A stretch of 64,000 bases of DNA, taken from Capitulum mitella. Lineage: Eukaryota > Arthropoda > Thecostraca > Pollicipedomorpha > Pollicipedidae. The stretch is from NCBI GenBank assembly GCA_030062745.1, contig CP099848.1, forward strand, positions 6,379,685 through 6,443,684. The letters are read 5' to 3'. This document shows positions 1 to 64,000 of this stretch, piece by piece (the first letter of the stretch is position 1; each line of letters starts with the position of its first letter). Made by a program: the position numbers and the translations under genes. The notes beneath the pieces are model-generated. The model saw only the letters and a program-made list of their open reading frames with translations, had not been told where the DNA came from and made no database searches.

Positions 1-382
1 CTGATTGCCATGCGAATGTCTATCAGGATGGCCATGGCCTCTGCAGTGAAAACTAACGGTTGGTCTGGGAGGCGGTTGCCGAGCTCGAAGCCCGGCGATG
101 AGAGTCTAAATCCGACTTTGTCGTCAATTTTGGACCCGTCTGTGTACATGAATGATTTGTGGTTGTTGACAGTGGTGTACTCGTGGAACTTGGCGAGTAT
201 CTCTGTTTGTGTTACGTCTGTTTGTCGTTCTGTGAGTAGGCGTTCTACAGTAGTTGGTTTGCGAATCCAGAATGGCCTGAGGGACGGCCTGGGCGCAGTG
301 GGCGGTACGGCAAACTGAAGGTCTGCCAGAGCCGTGCTTATTTGAACGTGACATGGTGGGCGTTTGCGTGCTGCACGGCTCT
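1..382 (-). mobile_element. Non-LTR retrotransposon fragment, RNase H region (runs off left edge)
   Basis: On the minus strand a frame without an ATG stays open from about 382 to the window edge. It reads through a typical RNase H start (YTDGSKIDDKVGFRLSS) and on to FTAEAMAIL, the Asp and Glu positions of RNase H in I/R1/Jockey-group retrotransposons. The preceding RPFWIRKPTTVERLL resembles the linker between reverse transcriptase and RNase H. RNase H would remove the RNA strand after target-primed reverse transcription. The rest of the element lies outside the window, so I cannot tell whether it is intact. An in-frame stop just upstream (TAG near 383-385) suggests truncation or decay. I am confident it is retroelement-derived, less so of the clade. 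Confidence 0.75.
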
Positions 383-1090
383 TGTCCAGCTATTATCCAG
401 TCCAGTCCTGAATTTTAGCCCTCCTCCTTATGTGGAAACCATTGGGGCCACTGACTTAAAAAACCTTAATAACTCAAATGCATGGGGCCCCTAGGCCTGG
501 CAGAGGACCTGACCACTTTCAAATGCCCCAAATACACCCAGATCTCCTGGTCAAGTCCAATAACCCTCAGTACAGGCACAGGGTATTCAGGGGAGGACCA
601 GGGGCCCTTGGTGCATCCAGGGCTCAATGGACCTCTGACATTAGCCACAGGGCCCGCGATTTCCAATTGACCCCCAGATACACTGAAGCCCTTGCAGTGG
701 CGTGCCTAGGATTTCCTCCAGGAAGGGTCAAATGTGGTCGAGGCGAGCTTGCGGCCAAGGGGGCCCTCTTCGTGGCTTAGGGGACGCTATTTTGGATTCG
801 AAGGTCCTTTCTAGGCCTCAGGATTCCATTTTGATGTCTTGGAGGCCAGCTTTGGCGTGTCGGGCGTACTACGCGCGCTTGAAAGCCGAAACTGCCAAAA
901 AGTGGTGAAGCCTTCAGGTCCCACCAACTCCAGGGGGATGCCCCCTTGGGTAGGCCACTGGGCCCATGTTCAAATTCAGAGACCCTCCACGTATCGGCCT
1001 CTAGAGAGGGAGAGGAGCCAATAGTTTATTCAGGAGCCGATTTAAAGTCAGGAGCCCTGGCTTTCGACGGCCGTCTTCAATCATCAAATA
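383..1090. other. No gene recognised; GGGCCC/AGG-rich unique or old repeat DNA
   Basis: The short ORFs here overlap in several frames and on both strands and have no recognisable domain. The base composition (many ggggccc, ccagg, cccag words) suggests an old, degenerate repeat. I see no splice-bounded exon. Confidence 0.5.
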
Positions 1091-1097
1091 AAATGTC

Positions 1098-1148
1098 ATT
1101 TTCATGAAATGAAACGAATGAAATGAATGAATGAAATGAAATGAAACA
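1098..1148. repeat. AATGA/AATGAA microsatellite
   Basis: Imperfect run of aatga, aatgaa and gaatgaa units, A/T/G on the plus strand with almost no C. A simple repeat with no visible role. Confidence 0.8.
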
Positions 1149-1149
1149 A

Positions 1150-2820
1150 AGATGTCATGAAGAAGATTTTGCACGTCTGGAGTCTCTGGACCTGTTCAGG
1201 GGTAAGGACCCTTGGTGTATTTGAGAGCCCATTAAGAGCAAGGGTTTGGGGCCCGTACTCTGCTTGTCACCTATCGTAGACCAGGACGAGCGAGTTTTCC
1301 TATACGCAATCCGTCCCACGAAGCCCTAATTAGCTGCAAGCCGGGTTAATGCTAATAGACTACAGCGAGAGTGATGTCTCACTATGGAACAACACGAACA
1401 AATCGTTGTGGACGAGGAAGGGGAGTGTGTAACCTTTACGATGCCCTTGAAGGTCAAAATGGGTGACGTAGCTGGAGAGCACTGCAAGCAGGATATATAT
1501 ATATATATTTATATCTTATTAAAGAACACTGCATAATGCTACTGCATAACACGCGTAGTGTGCATCTACAAATGTACCTTTGGGAGACTGCAAGCTCCAG
1601 TCCGGTTGTATCTGCATTGGCCATACCATTACCTCTCTTTCTAGTAAGACACCTCATTTGCTGTTTGCAGTCAGGGGCTCCTCTCTTCCACACTTGTGAT
1701 GCAGGCGGCTGCAGGCTGAACAGACAAGGTTTGACTGATATGTCTATTTTTGCGCACAGTAGTGACCGGAAGTGCTTCCAAATTACCGAAACGTTGCTAG
1801 TTCTCATGCGAAAGCCGGTCATTAACAACCAACTGGGACATGGTTGAATGCTCACGCTTTGGAAGTTGGCTTAAATTTACACGGTGAGCTCTGCTTACGA
1901 CGTGGTAGCTTGGCATTTTGCCTTGTACATTTCGTTTCTTGGCAATGTTTTCCAATTTCGTTTCCCGGGAAATTTCAGCTTTGAAGTGATTTTAGGTAAT
2001 CTTGTCAGCAACAGAGTACTTTCACGACCTTTCAGTTTTTCAGTTGCGCCACAGATCATGACTTTCATTGCATTTCATCCACCGATTGCATGTCATTCTC
2101 ATTTTCATGCCATAAGTGTGACGAAAAGTTGGCCTGAAAAGAATATATGAGTGATTTCGGTAGTGTTCTTTCCCAACTTGATTAAGATGCTAGGAAAGAG
2201 GCGAGAGATATTGACCTCACCCAAAAGAAAATAGCACTACCCCTATCATGCAGTGATTAAGCTAAGTGACTAAGTGACTAAGACTTGTATTAAAGGACTG
2301 GACATTTACGAATATATGTGGTTCTTAAAATTAAAATTCCTAAATGTTAGGCTCCCACACCGGCAATCGGTGACCAGTCGCGAGAAAAACCTACGATGAA
2401 AATGTTTTCAAAATTGGTCTGCATTTACCCTTAATGCGCATCGACCCTGAAGTTTAACTACACGACCCAAGGAAGTGGCATGCGGATCGCTTAGAGTGCA
2501 TTTTGTGCACTACAGAACTCCGAATATCCTGCAAACAGGCACTCACTGCAGTATTAGGACCACTAGAGACCGTTAGTTCGTAGCTCCATCCCAGTTTTTG
2601 TTTGTTTTTATCTAAAATCTGGTGATTATCCTTTGAGTTTGCGGACATCCCCTCGTAGCAACTGCTATCGGGAGTGCCTTGACTAGCTTGTTAATTTGGG
2701 AGGAAAAAACCTTCATTAACTTGAAATGCCCTCCGTGAAGCAAAATTCCTCGACCTCCTTTTGTTCGGGCGCAAACATGTCCCGCAGTACGTAAACGACG
2801 TCTTGAGAACTGCCCGATTA
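1150..2820. other. No gene recognised
   Basis: Mixed-composition DNA with only short ORFs lacking recognisable motifs. A short TA run lies at about 1495-1512. The 133-aa and 103-aa ORFs near 1454-1855 overlap on opposite strands and show no family features, so I treat them as chance. Confidence 0.5.
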
Positions 2821-2823
2821 TAG

Positions 2824-3162
2824 ACCGCCGTTAACAGCGCCATTGCCGGGTGTGCTCTGGCAGACTTCGTGACGACGAGCTCGCGGGCCTTGCTCCGCAC
2901 AGTGCACATCAGCAACGCCTTCTACCACGCTGACCCGAGCGTCTGGCCGGAGCGGGAGGACTACAGGGAGGCTGACGTCCTCGCCCGTGGCCTCGGCGTC
3001 ACGAACGACCGCGCCGAGCGAGGCGTCGCACTCATCCAAGAGCACAGCCGCTGTCTCACAAAGGACGGAGAGCAGCTACAGTTCGTGCTCCAGGTCGTCA
3101 GCGACCATCGGGAGCGGTTCCCCGACAGCCAGAAACGCACACTGACCGCTGCCAGACGCTAG
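2824..3162 (+). CDS. Exon-like coding fragment, C-terminal part of an uncharacterised arthropod protein family
   Basis: A 113-codon frame opens after TAG at 2821 and ends at TAG 3160-3162. It has no ATG near its start but a good acceptor inside it (tgtgctctggcag, AG at 2862-2863), so it may be a terminal exon. The protein contains VTNDRAERGVALIQEHS, then LTKDGEQLQFVLQVVSDHR, then FPDSQKRTL. From memory, this order (a 'VNDxAERG' block followed by a 'TKDxEQxQFLLQVV' block) is the C-terminal signature of a widespread family of uncharacterised proteins in arthropods and other invertebrates, often multicopy and possibly of mobile-element origin. The rest of the gene is not visible, so it may be an orphan exon or a dead copy. 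Composition is much richer in GC than its flanks, as expected of coding DNA here. Confidence 0.45.
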   Translation, partial: TAVNSAIAGCALADFVTTSSRALLRTVHISNAFYHADPSVWPEREDYREADVLARGLGVTNDRAERGVALIQEHSRCLTKDGEQLQFVLQVVSDHRERFPDSQKRTLTAARR

Positions 3163-3169
3163 CCGGGCA

Positions 3170-4010
3170 GACGTGTGGACAGGAGGCGCCGCCGGGCGTT
3201 ATCCGACCAGGACAAAGGCGCTGGACGTCGGGCTGCGGTGGGGCGTTGTTGTACGGCTGTTAGCGGCGCTCGTCGAGTACCGTGACACTATTGGTGACAC
3301 CGGTGTCAGGAGCGAGTGATACCGGTGGCGGCCTGGAGCGGGCGATGGCGATGGGGGCCTAGATCTGATAATCGCAGTGTTGGTCATTACGTTATTGCGT
3401 CAGCCGGCGGCGGCGGGTGCGGTTGGCGGCCGCCCCTTTTCTGAGTGGAAGTCGGATCTAGATCAAGCGCTGTGAGCTCAGAATTCCCCGGGCGGCGGCA
3501 GCCCGAGCCCAGGGCATCCCGCCAACGTGTCTGCATAGTTGGAGAACTTGGATCAACGTGATTATCCGCCATTATTACTATATGGCAAATTGTCAGTCAT
3601 TCGTGGGGGAATTTTGCATGCGCTGACGCTTGGTGCGGGCACTCGCTTAATAGATACGCTGCATGTACCCAGTGCTGGTATCCGGGGCATGCATTGCGTT
3701 TACGTTCTTTTGACTAGTTCAGGGCCATGAACTAGATTCATCCTAAATAAACAAATGAATAAATAAAAACAGAGGGTGGTCGACAGTCATGAGTCCCTAA
3801 TCTTGAGTTCTTTAAACTCCAGATGAAAAGGACGGATTTAGATACCAGTATCAGGGACAAACTTAAAGGTGGGTGCCCAATGCAAAAATACTAGCTAAAT
3901 TTCACCTAGACTTGGTACAGGTGTTTCTAGCTGGATGGTAACACATTCCTGGTGTGGGGTTAATAAATCCCTAAATCGAATTTTCGCCCTTATGCTAAGG
4001 ACCCCTTGAT
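3170..4010. other. No gene recognised; GC-rich then AT-rich, AATAAA-containing
   Basis: The first 350 bases are GC-rich with overlapping meaningless ORFs. Tandem AATAAA-type words occur near 3750-3770 and could be the 3' end of the exon-like fragment or of an old element. No coding exon was found. Confidence 0.4.

Positions 4011-4090
<80 letters not shown>
4011..4090. repeat. (CA)n(TA)n microsatellite
   Basis: About 12 CA dinucleotides run directly into about 27 TA dinucleotides. A compound microsatellite. Confidence 0.95.
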
Positions 4091-4092
<2 letters not shown>

Positions 4093-4099
4093 ACTGTGC

Positions 4100-4705
4100 A
4101 TATAATATTATCTGAAAACGTTTCCATTCATCTGAATCCACTCTATTTCTGAAACTTCATTTTATGGCTGTTGTGATATAGGATACGTGCACTGACATTT
4201 TAGGTCATAGCTCCGTGACCCAACCTGATATCGACCTGAAACTTGATACAGAAGTAGAGAGCAGCCTTCCTTGTCATATATATCCCAGCTTTGGCATTTG
4301 AAAAAAAACAGCGCCAAACTTTTTGCTATAAAACCAAATTTTGGCTTTTGACCTTGACCTGACCTTGTAGAGTTACCTCTGATGAATAAAATTGTATTTT
4401 TATGTTGCCCAATTATTCACCCACACATCCCTATAATATTTTAAATTCTATCTTAAAAACGCTATTTTTGACATCCATTTTCCTTTTACATTCAACAGGG
4501 CCAAAAATGGCCTTAGGTGCCTCCCAAAAACATTTCCTTGCTCCGCCCCTGAGCAAAAAAGAATTACGAAGTTTTGATCACAGTACGTAGAAGGAATAGC
4601 TAGGAAAAGTGACAAAATTTCGTGAAGCTGCGTCAAAAACCCCGAAATTGGCAAGCAAAAAACCCCAGGGGGCGGATTCTGCCTCCTGCCGGGAATAGGA
4701 TTAAA
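4100..4705 (+). repeat. Interspersed repeat family A, copy 1
   Basis: This block matches, in reverse complement, the DNA at about 33,960-34,570. Shared landmarks are gacattttaggtcatagct, a run of gaccttgacctgacctt, the segment around gcctcccaaaaacatttcc, and a G/C palindrome near its right end (ggggcggattctgcctcc). It has no ORF of note and is probably a non-autonomous transposable element. Its class is unknown to me. Confidence 0.75.
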
Positions 4706-5985
4706 ACATTACGCTTGTGGCCATCTCGAACACACTTTGTATAGTCACAAGTGGTAAGAACTACACCCATGTCTTTTTTTTTTGCAGTTTGTACTGACTC
4801 AACCCTGTTATTTTTGGTTGACAAAATGCGAATTTCCCATCGCAAAAACAGGTTCCCACCAAATTTTAGGCTCTTGCATGCTGCCGTTCCTGACGTCCGG
4901 TACATGCTGCCGTGCCTGACGTCCGGTGCCTGTGTGACACGTGAAACATGGTTTGGGTCACGGGTCTGATGATGCGGAAGGAATGTTGCATGAAGCCTTT
5001 ACAGGCGACGTACAGATTATGGTATGGGTTTCAAGTTGATGTGTGGCATGTTGTACGTGTCACGTGTCACGTGGCGCGAGCCGGACCTCTGCAGAATTCA
5101 GTTAGTCAAGGGCACGGGTTAAAGGGCGAGTGCTATTGACTCAAGACTTGGTGGAAACATGGGCCCTACTTGCAGATACTCGTATTCGTGGTCGGCAGCC
5201 GCATGCGATCCACGCGGCGATTCGCAGGCTCGTGTTTTGATTTTGGCTCGGGACCCCCGAGTGACGGAAACAGCGACCTAAATCTAATGAAATTGGTGGG
5301 TAGATGGCTAGCAGGGCTATCAAACAGCTCCCCCTATAATGGGCAAGGTGCAACGGGTCACGTGCAGCACACGTGCGCTTCCTTTCTACCCCTGCGTTTC
5401 TTATGGGCCAATTGCCGGGACGCAAACTGCACAGTTTGGTGCGTTGGTGCACGGTTTGGTCACAGTATGACTTGGAAAGACGGACGGGCAGCTGGACGAT
5501 CAGTTTCGATGGATTCAGGCACATGATGGGTGTGGTGCAACGGGCCACGCACCGTGCACCTGCGACTCTTTTATGGACCCTTTACTAGACGCGAGCAGTG
5601 CATTTCACTGAGTGATCCCATTTCAGACGACTTCGGCTCGCTGGTCGTGGCCTGATAGTTAGATCGTATGGCTGCTCATGAACAAACGCGGGTTGGAGCC
5701 CTGCCGGCCGCGGAACGTTTTCATAGCCCATAGGACGCCATTGTTATGCAGTTTCTTTCACTTTTCCACCCACCAACATGACTTGCAAGTATTTTTTATT
5801 TACGAGTAGGGGTTATGTTGGTACCAAGCGTGCGCATAGGACGGCGAGCAATATAAAGCTTTGACACTGAGAGCGCGTATGATACCACTCGGCGTCATGG
5901 TACTCTTGTAAAGCTGTTTAGATATGGTGTACGTGGTTGTATGGGTACGTTTCATCGGCACTTTTTAGCTGACCGTTTTTTTCCG
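4706..5985. other. No gene recognised; short local duplications
   Basis: Two adjacent copies of a 26-base unit (catgctgccgt-cctgacgtccggt) occur at about 4878-4930. A looser pair (ggtgcaacggg-cac) lies near 5347 and 5535. ORFs of 118 and 135 aa overlap on opposite strands and show no family features. Confidence 0.4.
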
Positions 5986-5989
5986 CGTC

Positions 5990-7970
5990 CGTGTTGAAAA
6001 CACGCTCTCCGAAAAGTTCCCACAAATAAATGGTGTACCTCAAGGCGGTGTGTTAAGTGTAGCGTTATTCGCAGATATGATTAACGACGTCGATGATGTG
6101 TTCCCCCAGCCTGTTGGCCGTGACATTTTTGTTGCTGATTTTGCCATTTGGACGAGTGCAGTAAGAGCACCATCAATGGAACGGCATCTCCAGCTGGCTG
6201 TGGACCGCGTGGAGAGATGGGGCACCATCTCTCCACGTGAATGGGTTCCGTTTTTTAATAAAGAAATAAGACCGTAGCCATGCATCTTTGTCGTCGCCGG
6301 CGACGCGGTGAAATGGCTCTCCGTTTGTATGGAGAATGCACTCCAACGGAGTCAGTGGCCAGATACCCTGGGGTATACTTTGACCGCCGCCTTACGTATA
6401 AGGCACATCTTAAAACGTTACGCGGTCGCTGTTTGAGGTCGCTGAACACATAGAGATGTGTGTCACACACATCATATGGTGCGGATAGAAGCACGCTAAT
6501 GCTCTTATATCGTTCATTCGTCCGCTCCAAGCTGGATTATGCATCTTTTGTGTATAACAGAGCGTGTGAATCCAGCAAGCACATTCTAGACACCATCCAT
6601 CGCATTGCTCTCCGCATCATCACAGAGTTCTTCCGCACATCGCCCACTGTTAGCCTTATGACTGAGTCACACGAGCCGCCACTGTCGACAAGGAGGAAAA
6701 TGCTCGGGATGCGCTCTGCCCTGAACTTACGACAGTTCCTGTTACACCCGATAAATGACGCAGTTTTTTCCACGGTCCACAGTGAGCTCCCTTCGCGGTG
6801 GACCACAGCAGCGTGCTCCGACTTTCACCTTCCGAATGCGAGCTCTGTTGCAGGAGAGCGAAATTCCAGTTCGCGGGGTGAAAAGAATAAGCCATCTGTC
6901 CACTCCTCGGCATTTGACGTCACCTTCAATAGACATCTCGCTTACAGAAATCAGGGAGAATGAAGCCATGCCAAATGCAATGAGATCGAGAGCATTGGAG
7001 TGCATGGCATCATATGACGGATACACTCTCACGTACATGGACGGATCTAAGACCCCCGGTGGTATTGGTCGTGCGTTTCTGAGCGGTTCTGTCACCCGAC
7101 TGTTCTCGTTGCCTGCACACGCATCTGTTTTTACATCGGAATTGATAGCAATCACCAAGGCGTTATGTTTCATCGACGTTGGTGGCGAATCATTACATAT
7201 CATTTTAACGGATTCCCTTAACAGTCTTATTGCTCTTAGATTTTTTTATCCATCATTTGGGACATTTCACATGTACAGGACATTTTACTACGTCTGACAC
7301 AACTGGATCGGACTGGAAAGAAAATCATCCTGTGCTGGATACCCAGTCATGTCGGAATTACGGGCAACAAGTTGGCCGATGTCGCTGCTAGGAGAGCAGC
7401 GCGGACACCATGTACACGTTCTCAACCAATCCCTGCCAGAGACTTTTATCCAGCAATTAGGAATTTCCTATACAACAAGTGACAGCGCTCTTGGGATGAG
7501 ACAGGTGGCAATAAACTCAGAACGCTAAAACCCAAGCTTGGTTTATGGTCATCCTGCTCTCGCAAGGCGAGGCGAGAAGAAATAATACTGTGCAGACTGC
7601 GTATCGGTCACACTTATATCGGTGTGGGTTCATGTTATCGGTCACGTGGGGCTGATAGGCCTCTCTGCCATCGATGTGGTGCCTTCCTCACTGTCAACCA
7701 CGTGACCCTATCGTGTCCACACTTAACTGAAAAGCGTTCACTTCACTTTGGACAGCTCGCTTCGTCTCTGACGCTCTTCGATGTACTTGGAGACAACTCG
7801 CGCTTTCTTGAATCCATACAGCTGTTTTTGTTTCTTAAAGACGCTGACTTCAGGCTGTTTATACACCTCACTAGTTAGGTAAAGCAACTTCGTTATGGGC
7901 GTAAAATGACCTCAGTAGTCGGCGCGCCCGAAAACAACAACAAACAACAACAACAAAGCCTCGATTCTGA
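5990..7970 (+). mobile_element. 5'-truncated, decayed non-LTR retrotransposon (RT and RNase H, I/R1-group type)
   Basis: Plus-strand pieces appear in element order. First is the RT motif NGVPQGGVLS with a degenerate catalytic box (FVADFAIW in place of YADD-type) near 6030-6160. Then come the RT thumb region (YPGVYFDRRLTYKAHL) near 6365-6410 and a connection region from 6460 (LYRSFVRSKLDYASFVYNRA). RNase H follows from about 7035 (TYMDGSKTPGGIG; SELIAITKAL; ILTDSLNSL; IPSHVGITGNKLAD). Last is a C-terminal Cys-His zinc-like motif near 7625-7720 (CHRCGAF-x5-HVTLSC). Frame changes and stops, for example near 6450, 7290 and 7480, show it is dead. The 3' end is a CAA-rich tail at about 7929-7958, typical of this group. 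The catalytic Asp-Asp pair is lost. Confidence 0.85.
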
Positions 7971-7974
7971 CCCC

Positions 7975-9070
7975 AGACCAAGGGCGTAACGTGTTGGTGT
8001 GGCTCTGGCATGACAGCTGAAATTTTCTTTGCGTGCCAGATGCATTTGCGGTGTATTTCAGCCAAAATACATGGCCATACGTTCAGAAAAATGCAGCTTT
8101 TGCCCTCACGAAAGGATGATTTCGTCACTTCATTTTCAATTTTGTTTTAAATTGGTCAGATTTAACCGCAAGTGTCCTTTTTCTGTCTCAGATATGCAAT
8201 TCACTGAATGAACTGAAGACGGAAAGAAAGTCTGCTGCTGATCCCTTGGGAGCCACATAAAACGTTTGGTTATTAAAACGTTTTTTTTCCAAAAATGTCT
8301 ACAGAGCAATTTGCGCTGTGATGATGGCTGGTGACCTAAATAACCTAACCTTCTCGAAAAAAATTAAGAGCTCTCTTCGACTTTCACGGAAGACCTTCTA
8401 ACGGTGCTTTGTCTACTTCTGCGGGGTCCAGTGAACGTATTAAAATAGGCCCTGATTTGACGTTAATAACAGGACGCATACACCACATGCACTGACAATG
8501 TTTTGGTGTCAAGCACGAGCTAGTCTGAAAACGTTTCAAGTGCATCTGTTGTGAACAATGCACGCAAGCACGTGAACGAAATGGACGGATTTTACGGTGA
8601 ATAACGAATTAACTAAATGGGCCTAAACAAGCGGCAAAATCGTATTATAATCTTATGTTCACTCCTTTTGCTGAAGTACCCGTCATGCTATTGACCTTAA
8701 CATTTAGGGACCCGGTCCCAGCGCGCCTAAAGGGACATTGAGTTAGTAAATCGATTTTAATTCCGACCACCACAGTACAATGGTAGTGGATAATGCTCTC
8801 TCAATTCGCCACCCCAAACAACGTCTGCTGATTGCCTAAAATCATTACCTCCAATGAAAGCAAAAGCTCTTTTCTGTGGAAACACCAAAAGGCTTACAAC
8901 AATTAATCCATCCAAGTGCGGTATCCGTTATTGCTAATGCGGCAGTCCCAATGCAGCGAAAGCACACATCCAAATTACACAGGTCGGTTCCATTTTGGCC
9001 GTGGACCTAATGAAGCAACTCGTGGAAAAGCCAGCCGATGAATATTTCAGCGCCTTGCGCGGTCCCAATC
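7975..9070. other. No gene recognised; upstream region of the receptor gene
   Basis: Moderate-GC to AT-rich DNA with short ORFs only. It separates the dead retroelement from the receptor promoter. No exon with plausible splice sites was found. Confidence 0.5.
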
Positions 9071-9074
9071 TCCT

Positions 9075-9081
9075 TATAAAA
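9075..9081 (+). promoter_or_regulatory. TATA box of the ionotropic receptor gene
   Basis: TATAAAA lies 42-48 bases upstream of the ATG at 9123. An initiator-like CACAGTG at 9108-9114 sits about 33 bases downstream of the box, a normal spacing. This predicts a 5' leader of only about 10-20 bases with no intron. Confidence 0.6.
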
Positions 9082-9122
9082 GGCGGTGCGTCGCCGAGGT
9101 CCGTCCCACAGTGCCACACACA

Positions 9123-11048
9123 ATGGCCGCCATCACAGCTCTCCTCTACCTTGGTCTGGTCTCGGCCTCTGGCGCCGCCGGCGTCGCCGACCAGCTGGAG
9201 GCCGTCGTCGTGCGCATGACGCGCCGGCACGACACCGTCATCTTGCGCGAGTGCGGCGGCGGCGACGACGGCGGCGGCGGCGGCGACGGCGGCAGCGGCA
9301 GGGCGGTGGCGGCCATCCACGCGTCGGCGCGCTCCGTGCAGACGGTGTGCCTCGGCGAGCGGCCGGCCGGCCAGCGGCGCGACCTGGCCGCCAAGACGTG
9401 CCTGTTCTGGCTGGCCGAGGCGGCCTGGCGGCGGCCGGAGCTGGCACGGCCGGCGGCTCTGCCCGGCCACTGGGGCCACGCCTGCGAGCGGCTGGCCGTC
9501 GTCGAGCGCGAGAAGAACGTCAGCCAGTCGTTCGGCCGCCGCCTGCTGGACTTTCAGCGCGCGCAGACCATCTCGTCCGTGATGACGTCCGCCGACGGGG
9601 GCCGCGTGCGCGTCTTCGTCCATCACATCGACTGCGTGACCGGCACCGTGCGCGCCATGGAGCGACTGCGCGCTAACGCGACGCCCTCCGCCGGCGACGA
9701 CGGGCTGTTCGAGTCGAACCGCGTCAGCCTGCGCGGCCACCACCTGCGCGTGGCCACCACGGCCGCGGCCGGCACGCTGTTCACGCGCTTCGTCCGCGGC
9801 TCGGACGGCGACGCCGTCGAGGGCGTGGAGGTGAACATGCTGGAGGCGGTGGCGGCCAGTCTGGGCTTCAGCTACAGCTGGGAGCACCCGCGCTCGCCGG
9901 AAGGCGTGTTCGGCTCGCTGCTGGCTAACGGGTCGTGGACGGGCGTGGTGGGGGCGGTGGTGGCCGGCCGCGCCGACCTGGCCATCGGCGACATCTCCGT
10001 GACGCTGCAGCGGAGCGCCGTGGTCGACTACACTCAGCCGTACCACATGGAGCCCAGCTGCCTGCTGCTGGAGCGGCCGCGCCAGCTGCCGCGCTGGCTG
10101 GTCGTGGCGCTGCCTTTCGACGCGCCCACCTGGCTGCTGTTGCTGGTGTCCGTGGTGGGCGGCGCGCTGGTGCTGGCCACGGCGCCGGCCATGCTGCCGC
10201 GCCGCTGGCCGTGGCGGCGACGCTTCCAGGAGGCCCTCTTCTTCACGGCCAACACGCTCACCTCGCAGAGCCTGGTGCTGCGACCGGAGCGCTCCATGCA
10301 GCGTGTCATCCTCTGCTTCTGGTGGCTGCTCTGCGTGGTCGTCAGCATCAGCTACCGCACGGTGCTCACCTCGAACCTGTCGGCGCCTTTCTTCGAGAAG
10401 CCGATCGAGTCGCTGCGCAACCTGGCCGACTCGCCGCTCGCCGTCAAGGTGGTCAAAGGCACGGCCCAGCACCGCTTTTTCGTGTCGTTCGCCGACTCGG
10501 ACTCGTACCTCGCCCGCGTCGTGCCCCGGCTCAGCCACTACCCGATCGAGCTGCTGGCCCGGCCGAGCGCGCCGCTGCAGCCGCGCGCCGCCTACGTCAA
10601 CGAGCTGACGCTGATGCGCCAGTTCCTGGCGGCGCGCCGGGATCGGCACCGCTTCTACATCTCGCGCGCGCGCTTCTACCAGACGGGCCTGGCATGGCCG
10701 GTGCGGCGCGGCGCCTGCTTCACGCCGCTGCTGGACCGCGCCAACATGCGGCTGCTGCACTCGGGCGTGATCCAGCGCTGGATGCCGCGCGTCCAGACGG
10801 AGCCGGCCGGCCGCGCGCAGCAGTCGCTCACCGTCAGGGACCTGTCGGCCGCCTTCCTGGCGCTCTGCGCTGGGCTCGCGGCCGCCACTGTTGCACTCCT
10901 GCTCGAGCGCTGCCTGGCGGCCCGCGGCCGGCGGGAGATCGGTGCGGCGTCACGGATCGAGGCTCTCCGGGCCGGAGCGGGCCGCGTTCTGAAGCGGGCT
11001 TGGACGGAGAGGTCTCCGGCGTCCACAGATGTAGCGGCACGGGCTTAG
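9123..11048 (+). CDS. Ionotropic receptor (variant ionotropic glutamate receptor), intronless, 641 aa
   Basis: Ligand-gated cation channel subunit of the IR family, expected in the plasma membrane of chemosensory neurons. Residues 1-20 form a signal peptide (MAAITALLYLGLVSASG). Residues 20-200 are a poorly conserved extracellular region with a Gly/Asp-rich stretch at 45-59. Lobe S1 spans about 207-318 and keeps the ligand-contact Arg (R297, in ISVTLQRSAVVDY) followed by DYTQPY. TM1 is about 333-355, the pore helix and loop 368-385 (ALFFTANTLTSQS), TM3 394-417 followed by TSNLSAPF (the SYTANLAAF-like motif of glutamate receptors), lobe S2 about 430-565, and TM4 572-597. The start is ATG 9123, because an in-frame GTG at 9111 would precede the signal peptide. 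With one exon and a strongly divergent ligand lobe it resembles the divergent, species-specific IR class rather than a conserved co-receptor. Third codon positions are extremely GC-rich. Confidence 0.92.
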   Translation: MAAITALLYLGLVSASGAAGVADQLEAVVVRMTRRHDTVILRECGGGDDGGGGGDGGSGRAVAAIHASARSVQTVCLGERPAGQRRDLAAKTCLFWLAEAAWRRPELARPAALPGHWGHACERLAVVEREKNVSQSFGRRLLDFQRAQTISSVMTSADGGRVRVFVHHIDCVTGTVRAMERLRANATPSAGDDGLFESNRVSLRGHHLRVATTAAAGTLFTRFVRGSDGDAVEGVEVNMLEAVAASLGFSYSWEHPRSPEGVFGSLLANGSWTGVVGAVVAGRADLAIGDISVTLQRSAVVDYTQPYHMEPSCLLLERPRQLPRWLVVALPFDAPTWLLLLVSVVGGALVLATAPAMLPRRWPWRRRFQEALFFTANTLTSQSLVLRPERSMQRVILCFWWLLCVVVSISYRTVLTSNLSAPFFEKPIESLRNLADSPLAVKVVKGTAQHRFFVSFADSDSYLARVVPRLSHYPIELLARPSAPLQPRAAYVNELTLMRQFLAARRDRHRFYISRARFYQTGLAWPVRRGACFTPLLDRANMRLLHSGVIQRWMPRVQTEPAGRAQQSLTVRDLSAAFLALCAGLAAATVALLLERCLAARGRREIGAASRIEALRAGAGRVLKRAWTERSPASTDVAARA

Positions 11049-11606
11049 ACTCGGGCGGTCGTAGCAGAGGAGTGACCTGCTGGTGATGATACAGACCGCA
11101 CCCCGTCTTGCGTGCTGGTCAGACTGAGCGCTGACGCTAACAGCACCAACTTTTCGTTTGATGGTGATCCTAGTGTTTGGATGTCGCCTGGTATAGGCCC
11201 ATTATCGGCGCGGTCTGTCGCTAGTTTAGAATCTGAACGAAATCCCAACTTTCGTCATCACACCGGCTGCACATTGTCACGCTCGGCACCACAGTGCTAT
11301 ATTCTATGGAACTATGCACGGAACACACGTAGGAATCAGACGCAGGAGAACCATTCTGAGGCGCTGCGGCCCGACGCCTCCCTTAAACACTGTATGTTAA
11401 CATTAACTCCGTTGTGTTGAATTTAAAAAAGGACTTAAAATGGCAGGCGCTTCTCCCTTCCCGCCACTTAAATCCGGACGTCCGCACCTTTAATGAACGG
11501 AATGACGAGTTGTTGAAGCTGATTATTAACTTCTCAGAAAAGACAGGGGAAGATCGAAGGGAAAAAGTTGACTTGGCAGCAACTAGCTGCTTCAAATTTG
11601 ACGCAT

Positions 11607-11612
11607 AATAAA
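11607..11612 (+). terminator. Candidate polyadenylation signal of the receptor gene
   Basis: AATAAA lies 559 bases after the stop codon. It is the first canonical signal I noticed downstream. The assignment to this gene is an inference from position. Confidence 0.35.
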
Positions 11613-11945
11613 CAAGATATCCAAAAACAACGCACAATACACAAGTTGACGTTGGGGCAGTGGTATTGGAATCGGACTCATTTTTAGAGGACTGTTTTGC
11701 CGCTAACCAAAGGCTATCTCTCGCTGGATGACACGTGTAGAGTAGGTTGGATGCCAGATACCTAAGCTGGGAGAGCTTTGGGACAGCATCGCGAGTTGCA
11801 GGTGAGCGTCTAGGTGAAGTGAAAGCTTGGGGTTATTCTAGCAAAAAAAAAACTGTTATTTTGTGTCTTGGAATTGAAATGGAATGAAAATGTTGATAGT
11901 TTTGGGTTCTTGCCAAATGGTAAGCTGGTGCATATACGTCACCGG

Positions 11946-11979
11946 GTTGATGGCTGCAGTGAAGTCTGCAGCCATCAAC
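11946..11979. repeat. Perfect 14-bp inverted repeat (hairpin)
   Basis: GTTGATGGCTGCAG and its exact reverse complement are separated by six bases (tgaagt). It is not inside a recognised gene. Confidence 0.85.
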
Positions 11980-13229
11980 ATCAACATCAATGTCAGTGAA
12001 GATGCCTGCAATTGGTATGAATGGATGCAGTCATGTCAGTCACTCATAGGTTTAGAAATGCATCAGTGGTTATTAAGGAACATAGGTGTAAGTATAAAGT
12101 AAGCTTGGGATGCAAGTGCATCCCCAGGTTAAAAACGACATCATGTGTATGGCACAATGATGCCATGGCACTTTTGCATTGCTTGGAAAGAATCTGCTTA
12201 AAATAGCATGTGTAATCCTCAATAATTGTCACTTGTGTCCAGGAGTCTCCTAGCACTGGCATTGTTGCCAGTATGGCATGTTACATGTAATGCCATGCTA
12301 CCACACATTGTGTAGGCAGTTATGATGTTTTTGGAGCTTGTCATGCAAATATTACTGAAAATGTCTTATGTCACATTGTTTTCTTAAAAACAGAGCTAAA
12401 TGAATGCTGACTGTACCATGGCAACATCCAGTCCTGCCTAGACTTTTGTGCAAATGGCACCAAATAGACCTAGCTAAGAAAAATGACCAGCAGAGTTTGG
12501 TAGTGGGATTTAGACTAGGCTTCACAGACTGGAGTATGCCAGTCTAGAATAATGTGTACCTAGAGGTCATGATATACTTTGGTGCAGCAAACTGCACTTG
12601 GGTGTCCATTGTCCATGAAACATGTCCAGCATCCATAGAAATATGTTTGTGTTTTAAAATACAGTACAGATATGAATGAGGATCTGTGTAATCTGTTTAT
12701 CTTACATGTTAATCTTAATAATTCTGTGTAGTATTTAAGGAATTCAATTGTTTTTCTGACATTCTAAAAAAAGGCAAATAAGGCATGTTTGATTTGGGTC
12801 AAATATAACATAATTGGTATGTGTTCTTCATGTTTTGAGGGAAAATAGACTGCAGTATTTTTCTGTTTCCCACAGCTTTGCTATTTCTGAACAGTATTTG
12901 CATATGGTTAAGTGTCTCTGGGATCAAGACTGCACATATCTGTAATGAAATGTGCACCTAAAATATCTTTTACACCAATGCCACTTTGTTGAGGTGTGAC
13001 CTGCTTCTAATATCAATGGTAAACAAATTGTGTGGCACAGGCCAGACCTAACCCTAAGCCCCATGATTTGTTGAGAAATCTAACTTTGCTTTGTCCACAT
13101 TGTGATATTAAGGTGTATCTATATAACCTGGGTTACAGATAAGTATCTCAAGAACTATTAAGCCAAAAGCGCTGGCAGTTTGGGCATTGTTAAAGTGGCA
13201 TGAGATACTGGAAAATTTATTGTGTTTGC

Positions 13230-13410
13230 TGATGTTGAGGGTTTTTGATTGTATTAGAAGACTGCAAATATTTGGCCCCATTTTTTGCTCATCCACAATT
13301 GGAATTTGTTGACTAGGAGTGTCCTGATCTGTGTTTTACACAATTCACAGGCCTACATTAGATCCTGGAATGGAACATTTTTGAAAAAGGAAGATGCAAA
13401 GCTGTGGCAT
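13230..13410. repeat. Old local repeat, partner of 14,240-14,410
   Basis: The blocks gggtttttgattgt, aaatattt, tgctcatcc, gaatttgttgactaggagtg and tggaatggaacatttttgaaaaa recur in the same order about 1 kb downstream at 14,240-14,410 (and at 40,310-40,480 in copy B). Similarity is moderate, so this is an old event, older than the 16.6-kb duplication. Confidence 0.6.
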
Positions 13411-14904
13411 TGCCTGCTTAAATAGGATGAGAAAAACAAAGATTAACTTGCATTGGAAGTAACCTGTGGTGCATACTGTGACTGAAAAAGACAGTAGTTG
13501 TAGCCAAGAGGTTTCCACCTGGCCACTAAACCATTATTTGAAATGCACAGTGTAGATGTTTTCATTTGCTTGTAATGTACATTGACCTGCTCCCTTTTTA
13601 TGTGGGAAGAAGGCACTGGTTTGCCAGCCTATGTTTTTATATATAAGAAATTATTTTGAAAAGAAACAAAATATGCGAAGGAAATTTGCAGTGCACATTG
13701 TGCCATACCACATGTTTTCATCTTTTGCATGAGTTTAGCTGTCATAAGGTATTTCACTGAAGAAGCTTCAAAGATTGCAGTGATTCATTTGTAAGTTTTT
13801 TTTGGTTAATCATGTGCACTTCTGATCTGGTTTCCTGTGCACTCATGGTTTTTGGCCTTAAATGAAAATTATCTTTACCTTTTTTCTAGGCTGAGTACTA
13901 GAGTGCTCAGCCAGTGGCATCCCAGATTGTTGTTCATGAATTTTAATCAGTCTGGCTAATTCTGAGGCAGACATGTTAGTTCATTTGATTAGTGACTTAT
14001 TTTTCTCACACAGATATATTTGCTGGAAAATCAAAAATTAAATTAAATCATATGAACATTCGAATAAAAAGACAGCCTACCAGCTTAGTTGTTGGAAGAA
14101 CAAAAAGACATCTTCCTTGGAATGCCCAAAAAAGGGAAAATTTACCAACTTCAATTTATACTGAAAGACTCACTGCAGTTTGCTGACTGAAGAGTTTTGC
14201 AAAATTTGATACCTAATTCCTTTCTGCAGTGCCTCATATGTGGGTTTTTTGATTGTGTCAGAAGTTGGTAAATATTTCTTCACTTTTATTTGTTCATCCC
14301 CTATCCGGAATTCGGTGACTAGGAATGCTGAGGCCTGTATCTGCCATACTGCACAGACCTATAAACTGGATGAATATAGACTGGAATGAAACATTTTCGA
14401 AAAAAAGAGAAAAAAGAAAAAGAGACTGGATGTTGTATTTACTAACTGAAGAACTTGTAGCCCGTCATGTTCATAAGAAAAAACGGCTATTTTGTGTGGT
14501 AAGATCTTCGCTTGTATGCGATTCTAATGCACCTGTCCCATCGCAGCGAAGGAAGTTACTTATGTCTGTGAGAACCGATCCTGCAACCCACCACCCATAT
14601 CCTTCCCATTTCCCAGCGCCCAAACCATTTTCTGCGAGACGACAACCTCTCACGTTATCGTAAACTAAAAGAACGGCGGCGCGCAAGCGACAGAAGCTGA
14701 CGGCGACGTATTGACGATAAACAGATCCTTTTGAAATGTTCCGGGCCACGCGAGAGCTCTCGCGCTGGCCTCGTATTTGAGCGCCCGGCCCGCAGTTCCA
14801 GTGTCGTGCTCGTCAGTGGCGCCGCTACTGGCCCGGCTGTGGCGTGCGACCGTCCGCGTGCGACCCCCAGCTGAACGACTCGTTCGAAACTAGCCCGAGA
14901 CACC

Positions 14905-16002
14905 ATGCTGAGCACTCTGCTGACATCGGCCAGGTCGGCCTCGCTCGTCTCAAGGTCAGTCGGTGCCCGGGATTGGCGCTGAAGGTCACCGGTCGGCGTC
15001 CGCTGGCCGGCAGCGTCCGAACCGTGTCAGCGACGCTGTTGCCATGCTGTGGGAGAAACGTGTCTCTGTGTATTTACTGTGGATTTGTTGATTGACAGTA
15101 GTTTTATGGGTGTTAGTATGAGCCTTTCTGCTGGGTGTTCGTCTCCTGCACCGGAAAAAGGGGCGTGCATGCATGATGTAACACCCGGTCGTAGAAAGGT
15201 GTATGAATCCCTACGGAAGGCAGGTTATCGCTGTTTTGTATTCTACCGTTCACTGACGTGGGCAGCGTCATCTCATAAACCGTTATGTCTCGACGGAAAT
15301 AAGTGATGTGCAAGTGAGGAAATGGTAGACATTTATTTTAAGCATACCTAAGCATTTACTGCCATTCGTTTCTGGTCACAGCAATGGGACTGCGTTTGAA
15401 TGTTTATATTCCCAGTATTGTTTGGGTTTGGAATGACTGCATGGTTTAGACCTAGTTCTGAAGTCGACGCCTTTTTCCTAATACGCCGTTAATGTGTGAA
15501 GTAACGCGATGTCTACGATCGTTGCCTTTCTGACGATGCATATGGTGCACATTAGGGGTGCACACACAGCAGTCACATTGCTCGGAAAGGTTTGCCTGGA
15601 TTTTGCTTTACGGTGAAACCCCGTGCTTATTTAAGCCTTTGTAGCCCCATATGTACTCAACGTGCAGCTGCAGGTGATGGCTGGTGTTGTGCTCAAAACT
15701 TAACTTGCCGTTGAAGACATTGCGGGAGCGATTGGTATGATTCTTTATCAGCCGGCTGCTAGCCGACGTGTGGCCATATGTGCAGTAAACATGACCTAAC
15801 GTCTCTATTTACAAATGTGACACTATTGCCTCCGGTGGACGACACTCCGGCGCAGTGGTTTCAGCCGTTGCTGGACTCGCGTCTCTCTGTCGTCTGTGAC
15901 GCGTCTCACGTCTCCCTCTCCACGGTTGTCTCGGCTGACCTTCGCCCGGTGCCGGCAGCGCTGTCCGGGCGTCCCCCTGCCTGGCTCGACAGCTGAGCAG
16001 CG

Positions 16003-16039
<37 letters not shown>

Positions 16040-19000
16040 ACGTGAGGAGGGGCGCCGGCGCGCCGCCGCCCGGCTGGCCGCCCTGGGCGGCGGCGCCGCG
16101 CTGCTCGGCGTCGGCGCGTGGCTGGCGCACGAGCGGCGTCCGCTGGCGGCGGCCCGCGCGCCAGCGCCGGCCTACGGCGAGCGGCGCAGCGACCTGCCCA
16201 CCTTCTCCATGGACGAGGTGTCGCGGCACGCCGACCTCGAGAGCCGCGTCTGGCTCACCTACAACCAGGGCGTGTACGACGTCACCGACTTCGTCAAGAA
16301 GCACCCCGGTACGGCGCCGGGGCCGGCCGGCCTGGCGCGGCTCCGGCGGGCGGCGGCGATCCGGCCGCGGCGCGCTGGCCGGAGCGGTGGCGTGCCGTTC
16401 GTGTCGTGTAATCCGTTTGGCCGTCGCCCTTGGCATTCGCTTATGCCAGCGCCCGAGAACCGTATCCGGTATATGAAGCATGCCGTGCGGGGTTGCTGCC
16501 GGGGTTTCATCAGCCCGCCGCCCGGCTGCACAGCGCTTCCGGCCGCTGTGCTGCCGTTGTGCAGACTGCAGTTCTGAACGCTTACGTCCCGTGCAGCGTT
16601 CTGGCTGCGTCCCAGCGGCTGCTGACCTCTGGCCGCGCTGCCTTCAGGTGGAAGCTCCATCATGATGGGCGCCGGGGGCTCGGCCGACCCGTTCTGGGAC
16701 CTCTACGCCGTCCACAAGCAGGAGCACGTGCTGAAGCTGCTGGAACAGTACCGCATCGGTGAGCTCTGCGCGGTGCGTCTGCCACTCCCCCCCACTCGAT
16801 GCTGATCTCTGGATTTCCTGGAAATAATAAGGTTGGCGAAAAACACAAGGACGGCAAGGCTGCCTCTGCGTGACACAGTTTACCCTCAATCGTCAGTGCT
16901 TGCTCGGCCTTGTTCATTGTTGGTCAGCCGGAGAAGCAGACGAAGCCGGCAGTGCTTGTGGAGGACGCCGCTGGGCGGTGCTGCTGTCGGTAGAAGTAAT
17001 CCTGCAGCTGTGCAAACTTTTCCTGACGGGGAGGTCAGCGCTTCCGTCGATTGTTGGTGTTAGCCCGTGTGCATTCAGGGTCCGTCGCTGTGTGCGCTCG
17101 GTGTTGGTGTTTGCTGGAGGTGCGTGAATCAGTTGTGTGCATCACTACTCAGTACTGTCCAGCGCGGGATCGCGCCGTGGACAGTCACGAGGGTGTTAGG
17201 TTATTCGTCTGCACGTCACTGCGGTCCGCATGGGAGTCTGAGAAAAAACACCATTAAGTGTCGAAAGTTCGGCCTTCAAAGTCCAGTAGATCGTAAATTA
17301 ATGAAGATCGATGCAAAGGGTACATCCATTGGTTTTCCTGCTCCTCCTCGGAGTACGCCGCTGTCTCAGTCTGCCCGCCGACGTCTCCCAGGCGTCCGGC
17401 TGCTGACGGCGCCGCGTCTCCCCCTCAGGCAACGTGCGGTCGGACGAGGTGGGCTCGCACCGCGCCGGCATGACGGACGACCCGTGGGCGGCCGAGCCGC
17501 GCCGTCACCCGGCCCTCCGGCCCAGCTCGCGCACGCCCTTCAACGCCGAGCCGCCGCCGGCGCTGCTCGCGGACAACTTCCTCACGCCCAAGTGAGCCGG
17601 CCGGCCGGACCTGGGGGCGCACCGCGCGGCGGGGTTGGCTGGGCGTGGCCCGGCAGTCGGAGTCTGCTGAGTCGTCGGGGCCGTCTGTTGTGGTGCCTTC
17701 TGGTCTGTTCGGATGTGCACTGTGCGATGAGAAATTGCGCGATTGGAAATGTTAGGGTCCAGGTAGTTAAAAATTTCAAGCTCTTTAATTTAGTTGCGGC
17801 AGGAAAATCCGTCAAAATATGTTACTGAATTATAGTGTTGACATGGGGACGATTTAGTTCGCGCTTTATGCATGCTCGGTGATTTTTTTAAATATTGTTC
17901 CTCTTGTGCAGCATTCGTGGCTAAGAAGCATTTGCTACAGTGGTTGCACTTACGAAGACGTCGTTTGCGTGTTTTAGTGCCATGTTGTGGAGAAAGTGTG
18001 GTGCTTTAATTTTCTTGCGTGCAGACGTGCAGACGCCTCGTCGATGTTAAGTGCATTCAGTAATCGATTGGATCGTTCATCAGCGGACGCCTTCTGTACC
18101 GCCATGGACCGTTCACCGGAGCTTATGTCACTGGAGCCAGGCCGAGCCCGGCCGAGCGCCGATCTGTTCATACCGAGTCCAGCTGAGCGCCGATCTGTTC
18201 ATACCGAGTCCAGCTGAGCGCCGATCTGTTCATACCGAGTCCAGCTGAGCGCCGGTCTGTCCATACCGAGCCCTGTCGAGCGCTGGTCTGTTCGGGCTGA
18301 ACTGTCTGGGCCTGTGTTTGACCAGACCGGCGGCTGTTGCAGCGACCTGTTCTACGTGCGCAACCACCTGCCGGTACCGGTGGTGGACGAGGCTGCCTAC
18401 GAGCTGGAGGTGGACGGCGTGGGCGTGCGCGGTCTGACGCTCAGCCTGGACCAGCTGAAGAAGGACTTTGAGCCGGTCACCGTCACTGCGACGGTCATGT
18501 GCGCCGGTCAGTGCCTCTGTCGACTCGACACGGTGTCGCCGTTGTGTCGACACGGTGTCGCTGTTTCGTCACGGTGTCGCTGCTCTCTCGACACTGTGTC
18601 TCCGCTCGCGACAACCGCCTCCTCACGGTCGGTCATCGGCTTCGACACCACGCGTCCGTCATAACGACGACTCCGTCACGGCCGTCACACCGAGAACCAT
18701 GTCACGCACGTCACGCCGAACGCCCTGCCACGCCGTCACACAGACCACCCTGCCGCGTCCGACCGCCCTGTCACTCCGTCACGCTGACGGCTCTGTCACG
18801 TCCGTCACGCCGGCCTGTCAGTCTCGAGCCTTGTGACTGTGACGCGCTGGCTGGCCTGTGACTGTGGCCGCCGGCCGCCGGTCGCCACTCTGTGAGGCTC
18901 GTCGGTTCGTCGGCTCGAGGCGCGGCTAGCCAGCCGCTGGACGGGCTGGCGGCCGGCGGCGGCCGCCCGGCTGGCGCCCGGTAGCCGCTGCCCGGCAGGC

Positions 19001-21387
19001 GACTGACGGCCGCGGCCCGGCAGGCGACTGACGGCCGCTGTCCGGCAGGTAACCGGCGGAGCGAGATGTCGGCCGTGAAGAGCGTGCGCGGCCTCTCCTG
19101 GGGTCACGCGGCCGTGGGTAACGCGACCTGGACGGGCGCCCGGCTCACGGACGTGCTGCGCGCCGCGGGATACGACCTGAACAACGCGGCCGGTAAACAT
19201 GTCTGCGTGAGTACCCGCCGGGCGCCGAGAGAGGGATGGCGGGCTTCGCCACGGCGTGCGGAGCGGTTAGAGGGGGAAGGGGAGCGTTGTTTTTGTGTTT
19301 TTCCGCCACTCTGTGCGAAACATGCTGGAAGTCATGTGCTGTCATTGCAGGCCTTGGTCCTAGTCTTAGTTTTTCTTTGGGATTCTTTGTCGTGTCAGTC
19401 TGCTTGTCAGCCCCGCTTTGATGTATTTTTTGATGAGCTTCTCGCCTATCTGCAGTGAAGAAATCAGCGTTTACTGCTTATGTGTTGTAGGTAAAAGTGG
19501 CATTGCTGTGGTCTTGTAGCGTGTACTACTGATAAGCTGGGGAGAGCAATATCCCGCAATGCTAACACGTGCCGTTACCAGCTCCCGTGAGATAAATCCT
19601 CGCATCCCCTGCTGCCTCTTCCTCCCGAAGCGCTAGAAACAGTGCCCCATTCATTCCCCGTTCCTCCCGGCTCCTCCAGCTCCCACCGGTCCTCGGTCCC
19701 GACTCCGCCTCCAGCGCGCGCCCCGCCCGCCTGACCGTCCGCTGTCGGGGCCGGCAGTTTGAGGGTCTCGACACGGACCCGTCCAACACGCCGTACGGCG
19801 CCTCGGTGCCGCTGCAGACGGCGCTGGACCCGCGCCGCGACGTGATCCTGGCGTACGCCATGAACGGCCAGCCGCTCAGCCGCGACCACGGCTTCCCGGT
19901 GCGCGTCGTCGTGCCCGGCGTGGTCGGCGCCAGGAACGTCAAGTGGCTCAGTGAGTGGCGGCCGGCCGGCGGCGCCTGCGGCGTGGCGGCGGGCGTCGGA
20001 CCGTCTTCTGGTGCGGTCGTCGGGGGCGGCGAGTGCCCGTAGTGAGCCAGGTGTGGGTGTGAGGGGGTGTGTCGTTGTTGTCGCATGAGCCGGCAGGGGT
20101 GTTTTCGTTGTCCCAGCTTGGGACCGGGATTGGAGACTGTCCAGTGGCGCATGTCTGCGTCTTGTCCTCCGCCTCCACCTTCGTTTCGATGCTTCTGAGT
20201 TGCTCTGGGACATGCAACTCACAGTGATGTGATGGCGTCGCCGTGGCGTGCTCCATTTGTCCAGGTGCGGTCTACAGACCAGTCCTCTGTAGACTGCAGA
20301 CTTTAGACTGTGGACTAGACTGTAGACTGACACTTTGCCCCCGGCCGGTGGGCGGCCGCTGACCAGACGGCTGTCGCCGCCAGGCCACATCACCGTCTCG
20401 GACGAGGAGTCCACCTCGCACTGGCAGCGCAGCGACTACAAGGGCTTCAACCCGTCCGTCGACTGGGACAATGTCGACTTCAGCAAGTCGCCCGCCATCC
20501 AGGACCTGCCCGTGAACTCGGCCATCTGCTGGCCGGGAAGCGGCGACACGGTCAAGGTCAAGGACGGCACCATCTCCGTCAAAGGTGAGGTCATGGTCGC
20601 ACCCTGGATCAGGTGACCCTTTGGAGACGAGTCAGAGTCGTACATGGGGTTATCGCGTAATGGTTAAGGAGACGGGTGCACAGGTAGGCTCTTCATCAAG
20701 CAACGTTCCTGGGCGACCAAGTTGGAGATGATCGTCGCCTTGAATCGAATGCAGATCTGTATAACGTTGGTTTGTTCTCAGTGAATCATGTCTGGTTTTC
20801 ACATATTTATGATTCATAAATTGTCAGCAAAGACGGCACTGATCGTATACCATCCGACGGAAATCACAAATCCACGCGGCACCAACAGGGCAAATGGGTC
20901 GAGAGCCCCCATTCTCTGGCCTTTTACATTGGATCTCCTTGATCACCGTACTCCTAACCTCAGCGAGCGCGCCTGACGGTCGTCGTCTGCCCCGCCCCGG
21001 GCCCTCTCTGGCGCCGCCGGTATCTGTCGGCCCACGACTTGGAGCCCCCGAGCCAGCTGACCCCCCTCCCCCCCGACAGGGTACGCCTGGAGCGGCGGCG
21101 GCCAGCGCGTGGTGCGCGTGGACGTGTCGGCCGACGGCGGCGCCACCTGGCACGAGGCGCGCCTGGACGCCGCCGAGCGGGAGGCACCGGCCGGCCGCTG
21201 CTGGTCCTGGAGCCTGTGGTCGGCGCGCGTGCCCGTGCCGGCCGGCGCCGACGCGGCCCAGCTCTGGGTCAAGGCCACCGACGCCAGCTACAACACGCAG
21301 CCCGAGTCGTTCAAGAACATCTGGAACCTGCGCGGCGTGCTGAGCAACGCCTACCACCGGGTGGACGTCAAGCTGAAGCGGCTGTAA
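14905..21387 (+). CDS. SUOX: Sulfite oxidase, mitochondrial, copy A (nine exons, 551 aa)
   Basis: Oxidises sulfite to sulfate in the mitochondrial intermembrane space and passes electrons to cytochrome c; last step of sulfur amino acid breakdown. Exons: 14905-14954, 16001-16308, 16648-16758, 17429-17591, 18343-18506, 19049-19206, 19758-19950, 20384-20584, 21080-21387. All have GT-AG borders and compatible phases. Residues 1-17 ([16 protein letters not shown]) look like a mitochondrial presequence. Poly-Gly is at 19-30 and a hydrophobic segment at about 42-59. The cytochrome b5 domain is at about 82-157 with heme ligands H118 (KKHPGG) and H142 (YAVHKQEHV), 24 residues apart as in the family. 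The molybdopterin domain has R217 (VRNHLPVP) and the molybdenum-ligand Cys C264 ([10 protein letters not shown]). The dimerisation domain at about 390-551 ends in [14 protein letters not shown]. Length is close to the vertebrate enzyme (about 545 aa). The gene appears intact. Confidence 0.96.
16005..16037 (+). repeat. (GGC)11 microsatellite coding poly-Gly in sulfite oxidase copy A
   Basis: Eleven GGC codons followed by GGA lie immediately after the exon 2 acceptor. Copy B has nine GGC codons and also lacks the preceding GAC, so the proteins differ by three residues here. The tract lies between presequence and hydrophobic segment, outside the catalytic domains. Confidence 0.9.
18154..18300 (+). 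repeat. 31-bp minisatellite in sulfite oxidase intron 4, five units
   Basis: Units starting gagcgccgatctgttcatac begin at 18154, 18185, 18216, 18247 and 18278, exactly 31 bases apart. Copy B has only three units (44220, 44251, 44282), so the array has changed length since the copies separated. Confidence 0.9.
18520..18835 (+). repeat. Degenerate GTCAC/GTGTCG-rich simple repeat in intron 5
   Basis: Many gtgtcg words (to about 18,600) and then cgtcac words (18,650-18,835) recur at irregular short spacing. They create long but meaningless ORFs in several frames. The same tract is in copy B, slightly shorter. Confidence 0.6.
20643..20720 (+). other. tRNA-like box A in intron 8, possible old SINE
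   Basis: The words tatcgcgtaatggttaagga resemble the D-arm and box A of a tRNA. I cannot fold a full cloverleaf or find a clear box B, so this is at most a relic of a tRNA-derived element. Copy B has the same sequence with one change in the box. Confidence 0.25.
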
Positions 21388-21814
21388 CGCCCTGAACGGC
21401 GGCGACCGTTGGCGGCGGCGGCCTCAGAGGCTCTCTGCGGACAGGAAAGTAGGGGGTTAGCTGGATGGATCAGTCAGGTAGGAGTCAGTTCGCTGATGGT
21501 ATTGGGATCAAGTCGGCCGGTAGTTTGGCGTATATTCGGTCGGTGTGCCATACGGCGTACAGCGTTGCTGTGCCATTATTAAGGCCGGATGTAGACGTGA
21601 CGTCACACGGGGCTCGGCCGCCGGACGGCACGGACACCGGGCTGGGAGGACTGACGAACTGGACCGCGTGTCGACTGTGAACAACAGGCAGCGTGCTTAC
21701 CACTAGTCTGCTGTTGACGGACAGGATCTACGTCACTCTTGTCATGAGAAAACAGCAGCTTGACAGGCAGGATGTCTGCCATGAGTTCTTTTGATATGCA
21801 TGGTCTTTGCCACG

Positions 21815-22080
21815 CTTTTCCCCAGACGCCACGGTCGCCAAGCGTTCTCTCTTCGCTTGGATGCTGGGTTGCCAAGCGTCATTTTTAGACGCGGGGTCAC
21901 CAAGTCGCCAACCATCCTGTCTTCAGACGCGGGGTCGCCAAGCACCCTGTCTTGAACGCGGGGTTGCCAAGCGTCCCCTCTAGACGTGGGTCGCCAAGCG
22001 TCCTGTCTTTAAACGCGGGGTCGCCAAGCACCCTGTCTTTAGACGCGGGGTCGCTAAGCGTCCCCTCCGTAGACGGCTGG
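21815..22080 (+). repeat. About 33-bp minisatellite downstream of sulfite oxidase copy A
   Basis: About eight imperfect units with the core gacgcggggtcgccaag and spacers such as caccctgtcttta or cgtcccctctagac follow the 3' flank of the gene. Unit number appears the same in copy B. Confidence 0.85.
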
Positions 22081-23680
22081 TAAATTTCGCGCTGCTGTTG
22101 TGATAACCTGTATGTCCGTTTGAATCAGCCGAGTGCCGCCGCTGCCACTACTCTCAGAGGGCCGACTATCCTGCAGTGGTTGTTGAACAGCCGCTGGTGT
22201 TTGGTTATCGCCGACCGTCGATTAGCAGGTGGCGCGGGGCGAAGCGTGCCCTCCCCCCGCCCAGGAAGGTCGCCGGTGTGTTGTCATCTGTGGTCGGCCC
22301 GAGATCGTAGTCCTCGGTGCGGCGATGCGTCTGTGACGTGCGAAGTCGGCTGGAGACTGGGGAAGGCTGTGGCCTGTTGTGAGCGGGGTGTAAATGTGTT
22401 GCCGTGCCAAGCTTTGCAGCAAAAACAAAGGCAAACTCCATCCTTTCGCGATCGCTTGCCTCCGTAGGAAAGATCATGATCGCAGTGAGAACTTTTCGTT
22501 TGTTGGTTTGCGAGATTATTGCGAGAAGTTAGTAAAAGACCTTGCTTTGTTTTTGACATAAGATTTGTTTGTTATGTAAAAAAGTAAATGCAGTTATAGT
22601 GAGGCTACCCATGCAATAATTTTGTCACGTGTTAATTACATTTTGTTACCTTTCATGCTTCTCTTAAAATCTAGTTTACCATGGATGGGGGTTGTACATA
22701 CATGTGAAGTAATGTGATAGTGGGGTTGCGATATGAGACTGCCATATGTACTGTTTGGACTGATTTCAGGGGAATAACAGGTGCTGGGTAAGTAAACATT
22801 TCCGAGGTGGCTGTCGTTAATTTGTATATGTTACGCGTTGTTGTTAAGGGTACACTAACTGTACACTAACTACAGGATACACCACTAACCACGTTTGACT
22901 GTGAAATGCTGAAATGTTTGTTGTATTCTAATATAGTGTAGTAATGTAGACTTTGAAGTTTTGGTTATACTGGTGTTACTGGTGAGGACGGAACAGGACA
23001 AAATGTCGAGTGAAAAGTATTAAAACCAATAGCCAGGCACAAAATACCGAATAAATTGAATAGGAGAGATGAATATCATTGTACGTGGGCAAAACGCACA
23101 CGAGGGTTGAATATTGCAAATGCAGAATTATATGGCGAAACATGATGAAAGGTACCTCAAGGTATCCCGTGCGGAATATCGAACAGGATAAACACTGATA
23201 TGCTACGATTTAAATGCATGTGATGTGTGCAGAGAGCCAACATATCAACGTCTCGGATGACACCACCAGTTCAGATTTTCAAGGCCCCTGCGATCGGTGC
23301 GCGCACCGCCATCGTTCTGTCAGAGACGCTAAGGTCGTTACAACGAAGCATTAACCCGCCCCCTTCACTATGAGAACACCTCCGACGGAAAACCGCCAGG
23401 GGGTTGAACGCGACCAGTGCCATCTATTGATTGGCGCCGAAAGCTGAGGTCTCTGCACCTGAGTTTTGTACATTGACTTCATGTGTATGTCTTTATGTCC
23501 GATGTCATTTTCGCAACAAATGAATAAATAAAATGGTTGTCGCGGAAGAAATCGGAGAGGTTACTGACAACCAGTCGTGGGGGTTTTCTTCAGTCAACTT
23601 GCAGACGGCGTAGCAGCCCGTTAACGTACTCGGGCAGTTTGACGTAGAGGTCCGGCCGGCGGCCGCAGCCTATTGAGTCA
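22081..23680. other. 3' flank of sulfite oxidase copy A, no gene recognised
   Basis: AT-rich from about 22,480. The first AATAAA I noticed downstream of the stop is at 23,050-23,055 and another cluster is at about 23,518-23,530. Either could end the sulfite oxidase transcript, but both are more than 1.6 kb from the stop codon. A local doubled word (tacactaac) near 22,850 has a different length in copy B. Confidence 0.4.
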
Positions 23681-23849
23681 CCAGATGACAAGGAGCCAGA
23701 CGCCACGAAGCGTCTGCTGGCCTGGTCTCGTCAGATCACCGGGCCGCCCCCGACGCCGCCTCGACGCCGCCGTCAGTCGACCTCGGGCAGCACCTGTGCC
23801 CGCCGTCAGGAGCAGGCCGCCGTGCACCCGGGGCGCGACAGGAGTGGTC

Positions 23850-24960
23850 CGAGACGAGAGGCACCGAAACGCTGCGCAGCGCATCCCACGCTGGTGTTGG
23901 TCCGAACTCGATGCCACCTTCAGCGTGCAGCCGTAGGCACAGCAGTGTGATGTGTGGCAGGTCCGGAGTGCTGGTGAAGAGATAACGCACGCTGTGGCTG
24001 GCTACGTTGAATTCCTCCTGGAGCAACTCCCCCTCGCCAAAGCTGTACGGAGGCGTTATTCGGGAGACAGATGAGAAGTACTTTACTTTAGGCTTGTACG
24101 AAAACATGCTCATAAAGCCCTTTACAAAGCACTCGCCTTTGCTGTCGTGCCCTTGTAGCCTTTGTGGCCTTTGAGACCCTTGCCCTGGTCGCAGCCGTAG
24201 AAATACCGGCCGTATTCTCCCTAGCGTTCACCGTAGCTTTCCTGGCCTCCATAGTCTTTGCATCCTTTAAACCCCTTGTGGCCCTTCCTCTTGTAACTTT
24301 TGAATCCCTTGTGAGCTTTGGAGCCGTGGAAGACCCCAAATGCTTTGTTTCTTCCGTACCCATAGGTACCATAATCCAGGTCATGATGGTCGTCATAATT
24401 GTTTTGGCCTTTGCCATAGAAACCGAAGGTCCGTACGATCTGAAGCTGCGGTCTCCTACGCGTACGAGTAGAAGCTAAGCGGTGCGTCCACCAGGCAGGG
24501 AACGACAAGGCCGCCACCTCGTGAACCCACGCCACGATAATACCACCACACTGTGCCTGTAGCCCTTCAAAACCGGTCATTCACCAGGCGCCCGTGCCAC
24601 GGAAACTGGCCGTATTGGAGGCAGCGCTGCCCGGGCCGACCACAAAAGGACAGGTGACCTCGTCAGCCTGCGCTTGGCGTTGGCCGCAGTCGGCCGGCAG
24701 CAGCCTGAGTCGCTGGCTGTGGGAATACGATTGAGGCGCACCGCCGTCGTGGCAGTAGTGCCGGCGGCGCGCAGACCGCCACCAGCAGAGCTGGAAGACA
24801 AGCGGTGCCACCCAGCAGCCTCGCCGCCCTCTGTCGCAAATTGTCGCGAGCCGCGCCGCCGGCCGAATGAGGCCGCGAACGGCGGCCGGCTGCTGCCGGG
24901 ACTTCGGCGGCGCTTTCAGGGAAAACCGGACCTCCATAAATGTTGAGGCCTTGTGACTGA
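23850..24960 (-). pseudogene. Decayed serine-protease-like locus with a Gly/Lys/Tyr-rich segment, copy A
   Basis: Read on the minus strand, pieces in different frames fit a trypsin-like order: VVGPGSAAS (like the IVGG activation site), YGQFPWHGRLVND, then QCGGIIVAWVHEVAALSFP, which aligns with the CGG...WVLTAAHCF block but lacks the catalytic His. The frame changes twice within about 60 bases. Next comes a Gly/Lys/Tyr/His-rich stretch (YGKGQNNYDDHHDLDYGTYG, then HKGFKSYKRKGHKGFKGC) interrupted by TAG at 24221-24223, after which the same frame continues in kind (GEYGRYFYGCDQGKG). A third frame from about 24,155 to 23,860 (ECFVKGFMSMFSYKPKVKYF and onward) may be more of the same gene. The stop and the frame changes are shared with copy B, so decay began before the copies split. 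Introns could explain some frame changes. Family assignment is tentative. Confidence 0.45.
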
Positions 24961-27200
24961 AAACAGCACCTTTGCAGATACCGGCGGGGTCTCATGTGCG
25001 GTGGACCTATCACACAGCACTGTCCCAGAAAGGTGTGAAAAACACGGCAGCACTGTAACGTCACGTTAAAAACTCGTTGTCAGACGTTCACGGAAAAATA
25101 CGAGCCGGTAGCGTTACGATGAAGATTTTTTAGCACAACTGCACGAAAAAAATAACAGTCACCATTCGTTTTCCTATGCTGATGGTTGTAACATCCTTTT
25201 CCGCTAACCACCATTAGCGAATTAGCACCATGCTGTTCCATTATACATTGCGCGCACTCCACGATGCTTGAAACGGTAGAACACGGTGCGTGCTTGCAGC
25301 TCCGATTGAAACGGTCGGTGGGAGCTGGAGAAGCCGGGAAGAGCGGGATCTGAAAGGGAAACTGCCTCCCGCGATTAAACAGCAAGAATGAGGCAACAGG
25401 TGAATGACGGTGGCCACGTCTTCACTCGGTTCCTGTATTTGCCGGAGCTCTATGACCCTTCAGGTCATTGCAAAGCTGTAAGGACGCAAGTTTTGCGGAT
25501 GTGAGGAGGAGCGACATTGACCAGAAGAAAGACGTTCTAGCAGAGAGACGTTCTGGAGCCTTAAATTTTATGCTGGTGGCGCTACAGCGCGACTTGGCAT
25601 CACGAATTACCATGGTGATGATCAGTGAGACTCGTTTGGCAGAGCCTTCTGCCAACAGCTGGCCGTTCTCAGGGGTAAGTGGACTAGTTAACCCCCGGCA
25701 GATGAGGAAGGTACCTCCTTTCCATGACTTTCCCAAGAATGCCGGCGAATGGACCGCAAATTTACGGTAGCTGATTTTACATGCTTTTCGCATCATTTTC
25801 CCTTCAAAAAGGATATGATCGGGTTACATCAGGCCACTGAACTATGACATCGTTATTGAGGGCTTCAAACCATTTTTCTACATCTGAGCTAGGTTTGGCT
25901 TCTTTCTCAGAAGTCTGGCAACGTATGGAATCAGTTTGTTTTACGTAGAATTTCGACTTACGATTGATATCGGGATAAGAAAAGTTAGTGGGATTTCCAA
26001 GTGCAAATGATATCACCGGCCTAATGCGGCCTCAGAATCAAATTTAAACCAGTCTTAATAAAGCAACTTTTGGCGTCAATTTCAACAATCGAACAATTAT
26101 TACCCCTCTCGGCGTTAAGAACTACAACTTGCGGAATAAAGTTATACGGTTTGTTGAAGTCTGAACACCAACTCGTTGCATAAACTTGTGGACTATGTTC
26201 GAAATCATGTTCCGTTTGGCACTTAACGGACGTCAGAAAATCGCCTGAATCTGCTTCGTGGTTTCACAACTGAATCAGTTGCAAGGTAAAACTGCACCAG
26301 CTTTATTTTTTGATCCGTGCTGTGAGGGAACATATCGGACATATGCCACAACCGAAAACTAAAATAGCGCAAACAAATCTCGTGATACATGCACACGAGG
26401 AAAAAATGTTATCTGTGACCTCCAGCGGCAACGACAATCAGCCCAGTTGTTGTGAGACGCTCGGTACTTTTGGTACGATCAACGTCATATAGTGTGATAG
26501 GGACGTTCGACCTAACTATTGATTAACAACTACAGACCTATTTCTTGACAGCAAGCCATGGAGAAATGACGATGCGGCCGTAACTGTCATCGGATAATCA
26601 ATGTTTTAACTGTTTTCCAGGCTCAGTGCAACTAAATCTTAGACATGGGTGTCTGGCGTCAGTGATCTCTGCACTCACGCCCTCGTTTGAGTTAAGGTCA
26701 TTTTAGGTTAAAACCATGAATTGGCGTTTATTTTGCACTTGTTATTGAACACGGATGGGTCAGGATCTGACTGGAAACGCTGGTTTACCTAGCAGCAATA
26801 GTTTGCGCTTATATTCATCGTCAGAAATCGTTGTGGCCCCCTCAAAAGCTCTTTCTTGGTTACGTCCCGTAGAATTCCATGCAGACCGGAATCTAATCGC
26901 CTGATCTCGTTTGAGGTTGCCTGGAAGGTCATTGTATGATTTAAAAAAAGTAAAACAGGGTATCGAGGTATCGATGCACAGCCAAACGACTAAGCTACGT
27001 GCTCGCTTTTGTTTCTAGCTCTCTGATGTCAAGTTCGGAAATGGCTATGGAGAGGGGATATCCCCATTTAACTCCTGCACTGTCGACGGCGGTCATACAG
27101 CGAATAATGGCAAGGGTTAACGGAATAGTTAGTAGAATATCGTGGGAACATGATTAGGAATGCTACGGCCACGACCCATGCTACCAATCACTCTTGTCGG
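24961..27200. other. No convincing gene; one weak exon candidate on the minus strand
   Basis: ORFs of 100-124 aa near 25,420-25,800 occur on both strands, but differences from copy B are mostly amino-acid-changing and one introduces a stop, so they look non-coding. A minus-strand block at 26,789-26,931 corresponds to the exon candidate described at 52,754-52,896. In this copy the acceptor AG has become AA and an upstream in-frame stop is present. Confidence 0.4.
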
Positions 27201-27560
27201 CTCTTTAACACCAGGTCGGCGCGACCCCGGCGCTGCATATCTTGCACAGCAGCACGCGAGAGTGTCCGCCCACCGTCAACCCCGCAAGCCGGGCAGAGCG
27301 GTGTGTCAGCGGGCGTCCCACGCCTCCGTGTGGCAACGGACAGCCGGTACCAGATGGCCGCCGGGACTCATTATCGGCGCAAAATGCGCCCGGACGATCA
27401 GCTCCCGGCACAAGTGGTCCCTCCGCACGGGGCACACTCGCCCCTACTTAGCTCTCATCAACGCAGCTGACAAACTGGCCGCGTCACCGGACCGCCCTCT
27501 CGTGAGTCTTGCGTGCAGGGGTGCCAGGCTCAGAGCGCGTCCAGCGTCCTCGTCCGCAAC
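27201..27560 (+). promoter_or_regulatory. GC- and CpG-rich promoter-like region before the secreted-peptide gene, copy A
   Basis: The DNA becomes GC-rich about 350 bases before the ATG at 27561, without TATA box. The long overlapping ORFs here (106 and 152 aa) follow from composition. It probably holds the transcription start and 5' leader. This is an inference from position and composition. Confidence 0.35.
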
Positions 27561-29379
27561 ATGGTCGACGTCCGGGTGCTCATGCTCGTGGTCTGTGCGT
27601 CACTGCTTGCCCTGGTAGGTGCCCTGACTCGTGTATCACGGATGTTACAAAGTTGGGGGTCTTATTTCGCATTTGTAAAATGTGTTCCCGAAATGCGTTG
27701 TCTGCAGTAGCATTGACAATGATGCGATTCCGTAGCTGAAAGGAAATTGCGAATCTGTGTGGTGTTCCTATTCAAAAGCGGAACGTGTGTGCAGTCAAGG
27801 GTACGGGACTGCCATTTTACATTTCATTCCGTTTGGTCTGTCAGTTGTGCGGTCCAAAAGGGATCTTTCATAACACTCTGATGGCAATGAGATTCCTCAC
27901 GCGTCACTAGGCCTGACACCTACATGGTAAATGGCCGAAGACTGTTATTTCCTGTATCGGGGCCATCAAGAGACCATCAGTCATCATAAAGTCTGTTGAC
28001 GGCTTGATACGCCACTTACCGAAACGGTACACTAAACGAGAATAACACCATCTCCCCCAAACAGCAAACAAAAACACGAAAACGTGTAATACTTCACTCT
28101 TTCACTTTTCTCACATGAGCTGGTCTGAAGCAATCATTTGATGCAACACTTATGACAAATGAATGTGTTGCGTCATACACCATGTTCCGGGGACCAGGGC
28201 TGTTTCCTGCGTCCGTTTCTGTCGAGTTCCTGAGCCTAATGAGTACCACGCGTGCTGACCTCACGCTGGTCTCCTGTATTGGCCATTTTTACGGTATCGG
28301 ATGCATCCAGAAGTAACTGGGGATAGCAGTTTCCGATTCGTTGCAATGTGCACAACATTACAACCAGTCGTAACTCTGTCGCTCCGGGTCTCTTTGAGTC
28401 ACATCCTGTCGTACTTGCGCTCTCCTACTTCGTATCAGCGGTCGTGTTTTGGCAAAGCAGGGTCTCCTTGCGACCATTCTTTGGCATGCTTGGTTATAGC
28501 AACGTCAAGGAAACTCATCTAATGGGACCGGCAGTCCTCAGATATGCCCGCAGCTCACGTTGCCTGTGCCCTTGTGAATGTGTTTCGCTAAGTTTGGCTT
28601 TCCCACGCACCCAGGGTTCTGCGAACCAGGCGGTCGTTTCCGGCGATCCTCTCATGGTCCGCCGCGCCCCCTCCGTGGTGGAGGTGCTCGATCGGCACGT
28701 GTTCCAGACCGACTACCCCGACAAGGACAGCGTGCTTCAGGAGATGGCGAAAACTGCGTACGTCGAAGTTTTGTAAGTAACGTCAACTTTCTCATCTTCA
28801 TTCAGAGCAGTCGGATGTCGATTCCGCAGACCGATCGGATGCGACTCATTACCTTCATGAAGATGCATATTACACGTTAATTTCAGCGCGAGACTGAAAT
28901 GAACCCCAACACAGATGTTCGTGTTTAATGTTTCGTGGTCTAATTCTAATCGCGTCTTCAGAGCTACTATGAGTACTATGAGTACTATGAGTGTAAGCGG
29001 TAAGACTTCTTCCCACTACGTGTGATGCTTCAACAGATATCGCTCTATTTGCCCCCCGCATGCAGTGTGCTCTTGTCCGTGATTTCTAGCTCGCTTCGTT
29101 TAGGTATGGCTTTTAAGTAGCACATAGTTTTGCCTCCTGATTTTATTTATTTTTGCAGTAGTTTCAGGCGCAAATAACGTTCAACAAAAATGCTTCAGCA
29201 ATTTCGTAGAACGACCCAAACCGTCTTTGCACCTTATAGTCAGGTCATTGCACTGGCTGTGGTGGCGTCATTGGTTAAAGACGAATTTATTGTCATTATG
29301 TGTTGTTTCCAGGTGTCAGGGCTGCATATTTGGTGACGACAGTTGCGGACCAGAAGAGCGGTCGTCCATTTTCCACTGA
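27561..29379 (+). CDS. Unidentified secreted peptide precursor, copy A (three exons, 92 aa)
   Basis: Exons: 27561-27614, 28615-28772, 29313-29379. All borders are GT-AG (gtaggt, gtaagt donors; cccacgcacccag and tgtgttgtttccag acceptors) and phases match. Exon 1 codes a signal peptide (MVDVRVLMLVVCASLLAL). Exon 2 codes a Cys-free pro-region with an Arg-Arg pair near residue 34 (DPLMVRRAPSVVEVLDRHV) that could be a convertase site. Exon 3 codes a short tail with three Cys (CQGCIFGDDSCGPEERSSIFH, C-x2-C-x6-C), then a stop. The exon 2 donor overlaps TAA at 28774-28776, so retained intron 2 would give a 71-aa form ending YVEVL. I do not recognise the family. Three cysteines in the mature part suggest a disulfide-linked dimer or an incomplete model. 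Copy B keeps all splice sites, with three conservative changes. Confidence 0.55.
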
Positions 29380-30041
29380 GTGGTGTCGCAGCAAGACGAA
29401 ATATTGTACTTTTGGCTGACGCGAAAAATGGAGTCGGAAAACGTGTGGATCAAAGTGCCGAGAGTTTAATACCAGTTCAGTGTAGCATGCACTGAGAAAG
29501 CATGACATCAGGAATATAGTGTTTTTAAACTGTTTTTTACTCGCAAGGCATTAATCGACAGAAAGTGAAACACGTCCTTCGATCCTGCATTTTTTTTTCC
29601 AAAACGACGTCATGAAGACGATGGAGGTCAAAACCACATGCAATCTGCACATTCAACGTGTTCTTACATTCAACGTGAGCCGTTAATTTCCTACAAAGCT
29701 GAAGCGTACACAACAGTATTTTTATGGCCAAGGGAGTAAAAGGGAGACAGGTTGCCCACTTCAGTCAGACGACTATAAAACCCACATATTAATGTGTATG
29801 GATGTTTTTCGCACAGCAGACGGATTTGGGTCTATCTAGGGTTTCCGTTGCAGGGCCCTCTGTCATTTATGACGTGCAGTAGTGCGAGTTAGGTGGCAGC
29901 ACTGTATATAAGTATATGACCACACGGCGCACGCGATATAGGGAAGAGGGCTATCTTATTCACCCCTCAGGTATAAATGACGAGACTTTAGGTATCTGAA
30001 TCGTTATTGTTGTTGAAACATTGCATTTCATTATGATCGTA
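29380..30041. other. No gene recognised; end of duplicated segment A
   Basis: 3' flank of the secreted-peptide gene with only short ORFs. The duplication limit is at 30,041. Confidence 0.5.
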
Positions 30042-31060
30042 CACACAGAGAAAAGTTCAGCACGCAGTGGGTACTAGACCAGCTGCAGGAAACCACACCA
30101 CACAAGATACTACTCAAAGTTCCTTTTATGTACTTATTGGCGATCTGCCCTCTCTTAGGCACTTTGCGAAATCTTCAAAAACACCCCGAGGGTTAGCGGC
30201 GAGAGTACTAACTGTGCACCCCAGGTTCTACACGAAAGTAAATTGAGTGCTAATGCAAAAGTACCAATAAAGGTGTCTGCAGGAAACCACACCCCACAAC
30301 GTACTAAATGGAGATGGGACTTTTCGCAGTACCGAAAAAGTACCTAGATACCCTCGCAGGAGGTTGGTTTACACCACCAGATGCTTTTCGTAGTACCGAA
30401 TAAGTACTCAACTACCTGCGTGGAGGGCTGACCTACACCATAATAACCTCCACCTGCAAGGTAAATTGGGCACCAGTTGCAGCCGCTAAATGCACAGTAA
30501 ATACGTCGATCAATGCAACGAATCGTATATTATAGTCCGCATCATACATATCACGCACACACAGGACTTAGTGATTTTCTTCAAATATGTATCCCTCCTC
30601 TGTACAGCAGTCCAACGCTCATCTGCATTAAGTCAAAACATGAGGAGCTACAAGCATGCCGGTTTCATGCACAAAAGGAAAAGGCTTCCTTGGAAAAACA
30701 TTACAACACGAACTGAAAACGCTATGCATCTGCACACCGCAAGAAAAAAGATCAAATATCCGGAACTCACAGTATTCCGGGTACGCTTGGACATACGGCC
30801 ACCGAACCAGGTTTTGCCATTTATTTCCAGCCTGTTATGCTTCACAGCTTGGAAATAAATGACAAGACCTTGTTCGGTGGCTTGGACCCATCATCTATGC
30901 CCAACACGTATTTCTGGAGACAGTATAGCACGTTTCGTGTCTTCGCACTAAACTGTACATTGTACACTGAATGAACGAGCACCAGAGCTGTCAGAGCCTC
31001 TGTTTCGCTGGAGGCCTGATAAAGCGTCCGGTGGCTCTGGGCCACTGTCAGGCCGTAGAT
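30042..31060. other. No gene recognised; local repeats and a foldback
   Basis: Two diverged units of about 70 bases (ttttcg-agtaccgaa-aagtac ... ttacaccac) adjoin at about 30,310-30,450, and the word tgcaggaaaccacacc occurs at about 30,085 and 30,279. A 30-bp foldback lies at 30,799-30,880. Confidence 0.5.
30799..30880. repeat. 30-bp imperfect inverted repeat (foldback)
   Basis: Arms 30799-30828 and 30851-30880 match at 27 of 30 positions when one is reverse-complemented, with a 22-base loop. It may be a small foldback element. Confidence 0.8.
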
Positions 31061-31227
31061 ACCTGGCAATGGTCGCCGCTCGGCCGCGACATTCTGAAAC
31101 AGGTCTCCTTTGCTGCAGCCCAACAGGTGCGAGACTTGGCGCAAGGTGTCTTCTGGAAGAACGAACGCATAAATTAACAAAAGAATGACTTTTCACGGTG
31201 AAGATAATCAGAGGCACATGCACAAGC

Positions 31228-31330
31228 AAACGCGTGCAAGCGCCCAAACGCCCACACGCACACACAAACGCAAACGTACACGCATACGCATACGCATACG
31301 CACACCCACGCGCACACACACACACACATA
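31228..31330. repeat. CACACG/CGCATA-type microsatellite within an intron of the minus-strand gene
   Basis: Compound run of acgcac, acgcata and (ac)n units. Simple repeat. Confidence 0.9.
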
Positions 31331-32744
31331 ATCACTTGTTTTATTACCACTTGTGAACATCATACCCAACAGAAAAGGGTTCTGACGGACGTAGTCCTGC
31401 TGCTGTAAAAGTTGTACAAATGAACGCCAGATACACATAAGACAACCTAAATATTTGCAAAACGCGACGATACCACTACAGCCAGCACTGACAAAACATG
31501 TATGACGTTACATAGCAGCATTACATGTTTTGATCCCTAACCGCTGTGACTGGCTGCCGGAAACGTTACCTGGTGGGCTTTTCAGCAGCTCCTGAAACTC
31601 TGACATTTTCTTTTCGATGGCATCCTGGAAGTTTTGAAACAAATGGCCCTTGTTCTCCCCTGCCAACATCGTGGTCTCACGTTGGAACTGCAACAAGTGA
31701 GAAATCGCCATGACCTGTACATGGAATTCCAACTCGCCGGCAGCGTGTTGGCTTGGTGAATCACACGAGTTTACATTAATAGACACAAAAATATGCATAA
31801 TATACTGTACCGTGACTGTCAAAGTTCAATATATAAGTATACATGAAATGCGAACAAATGAAATAACAACAGATAAATGCATTGCGTGACATGTTACCTT
31901 TTCAGTAACTGGATATGCAATGAGTTAACGAACAAATTAAAACGAAGTCTATTGCCAGCTAACCTGTTGGTTTGAGAACAGTCTGGGGTAGTCCCTTCCC
32001 ATTACTGCAAAGGCATCTTTATCCCTCTCAGGCTTTAGGACTTTCTGCCTTCGGTCTGGAAACGTTTCATTCATCAGCCTCACTATGTCTTCGTCGGTGA
32101 GGTCAGGGTTTTTCAGCTCGTTGATTTTTCTCTGCATGTCGATCTCGTTCAGCTTCGATAGCGGTGGAACGTACATGGGGAGTCCAACAACGCGTGGCCG
32201 CTTACGATCTGGAGCGCGGGCGGTAGAGACCGCCCTCGGAGTCTTCGCGAAGGCGTTTTGCCCGGCGCCGGTTTTTGAATTTATCGCGCAGCTTTCGCTT
32301 GGCCAGCCGCTGAAATGCCAAAGCAAAATATGCGAAATCTATACATTGCGAGGTAAAAAAAAAGGAAGTCGTTGGACATGGGACAAGGGGCAAAGGCATT
32401 TTTCATGCAGAACGCGGCATCGTGTGTAATGCCGAAATTCGTGATTATCATTATCGAAATTATTCAGAATAAGCGATAAGTCGAAGTTTACGAATAAGTC
32501 GTTCATCCATTATTATTATGTCGCACTGACACTGGAAACGAATGAACCATTGCTTGCACTCTTATTAAAATGCGTGCACCGGCGTCCCACTGCGTGATGG
32601 TTACTGGAACTTAAACGCATTACGTCGAATTACCGAAATCGGTCAATTTATTACTGAAATGCGTGCTTGGACGATTATTTCAGTTTTTGTTTTTATTCGT
32701 TTTATGTTTTAAACAAAAATGGTTATTTTCAATTTAATGTTTTC

Positions 32745-32835
32745 ATTTTGTGTATATATAAATCTTTATATATTTGTATGTAATATACATACATACATAC
32801 ATGCATATATATATATATATATATGCATATATGTA
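32745..32835. repeat. TA/CATA-rich microsatellite
   Basis: Runs of tata, then (catacata), then (ta)n and tgcatata. A similar TA-rich tract lies at about 33,795-33,880. Confidence 0.85.
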
Positions 32836-33243
32836 TTCCACATTGGTGTAAGTTGGGAGAGGCTTTCTTTAATACAGGTTTTGTTGAAAAGGAAGATATG
32901 TTCTGTTTTTATGATACTTCTGGTGTAACTTTCGATAAGTCGGACATTCCTCGTTAAGTCGTAGCTTACTCGTGAAATAAGTACTACATGATTATTCATA
33001 CATTAACGTTTCAGAAATATCGTTTTCAATCTTCAGCATAATCTGCTTCATATTACAGTACGGTGTTTCTTTTTAATGCACATGCACAGAACGATCGTTA
33101 TTACCGAATGCGCTTTCGAAATGGAGTTCACAGTTGATTACCATACATTAAAAGGTTACTAGTTTATGAAATATCTTAATGTAGTCAGACCCCCAAAAGC
33201 GACAGTGTTATACAGTATTTCATTTGTCTGTTTAAGTCGGGCC

Positions 33244-33304
33244 TTAAAAATGTATGATCACCGCCTCGGTGATTAGGAGGCACTTGTGATCATGACATTT
33301 TTAA
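33244..33304. repeat. 18-bp inverted repeat with one bulged base
   Basis: Arms 33244-33261 (ttaaaaatgtatgatcac) and 33286-33304 pair fully except for one extra base in the right arm, with a 24-base loop. Confidence 0.75.
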
Positions 33305-33328
33305 GTCTAGTCGTGCTGTCCGTCAAAA

Positions 33329-33728
33329 TTTGTCGAGTAAGTCGTTCGTCATGGCCAAGTATGTGTTGGGCGGGTGCCCCATCTCGTAAATGCATCGCCA
33401 GTCGCCTAGATAAAGTCGTCATCGTGGCACCAATGTAGTGTACGAGGCAGTCAGACAGTCAGACAGAAGCCTACAGTCTTCGTGTGGACAAGTAAACTGG
33501 TACACTACATTGGTGCTTTTTTACGTTATTGGTCTCGTCAGAAAGGTTATTCTTCATCAGAAGGTTCGCCACTGCTTTGCTTTTGTAATAAACGATTAGT
33601 TGTATTTGATTTTGTCAAGTAAGTCATTCGTCGTGGTCTAACATGTGTTAGACGGGTGCCTCATCGCGTAAATGCATCGTCAGTCACCTAGATGAAGTCG
33701 TCATCGTGACACCAATGTAGTGTACGGG
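33329..33728. repeat. Pair of direct 118-bp repeats with an internal 17-bp inverted repeat; possible LTR-element remnant
   Basis: Units 33329-33446 and 33611-33728 match at roughly 86 % by eye. Each ends in caccaatgtagtgtacg. The exact reverse complement of gcaccaatgtagtgtac (33427-33443) occurs at 33500-33516. On the minus strand each unit begins tacactacattggtg, which resembles the junction of an LTR end and a TTGGTG-type primer binding site. No gag or pol sequence is visible, so the LTR idea is tentative. Confidence 0.55.
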
Positions 33729-33959
33729 TATGTGCACTTTTTGATCTTGTAAATTTTGTAAATCTTGTACTCTTGTGAATGCTGTATAACACTTTATATA
33801 CATATAGACAAAGCAGCATATATATATGCATATATATATATACATATTGCCGATTTGCAAATATATATTATGCACATATTTTTAACGCTTCATTTATGGA
33901 AAAAAATAAAAAATAAATAAATTATAAATTAATCTATTTCATTCTATAAAAAACATATC

Positions 33960-35150
33960 CCAATTTCACCCTATTACCGGGAGGGGGGGGGGCGGAATCC
34001 GCCCCCCTCGGGTTTTTTGCTTGCCAATTCCAGGCTTTTTAGCGCAGCTTCACGAAACTTGGTAACTTTTCCTAGCTATTCTTTCTACGTGCCGTGACAA
34101 AATTTCAAAATTCTACTTTGCTCAGGGGCGGAGTCAGGCAACGTTTTTGGGAGGCACCTCATGCCATTTTTGGCCATGTTAAGGGTAAAAGGAAAATGTC
34201 TGCCAAAAACAGAGTTTTTAAGATAGAACTTAAAACTTTATATGGATGTATAGCTAAATAGTTGGGCCATGTGCAAATGTAATTTTGTGCACCTGAGGTC
34301 ATTTTACAAGGTCAGGTCAAGGTCAAAAGTCAATTTTTTTGCAATTATTTCGGCGCCGTTTTTTTCAAATGCCAAACCCGGAATATATATGACGTAGAAG
34401 GGTGCCTTCTACTTGTGTAGCAAGTTTCAGCTTGATATCAGGTCGGGTCACGGAGCTATGACCTAAAATGTCAGTGCGCGTACCCTATATCGCAATAGCC
34501 ATAAAATGAAATTTTTGAAATAGAGTGAATTCAAATAATTGAAAACGTTTAAAGATAATATTAAATACATAGGAGATCATTCCAAGTGACCCCAAGGTCA
34601 CTGGAGGTCATTTAAGGTCAAAGGTCACAAGTTGATCTGAGAAACGTGTGACCATGACAGTTCCCCCTTTTTCATGTCCCTGGCACCGCCTATTCTAACA
34701 TTATACAAACATTGTAATGCGATTTGTACTTCTTTAGCATAACATGACTAGCAGAAGCCAAAAAAGGGTGTTTGCCTCTTTTGTTCATCCAGTTGTTAGA
34801 AAACTAATCCTCCTATTTTTGAAACCCCGGAACGCCTATGAATTTTCTCAAAATTTCAGATTTGTGGACCCATGGTAAACGCCCTATTCATAATCTCTCG
34901 ATTCATGCCAGTTTCATCGAAATCGGTTGATAAACAACGGAGTTATAAGAAGTCCAAAAGTACCCCCCATTTTGACATTTTTGCCCCCCTGTATCCACAA
35001 ATTTCAAAATTTTGGAAATTTATTTTTATAAAGATGTAGTTCACGTCACGGCAAATCGATTGCCGTTTGTTGCGATGAAATCGGACAAGTAGTTCTCGAG
35101 ATCTCAGGGGGGGGGGCCGAATCCGCCCCCCCTGCCGGGAATCGGCCATA
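33960..35150 (-). repeat. Interspersed repeat family A, copy 2 (inverted relative to copy 1), extended
   Basis: The part at about 33,960-34,570 is the reverse complement of 4,100-4,705. The remainder to about 35,150 belongs with it by ending in a second G/C palindrome (ggggccgaatccgcccccc near 35,112). It carries clusters of AGGTCA words, detailed in the findings. No ORF of note. Confidence 0.7.
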
Positions 35151-35653
35151 CCGTGTAGCCCTCCGGGAATGGGGTTAAATTATATTTCTGAGGTTGGACA
35201 TGCAAATGTGAAATAATCACTTTAACATCAACGACGTTGTGGAGTAAAAAAATGGGCTTTTATCTATGCATAAAATTTATTAAACATATATTAACACAAC
35301 TTTAAGGAAATTGTGATTCTTTTGCTGGAAGCTGCATGAACGTGCCGGCAATGGCTTACAAAAAGCGTCAAAGTGGGGCGGACTACTCAAGTGGAAAACT
35401 GCATCAAAGTTCAAAATAGACTTTGTCAAGGTATGGCACAGCCCATAATCAGACCGAATTATTACTTGAACGATCCATACACAGCGTGCTTTTCCTGGCA
35501 TGAGGTTAAGATACTTGAGATCATCCTAGCATAATAACATTCCTAACGCTGGATGAACAGCAGTCTTCGCAACTGACAACTTAGGTTAGACGCCCGTGAT
35601 AAGCACGAATTAGCTTATCATTATTATATGTAGAATCGAGTACTGTAAAAATC

Positions 35654-35691
35654 TTCATAACCACCTCGCCTGACGGCTCGGTGGTTATGAA
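35654..35691. repeat. Hairpin with 12-bp perfect outer stem
   Basis: TTCATAACCACC (35654-35665) pairs exactly with GGTGGTTATGAA (35680-35691). Inside, GCC and GGC pair around tgac, giving a two-part stem with a symmetric tc/tc internal loop. Confidence 0.8.
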
Positions 35692-36394
35692 AATCACTGC
35701 AGCACGAGAACATAAATAAATTTGTCGCATGACGCGCACGTGACCTAAATCGAAATTTTCAGATGAATTCTGTCATGCATATCAAGGCTGTACATATCCC
35801 TAGTATGTATCATGTATATTCTGAGACAAAAAACGAATGCTAAACCACATTCTAATCTACTATTGAAACGACTGGAAAAGTAGAGTTATTTAGAACCGGC
35901 ACAGTTCCAACAAGCACAAAAAACGTGATCCCAGCTTCTAAAAGTTTGCGTCATTTTTGGGGACGAAAGACGTTTGCACCACATCACTCGAATCAAGCAA
36001 TACTGGCAATGCGACGCCAACTACTTGCCAGCGCTTCATTCCACGTCATTGTCCCTCGAATGCCGGGAACACATCAAAGACAGCCGATGCCATCTCTTCA
36101 TACTGCTCAGATGTTGGTTCCATGCTGCGAAGAATATGCACGTATTAGCCAGCCAACTTGAGTATTCGTTAGTTGGGGGGTCGAATGGGGAAACAAGAAG
36201 TGCTCACTTTTGATCAGAAATAAGTAACAACTATCATGTAGTCTTCATTTCTAAAACTCTGACAAGAAGCGATTAGGTTATTTTGATGCATTAAATAAAT
36301 GAACGAGAAATGTGCACTGGTTTCCCCGCTACGAAGCAGCATTACAGAACTGGATACAAGCATATTGTGGTACCACTGAACCGAACGCTATTCC

Positions 36395-36840
36395 AGTGTG
36401 AGACGAAAGCGGGAGATGACAACAAAAGACAGTGTCGGGAGACGACAGTAACGGACGATGCTGGGAGTCGAGAGCGAAAGACTGCGACAGAAAACGACAG
36501 AAAAAGACGATGGTGGCAGACTTCAGAGGAGGAGGCAACTGGAGACAACAGTAAGAAATAACAGCAAACACAGCGGGAGACTAGAGCAAAACGGCAACTG
36601 GAGATATCAACAGGAAACAACAGTAGGATGAAACAGCAGGAGATAGCAATGTCAGACGATACAGGAAGACAGCAGCACGAACAAAAGAGGAATAAGGAAG
36701 CAGCAGAAAACAGCGGATGATGACCGCGGGAGGAAGTAACAGAAGACGGCAGCAGGATGGCTGGTGACGGCAAGAGTGGCAGCAGAAGACAACAGCGGAG
36801 CACGGCAGAGACAGGCAAAAGAAGATGGCAAACACAGGAT
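36395..36840. repeat. Purine- and CA-rich degenerate repeat, very poor in T on the plus strand
   Basis: About 445 bases built from variants of ggagacaacag, gacgacag and agcagaagac. It produces a 213-aa minus-strand ORF of Ser, Cys, Leu and Val that I regard as an artefact. Confidence 0.75.
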
Positions 36841-38256
36841 GCGGCAGCATTAGGGCCACTGTAATCCTTCCGAGAACTGTGGCCTCCGCGGTGAATGCAG
36901 CCAGATGCGAAACATCTGCCCATGATACCAATAAAATCTGATATGATGTCTTCTCTACGAAAAGGCGCCAATAAACACCACAAGACGTAGCTTCACACAT
37001 ACATAAACACATCTGCTTCGTTTGTTCAACGCCCAATGACAAAATACGCACCGATAACGACACAAACGTGTCACGTCCAATTCGACTGGCGTCATGCCAG
37101 GCGACAGGGAATGAGGAGCTTGCGCCACACATCTCCCATTGATCCTGAGACACTGCACATGACTTCTGCCGTTTCAGAAAACAGGGCAGGGGAAAAGGAG
37201 CATCGTAAAATTGAACACAGCCCACACGGGATGCCACTTTCTTCACCCCCCAAGCTGGTCGACTTTTCTATGATGTCGACTGTACCATTATGGCTAATTA
37301 CGGTCCGCACAGCCATCTGAACCGACATGAATACACGAGCTCATACAAATGATAAAAAAAGATGAATCGTTATTCCAAAAGCTGAAGTCAGCAAGGATTT
37401 GGTACAAGAAACAGCATATCTTAGCCTGATCTGATGCGTCCCCGATGCCTGATCTGATGCTTATATCATTACAAAACGCAGCACACAGGAACAATTTATG
37501 TGATATATTTCATGGCTGCCTGTATATGTGTTTTTACCTCACTGATATGTGATGAAATGAAATGGTATCCGGATAGTTTCTTGGTAAGACCCATCTGAAA
37601 AATGAAAGTTTCACCTATAAGGAAAAATCGGGTACGAATGGTGAGGTAGGTAACCAAACGTTACACGAGGACGCTGCTATTTGTCCTGGAACCCGACTGA
37701 AGTTAGCAGGGAAATATCGCGGGAAATGTACTCCTTTGCCCCGATGCGTTTTGTGAAAATAATCGGAAGTGCAGATGAGCGTTGATTCTCATGGCTGAAC
37801 ACATCAAGAACCAGTGCTCCCCAAACAGACGGCCACCGCAACTCAACGGATGTGTGCGCTCACACGACTTGTCCTTACCACATCGTTTGAGTAGTGAATG
37901 ATGCAAATATCACGTCCATGATCTGAGACCAATCTGACGTCTTCAGCTTAGAAGAGCCGTCTTCGAGCTGATTCCGTAGGCTCTTTGTGAGGTGATTCGG
38001 ATCCAAGTACCTGCATGAAAAACACCTCGGATTTAGAAGAAGGCCATGTCAGGTGACAATCATCTCCTTGAAACATGTCTTTTCAAAACACATCCGATGA
38101 TTCAAAACTTCGCTTTTTTGGAAAGCGACGAAAGCAGGAAAAATGCAAACACAAAACGCAATGTTTATTTGGGCTTGTCACCTGGTACACCCAGATGTCT
38201 CCAATCGTTTACTTCCAGATGCTGCTAGATGAGCTGGCGCTGTCCGCTCAGGAGGT

Positions 38257-38994
38257 CTGTCTTCTCCACAAGAGAAAACGGAGCCAGAATGCCCGTCACC
38301 AATAGTGCTGTACAAAGTAGTTGGATAAACTTACCATCCGAATACTTAAAAGTGATCTGAACCGGTGAGCGACAAATGAAACTGCTGAACGTAAATACAT
38401 GAAAGGCAACAGGTTCCACCAGTCATTCATCTTAAACCAGTAGCATACGGAAGGATGCAACCTCTTAAAGTAACGGATAATGAAGATTATTGTCGGAGTT
38501 AAAACTCCTTGTTAAGCCTTTTCGAAGGGATAGAGCCGTGTCGTATGTAGAGTCACTACTTCCCCGCTAGTCAGATTACTATCTCGTTAGTCAGACCCCC
38601 AAGTGGTCATTGGCCCAAGGGCTCTAACGTCACCTTTGGTTTCAGTTGCACCCCGCACTGCAATGAATACAGTCTGTTGAGGAATCCCGTGGTCCGGGTC
38701 TCGCGTGCAACACTCCGACCGCGGATATGACGGACGCTACATATAGTTCCTGAAGTTTCTTTTAATGTCCGATCAAAATCGGACCCTATGTTGCTATTTC
38801 TATATTACAGCAGGACACGGGACCAGGCCGCTTTGTTACATGAAAAATCAAGTAAATATCAATCAGTTAGATATGAGCGTATTTCTGCGGGCCGTTTGCA
38901 CCAGCGCTATTATGGTTAAAATGCGTACAGAAAAGATGCAAACGATGAAAGATGCGAAGACGCATTTGTGTAGAAAGTATGCGTAAGACGGTCG
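38257..38994. other. No gene recognised; ends at an assembly gap
   Basis: Short ORFs only. It includes DNA upstream of the first recognised exon of the minus-strand gene, so its missing 5' exons may be here or in the gap. Confidence 0.4.
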
Positions 38995-39494
38995 NNNNNN
39001 NNNNNNNNNNNNNNNNNNNNNNNNNNNNNNNNNNNNNNNNNNNNNNNNNNNNNNNNNNNNNNNNNNNNNNNNNNNNNNNNNNNNNNNNNNNNNNNNNNNN
39101 NNNNNNNNNNNNNNNNNNNNNNNNNNNNNNNNNNNNNNNNNNNNNNNNNNNNNNNNNNNNNNNNNNNNNNNNNNNNNNNNNNNNNNNNNNNNNNNNNNNN
39201 NNNNNNNNNNNNNNNNNNNNNNNNNNNNNNNNNNNNNNNNNNNNNNNNNNNNNNNNNNNNNNNNNNNNNNNNNNNNNNNNNNNNNNNNNNNNNNNNNNNN
39301 NNNNNNNNNNNNNNNNNNNNNNNNNNNNNNNNNNNNNNNNNNNNNNNNNNNNNNNNNNNNNNNNNNNNNNNNNNNNNNNNNNNNNNNNNNNNNNNNNNNN
39401 NNNNNNNNNNNNNNNNNNNNNNNNNNNNNNNNNNNNNNNNNNNNNNNNNNNNNNNNNNNNNNNNNNNNNNNNNNNNNNNNNNNNNNNNNNNNNN
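38995..39494. other. Assembly gap of exactly 500 N
   Basis: The run is exactly 500 N, a typical fixed scaffold-gap size, so the true distance is unknown. Duplicated copy B begins 26 bases after it. Confidence 0.99.
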
Positions 39495-40976
39495 GCTGAA
39501 CCATTGTGATATTAACCCCACATTGGAAGTAACCTGTGGTGCACACCGTGACTGAAAAGACAGTAGTTGTAGCCAAGAGGTTTCCACCTGGCCACTAAAC
39601 CATTATTTGAAATGCACAGTGTAGATGTTTTCATTTGCTTATAATGTACATTGACCTACTCCCTTTTTATGTGGGAAGAAGGCACTGGTTTGCCAGCCTA
39701 TGTTTTTATAAGAAATTATTTTGAAAAGAAACAAAATATGCAAAGGAAATTTGCAGTGCACATTGTGCGATACCACATGTTTTCATCTTTTGCATGAGTT
39801 TAGCTGTCATAAGGTATTTCACTGAAGAAGCTTCAAAGATTGCAGTGATTCATTTGTAAGTTTTTTTTGGTTAATCATGTGCACTTCTGATCTGGTTTCC
39901 TGTGCACTCATGGTTTTTGGCCTTAAATGAAAATTATCTTTACCTTTTTTCTAGGCTGAGTACTAGAGTGCTCAGCCAGTTACAGGGTGGCATCCCAGAT
40001 TGTTGTTCATGAATTTTAATCAGTCTGGCTAATTCTGAGGCAGACATGTTAGTTCATTTGATTAGTGACTTATTTTTCTCACACAGATACATTTGCTGGA
40101 AAATCAAACATTTAATTAAATCATATGAACATTCGAATAAAAAGACAGCCTACCAGCTTAGTTGTTGGAAGAACAAAAAGACATCTTCCTTGGAATGCCC
40201 AAAAAAGGAAAAATTTACCAACTTCAATTTATACTGAAAGACTCACTGCAGTTTGCTGACTGAAGAGTTTTGCAAAATTTGATACCTAATTCCTTTCTGC
40301 AGTGCCTCATATGTGGGTTTTTTTATTGTGTCAGAAGTTGGTAAATATTTCTTCACTTTTATTTGTTCATCCCCTATCCGGAATTCGGTGACTAGGAATG
40401 CTGAGGCCTGTATCTGCCATAGTGCACAGACCTATAAACTGGATGAATATAGACTGGAATGAAACATTTTCGAAAAAAAGAGAAAAAAGAAAAAGAGACT
40501 GGATGTTGTATTTGCTAACTGAAGAAGTTGTAGCCCGTCATGTTCATAAGAAAAAAGACATTTTTTTTTGGTAAGATCTTCGCTTGTATGCGATTCTAAT
40601 GCACCTGTCCCATCGCAGCGAAGGAAGTTACTTATGTCTGTGAGAACCGATCCTGCAACCCACCACCCATATCCTTCCCATTTCCCAGCGCCCAAACCAT
40701 TTTCTGCGAGACGACAACCTCTCACGTTATCGTAAACTAAAAGAACGGCGGCGCGCAAGCGACAGAAGCTGACGGCGACGTATTGATGATAAACAGAGCC
40801 TTTTGAACTGTTCCGGGCCGTGCGAGAGCTCTCGCGCTGGCCTCGTATTTGAGCGCCCGGCCCGCAGTTCCAGTGTCGTGCTCGTCAGTGGCGCCGCTAC
40901 TGGCCCGGCTGTGGCGTGCGACCGTCCGCGTGCGACCCCCAGCTGAACGACTCGTTCGAAACTAGCCCGAGACACC

Positions 40977-42071
40977 ATGCTGAGCACTCTGCTGACATCG
41001 GCCAGGTCGGCCTCGCTCGTCTCAAGGTCAGTCGGTGCCCGGGATTGGCGCTGAAGGTCACCGGTCGGCGTCCGCTGGCCGGCAGCGTCCGAACCGTGTC
41101 AGCGACGCTGTTGCCATGCTGTGGGAGAAACGTGTCTCTGTGTATTTACTGTGGATTTGTTGATTGACAGTAGTTTTATGGGTGTTAGTATGAGCCTTTC
41201 TGCTGGGTGTTCGTCTCCTGCACCGGAAAAAGGGGCGTGCATGCATGATGTAACACCCGGTCGTAGAAAGGTGTATGAATCCCTACGGAAGGCAGGTTAT
41301 CGCTGTTTTGTATTCTACCGTTCACTGACGTGGGCAGCGTCATCTCAGAAACCGTTATGTCTCGACGGAAATAAGTGATGTGCAAGTGATGAAATGGTAG
41401 ACATTTATTTTAAGCATACCTAAGCATTTACTGCTATTCGTTTCTGGTCACAGCAATGGGACTGCGTTTGAATGTTTATATTCCCAGTATTGTTTGGGTT
41501 TGGAATGACTGCATGGTTTAGACCTAGTTCTGAAGTCGACGCCTTTTTCCTAATACGCCGTTAATGTGTGAAGTAACGCGATGTCTACGATCGTTGCCTT
41601 TCTGACGATGCATATGGTGCACATTAGCGGTGCATACACAGCAGTCACATTGCTCGGAAAGGTTTGCCTGGATTTTGCTTTACGGTGAAACCCCGTGCTT
41701 ATTTAAGCCTTTGTAGCCCCATATGTACTCAACGTGCAGCTGCAGGTGATGGCTGGTGTTGTGGTCAAAACTTAACTTGCCGTTGAAGACATTGCGGGAG
41801 CGATTGGTATGATTCTTTATCAGCCGGCTGCTAGCCGACGTGTGGCCATATGTGCAGTAAACATGACCTAACGTCTCTGTTTACAAATGCCACACTATTG
41901 CCTCCGGTGGACGACACTCCGGCGCAGTGGTTTCAGCCGTTGCTGGACTCGCGTCTCTCTGTCGTCCGTGACGCGTCTCACGTCTCCCTCTCCACGGTTG
42001 TCTCGGCTGACCTTCGCCCGGTGCCGGCAGCGCTGTCCGGGCGTCCCCCTGCCTGGCTCGACAGCTGAGCA

Positions 42072-42102
<31 letters not shown>

Positions 42103-45100
42103 ACGTGAGGAGGGGCGCCGGCGCGCCGCCGCCCGGCTGGCCGCCCTGGGCGGCGGTGCCGCGCTGCTCGGCGTCGGCGCGTGGCTGGCGCACGAGCGGC
42201 GTCCTCTGGCGGCGGCCCGCGCGCCAGCGCCGGCCTACGGCGAGCGGCGCAGCGACCTGCCCACCTTCTCCATGGACGAGGTGTCGCGGCACGCCGACCT
42301 CGAGAGCCGCGTCTGGCTCACCTACAACCAGGGCGTGTACGACGTCACCGACTTCGTCAAGAAGCACCCCGGTACGGCGCCGGGGCCGGCCGGCTTGGCG
42401 CGGCTCCGGCGGGCGGCGGCGATCCGGCCGCGGCGGCGCTGGCCGGAGCGATGGCGTGCCGTTCGTGTCGTGTAATCCGTTTGGCCGTCGCCCTTGGCAT
42501 TCGCTTATGCCAGCGCCCGAGAACCGTGTCCGGTATATGAAGCATGCCGTGCGGGGTTGCTGCCGGGGTTTCATCAGCCCGCCGCCCGGCTGCACAGCGC
42601 TTCCGGCCGCTGTGCTGCCGTTGTGCAGACTGCAGTTCTGAACGCTTACGTCCCGTGCAGCGTTCTGGCTGCGTCCCAGCGGCTGCTGACCTCTGGCCGC
42701 GCTGCCTTCAGGTGGAAGCTCCATCATGATGGGCGCCGGGGGCTCGGCCGACCCGTTCTGGGACCTCTACGCCGTCCACAAGCAGGAGCACGTGCTGAAG
42801 CTGCTGGAACAGTACCGCATCGGTGAGCTCTGCGCGGTGCGTCTGCCACTCCCCCCTACTCGATGCTGATCTCTGGATTTCCTGGAAATAATAAGGTTGG
42901 CGAAAAACACAAGGACGGCAAGGCTGCCTCTGCGTGACACAGTTTACCCTCAATCGTCAGTGCTTGCTCGGCCTTGTTCATTGTTGGTCAGCCGGAGAAG
43001 CAGACGAAGCCGGCAGTGCTTGTGGAGGACGCCGCTGGGCGGTGCTGCTGTCGGTAGAAGTAATCCTGCAGCTGTGCAAACTTTTCCTGACGGGGAGGTC
43101 AGCGCTTCCGTCGATTGTTGGTGTTAGCCCGTGTGCATTCAGGGTCCGTCGCTGTGTGCGCTCGGTGTTGGTGTTTGCTGGAGGTGCGTGAATCAGTTGT
43201 GTGCATCACTACTCAGTACTGTCCAGCGCGGCATCGCGCCGTGGACAGTCACGAGGGTGTTAGGTTACTCGTCTGCACGTCACTGCGGTCCGCATGGGAG
43301 TCTGAGAAAAAACACCATTAAGTGTCGAAAGTTCGGCCTTCAAAGTCCAGTAGATCGTAAATTAATGAAGATCGATGCAAAGGGTACATCCATTGGTTTT
43401 CCTGCTCCTCCTCGGAGTACGCCGCTGTCTCAGTCTGCCCGCCGACGTCTCCCAGGCGTCCGGCTGCTGACGGCGCCGCGTCTCCCCCTCAGGCAACGTG
43501 CGGTCGGACGAGGTGGGCTCGCACCGCGCCGGCATGACGGACGACCCGTGGGCGGCCGAGCCGCGCCGTCACCCGGCCCTCCGGCCCAGCTCGCGCACGC
43601 CCTTCAACGCCGAGCCGCCGCCGGCGCTGCTCGCGGACAACTTCCTCACGCCCAAGTGAGCCGGCCGGCCGGACCTGGGGGTGCACCGCGCGGCGGGGTT
43701 GGCTGGGCGTGGCCCGGCAGTCGGAGTCTGCTGAGTCGTCGGGGCCGTCTGTTGTGGTGCCTTCTGGTCTGTTCGGATGTGCACCTTGCGATGAGAAATT
43801 GCGCGATTGGAAATGTTAGGGTCCAGGTAGTCAAAAGTCTCAAGTTCTTTCGTTTAGTTGCGGCAGGAAAATCCGTCAAAATATGTTACTGAATTATAGT
43901 GTTCATATGGGGACGATTTAGTGCGCGCTTTATGCATGCTCGGTGATTTTTTTAAAAATATTGTTCCTCTTGTGCAGCATTCGTGGCTAAGAAGCGTTTG
44001 CTACAGTGGTTGCACTTACGAAGACGTCGTTTGCCTGTTTTAGTGCCATGTTGTGGAGAAAGTGTTGTGCTTTAATTTTCTTGCGTGCAGACGTGCAGAC
44101 GCCTCGTCGATGTTAAGTGCATTCAGTAATCGATTGGATCGGTCATCAGCGGACGCTTTCTGTACCGCCATGGACCGTTCACCGGAGCTTACGTCACTGG
44201 AGCTAGGCCGAGCCCGGCCGAGCGCCGATCTGTTCATACCGAGTCCAGCCGAGCGCCGGTCTGTTCATACCGAGCCCGGCCGAGCGCTGGTCTGTTCGGA
44301 CTGAACTGTCTGGGCCTGTGTTTGACCAGACCGGCGGCTGTTGCAGCGACCTGTTCTACGTGCGCAACCACCTGCCGGTACCGGTGGTGGACGAGGCTGC
44401 CTACGAGCTGGAGGTGGACGGCGTGGGCGTGCGCGGTCTGACGCTCAGCCTGGACCAGCTGAAGAAGGACTTTGAGCCGGTCACCGTCACTGCGACGGTC
44501 ATGTGCGCCGGTCAGTGCCTCTGTCGACTGGACACGGTGTCGCCGTTGTGTCGACACGGTGTCGCTGTTTCGGCTCGGTGTCGTTGCTCTCTCGACACTG
44601 TCTCCGCTCGCGACAACCCCCTCCTCACGGTCGGTCATCGGCTTCGACACCACGCGTCCGTCATAACGACCACTCCGTCACGGCCGTCACACCGAGAACC
44701 ATGTCACGCACGTCACGCCGAACGCCCTGCCACGCCGTCACACAGACCACCCTGCCGCGTCCGACCGCCCTGTCACTCCGTCACGCTGACGGCTCTGTCA
44801 CGTCCGTCACGCCGGCCTGTCAGTCGCGAGCCTTGTGACAGTGACGCGCCGGCTGGCCGGTCGCCACTCTGTGAGGCTCGTCGGTTCGTCGGCTCGACGC
44901 GCGGCTAGCCAGCCGCTGGACGGGCTGGCGGCCGGCGGCGGCCGCCCGGCTGGCGCCCGGTAGCCGCTGCCCGGCAGGCGACTGACGGCCGCGGCCCGGC
45001 AGGTGACTGACGGCCGCTGTCCGGCAGGTAACCGGCGGAGCGAGATGTCGGCCGTGAAGAGCGTGCGCGGCCTCTCCTGGGGTCACGCGGCCGTGGGTAA

Positions 45101-47364
45101 CGCCACCTGGACGGGCGCCCGGCTCACAGACGTGCTGCGCGCCGCCGGGTACGACCTGAACAACGCGGCCGGTAAACATGTCTGCGTGAGTACCCGCCGG
45201 GCGCCGGGAGAGGGATGGCGGGCTTCGCCACGGTGTGCGGAGCGGTTAGAGGGGGAAGGGGAGCGTTGTTTTTGTGTTTTTCCGCCGCGCTGTGCGAAAC
45301 ATGCTGGAAGTAATGTGCTGTCATTGCAGGCCTTGGTCCTAGTCTTAGTTTTTCTTTGGGATTCTTTGTCGTGTCAGTCTGCTTGTCAGCCCCGCTTTGA
45401 TGTATTTTTTGATGAGCTTCTCGCCTATCTGCAGTGAAGAAATCAGCGTTTACTGCTTATGTGTTGTAGGTAAAAGTGGCATTGCTGTGGTCTTGTAGCG
45501 TGTACTACTGATAAGCTGGGGAGAGCAATATCCCGCAATGCTAACACGTGCCGTTACCAGCTCCCGTGAGATAAATCCTCGCATCCCCTGCTGCCTCTTC
45601 CTCCCGAAGCGCTAGAAACAGTGCCCCATTCATTCCCCGTTCCTCCCGGCTCCTCCAGCTCCCACCGGTCCTCGGTCCCGACTCCGCCTCCAGCGCGCGC
45701 CCCGCCCGCCTGACCGTCCGCTGTCGGGGCCGGCAGTTTGAGGGTCTCGACACGGACCCGTCCAACACGCCGTACGGCGCCTCGGTGCCGCTGGAGACGG
45801 CGCTGGACCCGCGCCGCGACGTGATCCTGGCGTACGCCATGAATGGCCAGCCGCTCAGCCGCGACCACGGCTTCCCGGTGCGCGTCGTCGTGCCCGGCGT
45901 GGTCGGCGCCAGGAACGTCAAGTGGCTCAGTGAGTGGCGGCCGGCCGGCGGCGCCTGCGGCGTGGCGGCGGGCGTCGGACCGTCTTCTGGTGCGGTCGTT
46001 GGGGGCGGCGAGTGCCGGTAGTGAGCCAGGTGTGGGTGTGAGGGGGTGTGTCGTTGTTGTCGCATGAGCCGGCAGGGGGTGTTTTCGTTGCCCCAGCTTG
46101 GGACCGGGATTGGAGACTGTCCAGTGGCGCATGTCTGCGTCTTGTCCTCCGCCTCCACCTTCGTTTCGATGCTTGTGAGTTGCTCTGGGAGATGCAACTC
46201 ACAGTGATGTGATGGCGTCGCCGTGGCGTGCTCCATTTGTCCAAGTGCGGTCTACAGACCACTCCTCTGTAGACTGCAGACTTTAGACTGTGGACTAGAC
46301 TGTAGACTGACACTTTGCCCCCGGACGGTGGGCGGCCGCTGACCAGACGGCTGTCGCCGCCAGGCCACATCACCGTCTCGGAAGAGGAGTCCACCTCGCA
46401 CTGGCAGCGCAGCGACTACAAGGGCTTCAACCCGTCCGTCGACTGGGACAATGTCGACTTCAGCAAGTCGCCCGCCATCCAGGACCTACCCGTGAACTCG
46501 GCCATCTGCTGGCCGGGAAGCGGCGACACGGTCAAGGTCAAGGACGGCACCATCTCCGTCAAAGGTCAGGTCATGGTCGCACCTGGATCAGGTGACCCTG
46601 TGGAGACGAGTCAAGGTCGTAGATGGGGTTATCGCCTAATGGTTAAGGAGACGGGTGCACAGGTAGGCTCTTCATCAAGCAACGTTCCTGGGCGACCAAG
46701 TTGGAGATGATCGTCGCCTTGAATCGAATGCAAATCTGTATAATGTTTGGTTGTTTTCAGTGAGTCATGTTTGGTTTTCACATATTTATGATTCATAAAT
46801 TGTCAGCAAAGACGGCACTGATCGTTTACCATCCGACGGAAATCAGGAATCCACGCGGCACCAACAGGGCACACGGGTCGAGGGCCCCCATTCTCTGGCC
46901 GTTTACATTGGGTCTCCTTGATTACCGTACTCGTAACCTCAGCGAGCGCGCCTGACGGTCGTCGTCTGCCCCGCCCCGGGCCCTCTGGCGCCGCCGGTAT
47001 CTGTCGGCCCACGACCTGGAGCCCCCGAGCCAGCTGACCCCCCTCCCCCGCGGCAGGGTACGCCTGGAGCGGCGGCGGCCAGCGCGTGGTGCGCGTGGAC
47101 GTGTCGGCCGACGGCGGCGCCACCTGGCACGAGGCGCGCCTGGACGCCGCCGAGCGGGAGGCACCGGCCGGCCGCTGCTGGTCCTGGAGCCTGTGGTCGG
47201 CGCGCGTGCCCGTGCCGGCCGGCGCCGACGCGGCCCAGCTCTGGGTCAAGGCCACCGACGCCAGCTACAACACGCAGCCCGAGTCGTTCAAGAACATCTG
47301 GAACCTGCGCGGCGTGCTGAGCAACGCCTACCACCGGGTGGACGTCAAGCTGAAGCGGCTGTAA
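40977..47364 (+). CDS. SUOX: Sulfite oxidase, mitochondrial, copy B (nine exons, 548 aa)
   Basis: Exons: 40977-41026, 42073-42371, 42712-42822, 43493-43655, 44347-44510, 45028-45185, 45737-45929, 46364-46564, 47057-47364. Splice sites and phases match copy A, and the frame is open to TAA. The protein differs in a poly-Gly tract shorter by three residues (one Asp, two Gly) and two conservative changes (Gln338 to Glu, Asp389 to Glu, copy A numbering). The other coding changes I noticed are silent. Heme His pair, active-site Arg and molybdenum-ligand Cys (C261 here) are retained. The exon 8 donor is gtcagg in place of gtgagg, still acceptable. The mostly silent differences indicate purifying selection on both, or simply two alleles of one gene. 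Confidence 0.95.
42074..42103 (+). repeat. (GGC)9 plus GGA, poly-Gly tract of sulfite oxidase copy B
   Basis: Nine GGC codons then GGA follow the exon 2 acceptor. Two units fewer than copy A. Confidence 0.9.
44220..44300 (+). repeat. 31-bp minisatellite in sulfite oxidase intron 4, three units
   Basis: Units begin at 44220, 44251 and 44282. Copy A has five. Confidence 0.9.
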
Positions 47365-49660
47365 CGCCCTGAACGGCGACGACCGTTGGCGGCGGCGGCC
47401 TCAGAGGCTCTCTGCGGACAGGAAAGTAGGGGGTTAGCTGGATGGATCAGTCAGGTAGGAGTCAGTTCGCTGATGGTATTGGGATCAAGTCGGCCGGTAG
47501 TTTGGCGTATATTCGGTCGGTGTGCCATACGGCGTACAGCGTTGCTGTGCCATTATTAAGGCCGGATGTAGACGTGACGTCACACGGGGCTCGGCCGCCG
47601 GACGGCACGGACACCGGGCTGGGGGGACTGACGAACTGGACCGCGTGTCGACTGTGAACAACAGGCAGCGTGCTTACCACTAGTCTGCTGTTGACGGACA
47701 GGATCTACGTCACTCTTGTCATGAGAAAACAGCAGCTTGACAGGCAGGATGTCTGCCATGAGTTCTTTTGATATGCATGGTCTTTGCCACGCTTTTCCCC
47801 AGACGCCACGGTCGCCAAGCGTTCTCTCTTCGCTTGGATGCTGGGTTGCCAAGCGTCATTTTTAGACGCGGGGTCACCAAGTCGCCAACCATCCTGTCTT
47901 CAGACGCGGGGTCACCAAGCACCCTGTCTTGAACGAGGGGTTGCCAAGCGTCCCCTCTAGACGTGGGTCGCCAAGCGTCCTGTCTTTAAACGCGGGGTCG
48001 CCAAGCACCCTGTCTTTAGACGCGGGGTCGCTAAGCGTCCCCTCCGTAGACGGCTGGTAAATTTCGCGCTGCTGTTGTGATAACCTGTATGTCCGTTTGA
48101 ATCAGCCGAGTGCCGCCGCTGCCACTACTCTCAGAGGGCCGACTATCCTGCAGTGGTTGTTGAACACCCGCTGGTGTATGGTTATCGCCGACCGTCGATT
48201 AGCAGGTGGTGCAGGGCGAAGCGTGCCCTCCCCCCCGCCCAGGAAGGTCGCCGGTGTGTTGTCATCTGTGGTCGGCCCGAGATCGTAGTCCTCGGTGCGG
48301 CGATGCGTCTGTGACGTGCGAAGTCGGCTGGAGACTGGGGAAGGCTGTGGCCTGTTGTGAGTGGGGTGTAAATGTGTTGCCGTGCCAAGCTTTGCAGCAA
48401 AAACAAAGGCAAACTCCATCCTTTCGCGATCGCTTTCCTCCGTAGGAAAGATCATGATCGCAGTGAGAACTTTTCGTTTGTTGGTTTGCGAGATTATTGC
48501 GAGAAGTTAGTAAAAGACCTTGCTTTGTTTTTGACGTAAGATTTGTTTGTTATGTAAAAAAGTAAATGCAGTTATAGTGAGGCTACCCATGCAATAATTT
48601 TGTCACGTGTTAATTACATTTTGTTACGTTTCATGCTTCTCTTAAAATCTAGTTTACCATGGATGGGGGTTGTACATACATGTGAAGTAATGTGATAGTG
48701 GGGTTGCGATATGAGACTGCCATATGTACTGTTTGGACTGATTTCAGGGGAATAACAGGTGCTGGGTAAGTAAACATTTCCGAGGTGGCTGTCGTTAATT
48801 TGTATATGTTACGCGTTGTTGTTAAGGGTACACTAACTACACTAACTACAGGATACACCACTAACCACGTTTGACTGTGAAATGCTGAAATGTTTGTTGT
48901 ATTCTAATATAGTGTAGTAATGTAGACTTTGAAGTTTTGGTTATACTGGTGTTACTGGTGAGGACGGAACAGGACCAAATGTCGAGTGAAAAGTATTAAA
49001 ACCAATAGCCAGGCACAAAATACCGAATAAATTGAATACGAGAGATGAATATCATTGTACGTGGGCAAAACGCACACGAGGGTTGAATATTGCAAATGCA
49101 GAATTATATGGCGAAACATGATGAAAGGTACCTCAAGGTATCCCGTGCGGAATATCGAACAGGATGAACACTGATATGGTACGATTTAAATGCATGTGAT
49201 GTGTGCAGAGAGCCAACATATCAACGTCTCGGGTGACACCACCAGTTCAGATTTTCAAGTTCCATGCGATCGGTGCGCGCACCGCCATCGTTCTGTCAGA
49301 GACGCTGAGGTGGTTACAACGAAGCGATAACCCGCCCGCTTCACTATGAGAACACCTTCGACGGAAAACCGCCAGGGAGTTGAACGCGACCAGTGCCATC
49401 TATTGATTGGCGCCGAAAGCTGAGGTCTGTGCACCTGAGTTTTTTTTTTACATTGACTTCATGTGTATGTCTTTACGTCCGATGTCATTTTCGCAACAAA
49501 TGAATAAATAAAATGGTTGGCGGGGAAGAAATCGGAGAGGTTACTGACAACCAGTCGTGGGGATTTTCTTCAAAGTCAACTTGCAGACGGCGTAGCAGCC
49601 CGTTAACGTACTCGGGCAGTTTGACGTCGAGGTCCGGCCGGCGGCCGCAGCCTACTGATC
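47365..49660. other. 3' flank of sulfite oxidase copy B, minisatellite then no gene
   Basis: The roughly 33-bp minisatellite (core gacgcggggtcgccaag) lies at about 47,792-48,057. The rest is AT-rich and matches the 3' flank of copy A, with a longer poly-T run near 49,441. Confidence 0.6.
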
Positions 49661-49829
49661 ACCAGATGACAAGGAGCCAGACGCCACGAAGCGTCTGCTG
49701 GCCTGGTCTCGTCAGATCACCGGGCCGCCCCCGACGCCGCCTCGACGCCGCCGTCAGTCGACTTCGGGCAGCACCTGTGCCCGCCGTCAGGAGCAGGCCG
49801 CCGTGCACCCGGGCGCGCGACAGGAGTGG

Positions 49830-50930
49830 TCCGAGACGAGAGGCACCGAAACGCTGCGCAGCGCATCCCAAGCTGGTGTTGGTCCGAACTCGATGTCATC
49901 AGCATGCAGCCGTAGGCACAGCATTGTGATGTGTGGCAGGTCCGGAGTGTTGGTGAAGAGGTAACGCACGCTGTGGCTGGCTACGTTGAATTCCTACTGG
50001 AGCAACTCCCCCTCGCCAAAGCTGTATGGAGGCGTCATTCGGGAGACAGATGAGAAGTACTTTACTTTAGGCTTGTACGGAAACATGCTCATAAAGCCCT
50101 TTACAAAGCACTCGCCTTTGCTGTCGTGCCCCTGTAGCCCTTGTGGCCTTTGAGACCCTTGCCCTGGTCGCAGCCGTAGAAATACGGGCCGTATTCTCCC
50201 TAGCGTTCACCGTAGCTTTCCTGGCCTCCATAGTCTTTGCATCCTTTAAACCCCTTGTGGCCCTTCCTCTTGTAACTTTTGAATCCCTTGTGAGCTTTGG
50301 AGCCGTGGAAGACCCCAAATGCTTTGTTTCTTCCGTATCCATAGGTACCATAATCCAGGTCATGATGGTCGTCATAATTGTTTTGGCCTTTGCCATAGAA
50401 ACCGAAGGTCCGTACGATCTGAAGCTGCGGTCTCCTACGCGTACGAGTAGAAACTAAGCGGTGCGTCCACCAGGCAGGGAACGACAAGGCCGCCACCTCG
50501 TGGACCCACGCCACGATAATACCACCACACTGTGCTTGTAGCCCTTCAAAACCGGTCATTCACCAGGCGCCCGTGCCACGGAAACTGACCGTATTGGAGG
50601 CAGCGCTGCCCGGGCCGACCAGAAAAGGACAGGTGACCTCGTCGGCCTGCGCTTGGCGTTGGCCGCAGTCGGCCGGCAGCAGCCTGAGTCGCTGGCTGTG
50701 GGAATACGATTGAGGCGCACCGCCGGCGTGGCGGCGGTGCCGGCGACGCGCAGACCGCCACCAGCAGAGCTGGAAGACAAACGGTGCCGCCCAGCAGCCT
50801 CGCCGCCCTCTGTCGCTCATTGTCGCGAGCCGCGCCGCCGGCCGAATGAGGCCGCGGACGGCGGCCGGCTGCTGCCGGGACTTCGGCGGCGCTTTCAGGC
50901 AAAACCGGACCTCATAAATGTTCAGGCCTT
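49830..50930 (-). pseudogene. Decayed serine-protease-like locus, copy B
   Basis: It has the same arrangement as 23,850-24,960, including the shared in-frame TAG (50200-50202 here) after YGGQESYGER and the shared frame changes around YGQFPWHGRLVND and QCGGIIVAWV. It also has its own new nonsense change: CAG GAG GAA of copy A reads CAG TAG GAA here (plus-strand cta at 49994-49996). This supports the view that the locus is dead or dying. Confidence 0.45.
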
Positions 50931-52750
50931 GCGACTTAAAACAGCACCTTTGCAAATACCGGCGGGGTCTCATGTGCGGTGGACCTACCACACAGCACTG
51001 TCCCAGATAGGTGTGAAAAACGCGGCAGCACTGTAATGTCACGTTAAAAACTCGTCAGACGTTCACGGAAAAATACGAGCCGGTGCCGTTACGATGAAGA
51101 TTTTTTAGCACAACTGCACGAAAAAATAACAGTCACCATTCGTTTTCCTATGCTGATGGTTGTAACATCATTTTCCGTTAACCACCATTAGCGAATTAGC
51201 ACCATGCTGTTCCATTATACATTGCGCGCGCTCCACGATGCTAGAACACGGTGCGTGCTTGCAGCTCCGATTGAAACGGTCGGTGGGAGCTGGAGAAGCC
51301 GGGAAGAGCGGGATCTGAAAGGGAAACTGTTTCCCGCGATTAAACAGCAAGAATGAGGCAAGAGTTGAATGACGGTGGCCACGTCTTCACTCGGTTCCTG
51401 TATTTGCCGGAGCTCTATGACCCTTCAGGTCATTGCAAAGCTGTAAGGACGCAAGTTTTGCGGATGTGAGGGGGAGCGACACCGACCAGAAGAAAGACGT
51501 TCTAGCAGAGAGACGTTCTGGAGCCTTAAATTTTATGCTGGTGGCGCTACAGCGCGACTTGGCGTCACGAATTCCCAGGGTGATGATCAGTGAGACTCAT
51601 TTGGCAGAGCCTTCTGCCAACAGCTGGCCGTTCTCAGGGGTAAGTGGACTAGTTAACCCCCGGCAGATGAGGAAGGTACCTCCTTTCCATGACTTTCCCA
51701 AGAATGCCGGCGAATGGACCGCAAATTCACGGTAGCTGATTTTACATGCTTTTCGCATCATTCCCCCTTCAAAAATGATATGATCGGGTTACATCAGGCC
51801 ACTGAACTATGACATCGTTATTGAGGGCTTCAAACCATTTTTCTGCATCTGAGCTAGGTTTGGCTTCTTTCTCAGAAGTCTGGCAACGTATGGAATCAGT
51901 TTGTTTTACGTAGAATTTCGACTTATGATTGATATCGGGATAAGAAAAGTTAGTGGTATTTCCAAGTGCAAATAATATCACTGGCCTAATGCGGCCTCAG
52001 AATCAAATTTAAACCAGTCTTAATAAAGCAACCTTTGGCGTCATTGTCAGCAATGAAACAATTATTACTCCTCTCGGCGTTAAGAACTTTAACTTGCGAA
52101 ATAAAGTTATACGGTTTGTTGAAGTCTGAACACCAATTCGCTGCATAAACTTGTGGACTATGTTCGAAATCATGTTTCGTTTGGCACTTCACGGACGTAA
52201 AAAAATCGCCTGAATCTGCTTCGTGGTTTCACAACTGAATCAGTTGCAAGGTAAAACTGCACCAGCTTTATTTTCTGATCCGTGCTGTAAGGGAACATAT
52301 CGGACATATGCCACAACCGAAAACTAAAATAGCGCAAACAAATCTCGTGATACATGCACAAGAGGAAAAAATGTTATCTGTGACCTCCAGCGGCAACGAC
52401 AATCAGCACATTTGTTGTGAGACGTTCGGCACTTTTGGTACGATCAGCGTCATATAGTGTGGTAGGGACGTTCGACCTAACTATTGATTAACAACTACAG
52501 ACCTATTTCTTGACAGCAAGCCATGGAGAAATGACGATGCGGCCGTAACTGTCATCGGATAATCAATGTTTTAACTGTTTTCCAGGCTCAGTGCAACTAA
52601 ATCTTATACATGGGTGTCTGGCGTCAGTGATCTCTGCACTCACGCCCTCGTTTGAGTTAAGGTCATTTTAGGTTAAAACCATGAATTGGCGTTTATTTTG
52701 CACTTGTTATTGAACACGGATGGGTCAGGATCTGACCGGAAACGCTGGTT
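50931..52750. other. No convincing gene, copy B counterpart of 24,961-26,788
   Basis: It matches copy A. The 124-aa minus-strand ORF of copy A is broken here by a CGA to TGA change (plus strand 'gagactcat'), which argues against coding function. A minus-strand ORF at 51,769-51,981 is open in both copies but has several amino-acid changes and no clear exon borders. Confidence 0.4.
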
Positions 52751-52753
52751 TAC

Positions 52754-52896
52754 CTAGCAGCAATAGTTTGCGCTTATATTCATCGTCAGAAATCGTCGTG
52801 GCCCCCTCAAAAGCTCTTTCTTGGTTACGTGCCGTAGAATTCCATGCAGACCGGAATCTAATCGCCTGATCTCGTTTGAGGTTGCCTGGAAGGTCA
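52754..52896 (-). CDS. Candidate orphan exon on the minus strand, copy B
   Basis: The block has a pyrimidine-rich acceptor (tcttaaatcatacag) and a donor (ctag, gtaaac). One frame is open across it and reads LPGNLKRDQAIRFRSAWNST then ERAFEGATTISDDEYKRKLL. Another open frame is also protein-like, so the choice is uncertain. In copy A the acceptor is mutated (AA for AG). No partner exons were found. Unrecognised; perhaps a remnant. Confidence 0.25.
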
Positions 52897-53525
52897 CTGT
52901 ATGATTTAAGAAAAGTAAAACAGGGTATCGAGGTATCGATGCACAGCCAAACGACTAAGCTACGTGCTCGCTTTTGTTTCTCGCTCTCTGATGTCAAGTT
53001 CGGAAATGGCTAGGGAGAGGGGATATCCCCATTTAACTCCTGCACTGTCGACGGCGGTCATACAGCGAATAATGGCAAGGGTTAACGGAATAGTTGGTAG
53101 AATATCGTGGGAACATGATTAGGAATGCTACGGCCACGACCCATGCTACCAATCACTCTTGTCGGCTCTTCAACACCAGGTCGGCGCGACCCCGGCGCTG
53201 CATATCTTGCACAGCAGCACGCGAGAGTGTCCACCCACCGGCAACCACGCAAGCCGGGCAGAGCGGTGTGTCAGCGGGCGTCCCACGCCTCCGTGTGGCA
53301 ACGGACAGCCGGTACCAGATGGCCGCCGGGACTCATTATCGGCGCAAAATGCGCCCGGACGATCAGCTCCCGGCACAAGTGGTCCCTCCGCACGGGGCAC
53401 ACTCGCCCCTACTTAGCTCTCATCAACGCAGCTGACAAACTGGCCGCGTCACCGGACCGCCCTCTCGTGAGTCTTGCGTGCAGGGGTGCCAGGCTCAGAG
53501 CGCGTCCAGCGTCCTCGTCCGCAAC

Positions 53526-55332
53526 ATGGTCGACGTCCGGGTGCTCGTGGTCGTGGTCTGTGCGTCACTGCTTGCCCTGGTAGGTGCCCTGACTCGTGTG
53601 TCACGGATGTTACAAAGCTGGGGTCTTGTTTCGCATTTGTAAAATGTGTTCCCGAAATGCGTTGTCTGCAGTAGCATTGACAATGATGCGATTCCGTAGC
53701 TGAAAGGAAATTGCGAATCTGTGTGGTGTTCCTATTAAAAAACGGAGCGTATGTGCAGTCAAGGGTACGGGACTGCCATTTTACATTTCATTCCGTTTGG
53801 TCTGTCAGTTGTGCGGTCAAAAAGGGATCTTTCATAACACTCTGATGGCAATGAGATTCCTCACGCGTCACTAGGCCTGACACCTACATGGTAAATGGCC
53901 GAAGACTGTTATTTCCTGTATCGGGGCCATCAAGAGACCATCAGTCATCATAAAGTCTGTTGACGTCTTGATACGCCACTTACCGAAATGGTACACTAAA
54001 CGAGAATAACACCATCTCCCCAAAACAGCAAACAAAACACGAAAACGTGTAATACTTCACTCTTTCACTTTTCTCACATGAGCTGGTCTGAAGCAATCAT
54101 TTGATGCAACACTTCTGACAAATGAATGTTTTACGTCATACACCATGTTCCGGAGACCAGGGCTGTTTCCTGCGTCCGTTTCTGTCGAGTTCCTGAGCCT
54201 AATGAGTACCACGCGTGCTGACCTCACGCTGGTCTCCTGTATTGGCCATTTTTACGGTATCGGATGCATCCAGAAGTAACTGGGGATAGCAGTTTCCGAT
54301 TTGTTGCAATGTGCACAACATTACAACCAGTCGTAACTCTGTCGCTCCGGGTCTCTTTGAGTCACATCCTGTCGTACTTGCGCTCTCCTACTTCGGATCA
54401 GCGGTCGTGTTTTGGCAAAGCAGGGTCTCCTTGCGACCATTCTTTGGCATGCTTGGTTATAGCAACGTCAAGGAAACTCATCTAATGGGACCGGCAGTCC
54501 TCAGATATGCCCGCAGCTCACGTTGCCTGTGCCCATGTGAATGTGTTTCGCTAAGTTTGGCTTTCCCACGCACCCAGGGTTCTGCGAACCAGGCGGTCGT
54601 TTCCGGCGATCCTCTCATGGTCCGCCGCGCCCCCTCCGTGGTGGAGGTGCTCGATCGGCACGTGTTCCAGACCGACTACCCCGACAAGGACAACGTGCTT
54701 CAGGAGATGGCGAAAACTGCGTACGTCGAAGTTTTGTAAGTAACGTCAACTTTTTCATCTTCATTCAGAACAGTTTGATGTCGATTCCGCAGACCGATCG
54801 GATGCGACTCATTACCTTCATGAAGATGCATATTACACGTTAATTTCAGCGCGAGACTGAAATGAACCCCAACACAGATGTTCGTGTTTAATGTTTCGTG
54901 GTCTAATTCTAATCGCGTCTTCAGAGCTATTATAAGTACCCCAGTGTAAGCGGTAAGACTTCTTCCCACTACGTGTGATGCTTCAACAGATATCGCTCTA
55001 TTTGCCCCCCGCATGCAGTGTGCTCTTGTCCGTGATTTCTAGCTCGCTTCGTTTAGGTATGGCTTTTAAGTAGCACATACTTTTGCCTCCTGATTTTATT
55101 TATTTTTGCAGTAGTTTCAGGCGCAAATAACGTTCAACAAAAATGCTTCAGCAATTTCGTAGAATGGCCCAAACCGTCTTTGCACCTTATAGCCAGGTCA
55201 TTGCACTGGCTGTGGTGGCATCATTGGTTAAAGATGAACTTATTGTCATTTTGTGTTGTTTCCAGGTGTCAGGGCTGCATATTTGGTGACGACAGTTGCG
55301 GACCAGAAGAGCGGTCGTCCATTTTCCACTGA
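53526..55332 (+). CDS. Unidentified secreted peptide precursor, copy B (three exons, 92 aa)
   Basis: Exons: 53526-53579, 54578-54735, 55266-55332, with the same donors, acceptors and phases as copy A. Signal peptide reads MVDVRVLVVVVCASLLAL. One further change (Ser to Asn, DKDNVLQEM) lies in the pro-region. The three-Cys tail of exon 3 is identical. The first base after its stop codon region differs (gagtag versus gagtgg), but the stop itself is kept. Conservation of every splice site and of the tail supports a real gene, though two alleles of one locus would look the same. Confidence 0.55.
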
Positions 55333-56218
55333 GTAGTGTCGCAGCAAGACGAAATACTGTACTTTTGGCTGACGCGAAAAATGGAGTCGGAAAACATGTG
55401 GATCAAAGTGCCGAGAGTTTAATACCAGTTCAGTGTAGCATGCACTGAGAAAGCATGACAACAGGAATATAGTGTTTTTAAACTGTTATTTTTTTACTCG
55501 CAAGGCATTAATCGACAGAAAGTGAAACACGTCCTTCGATCCTGCAATTTTTTTTCCAAAACGACGTCATGAAGACGATGGAGGTCAAAACCACATGCAA
55601 TCTGCACATTCAACGTGTTCTTACATTCAACGTGAGCCGTTAATTTCCTACAAAGCTGAAGCGTACACAACAGTATTTTTATGGCCAAGGGAGTAAAAGG
55701 GAGACAGGCTGCCCACTTCAGTCAGACGACTATAAAACCCACATATTAATGTGTATGGATGTTTTTCGCACAGCAGACGGATTTGGGTCTATCTAGGGTT
55801 TCCGTTGCAGGGCCCTCTGTCATTTATGACGTGCAGTAGTGCGAGTTAGGTGGCAGCACTGTATATAAGTATATGACCACACGGCGCACGCGATATAGGG
55901 AAGAGGGCTATCTTATTCACCCCTCAGGTATAAATGACGAGACTTAAGGTATCTGAATCGTTATTATTGTTGAAACATTGCATTTCATTATGATCGTAGT
56001 GTTTCATGAGTTGCTATGTAGACATGCGTTACATCATTGCTTGTCAGAAGAGCATAACATTTGTGCTAGGGAAACGCTAAAGATATGCTATAAAAGGAAA
56101 CCACACCTACCCCTTGTGACGTTTGTGACAATCAGTTCCTGGTTACAATTACTGGATTTGCGGCGATTTTTGATGCAACATTCCCATTACCGTTTCTGGA
56201 AGCTTTCCAGTCTTGGGT

Positions 56219-56260
56219 CTGTTTAGCTGTACCATGCCATAGCATGGTACAGCTAAACAG
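56219..56260. repeat. 18-bp perfect inverted repeat (hairpin)
   Basis: CTGTTTAGCTGTACCATG (56219-56236) is followed after six bases by its exact reverse complement (56243-56260). It lies about 220 bases right of the duplication limit. Confidence 0.95.
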
Positions 56261-57120
56261 CTAAACACACACAAACAAACAGCACAAAACAGCTCACACA
56301 AACAGATAAAAACCACGAGCTGTTTGACATATTTAAGCCCAACCCAGAGTTAAGCCAAAAAAAACAAGTCGTCATGGCACTTGCAGCGCACAACAGTTGA
56401 GAGGGATTATTTTCCACTGCCTCGCTGGTGTCTGCCAACACCGTCACGGCGGTCGAAGTCACGGATCGTCGAACAGCGTTGCCTCGGGTGGCCGTTCCGC
56501 TTCACAGGACACGGCCGCTGCTGTCACGCGCTCGGCGGCCGGCCACCGCGGCCGACGACCTGTCCGCCGGATCAGCCGGGTCAGCAGGGCACGCTGACCT
56601 CAGGCTCGCGTCTGCTTGACAGGCGGTAATACTGCGCACGGAATCTGTCAACTCGTCTGCTCCCACGGTGGACAGAGATGAATAGAAAATCACGTCCGGG
56701 CTGACAGATACGGGGATTGCAGGCTTTACGAATAGCAAACATTACGTGCGTGCGTTTTCCAATATGCTCTTTGCAAATTATGTCAGGGCCCCTTTCCATC
56801 TTTTCAAAAATATGGTATTTGGAGACCGACTTGGTACTGATAAGGCAAGAAGATTCAAATACACATTCCCCTGTTTGCGTTATGTTTGCGCCAGAGATGA
56901 ATGTTAGATCGCAACACAGTAAGGTCTCGTGTTTAAAAAAAAAATTATGTTGAATGCACCTATTCTGTCTCATCCTTCTCACATCCTAATCAAATGTGAT
57001 GCGAGTAAAGTCGGCGTTCTTAGCGTGAGGTGCTATTTTTCAGTCGATGCGAAGTTTTTAACACCTTGCTCCCAGGCTAGGTTTTTACATTTGCACAAAA
57101 GAACGTGACAGGCTTGTGCT
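56261..57120. other. No gene recognised; short GC-rich island at about 56,430-56,620
   Basis: The GC-rich part gives overlapping Arg/Ala/Pro-rich ORFs in all frames and has no clear exon borders. The rest is AT-rich. Confidence 0.45.
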
Positions 57121-57124
57121 CGAT

Positions 57125-57440
57125 TTCGCCCAAATCCGAATCGACCCCGAAACTGATTCCGTTTCTATCAGAGTCAGAATCGGAATCAGTTCTACGAATA
57201 AATGCCGGCATCTGAGTCGGAGATGAATCACCTAATTGTCTGCGGAATCAGAATTGAAATCGATTCCAATGGCTTCGTCTGGTCAAATGAATCTTACTGA
57301 AATCGAATCTGGAACCAAATCGTTTCATTTGGGTCGGAATCAGAATCAACCCGTTTTAGAACATCGTGTTGAGTCCAGAAACATATTCGACTCAGCAAGC
57401 CATGAGTTCGATTCGGAATCAGTTGCCCCCAAAATGGAAT
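57125..57440. repeat. Degenerate GAATCN hexamer repeat
   Basis: The words gaatcg, gaatca, gattcc and variants recur throughout on both strands, with frequent 6-base phasing. The 128-aa ORF starting at 57,236 derives largely from it. Confidence 0.75.
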
Positions 57441-57945
57441 CGAGCACAAGTCTGGAAAGTGAAGCTAATGTTTGCAAGTGCGCTCTCGTGACGGCTTTTG
57501 GTATTTCTGTGGTAAGCCAATCAATGCCTCGTGGCGCAGTTTGGCAAACTTCAGCTTTAACTGTGCTCCGTAATATGCAAAAGACACCCAAAGCCATCAG
57601 AGACTACAGACTGAAAACGTAAAGCCGGAAATAACACTGTCGCTTGCATTTCACAGTCTTCATCTTCACATAGCTCGTCTAGCAAAAAGACAATAAAAGG
57701 AACGGACGGCATATATCCGTCTGCAGCGCAAAGAAGATAATGCTTCTTTCTTCTGGAACATTAGTTTCTCAGAACCAAACTTCAGTAAGCTTCAGCGTCG
57801 ACTTCACTAAAAAGGGTGTTATATGCAATTGCGTGAAACGCCCTAGTGACCTAGCACTCGCTTATATATTAGCCCGGCACGGCTCGGAGGGTGTCCAATG
57901 GGGCACCCCCTTTGGTTTTTCTTGAATGACGTCTAAACCCTTAGA
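57441..57945. other. No gene recognised
   Basis: Short ORFs only. The end of the 128-aa ORF runs into this stretch without a recognisable domain. Confidence 0.4.
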
Positions 57946-57949
57946 CCCA

Positions 57950-58830
57950 ACCCAGCTAAATTAAATTTTCGGTACCTGTTCATTAGTCAATTTTACATCT
58001 TTTAACATCAGAATCATTTCCGTGCTAGGTCAGGTCATAGAGATATGACGTCACAAGTGAACCCTTGCACGCGTGTTTTCGCCTCTTGGGGACGGTGACA
58101 CGAAATTGGAAAGTTTTTTTATAACATTCGCGAACATAATGCATGCATTATTTGGATTTACTTAAGACACGGCCCTCAACAGGATACACAACTGTGAAAC
58201 GTTAACATTGGATGTCATCATAGGTTCATAGGTCACATGCGTGATGACAATTGGACTGATTTGCATGGCAGATGATAGAAGTGGTTGCGGCTGACTTCTA
58301 TCGTTCAATCCAGGCAAGCAAATCTATATCCATCTCTTAGCAAGGTTCACCAAATGCAGCGTGAAGTCATTTAAGGTCACGTCAAAGGTAGATGTCAAAA
58401 CGAAACAAAATACAACATCGTCTGTGAAAGATCGTTCAGTTAGTATGAACGTGCAGCAAAGAGGAATTATTGTTCCTAGTGAGGAAAGGAAAATGACTAC
58501 CTGTCCCGACCTGGCTTGACCTTGACCCGATAAAGAGCAAAGCGCGCACATTTAATCATCATGAGATACCATTTCAGTTCTATATTTGACGCAGTCAAGA
58601 ATAGCAAATGAATCATTTTTGCTCTCTGTGAGGAAGAGTAATGCAACCTTATTTGAACTGACATAGACTAACCTTGACTGGATGAAAAGCAGGTAATGCA
58701 AAACTGATCATTCAGTTCCTTTTGTCAAAACGGCGGTAAGTATCGGTTTTTGGTATGTAAATTAAGAGCAATATTTCACCTGACCTAAGTGTACCTTGAC
58801 CAGACATTTTTATTTTTTGGCATGATTCTG
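57950..58830. repeat. Distant relative of repeat family A
   Basis: Phrases such as aggtcaggtcatagagatatgac, split here as aggtcaggtcatagag and atatgac, and gtcatttaaggtcacgtcaaag resemble parts of 34,300-34,630. Further ccttgacc words occur near 58,520, 58,670 and 58,795. Similarity is patchy, so I cannot define borders. Confidence 0.4.
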
Positions 58831-59985
58831 ATGCAGAAGACTGTGACCTTTCCTTTGATATCCATTTGAAGGCTCAAATACCAGTATTAGCGATGATGTG
58901 ATGTACAAACCGATGCCAGTTTTCCGACGCCGTGTTATGTGTTTTACGTAACTTGTGACGTCATCAGCCACGTGATCAGGACCAACATAGTATTTTCTGA
59001 GTCGCAAGACTCAAGGCTATCGATTGGTGATAGACCGGTTTAGATCCGAAGGTTAGATGTTGAGATAGCAAGGGGTGCCCTTTTTGACACCCGTCAGGTG
59101 GTCACGAGTACAAAAACACGCCAGGCGGTGCCGGTTTAAGTAGGTCGCATACCACGAACAATTTTGAATGTAGTGACGGTGGCGAGTATTTTGATGAACA
59201 TAACAGCAGTTGGACATGAAAATGATATCCGCCGGTTGTTCTGGCTGTCTTTTTGAGGCGTGACCTACGCCTGATTTGCCGCACGCCGCACACACACCAG
59301 AACAGAATAATTAAACGTTCTGACGCATGCCGATGTCAACAAATTTCGTCACAAATGAGCTGTCGCGCGAACGCCCGCCGCCGCGACAAAAGCGAGCCGG
59401 CGAAGGCAGTGTGCGATTCACGCCGTTTGGTGCCGCGGGGCGTCGTTTCCATACAGTGGAGCGTCGTTTTGGGTCACGGCCTCGCGCATCAGCGAGACAA
59501 CAGCGGCGAACCCGGCGTCCACCCGCCGATCGCCGGCACTCTGGGCCGCGGCACGTGGCGCTAGCGGGTCACGTGGGCGCCTGTACTGGCAGGAATAGGA
59601 CGAAAGGATGCCGTTCTTAGCTCCGATCAACACGGATGTGTCGGCTAAGTCGGCTGAGAATTTTTCGATTGCATTTCCATGCGAATGGCACAAGAACGGC
59701 GTAAATCTAGTAGGCGCTCAGTCAGAAACCATGGCTCAGTGCCCCAGTTGGTTTCAAGCGTACCACGGCTGGAAGACGTTTAGATTGAGTTGACATTTGA
59801 CTTGGTCTCATTGTCGCCAGGTATTTCTTGCAGCAATCTTAGTTGTTGTTAGGAGCATGAACTGTGGTTCTTGGGACAGCATGACACTTTCTATGCCTTG
59901 CCATCCGCAGTAACACCTCATTACCAAATACGGCACAAAGCTCTTATACCATGCTATCTGCGCTTTGTTTTGATTGACTGCAGTC
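58831..59985. other. No gene recognised; GC-rich patch at about 59,340-59,600
   Basis: The patch yields overlapping ORFs of about 100 aa in three frames with Arg-rich composition and no domain. It may be regulatory or an old exon. Confidence 0.4.
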
Positions 59986-59989
59986 AGTC

Positions 59990-60330
59990 ACGAGGCGATG
60001 ACGAGCGGGAAGGCGAGACGAAGCCGCAGCATCGCCTGCGCACGTGGACGGCTGTCGGGGCGGGGAGCCGAGCGGCGGTCCGGATCCGGTGCGGCCGCGC
60101 TAAAACAGCGTGACGCCGTGTGAGCGCCCGCGAACGGAGCCGTGAGCGGCGCCCGCTCGTCTCCGGACGGCGGTGGGTGCGGTCCGGGATCAGGTAACGG
60201 CCCCGGAGCGCCTGCCGCAAGAGAACACCGGTGGGCGGGCGCGGCGTGCCGTGATGCATCTCCGGCCGCTCCGTACGGAAACCGACACCGGGACCGCACG
60301 GACTTCCGCACAGAGCCAGCTCTGCAAAAT
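59990..60330 (+). promoter_or_regulatory. CpG-rich island with a candidate 5' non-coding exon and splice donor
   Basis: About 340 bases are very CpG-rich between AT-rich flanks. An initiator-like tcagtcacgagg starts it, and a strong donor (gatcag then gtaacg) follows at 60,193/60,194. This looks like a TATA-less promoter with a leader exon of a plus-strand gene whose coding part would lie further right, possibly outside the window. No coding exon was found downstream here. Confidence 0.35.
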
Positions 60331-60855
60331 AATGACGTCCCAGACGTGAGCATTCCCATAAATCTTAACTTTAAGTGTCTTGTGGACGGTTCAGTGCGTA
60401 TTTCAGTGAAATGATATTTTATCTCTAGCATTTGTTGTATGGTGAGATTGTCAAGTTGTAGCTTGTGGTCGTGGAAATCGATTTCTAATGCGCGTCATTC
60501 CTCAAAACTGTACAATGAAGAAGTTTCAAGGCGATTTCTCGCGAATTTCTCCTGCGTCCTATTCACCCATGTCGTGTTGTCAGATGACGCGTAGCGACAT
60601 GAGCACGCTCAGGCCAGTGAATATTTGTAGAGATTTGTAATGCGTCATCATGAATGGGCGACGTCAGAGAAAAGTGCCTGAAGACCGTTTCTTGCTGCTT
60701 CTACGTATTTCGGGGGAAAAGCGCTATATATATGATCAGCGACATTTTTCAGACCATCCCAATGAATTCCTGAAACATTGACCCAAATGGAGCATTCCCT
60801 CAGGCGAGGCGAACCATACGGGCTCCAAAATAACGCATTTGTTACGGGTGATAAC
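60331..60855. other. No gene recognised
   Basis: AT-rich DNA with a 102-aa minus-strand ORF (60,648-60,956) that shows no family features. Confidence 0.4.
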
Positions 60856-60859
60856 TGCT

Positions 60860-61510
60860 CCAGGTCAGTCCGGAAGCAATGGACAATGCAGACTCTGTCA
60901 ATACACCAGTTTAAACAGCCTGGGCCCCAAGGCAGCGCAGTACCTCTGGACAACACCGGGCTTTGGACTGACCAATATCACGGACTTTCTAGGTTAGGAG
61001 TAGGGATACAGCAACACAGTCTCTTGATCCACGCACGGAGAACACTGACAACAAGTTCGGTCAGACAAGGCCCTGCTTGTCCACAGTCACACTGGAATAA
61101 CTCAATTTTCAGTCACTTCTTAATGGGCCTGCAAAATCGTACATTCAACCTATTTTCTTTTCAAGTGCAATGGCCTATGGACAATATCAAAACGGTGAGA
61201 ACCCAAGACAGTACGGATCTACAATACAGACATCCTTGGGTCATACGAAGTACGATATATGGTTTACGAAGTTCATACAGCCACCCTAGTGAAATATGAA
61301 CTCTCCGACAGCAAAGTGGCCCAGGGGGTATACACCTGACAAGGCCATGTGATGAAGGACAATACAGACTCTTCAACGGCTAAGTGACAAAGGCGGTATA
61401 GATTTGATACGGACTGTCCAGGAGCTGTGGGACACAGTCGGTACAGGCTCTCACACGACTGTGTAACACAGACGATACTGACTCTCCGACGGCTTCGGAT
61501 ACTGCAGTGA
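60860..61510. repeat. Degenerate minisatellite, core ggacaatacagactctc
   Basis: The core, with the neighbour gacggct or its variants, recurs at irregular 35-45-base steps, for example near 60,880, 61,180, 61,220, 61,356, 61,410 and 61,470. The 173-aa plus-strand ORF from 60,778 derives from it. Confidence 0.6.
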
Positions 61511-63540
61511 GGCTTTTACAGCCCCAGGTTCTTGGCGTTTCTGGGGTGCACGGCTGCCTTGGTAGATAATTTGGGTCTCATCATCTAATTATGTAGCGCA
61601 CTTTCTGGACCCATCAAATGATGCATACGGCGGCTCGTCACGGGGGGATGCACTGCTTCATTAGAGATGGTCAGATGCTGCAGTGAGGAATTCTGGGCCG
61701 ACTGATGGCCTCAAAAGACCGTGGAACTTTCGTATTCGAGTCGGCTATCACAAACCATTACAAACAGAAATAGCGGCACGCTTGTAGTTTGTGTTTTCGC
61801 ATACTGAGCAGTAGCGTAAGACGGCTGGGAGGGAGGGGAGGTGAGATGGGTCCTTATGGTTAAAAGTCCCGCTCCCTTATGGTTACAAGCTTCCAAAAAC
61901 TGATGTCACCACAAATCATTTGTTTAGAAAAACTAAATGAATGAAAACGTAGTGTACTTTGATTTCCAAAGTCTCTAGGTATGTTATTTGAAATGGTCAG
62001 CATCCCCACGTTTGCAACAAAATGGTAAGAGTAACATTGAACTTTTTCTTGTTTTATCCTTGACCCCATCCCCTCTTACAACAGTTTCGGTTACCCTTCT
62101 ACTATTGATTGCACCTGATCACATCCACTTTGATATGGTCGTATGAGCTCAACCGGCCCATTGTCTTTGGCATCTACGAAAACCAAACTGGGGCGAACTG
62201 TATGCAGCAACTCATATGGCAGCGACCCACTGCTCCTGTTAAAACGAAATGGAGGGTCGGGACGAAAACACATTGCTTGAGTTTAGTACCGGTGAGGTTC
62301 ATGCTTGTTTGAGAAAAACTAACTAAAACAGCAGGACACATTAAGCATGAACAATCTTGCGTCGATTTTCGATACACAAATGTTCCAAACAGACACACGA
62401 TAAATTAAATCTGAGTACTATTCGACGACCGCTGGGGGTATGCCTACCTCACTTTTTCGCACAAGCTGCGGTTTTCAGGTAACCACGGGGTGCAGGCTCC
62501 GCAGGTGATTTGCGGCTCCGTGCAGTGATGCAGACACTTCCTTCGTTCTGGCCGCCGGGTTCTCTCTATGGGCCGCCGTACGCTGCTGCTCCGACACAAA
62601 GCGTCGACCACGCCACGGAAACGAGGCCCGTCGCCGGCACGGGGCCGCGTTTACAGCCGGCACAGTCAGCAGTCAGCCAGCTTTCCTCCATTCATTGCAG
62701 CCACTTCGCCGAAAATGGCACAGCGTGATGGGAAACGTGACAAAATAACGATGACGAGCAAGAGCTTTTTTAACCCGTGCCCCTTCAGGGCTTCCCGATG
62801 AGGTTTCTCGAACTAACTAAAGAACAGAAGGAAGGAGACTTCTAGTTCTGTCTCCTATATCCTTTATACACCCATTCAAAATCGCCAACCGCCCAGGTAG
62901 TGTTACATTGTTTCGTGCTTTGCCAGACAAACGTACGCCGGACGCTATCGAAATAGAGAAGTAGCAAAAGGGAGGTGTCACATCGATCAGCAACTTATTT
63001 TCTGATAAGTCTACATTGATACCTGTCCGGAAACACCACTGACCTGGCAAGACTGTTACCATAATTCACCATTTTTGGACGACTGTTTAGCCATCTGTGA
63101 CATAAATCAGGAATGGACATGGTCAATGACAATCTGACGTTTCTTCCTTGCCTGGAAATTTCAGCGTAACTTCTTGACTCTTACCCTTCACTTTTGACGT
63201 AGTCTGGCATATCTGGGAGGCTTAAAAATGTCAACGTCACGACACATTTTTGAACCTTGCCGAAGCATTCCGTAGTTCGAAAACTCAGGTTACAGATTCG
63301 CAGATTACAGATTCCTCAGATTCACTATCATTCCATTGAAGATCACGAAACTATGCGTCACTTTGTTTGTTTTTGCGACTCTTCTAAATGTAGGTTCAGT
63401 CGTTAAGAAGTTGACATTTTCCCGAAAATTTAAAGAGTTTTCGACTACTGTCACTTTCATATCAGCAACGTCATTAGTTTCCAAGAGCATATGGGGTTCG
63501 TGAGACTTCCCCCCATCGCCAATGGAACGGGGAAAGGCGT
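61511..63540. other. No gene recognised; GC-rich patch at about 62,500-62,740
   Basis: The patch gives two overlapping ORFs of 72 and 77 aa without recognisable domains. The remainder is AT-rich with short ORFs. Confidence 0.4.
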
Positions 63541-63544
63541 TTCA

Positions 63545-63915
63545 TTTCATACACAGGCGCCTTCATCCGGTCGTGCGCGGGTTGGCGTGCCTGAACAGAA
63601 ATCATGGTCGAATCAGACAAGGTAATAGAGTTTTTTCGCTATTTGTTATGTCGTGACACGCTGTCTTTTATGCGTCTAAAGAGAGGTAAAAACGACCAAA
63701 CAGGCGCTGTGGTCCGACTTGCCTTGTGTACGGCGCAAACGCCTACACTCGTTCATGCGTGGGGTGGAGTGCCTGAGTAGAAATAATGATCTAATCAGAC
63801 GAGGTATTACTACCTTTTCGTCGCATGTTTCATGTGGCGATACGCCGTTTTTATGCGTTTAAAGAAAGGCAAAAAGGACTGGAAAGTCGCTGTTGTCTGA
63901 CTTGTCTCGTGTTCA
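63545..63915. repeat. Two tandem units of about 182 bp (satellite-like)
   Basis: Landmarks such as gtgcctgaacagaaatcatg (63,587) and gtgcctgagtagaaataatg (63,769) recur 182 bases apart, followed by aatcagac-aggta, tatgcgt-taaag and gacttg in the same order. The array may continue past the window. Confidence 0.75.
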
Positions 63916-64000
63916 ACATTGCACATTCATTGCACACAATATTGCTCTCGATTCCACTGCATATAAAAACACATAATGTTTCATTATCACCCCCAGTCAC

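What the first reader, a model, noticed from the sequence alone, without database searches (positions are those of the whole stretch)
13451..55998. A 16.6-kb segment is present twice, but may be two haplotypes placed in series
13,451-30,041 and 39,521-55,998 are near-identical with scattered substitutions and indels in all classes of sequence. Copy B starts 26 bases after a 500-N scaffold gap, and divergence of about 2 % by eye is normal between alleles in highly heterozygous invertebrates. A simple tandem duplication should join the right end of copy A directly to the left end of copy B, yet 9 kb of unrelated DNA and a gap lie between. Either an insertion followed a real duplication, or an allelic contig was scaffolded next to its partner.
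Basis: partly seen in the sequence, partly recalled or inferred. Interest (0 to 1): 0.75.

Follow-up and report, generated by a model that had tools for sequence, protein, structure and literature searches.

The report
Two alleles misassembled as a duplication
The 16.6-kb 'duplication' is almost certainly the two parental versions of one stretch of an animal chromosome laid end to end by the assembly, because one version carries a large mobile element in which the assembled piece broke off; it is an ordinary artefact that makes one sulfite oxidase gene look like two.

Summary
The repeat is real in the sequence: 13,451-30,041 and 39,521-55,998 align over 16,454 columns with 308 substitutions and 28 indels. 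It is most likely two alleles in series, not a duplication. The '9 kb of unrelated DNA' (30,042-38,994) is the left part of a multicopy mobile element with a fixed left end after unrelated flanks (13 places read, the window's included). The left contig stops inside it: two other copies continue about 1.36 kb further. The right contig carries the same flank without the element and runs into DNA with no near-identical second copy: an empty site. Of the 26 bases between gap and copy B, 14 match DNA 339 bases upstream of copy A, so homology runs on to the contig end. A second gap, on C6, has the same layout, with the empty site at the base noted beforehand. This fits the published artefact 'false heterotype duplication'. 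Both copies carry an intact-looking sulfite oxidase gene, to be counted once. No reads were available; coverage remains the direct test.

The parts
13107..13441 (.). about 335 bases present beside copy A but absent beside copy B: inferred allelic indel between two ATTAA words (13107-13111 and 13442-13446)
   Evidence: 14-base match of the 26 bases left of copy B to 13098-13111 (E 0.012 over 264 kb); equalled in 0 of 2986 random 400-base and 0 of 1481 random 2-kb stretches of the neighbourhood, same strand; ATTAA words read directly
13451..30041 (+). copy A: allele on the left-hand contig, followed by the mobile element
   Evidence: self-BLAST and alignment; two full-length copies in the genome of the two parts searched
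15939..21387 (+). sulfite oxidase gene of copy A, 8 exon cores found, stop codon at 21385-21387 (exon borders approximate; true start of exon 1 not fixed)
   Evidence: Pfam Cyt-b5 and Oxidored_molyb in two exons; PDB sulfite oxidases for one exon; the other exons read by eye from open frames
30042..38994 (.). left 8,953 bases of a mobile element longer than 10.3 kb, cut off by the end of the left-hand contig; transcription direction unknown
   Evidence: genome search; fixed left end in the 13 places read, the window's included; element continues about 1.36 kb past this point in both copies read there
33965..35179 (.). dispersed ~1.2-kb repeat nested in the element
   Evidence: matches in many places of the 264-kb neighbourhood; absent from some element copies (in at least five places matches to element positions 1-3927 and 5134-8953 adjoin)
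38995..39494 (.). 500-N scaffold gap between the two contigs
39495..39520 (+). first 26 bases of the right-hand contig; read as continuation of the left flank across the 335-base indel; one place in the genome at up to 2 mismatches
39521..55998 (+). copy B: the other allele, without the element
42011..47364 (+). sulfite oxidase gene of copy B (end mapped through the alignment, approximate)
   Evidence: Pfam for two exons; no stop or frameshift against copy A in the exon cores compared
55998..55999 (.). empty insertion site of the element on the second haplotype
   Evidence: A and B agree up to ...GATCGTA, then A continues with the element's left end and B with DNA that has no near-identical second copy for 1.87 kb

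Best explanation
Copies A and B are the two alleles of one locus in a diploid, heterozygous individual, placed in series. Shown: copy A is followed, at 30,041/30,042, by a mobile element longer than 10.3 kb that copy B lacks; the left contig ends inside the element; the right contig begins inside DNA homologous to copy A and its left flank. Inferred: the assembler could not carry haplotype 1 through the multicopy element, started a separate contig from haplotype 2, and Hi-C-style scaffolding put the overlapping contig ends side by side with a nominal 500-N gap. The locus then holds one sulfite oxidase gene, and the element insertion is hemizygous.
For: (1) The right edge of homology is the left end of a repeat family. 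Of 16 places (a capped list), 13 start at element position 1 (the others at 91-98 % identity to the window) and 3 start further inside. All 13 left ends were read, the window's included: the first 20 bases agree (at least 95 % pairwise), the 40 bases before do not (mean 30 %, max 45 %). (2) The left contig stops inside the element: both copies read beyond that point continue for about 1.36 kb at 98.5 % mutual identity. (3) No near-identical second copy was found for the right flank's bases 1-1,865 and 3,149-8,002 (a dispersed repeat lies between; one 69 % match over 325 bases) or for left flank 11,100-13,450. (4) Copy B's homology runs on to the contig end, across a 335-base indel. (5) A second gap, C6:6,260,790-6,261,289, also lies inside a copy of the element; the 151 bases after it match, at 99 %, DNA about 3 kb left of that element (11 other matches are 72-82 %). 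I noted the expected end of that flank copy, C6:6,264,425, beforehand; the 100-base match (97 %) stops at exactly that base. (6) Divergence is 2.00 % in noncoding columns (295 of 14,772) and 0.77 % in exon cores (13 of 1,682), Fisher p = 1.8e-4; with exon edges trimmed, synonymous 1.9 % and nonsynonymous 0.16 %. Noncoding substitutions are over-dispersed (index 2.8-3.7), as in alleles with mixed coalescence times.
Against: No reads, coverage or Hi-C map were available. Point 6 fits two retained paralogues almost as well, and gene conversion or uneven mutation could also over-disperse substitutions. The left-edge match rests on 14 of 26 bases; the 7 bases before and 5 after it show no clear match, and a direct alignment to the adjacent 40 bases left of A gave nothing (p = 0.50). 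No homology between the block after A and about 108 kb downstream of B was found, which alleles alone would not explain without the element. The second locus was compared over 251 bases only. The right end of the element and any target-site duplication were not seen. The heterozygosity of this individual is unknown.
Confidence: 0.95

Rival explanations
1. A true segmental duplication larger than the visible repeat: L-A-element-(R')...(L')-B-R, with the element inserted into one copy and the second copies of the flanks hidden in the gap.
For: A and B both keep an intact-looking sulfite oxidase gene. The 500-N gap is probably of nominal size and could hide DNA.
Against: No near-identical second copy of flanks 11,100-13,450 and 55,999-57,863 was found in the assembly, so exactly the missing parts would have to be hidden. 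The same layout recurs at a second gap inside the same element.
Confidence: 0.03
2. Simple tandem duplication with the element later inserted at the junction.
For: The order A-element-B fits.
Against: The element would have to land exactly on the junction. Its other end should then adjoin copy B, but the 26 bases there occur once in the genome at up to 2 mismatches, whereas the element is multicopy, and 14 of them match copy A's own left flank.
Confidence: 0.01
3. The element duplicates many kilobases of its target when it inserts, so that A and B are a giant target-site duplication, as at the second site.
For: Taken literally, both sites read flank-element-gap-flank.
Against: The 26 bases before B are not a repeated element end and partly match the left flank instead. 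The 1.5-kb left flank of the gap-free C12 copy has no near-identical second copy: the best of 39 others listed is 94 %, on C3, that flank being itself a dispersed repeat. Both repeats coincide with assembly gaps.
Confidence: 0.01

Closest known systems
False heterotype duplication (assembly artefact; Genome Biol 2022, PMC9516828, passages seen)
   Same: Two alleles in one haploid assembly, separated by an assembly gap on the same scaffold, each with a full gene, so that a gene gain would be falsely annotated.
   Different: Read depth, k-mer and read-pair criteria could not be tested. Here the break can be traced to a mobile element, present on one side only, in which the contig ends.
DNA transposon insertion polymorphism (filled and empty site; general knowledge, no paper looked up)
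   Same: Sharp junction at a fixed element end; empty site found at two places.
   Different: The right end and target-site duplication were not read; 10 open frames of the element gave no Pfam match, so the superfamily is unassigned.

Membership tests
False heterotype duplication | near-identical pair on one scaffold separated by an assembly gap | tested here: met
False heterotype duplication | allelic relation: homology continues to the contig end; no second copy of the outer flanks found | tested here: met
False heterotype duplication | half (haploid-level) read depth on both copies | not testable with these tools
   no reads held
False heterotype duplication | heterozygous (1-copy) k-mers; discordant linked reads | not testable with these tools
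   no reads held
True segmental duplication | gap-free joins at both ends of the extra copy | tested here: inconclusive
   the only join between the copies is a 500-N gap, and the left contig ends inside a repeat; a gap does not itself exclude a duplication
Mobile element (the 9-kb block) | many copies sharing one fixed end after unrelated flanks | tested here: met
   13 of 16 places start at position 1; all 13 left ends read, the window's included
Mobile element (the 9-kb block) | empty site at the same position | tested here: met
   window 55,998/55,999 and C6:6,264,425
CACTA/EnSpm-like DNA transposon (considered; features recalled from memory) | CAC-terminal inverted repeats, 2-3-base target duplication, transposase | tested here: inconclusive
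   left end starts CACACAG; the preceding two bases are TA in 8, CA in 4, TG in 1 of 13 places; right end not read; no Pfam match in 10 frames

The most novel reading that the evidence does not exclude
A mobile element whose insertion leaves many kilobases of flanking DNA duplicated on its other side (A-element-A), so that the two sites seen are real giant target duplications, one with a sulfite oxidase gene, rather than allele pairs.
Probability: 0.01. Interest if true: 0.85.

Novelty: not a real feature. Interest (0 to 1): 0.13.

Why it matters
It warns against counting two sulfite oxidase genes, or a recent segmental duplication, in this assembly. It also gives a concrete cause and a search rule: wherever a contig ends inside this element, look after the gap for a restarted flank with an empty site. 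The two such gaps that I examined both show it. The pairs also give allele divergence (about 2 % noncoding here) and presence/absence differences of an element that may have been active recently.

Tried and rejected
Alignment of the 26 bases directly against the 40 bases left of copy A gave nothing (p = 0.50). The collinear match 339 bases further left was found only by a short-word search of the neighbourhood.

A search for weak homology between the 9-kb block and DNA downstream of copy B, up to about 108 kb away, found only the nested dispersed repeat (with up to about 150 bases beside it). This first argued against alleles, until the genome search showed the block to be an element.

Classifying the element: 10 frames of 101-228 codons gave no Pfam match at E <= 0.1. 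Not scanned: 4 other frames of 85-99 codons, shorter frames, and the frames of the stretch beyond the contig end (listed).

The organism was not identified. 16 scaffolds and 477 Mb, with an ionotropic receptor-like frame and a sulfite oxidase gene, suggest an arthropod (inference). Barnacles were a guess: I saw part 1 of 3 of PMC8416341, passages, outline with abstract, and one section of PMC11331182, and passages of PMC8270832 and PMC8917513. No call ties the window to a barnacle. Scaffold lengths differ from those printed for Capitulum mitella in PMC8416341 (here 45.52 and 18.35 Mb at the extremes, there 45.43 and 19.66 Mb).

A library search for the heterozygosity of C. mitella found one paper, on plant mitochondrial genomes, not read. 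Listings were seen; of those papers only the ones named in this report were opened. That 500-N gaps are the habit of certain Hi-C scaffolders is recalled, not looked up.
Full report
OBSERVATION. The window is C10:6,379,685-6,443,684 of an unnamed 477-Mb assembly in 16 scaffolds. Comparing it with itself gives one long direct repeat with exactly the stated ends, 13,451-30,041 (A) and 39,521-55,998 (B). A global alignment has 16,454 aligned columns, 308 substitutions and 28 indels, the largest 62 bases. In 264 kb around it there is a single gap, the 500 N at 38,995-39,494. Two pieces of A, 13,451-16,000 and 22,000-30,041, each find only A and B as full-length matches in the assembly; the piece between was not searched.

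CONTENT. Both copies hold a sulfite oxidase gene: a cytochrome-b5 exon and a molybdopterin-domain exon of each match Pfam, the latter exon of copy A also solved sulfite oxidases, and six more exons were recognised by eye in open frames. Between A and B the exon cores differ at 13 of 1,682 columns against 295 of 14,772 elsewhere (Fisher p = 1.8e-4). With exon edges trimmed, 8 changes are synonymous (1.9 % of sites) and 2 nonsynonymous (0.16 %). There is no stop or frameshift in the exon cores, only a 9-base in-frame difference in a glycine run. So both copies look functional. Two alleles would look like this, and so would two retained paralogues.

THE 9 KB BETWEEN. Locally this block (30,042-38,994) matches nothing but a nested 1.2-kb dispersed repeat and short stretches beside it. 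Genome-wide it is a multicopy family: two further copies over the whole 8,953 bases (C6:25,301,992, 98 %; C12:2,743,883, 97 %), one to position 7,857 (C6:6,252,941, 98 %), and partial ones (a capped list, so counts are lower bounds). Grouped by eye, the list covers 16 places. Thirteen, the window's included, start at position 1, that is, exactly where A's homology to B ends; three (C5:25.29 Mb, C2:16.98 Mb, C2:26.19 Mb) start further inside. At all 13 the left end was read: the first 20 bases agree (at least 95 % pairwise) while the preceding 40 bases do not (mean 30 %, max 45 %). The preceding two bases are TA in 8, CA in 4 and TG in 1 of the 13. So 30,042 is the left end of a mobile element. 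In both copies read further (L047, L048) the element goes on for about 1.36 kb past the base at which the window's left contig stops. That contig therefore ends inside the element, which is longer than 10.3 kb. Its superfamily is open: 10 frames gave no Pfam match and its right end was not read.

THE EMPTY SITE. Copy B passes the same point (55,998) and continues into the right flank. No near-identical second copy of that flank was found for its bases 1-1,865 and 3,149-8,002; between lies a ~1.3-kb dispersed repeat. A 325-base stretch has one 69 % match in the neighbourhood. The left flank 11,100-13,450 matches only itself genome-wide. Thus the middle is present twice while no second copy of either outer flank was found: the pattern of two overlapping contig ends.

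THE LEFT EDGE. Those 26 bases do not continue the immediate left flank of A (p = 0.50), but 14 of them match 13,098-13,111 exactly, on the same strand (E 0.012 over 264 kb). None of 2,986 random 400-base or 1,481 random 2-kb stretches of the neighbourhood gives as good a same-strand match. The difference is a 335-base indel between two ATTAA words (13,107-13,111 and 13,442-13,446). So B's homology does not end at a duplication breakpoint; it runs on towards the contig end. The 26 bases occur once in the genome at up to 2 mismatches, so they are not the other end of the multicopy element.

A SECOND CASE. The element copy at C6:6,252,941 is also cut by a 500-N gap, C6:6,260,790-6,261,289. The 151 bases after that gap match C6:6,249,805-6,249,955 at 99 %, about 3 kb to the left of that element; 11 other matches are much weaker, 72-82 %. 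If this too is a filled and an empty allele in series, the flank copy should end near C6:6,264,425, which I wrote down before looking. I then read 200 bases there: bases 6,264,326-6,264,425 match the 100 bases left of the element (97 %) and the match stops at exactly that base, where other DNA follows instead of the element. The two gaps inside this element that I examined therefore have the same structure; I did not survey others.

CONCLUSION. The simplest account is one locus, two haplotypes: haplotype 1 with the element, whose contig dies inside the element; haplotype 2 without it, whose contig starts in the shared DNA to the left; both put in series by scaffolding. The assembler and scaffolder steps are inferred. 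A true duplication would need its breakpoint to coincide with the element's end, its flank copies to be hidden in the gap, and all this twice. Published work describes such pairs as false heterotype duplications and names gaps between the copies as a primary characteristic (PMC9516828, passages seen). High allelic divergence is on record for one barnacle, Balanus improvisus (PMC8270832, passages seen), but I could not establish that the present organism is a barnacle.

WHAT IS NOT SHOWN. No read depth, phasing or Hi-C data were available. Paralogy is made improbable by structure and parsimony, not by direct measurement. The control on gap-free insertions is thin: one (C12) was searched, and its left flank is itself a dispersed repeat, with no near-identical second copy among the 39 others listed; the search for the other (L039) did not complete.

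Noticed in passing
G000:C6:6249805-6264525: A second filled/empty pair in series across a 500-N gap inside the same element; its full extent was not read.
   Followed up: partly
G000:C5:25272079-25295604: Two near-identical partial copies of the element in the same orientation about 14.4 kb apart; may be a third uncollapsed pair.
   Followed up: no
window 30042-38994 and copies listed: A large (>10.3 kb) multicopy mobile element, copies starting at its left end 91-98 % alike to the window's, without recognised domains in the 10 frames scanned; some copies lack the nested 1.2-kb repeat.
   Followed up: partly
window 9042-11048: A 668-codon open frame matching ionotropic glutamate receptor domains, in one frame, left of copy A.
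   Followed up: no
window 33965-35179 and many places within 100 kb: A dispersed ~1.2-kb repeat, about 73-96 % alike between places, in both orientations.
   Followed up: no
C10:6458989-6460488 (L004:5305-6804), right of the window: A tandem array of roughly 24-base spacing, about 1.5 kb long.
   Followed up: no
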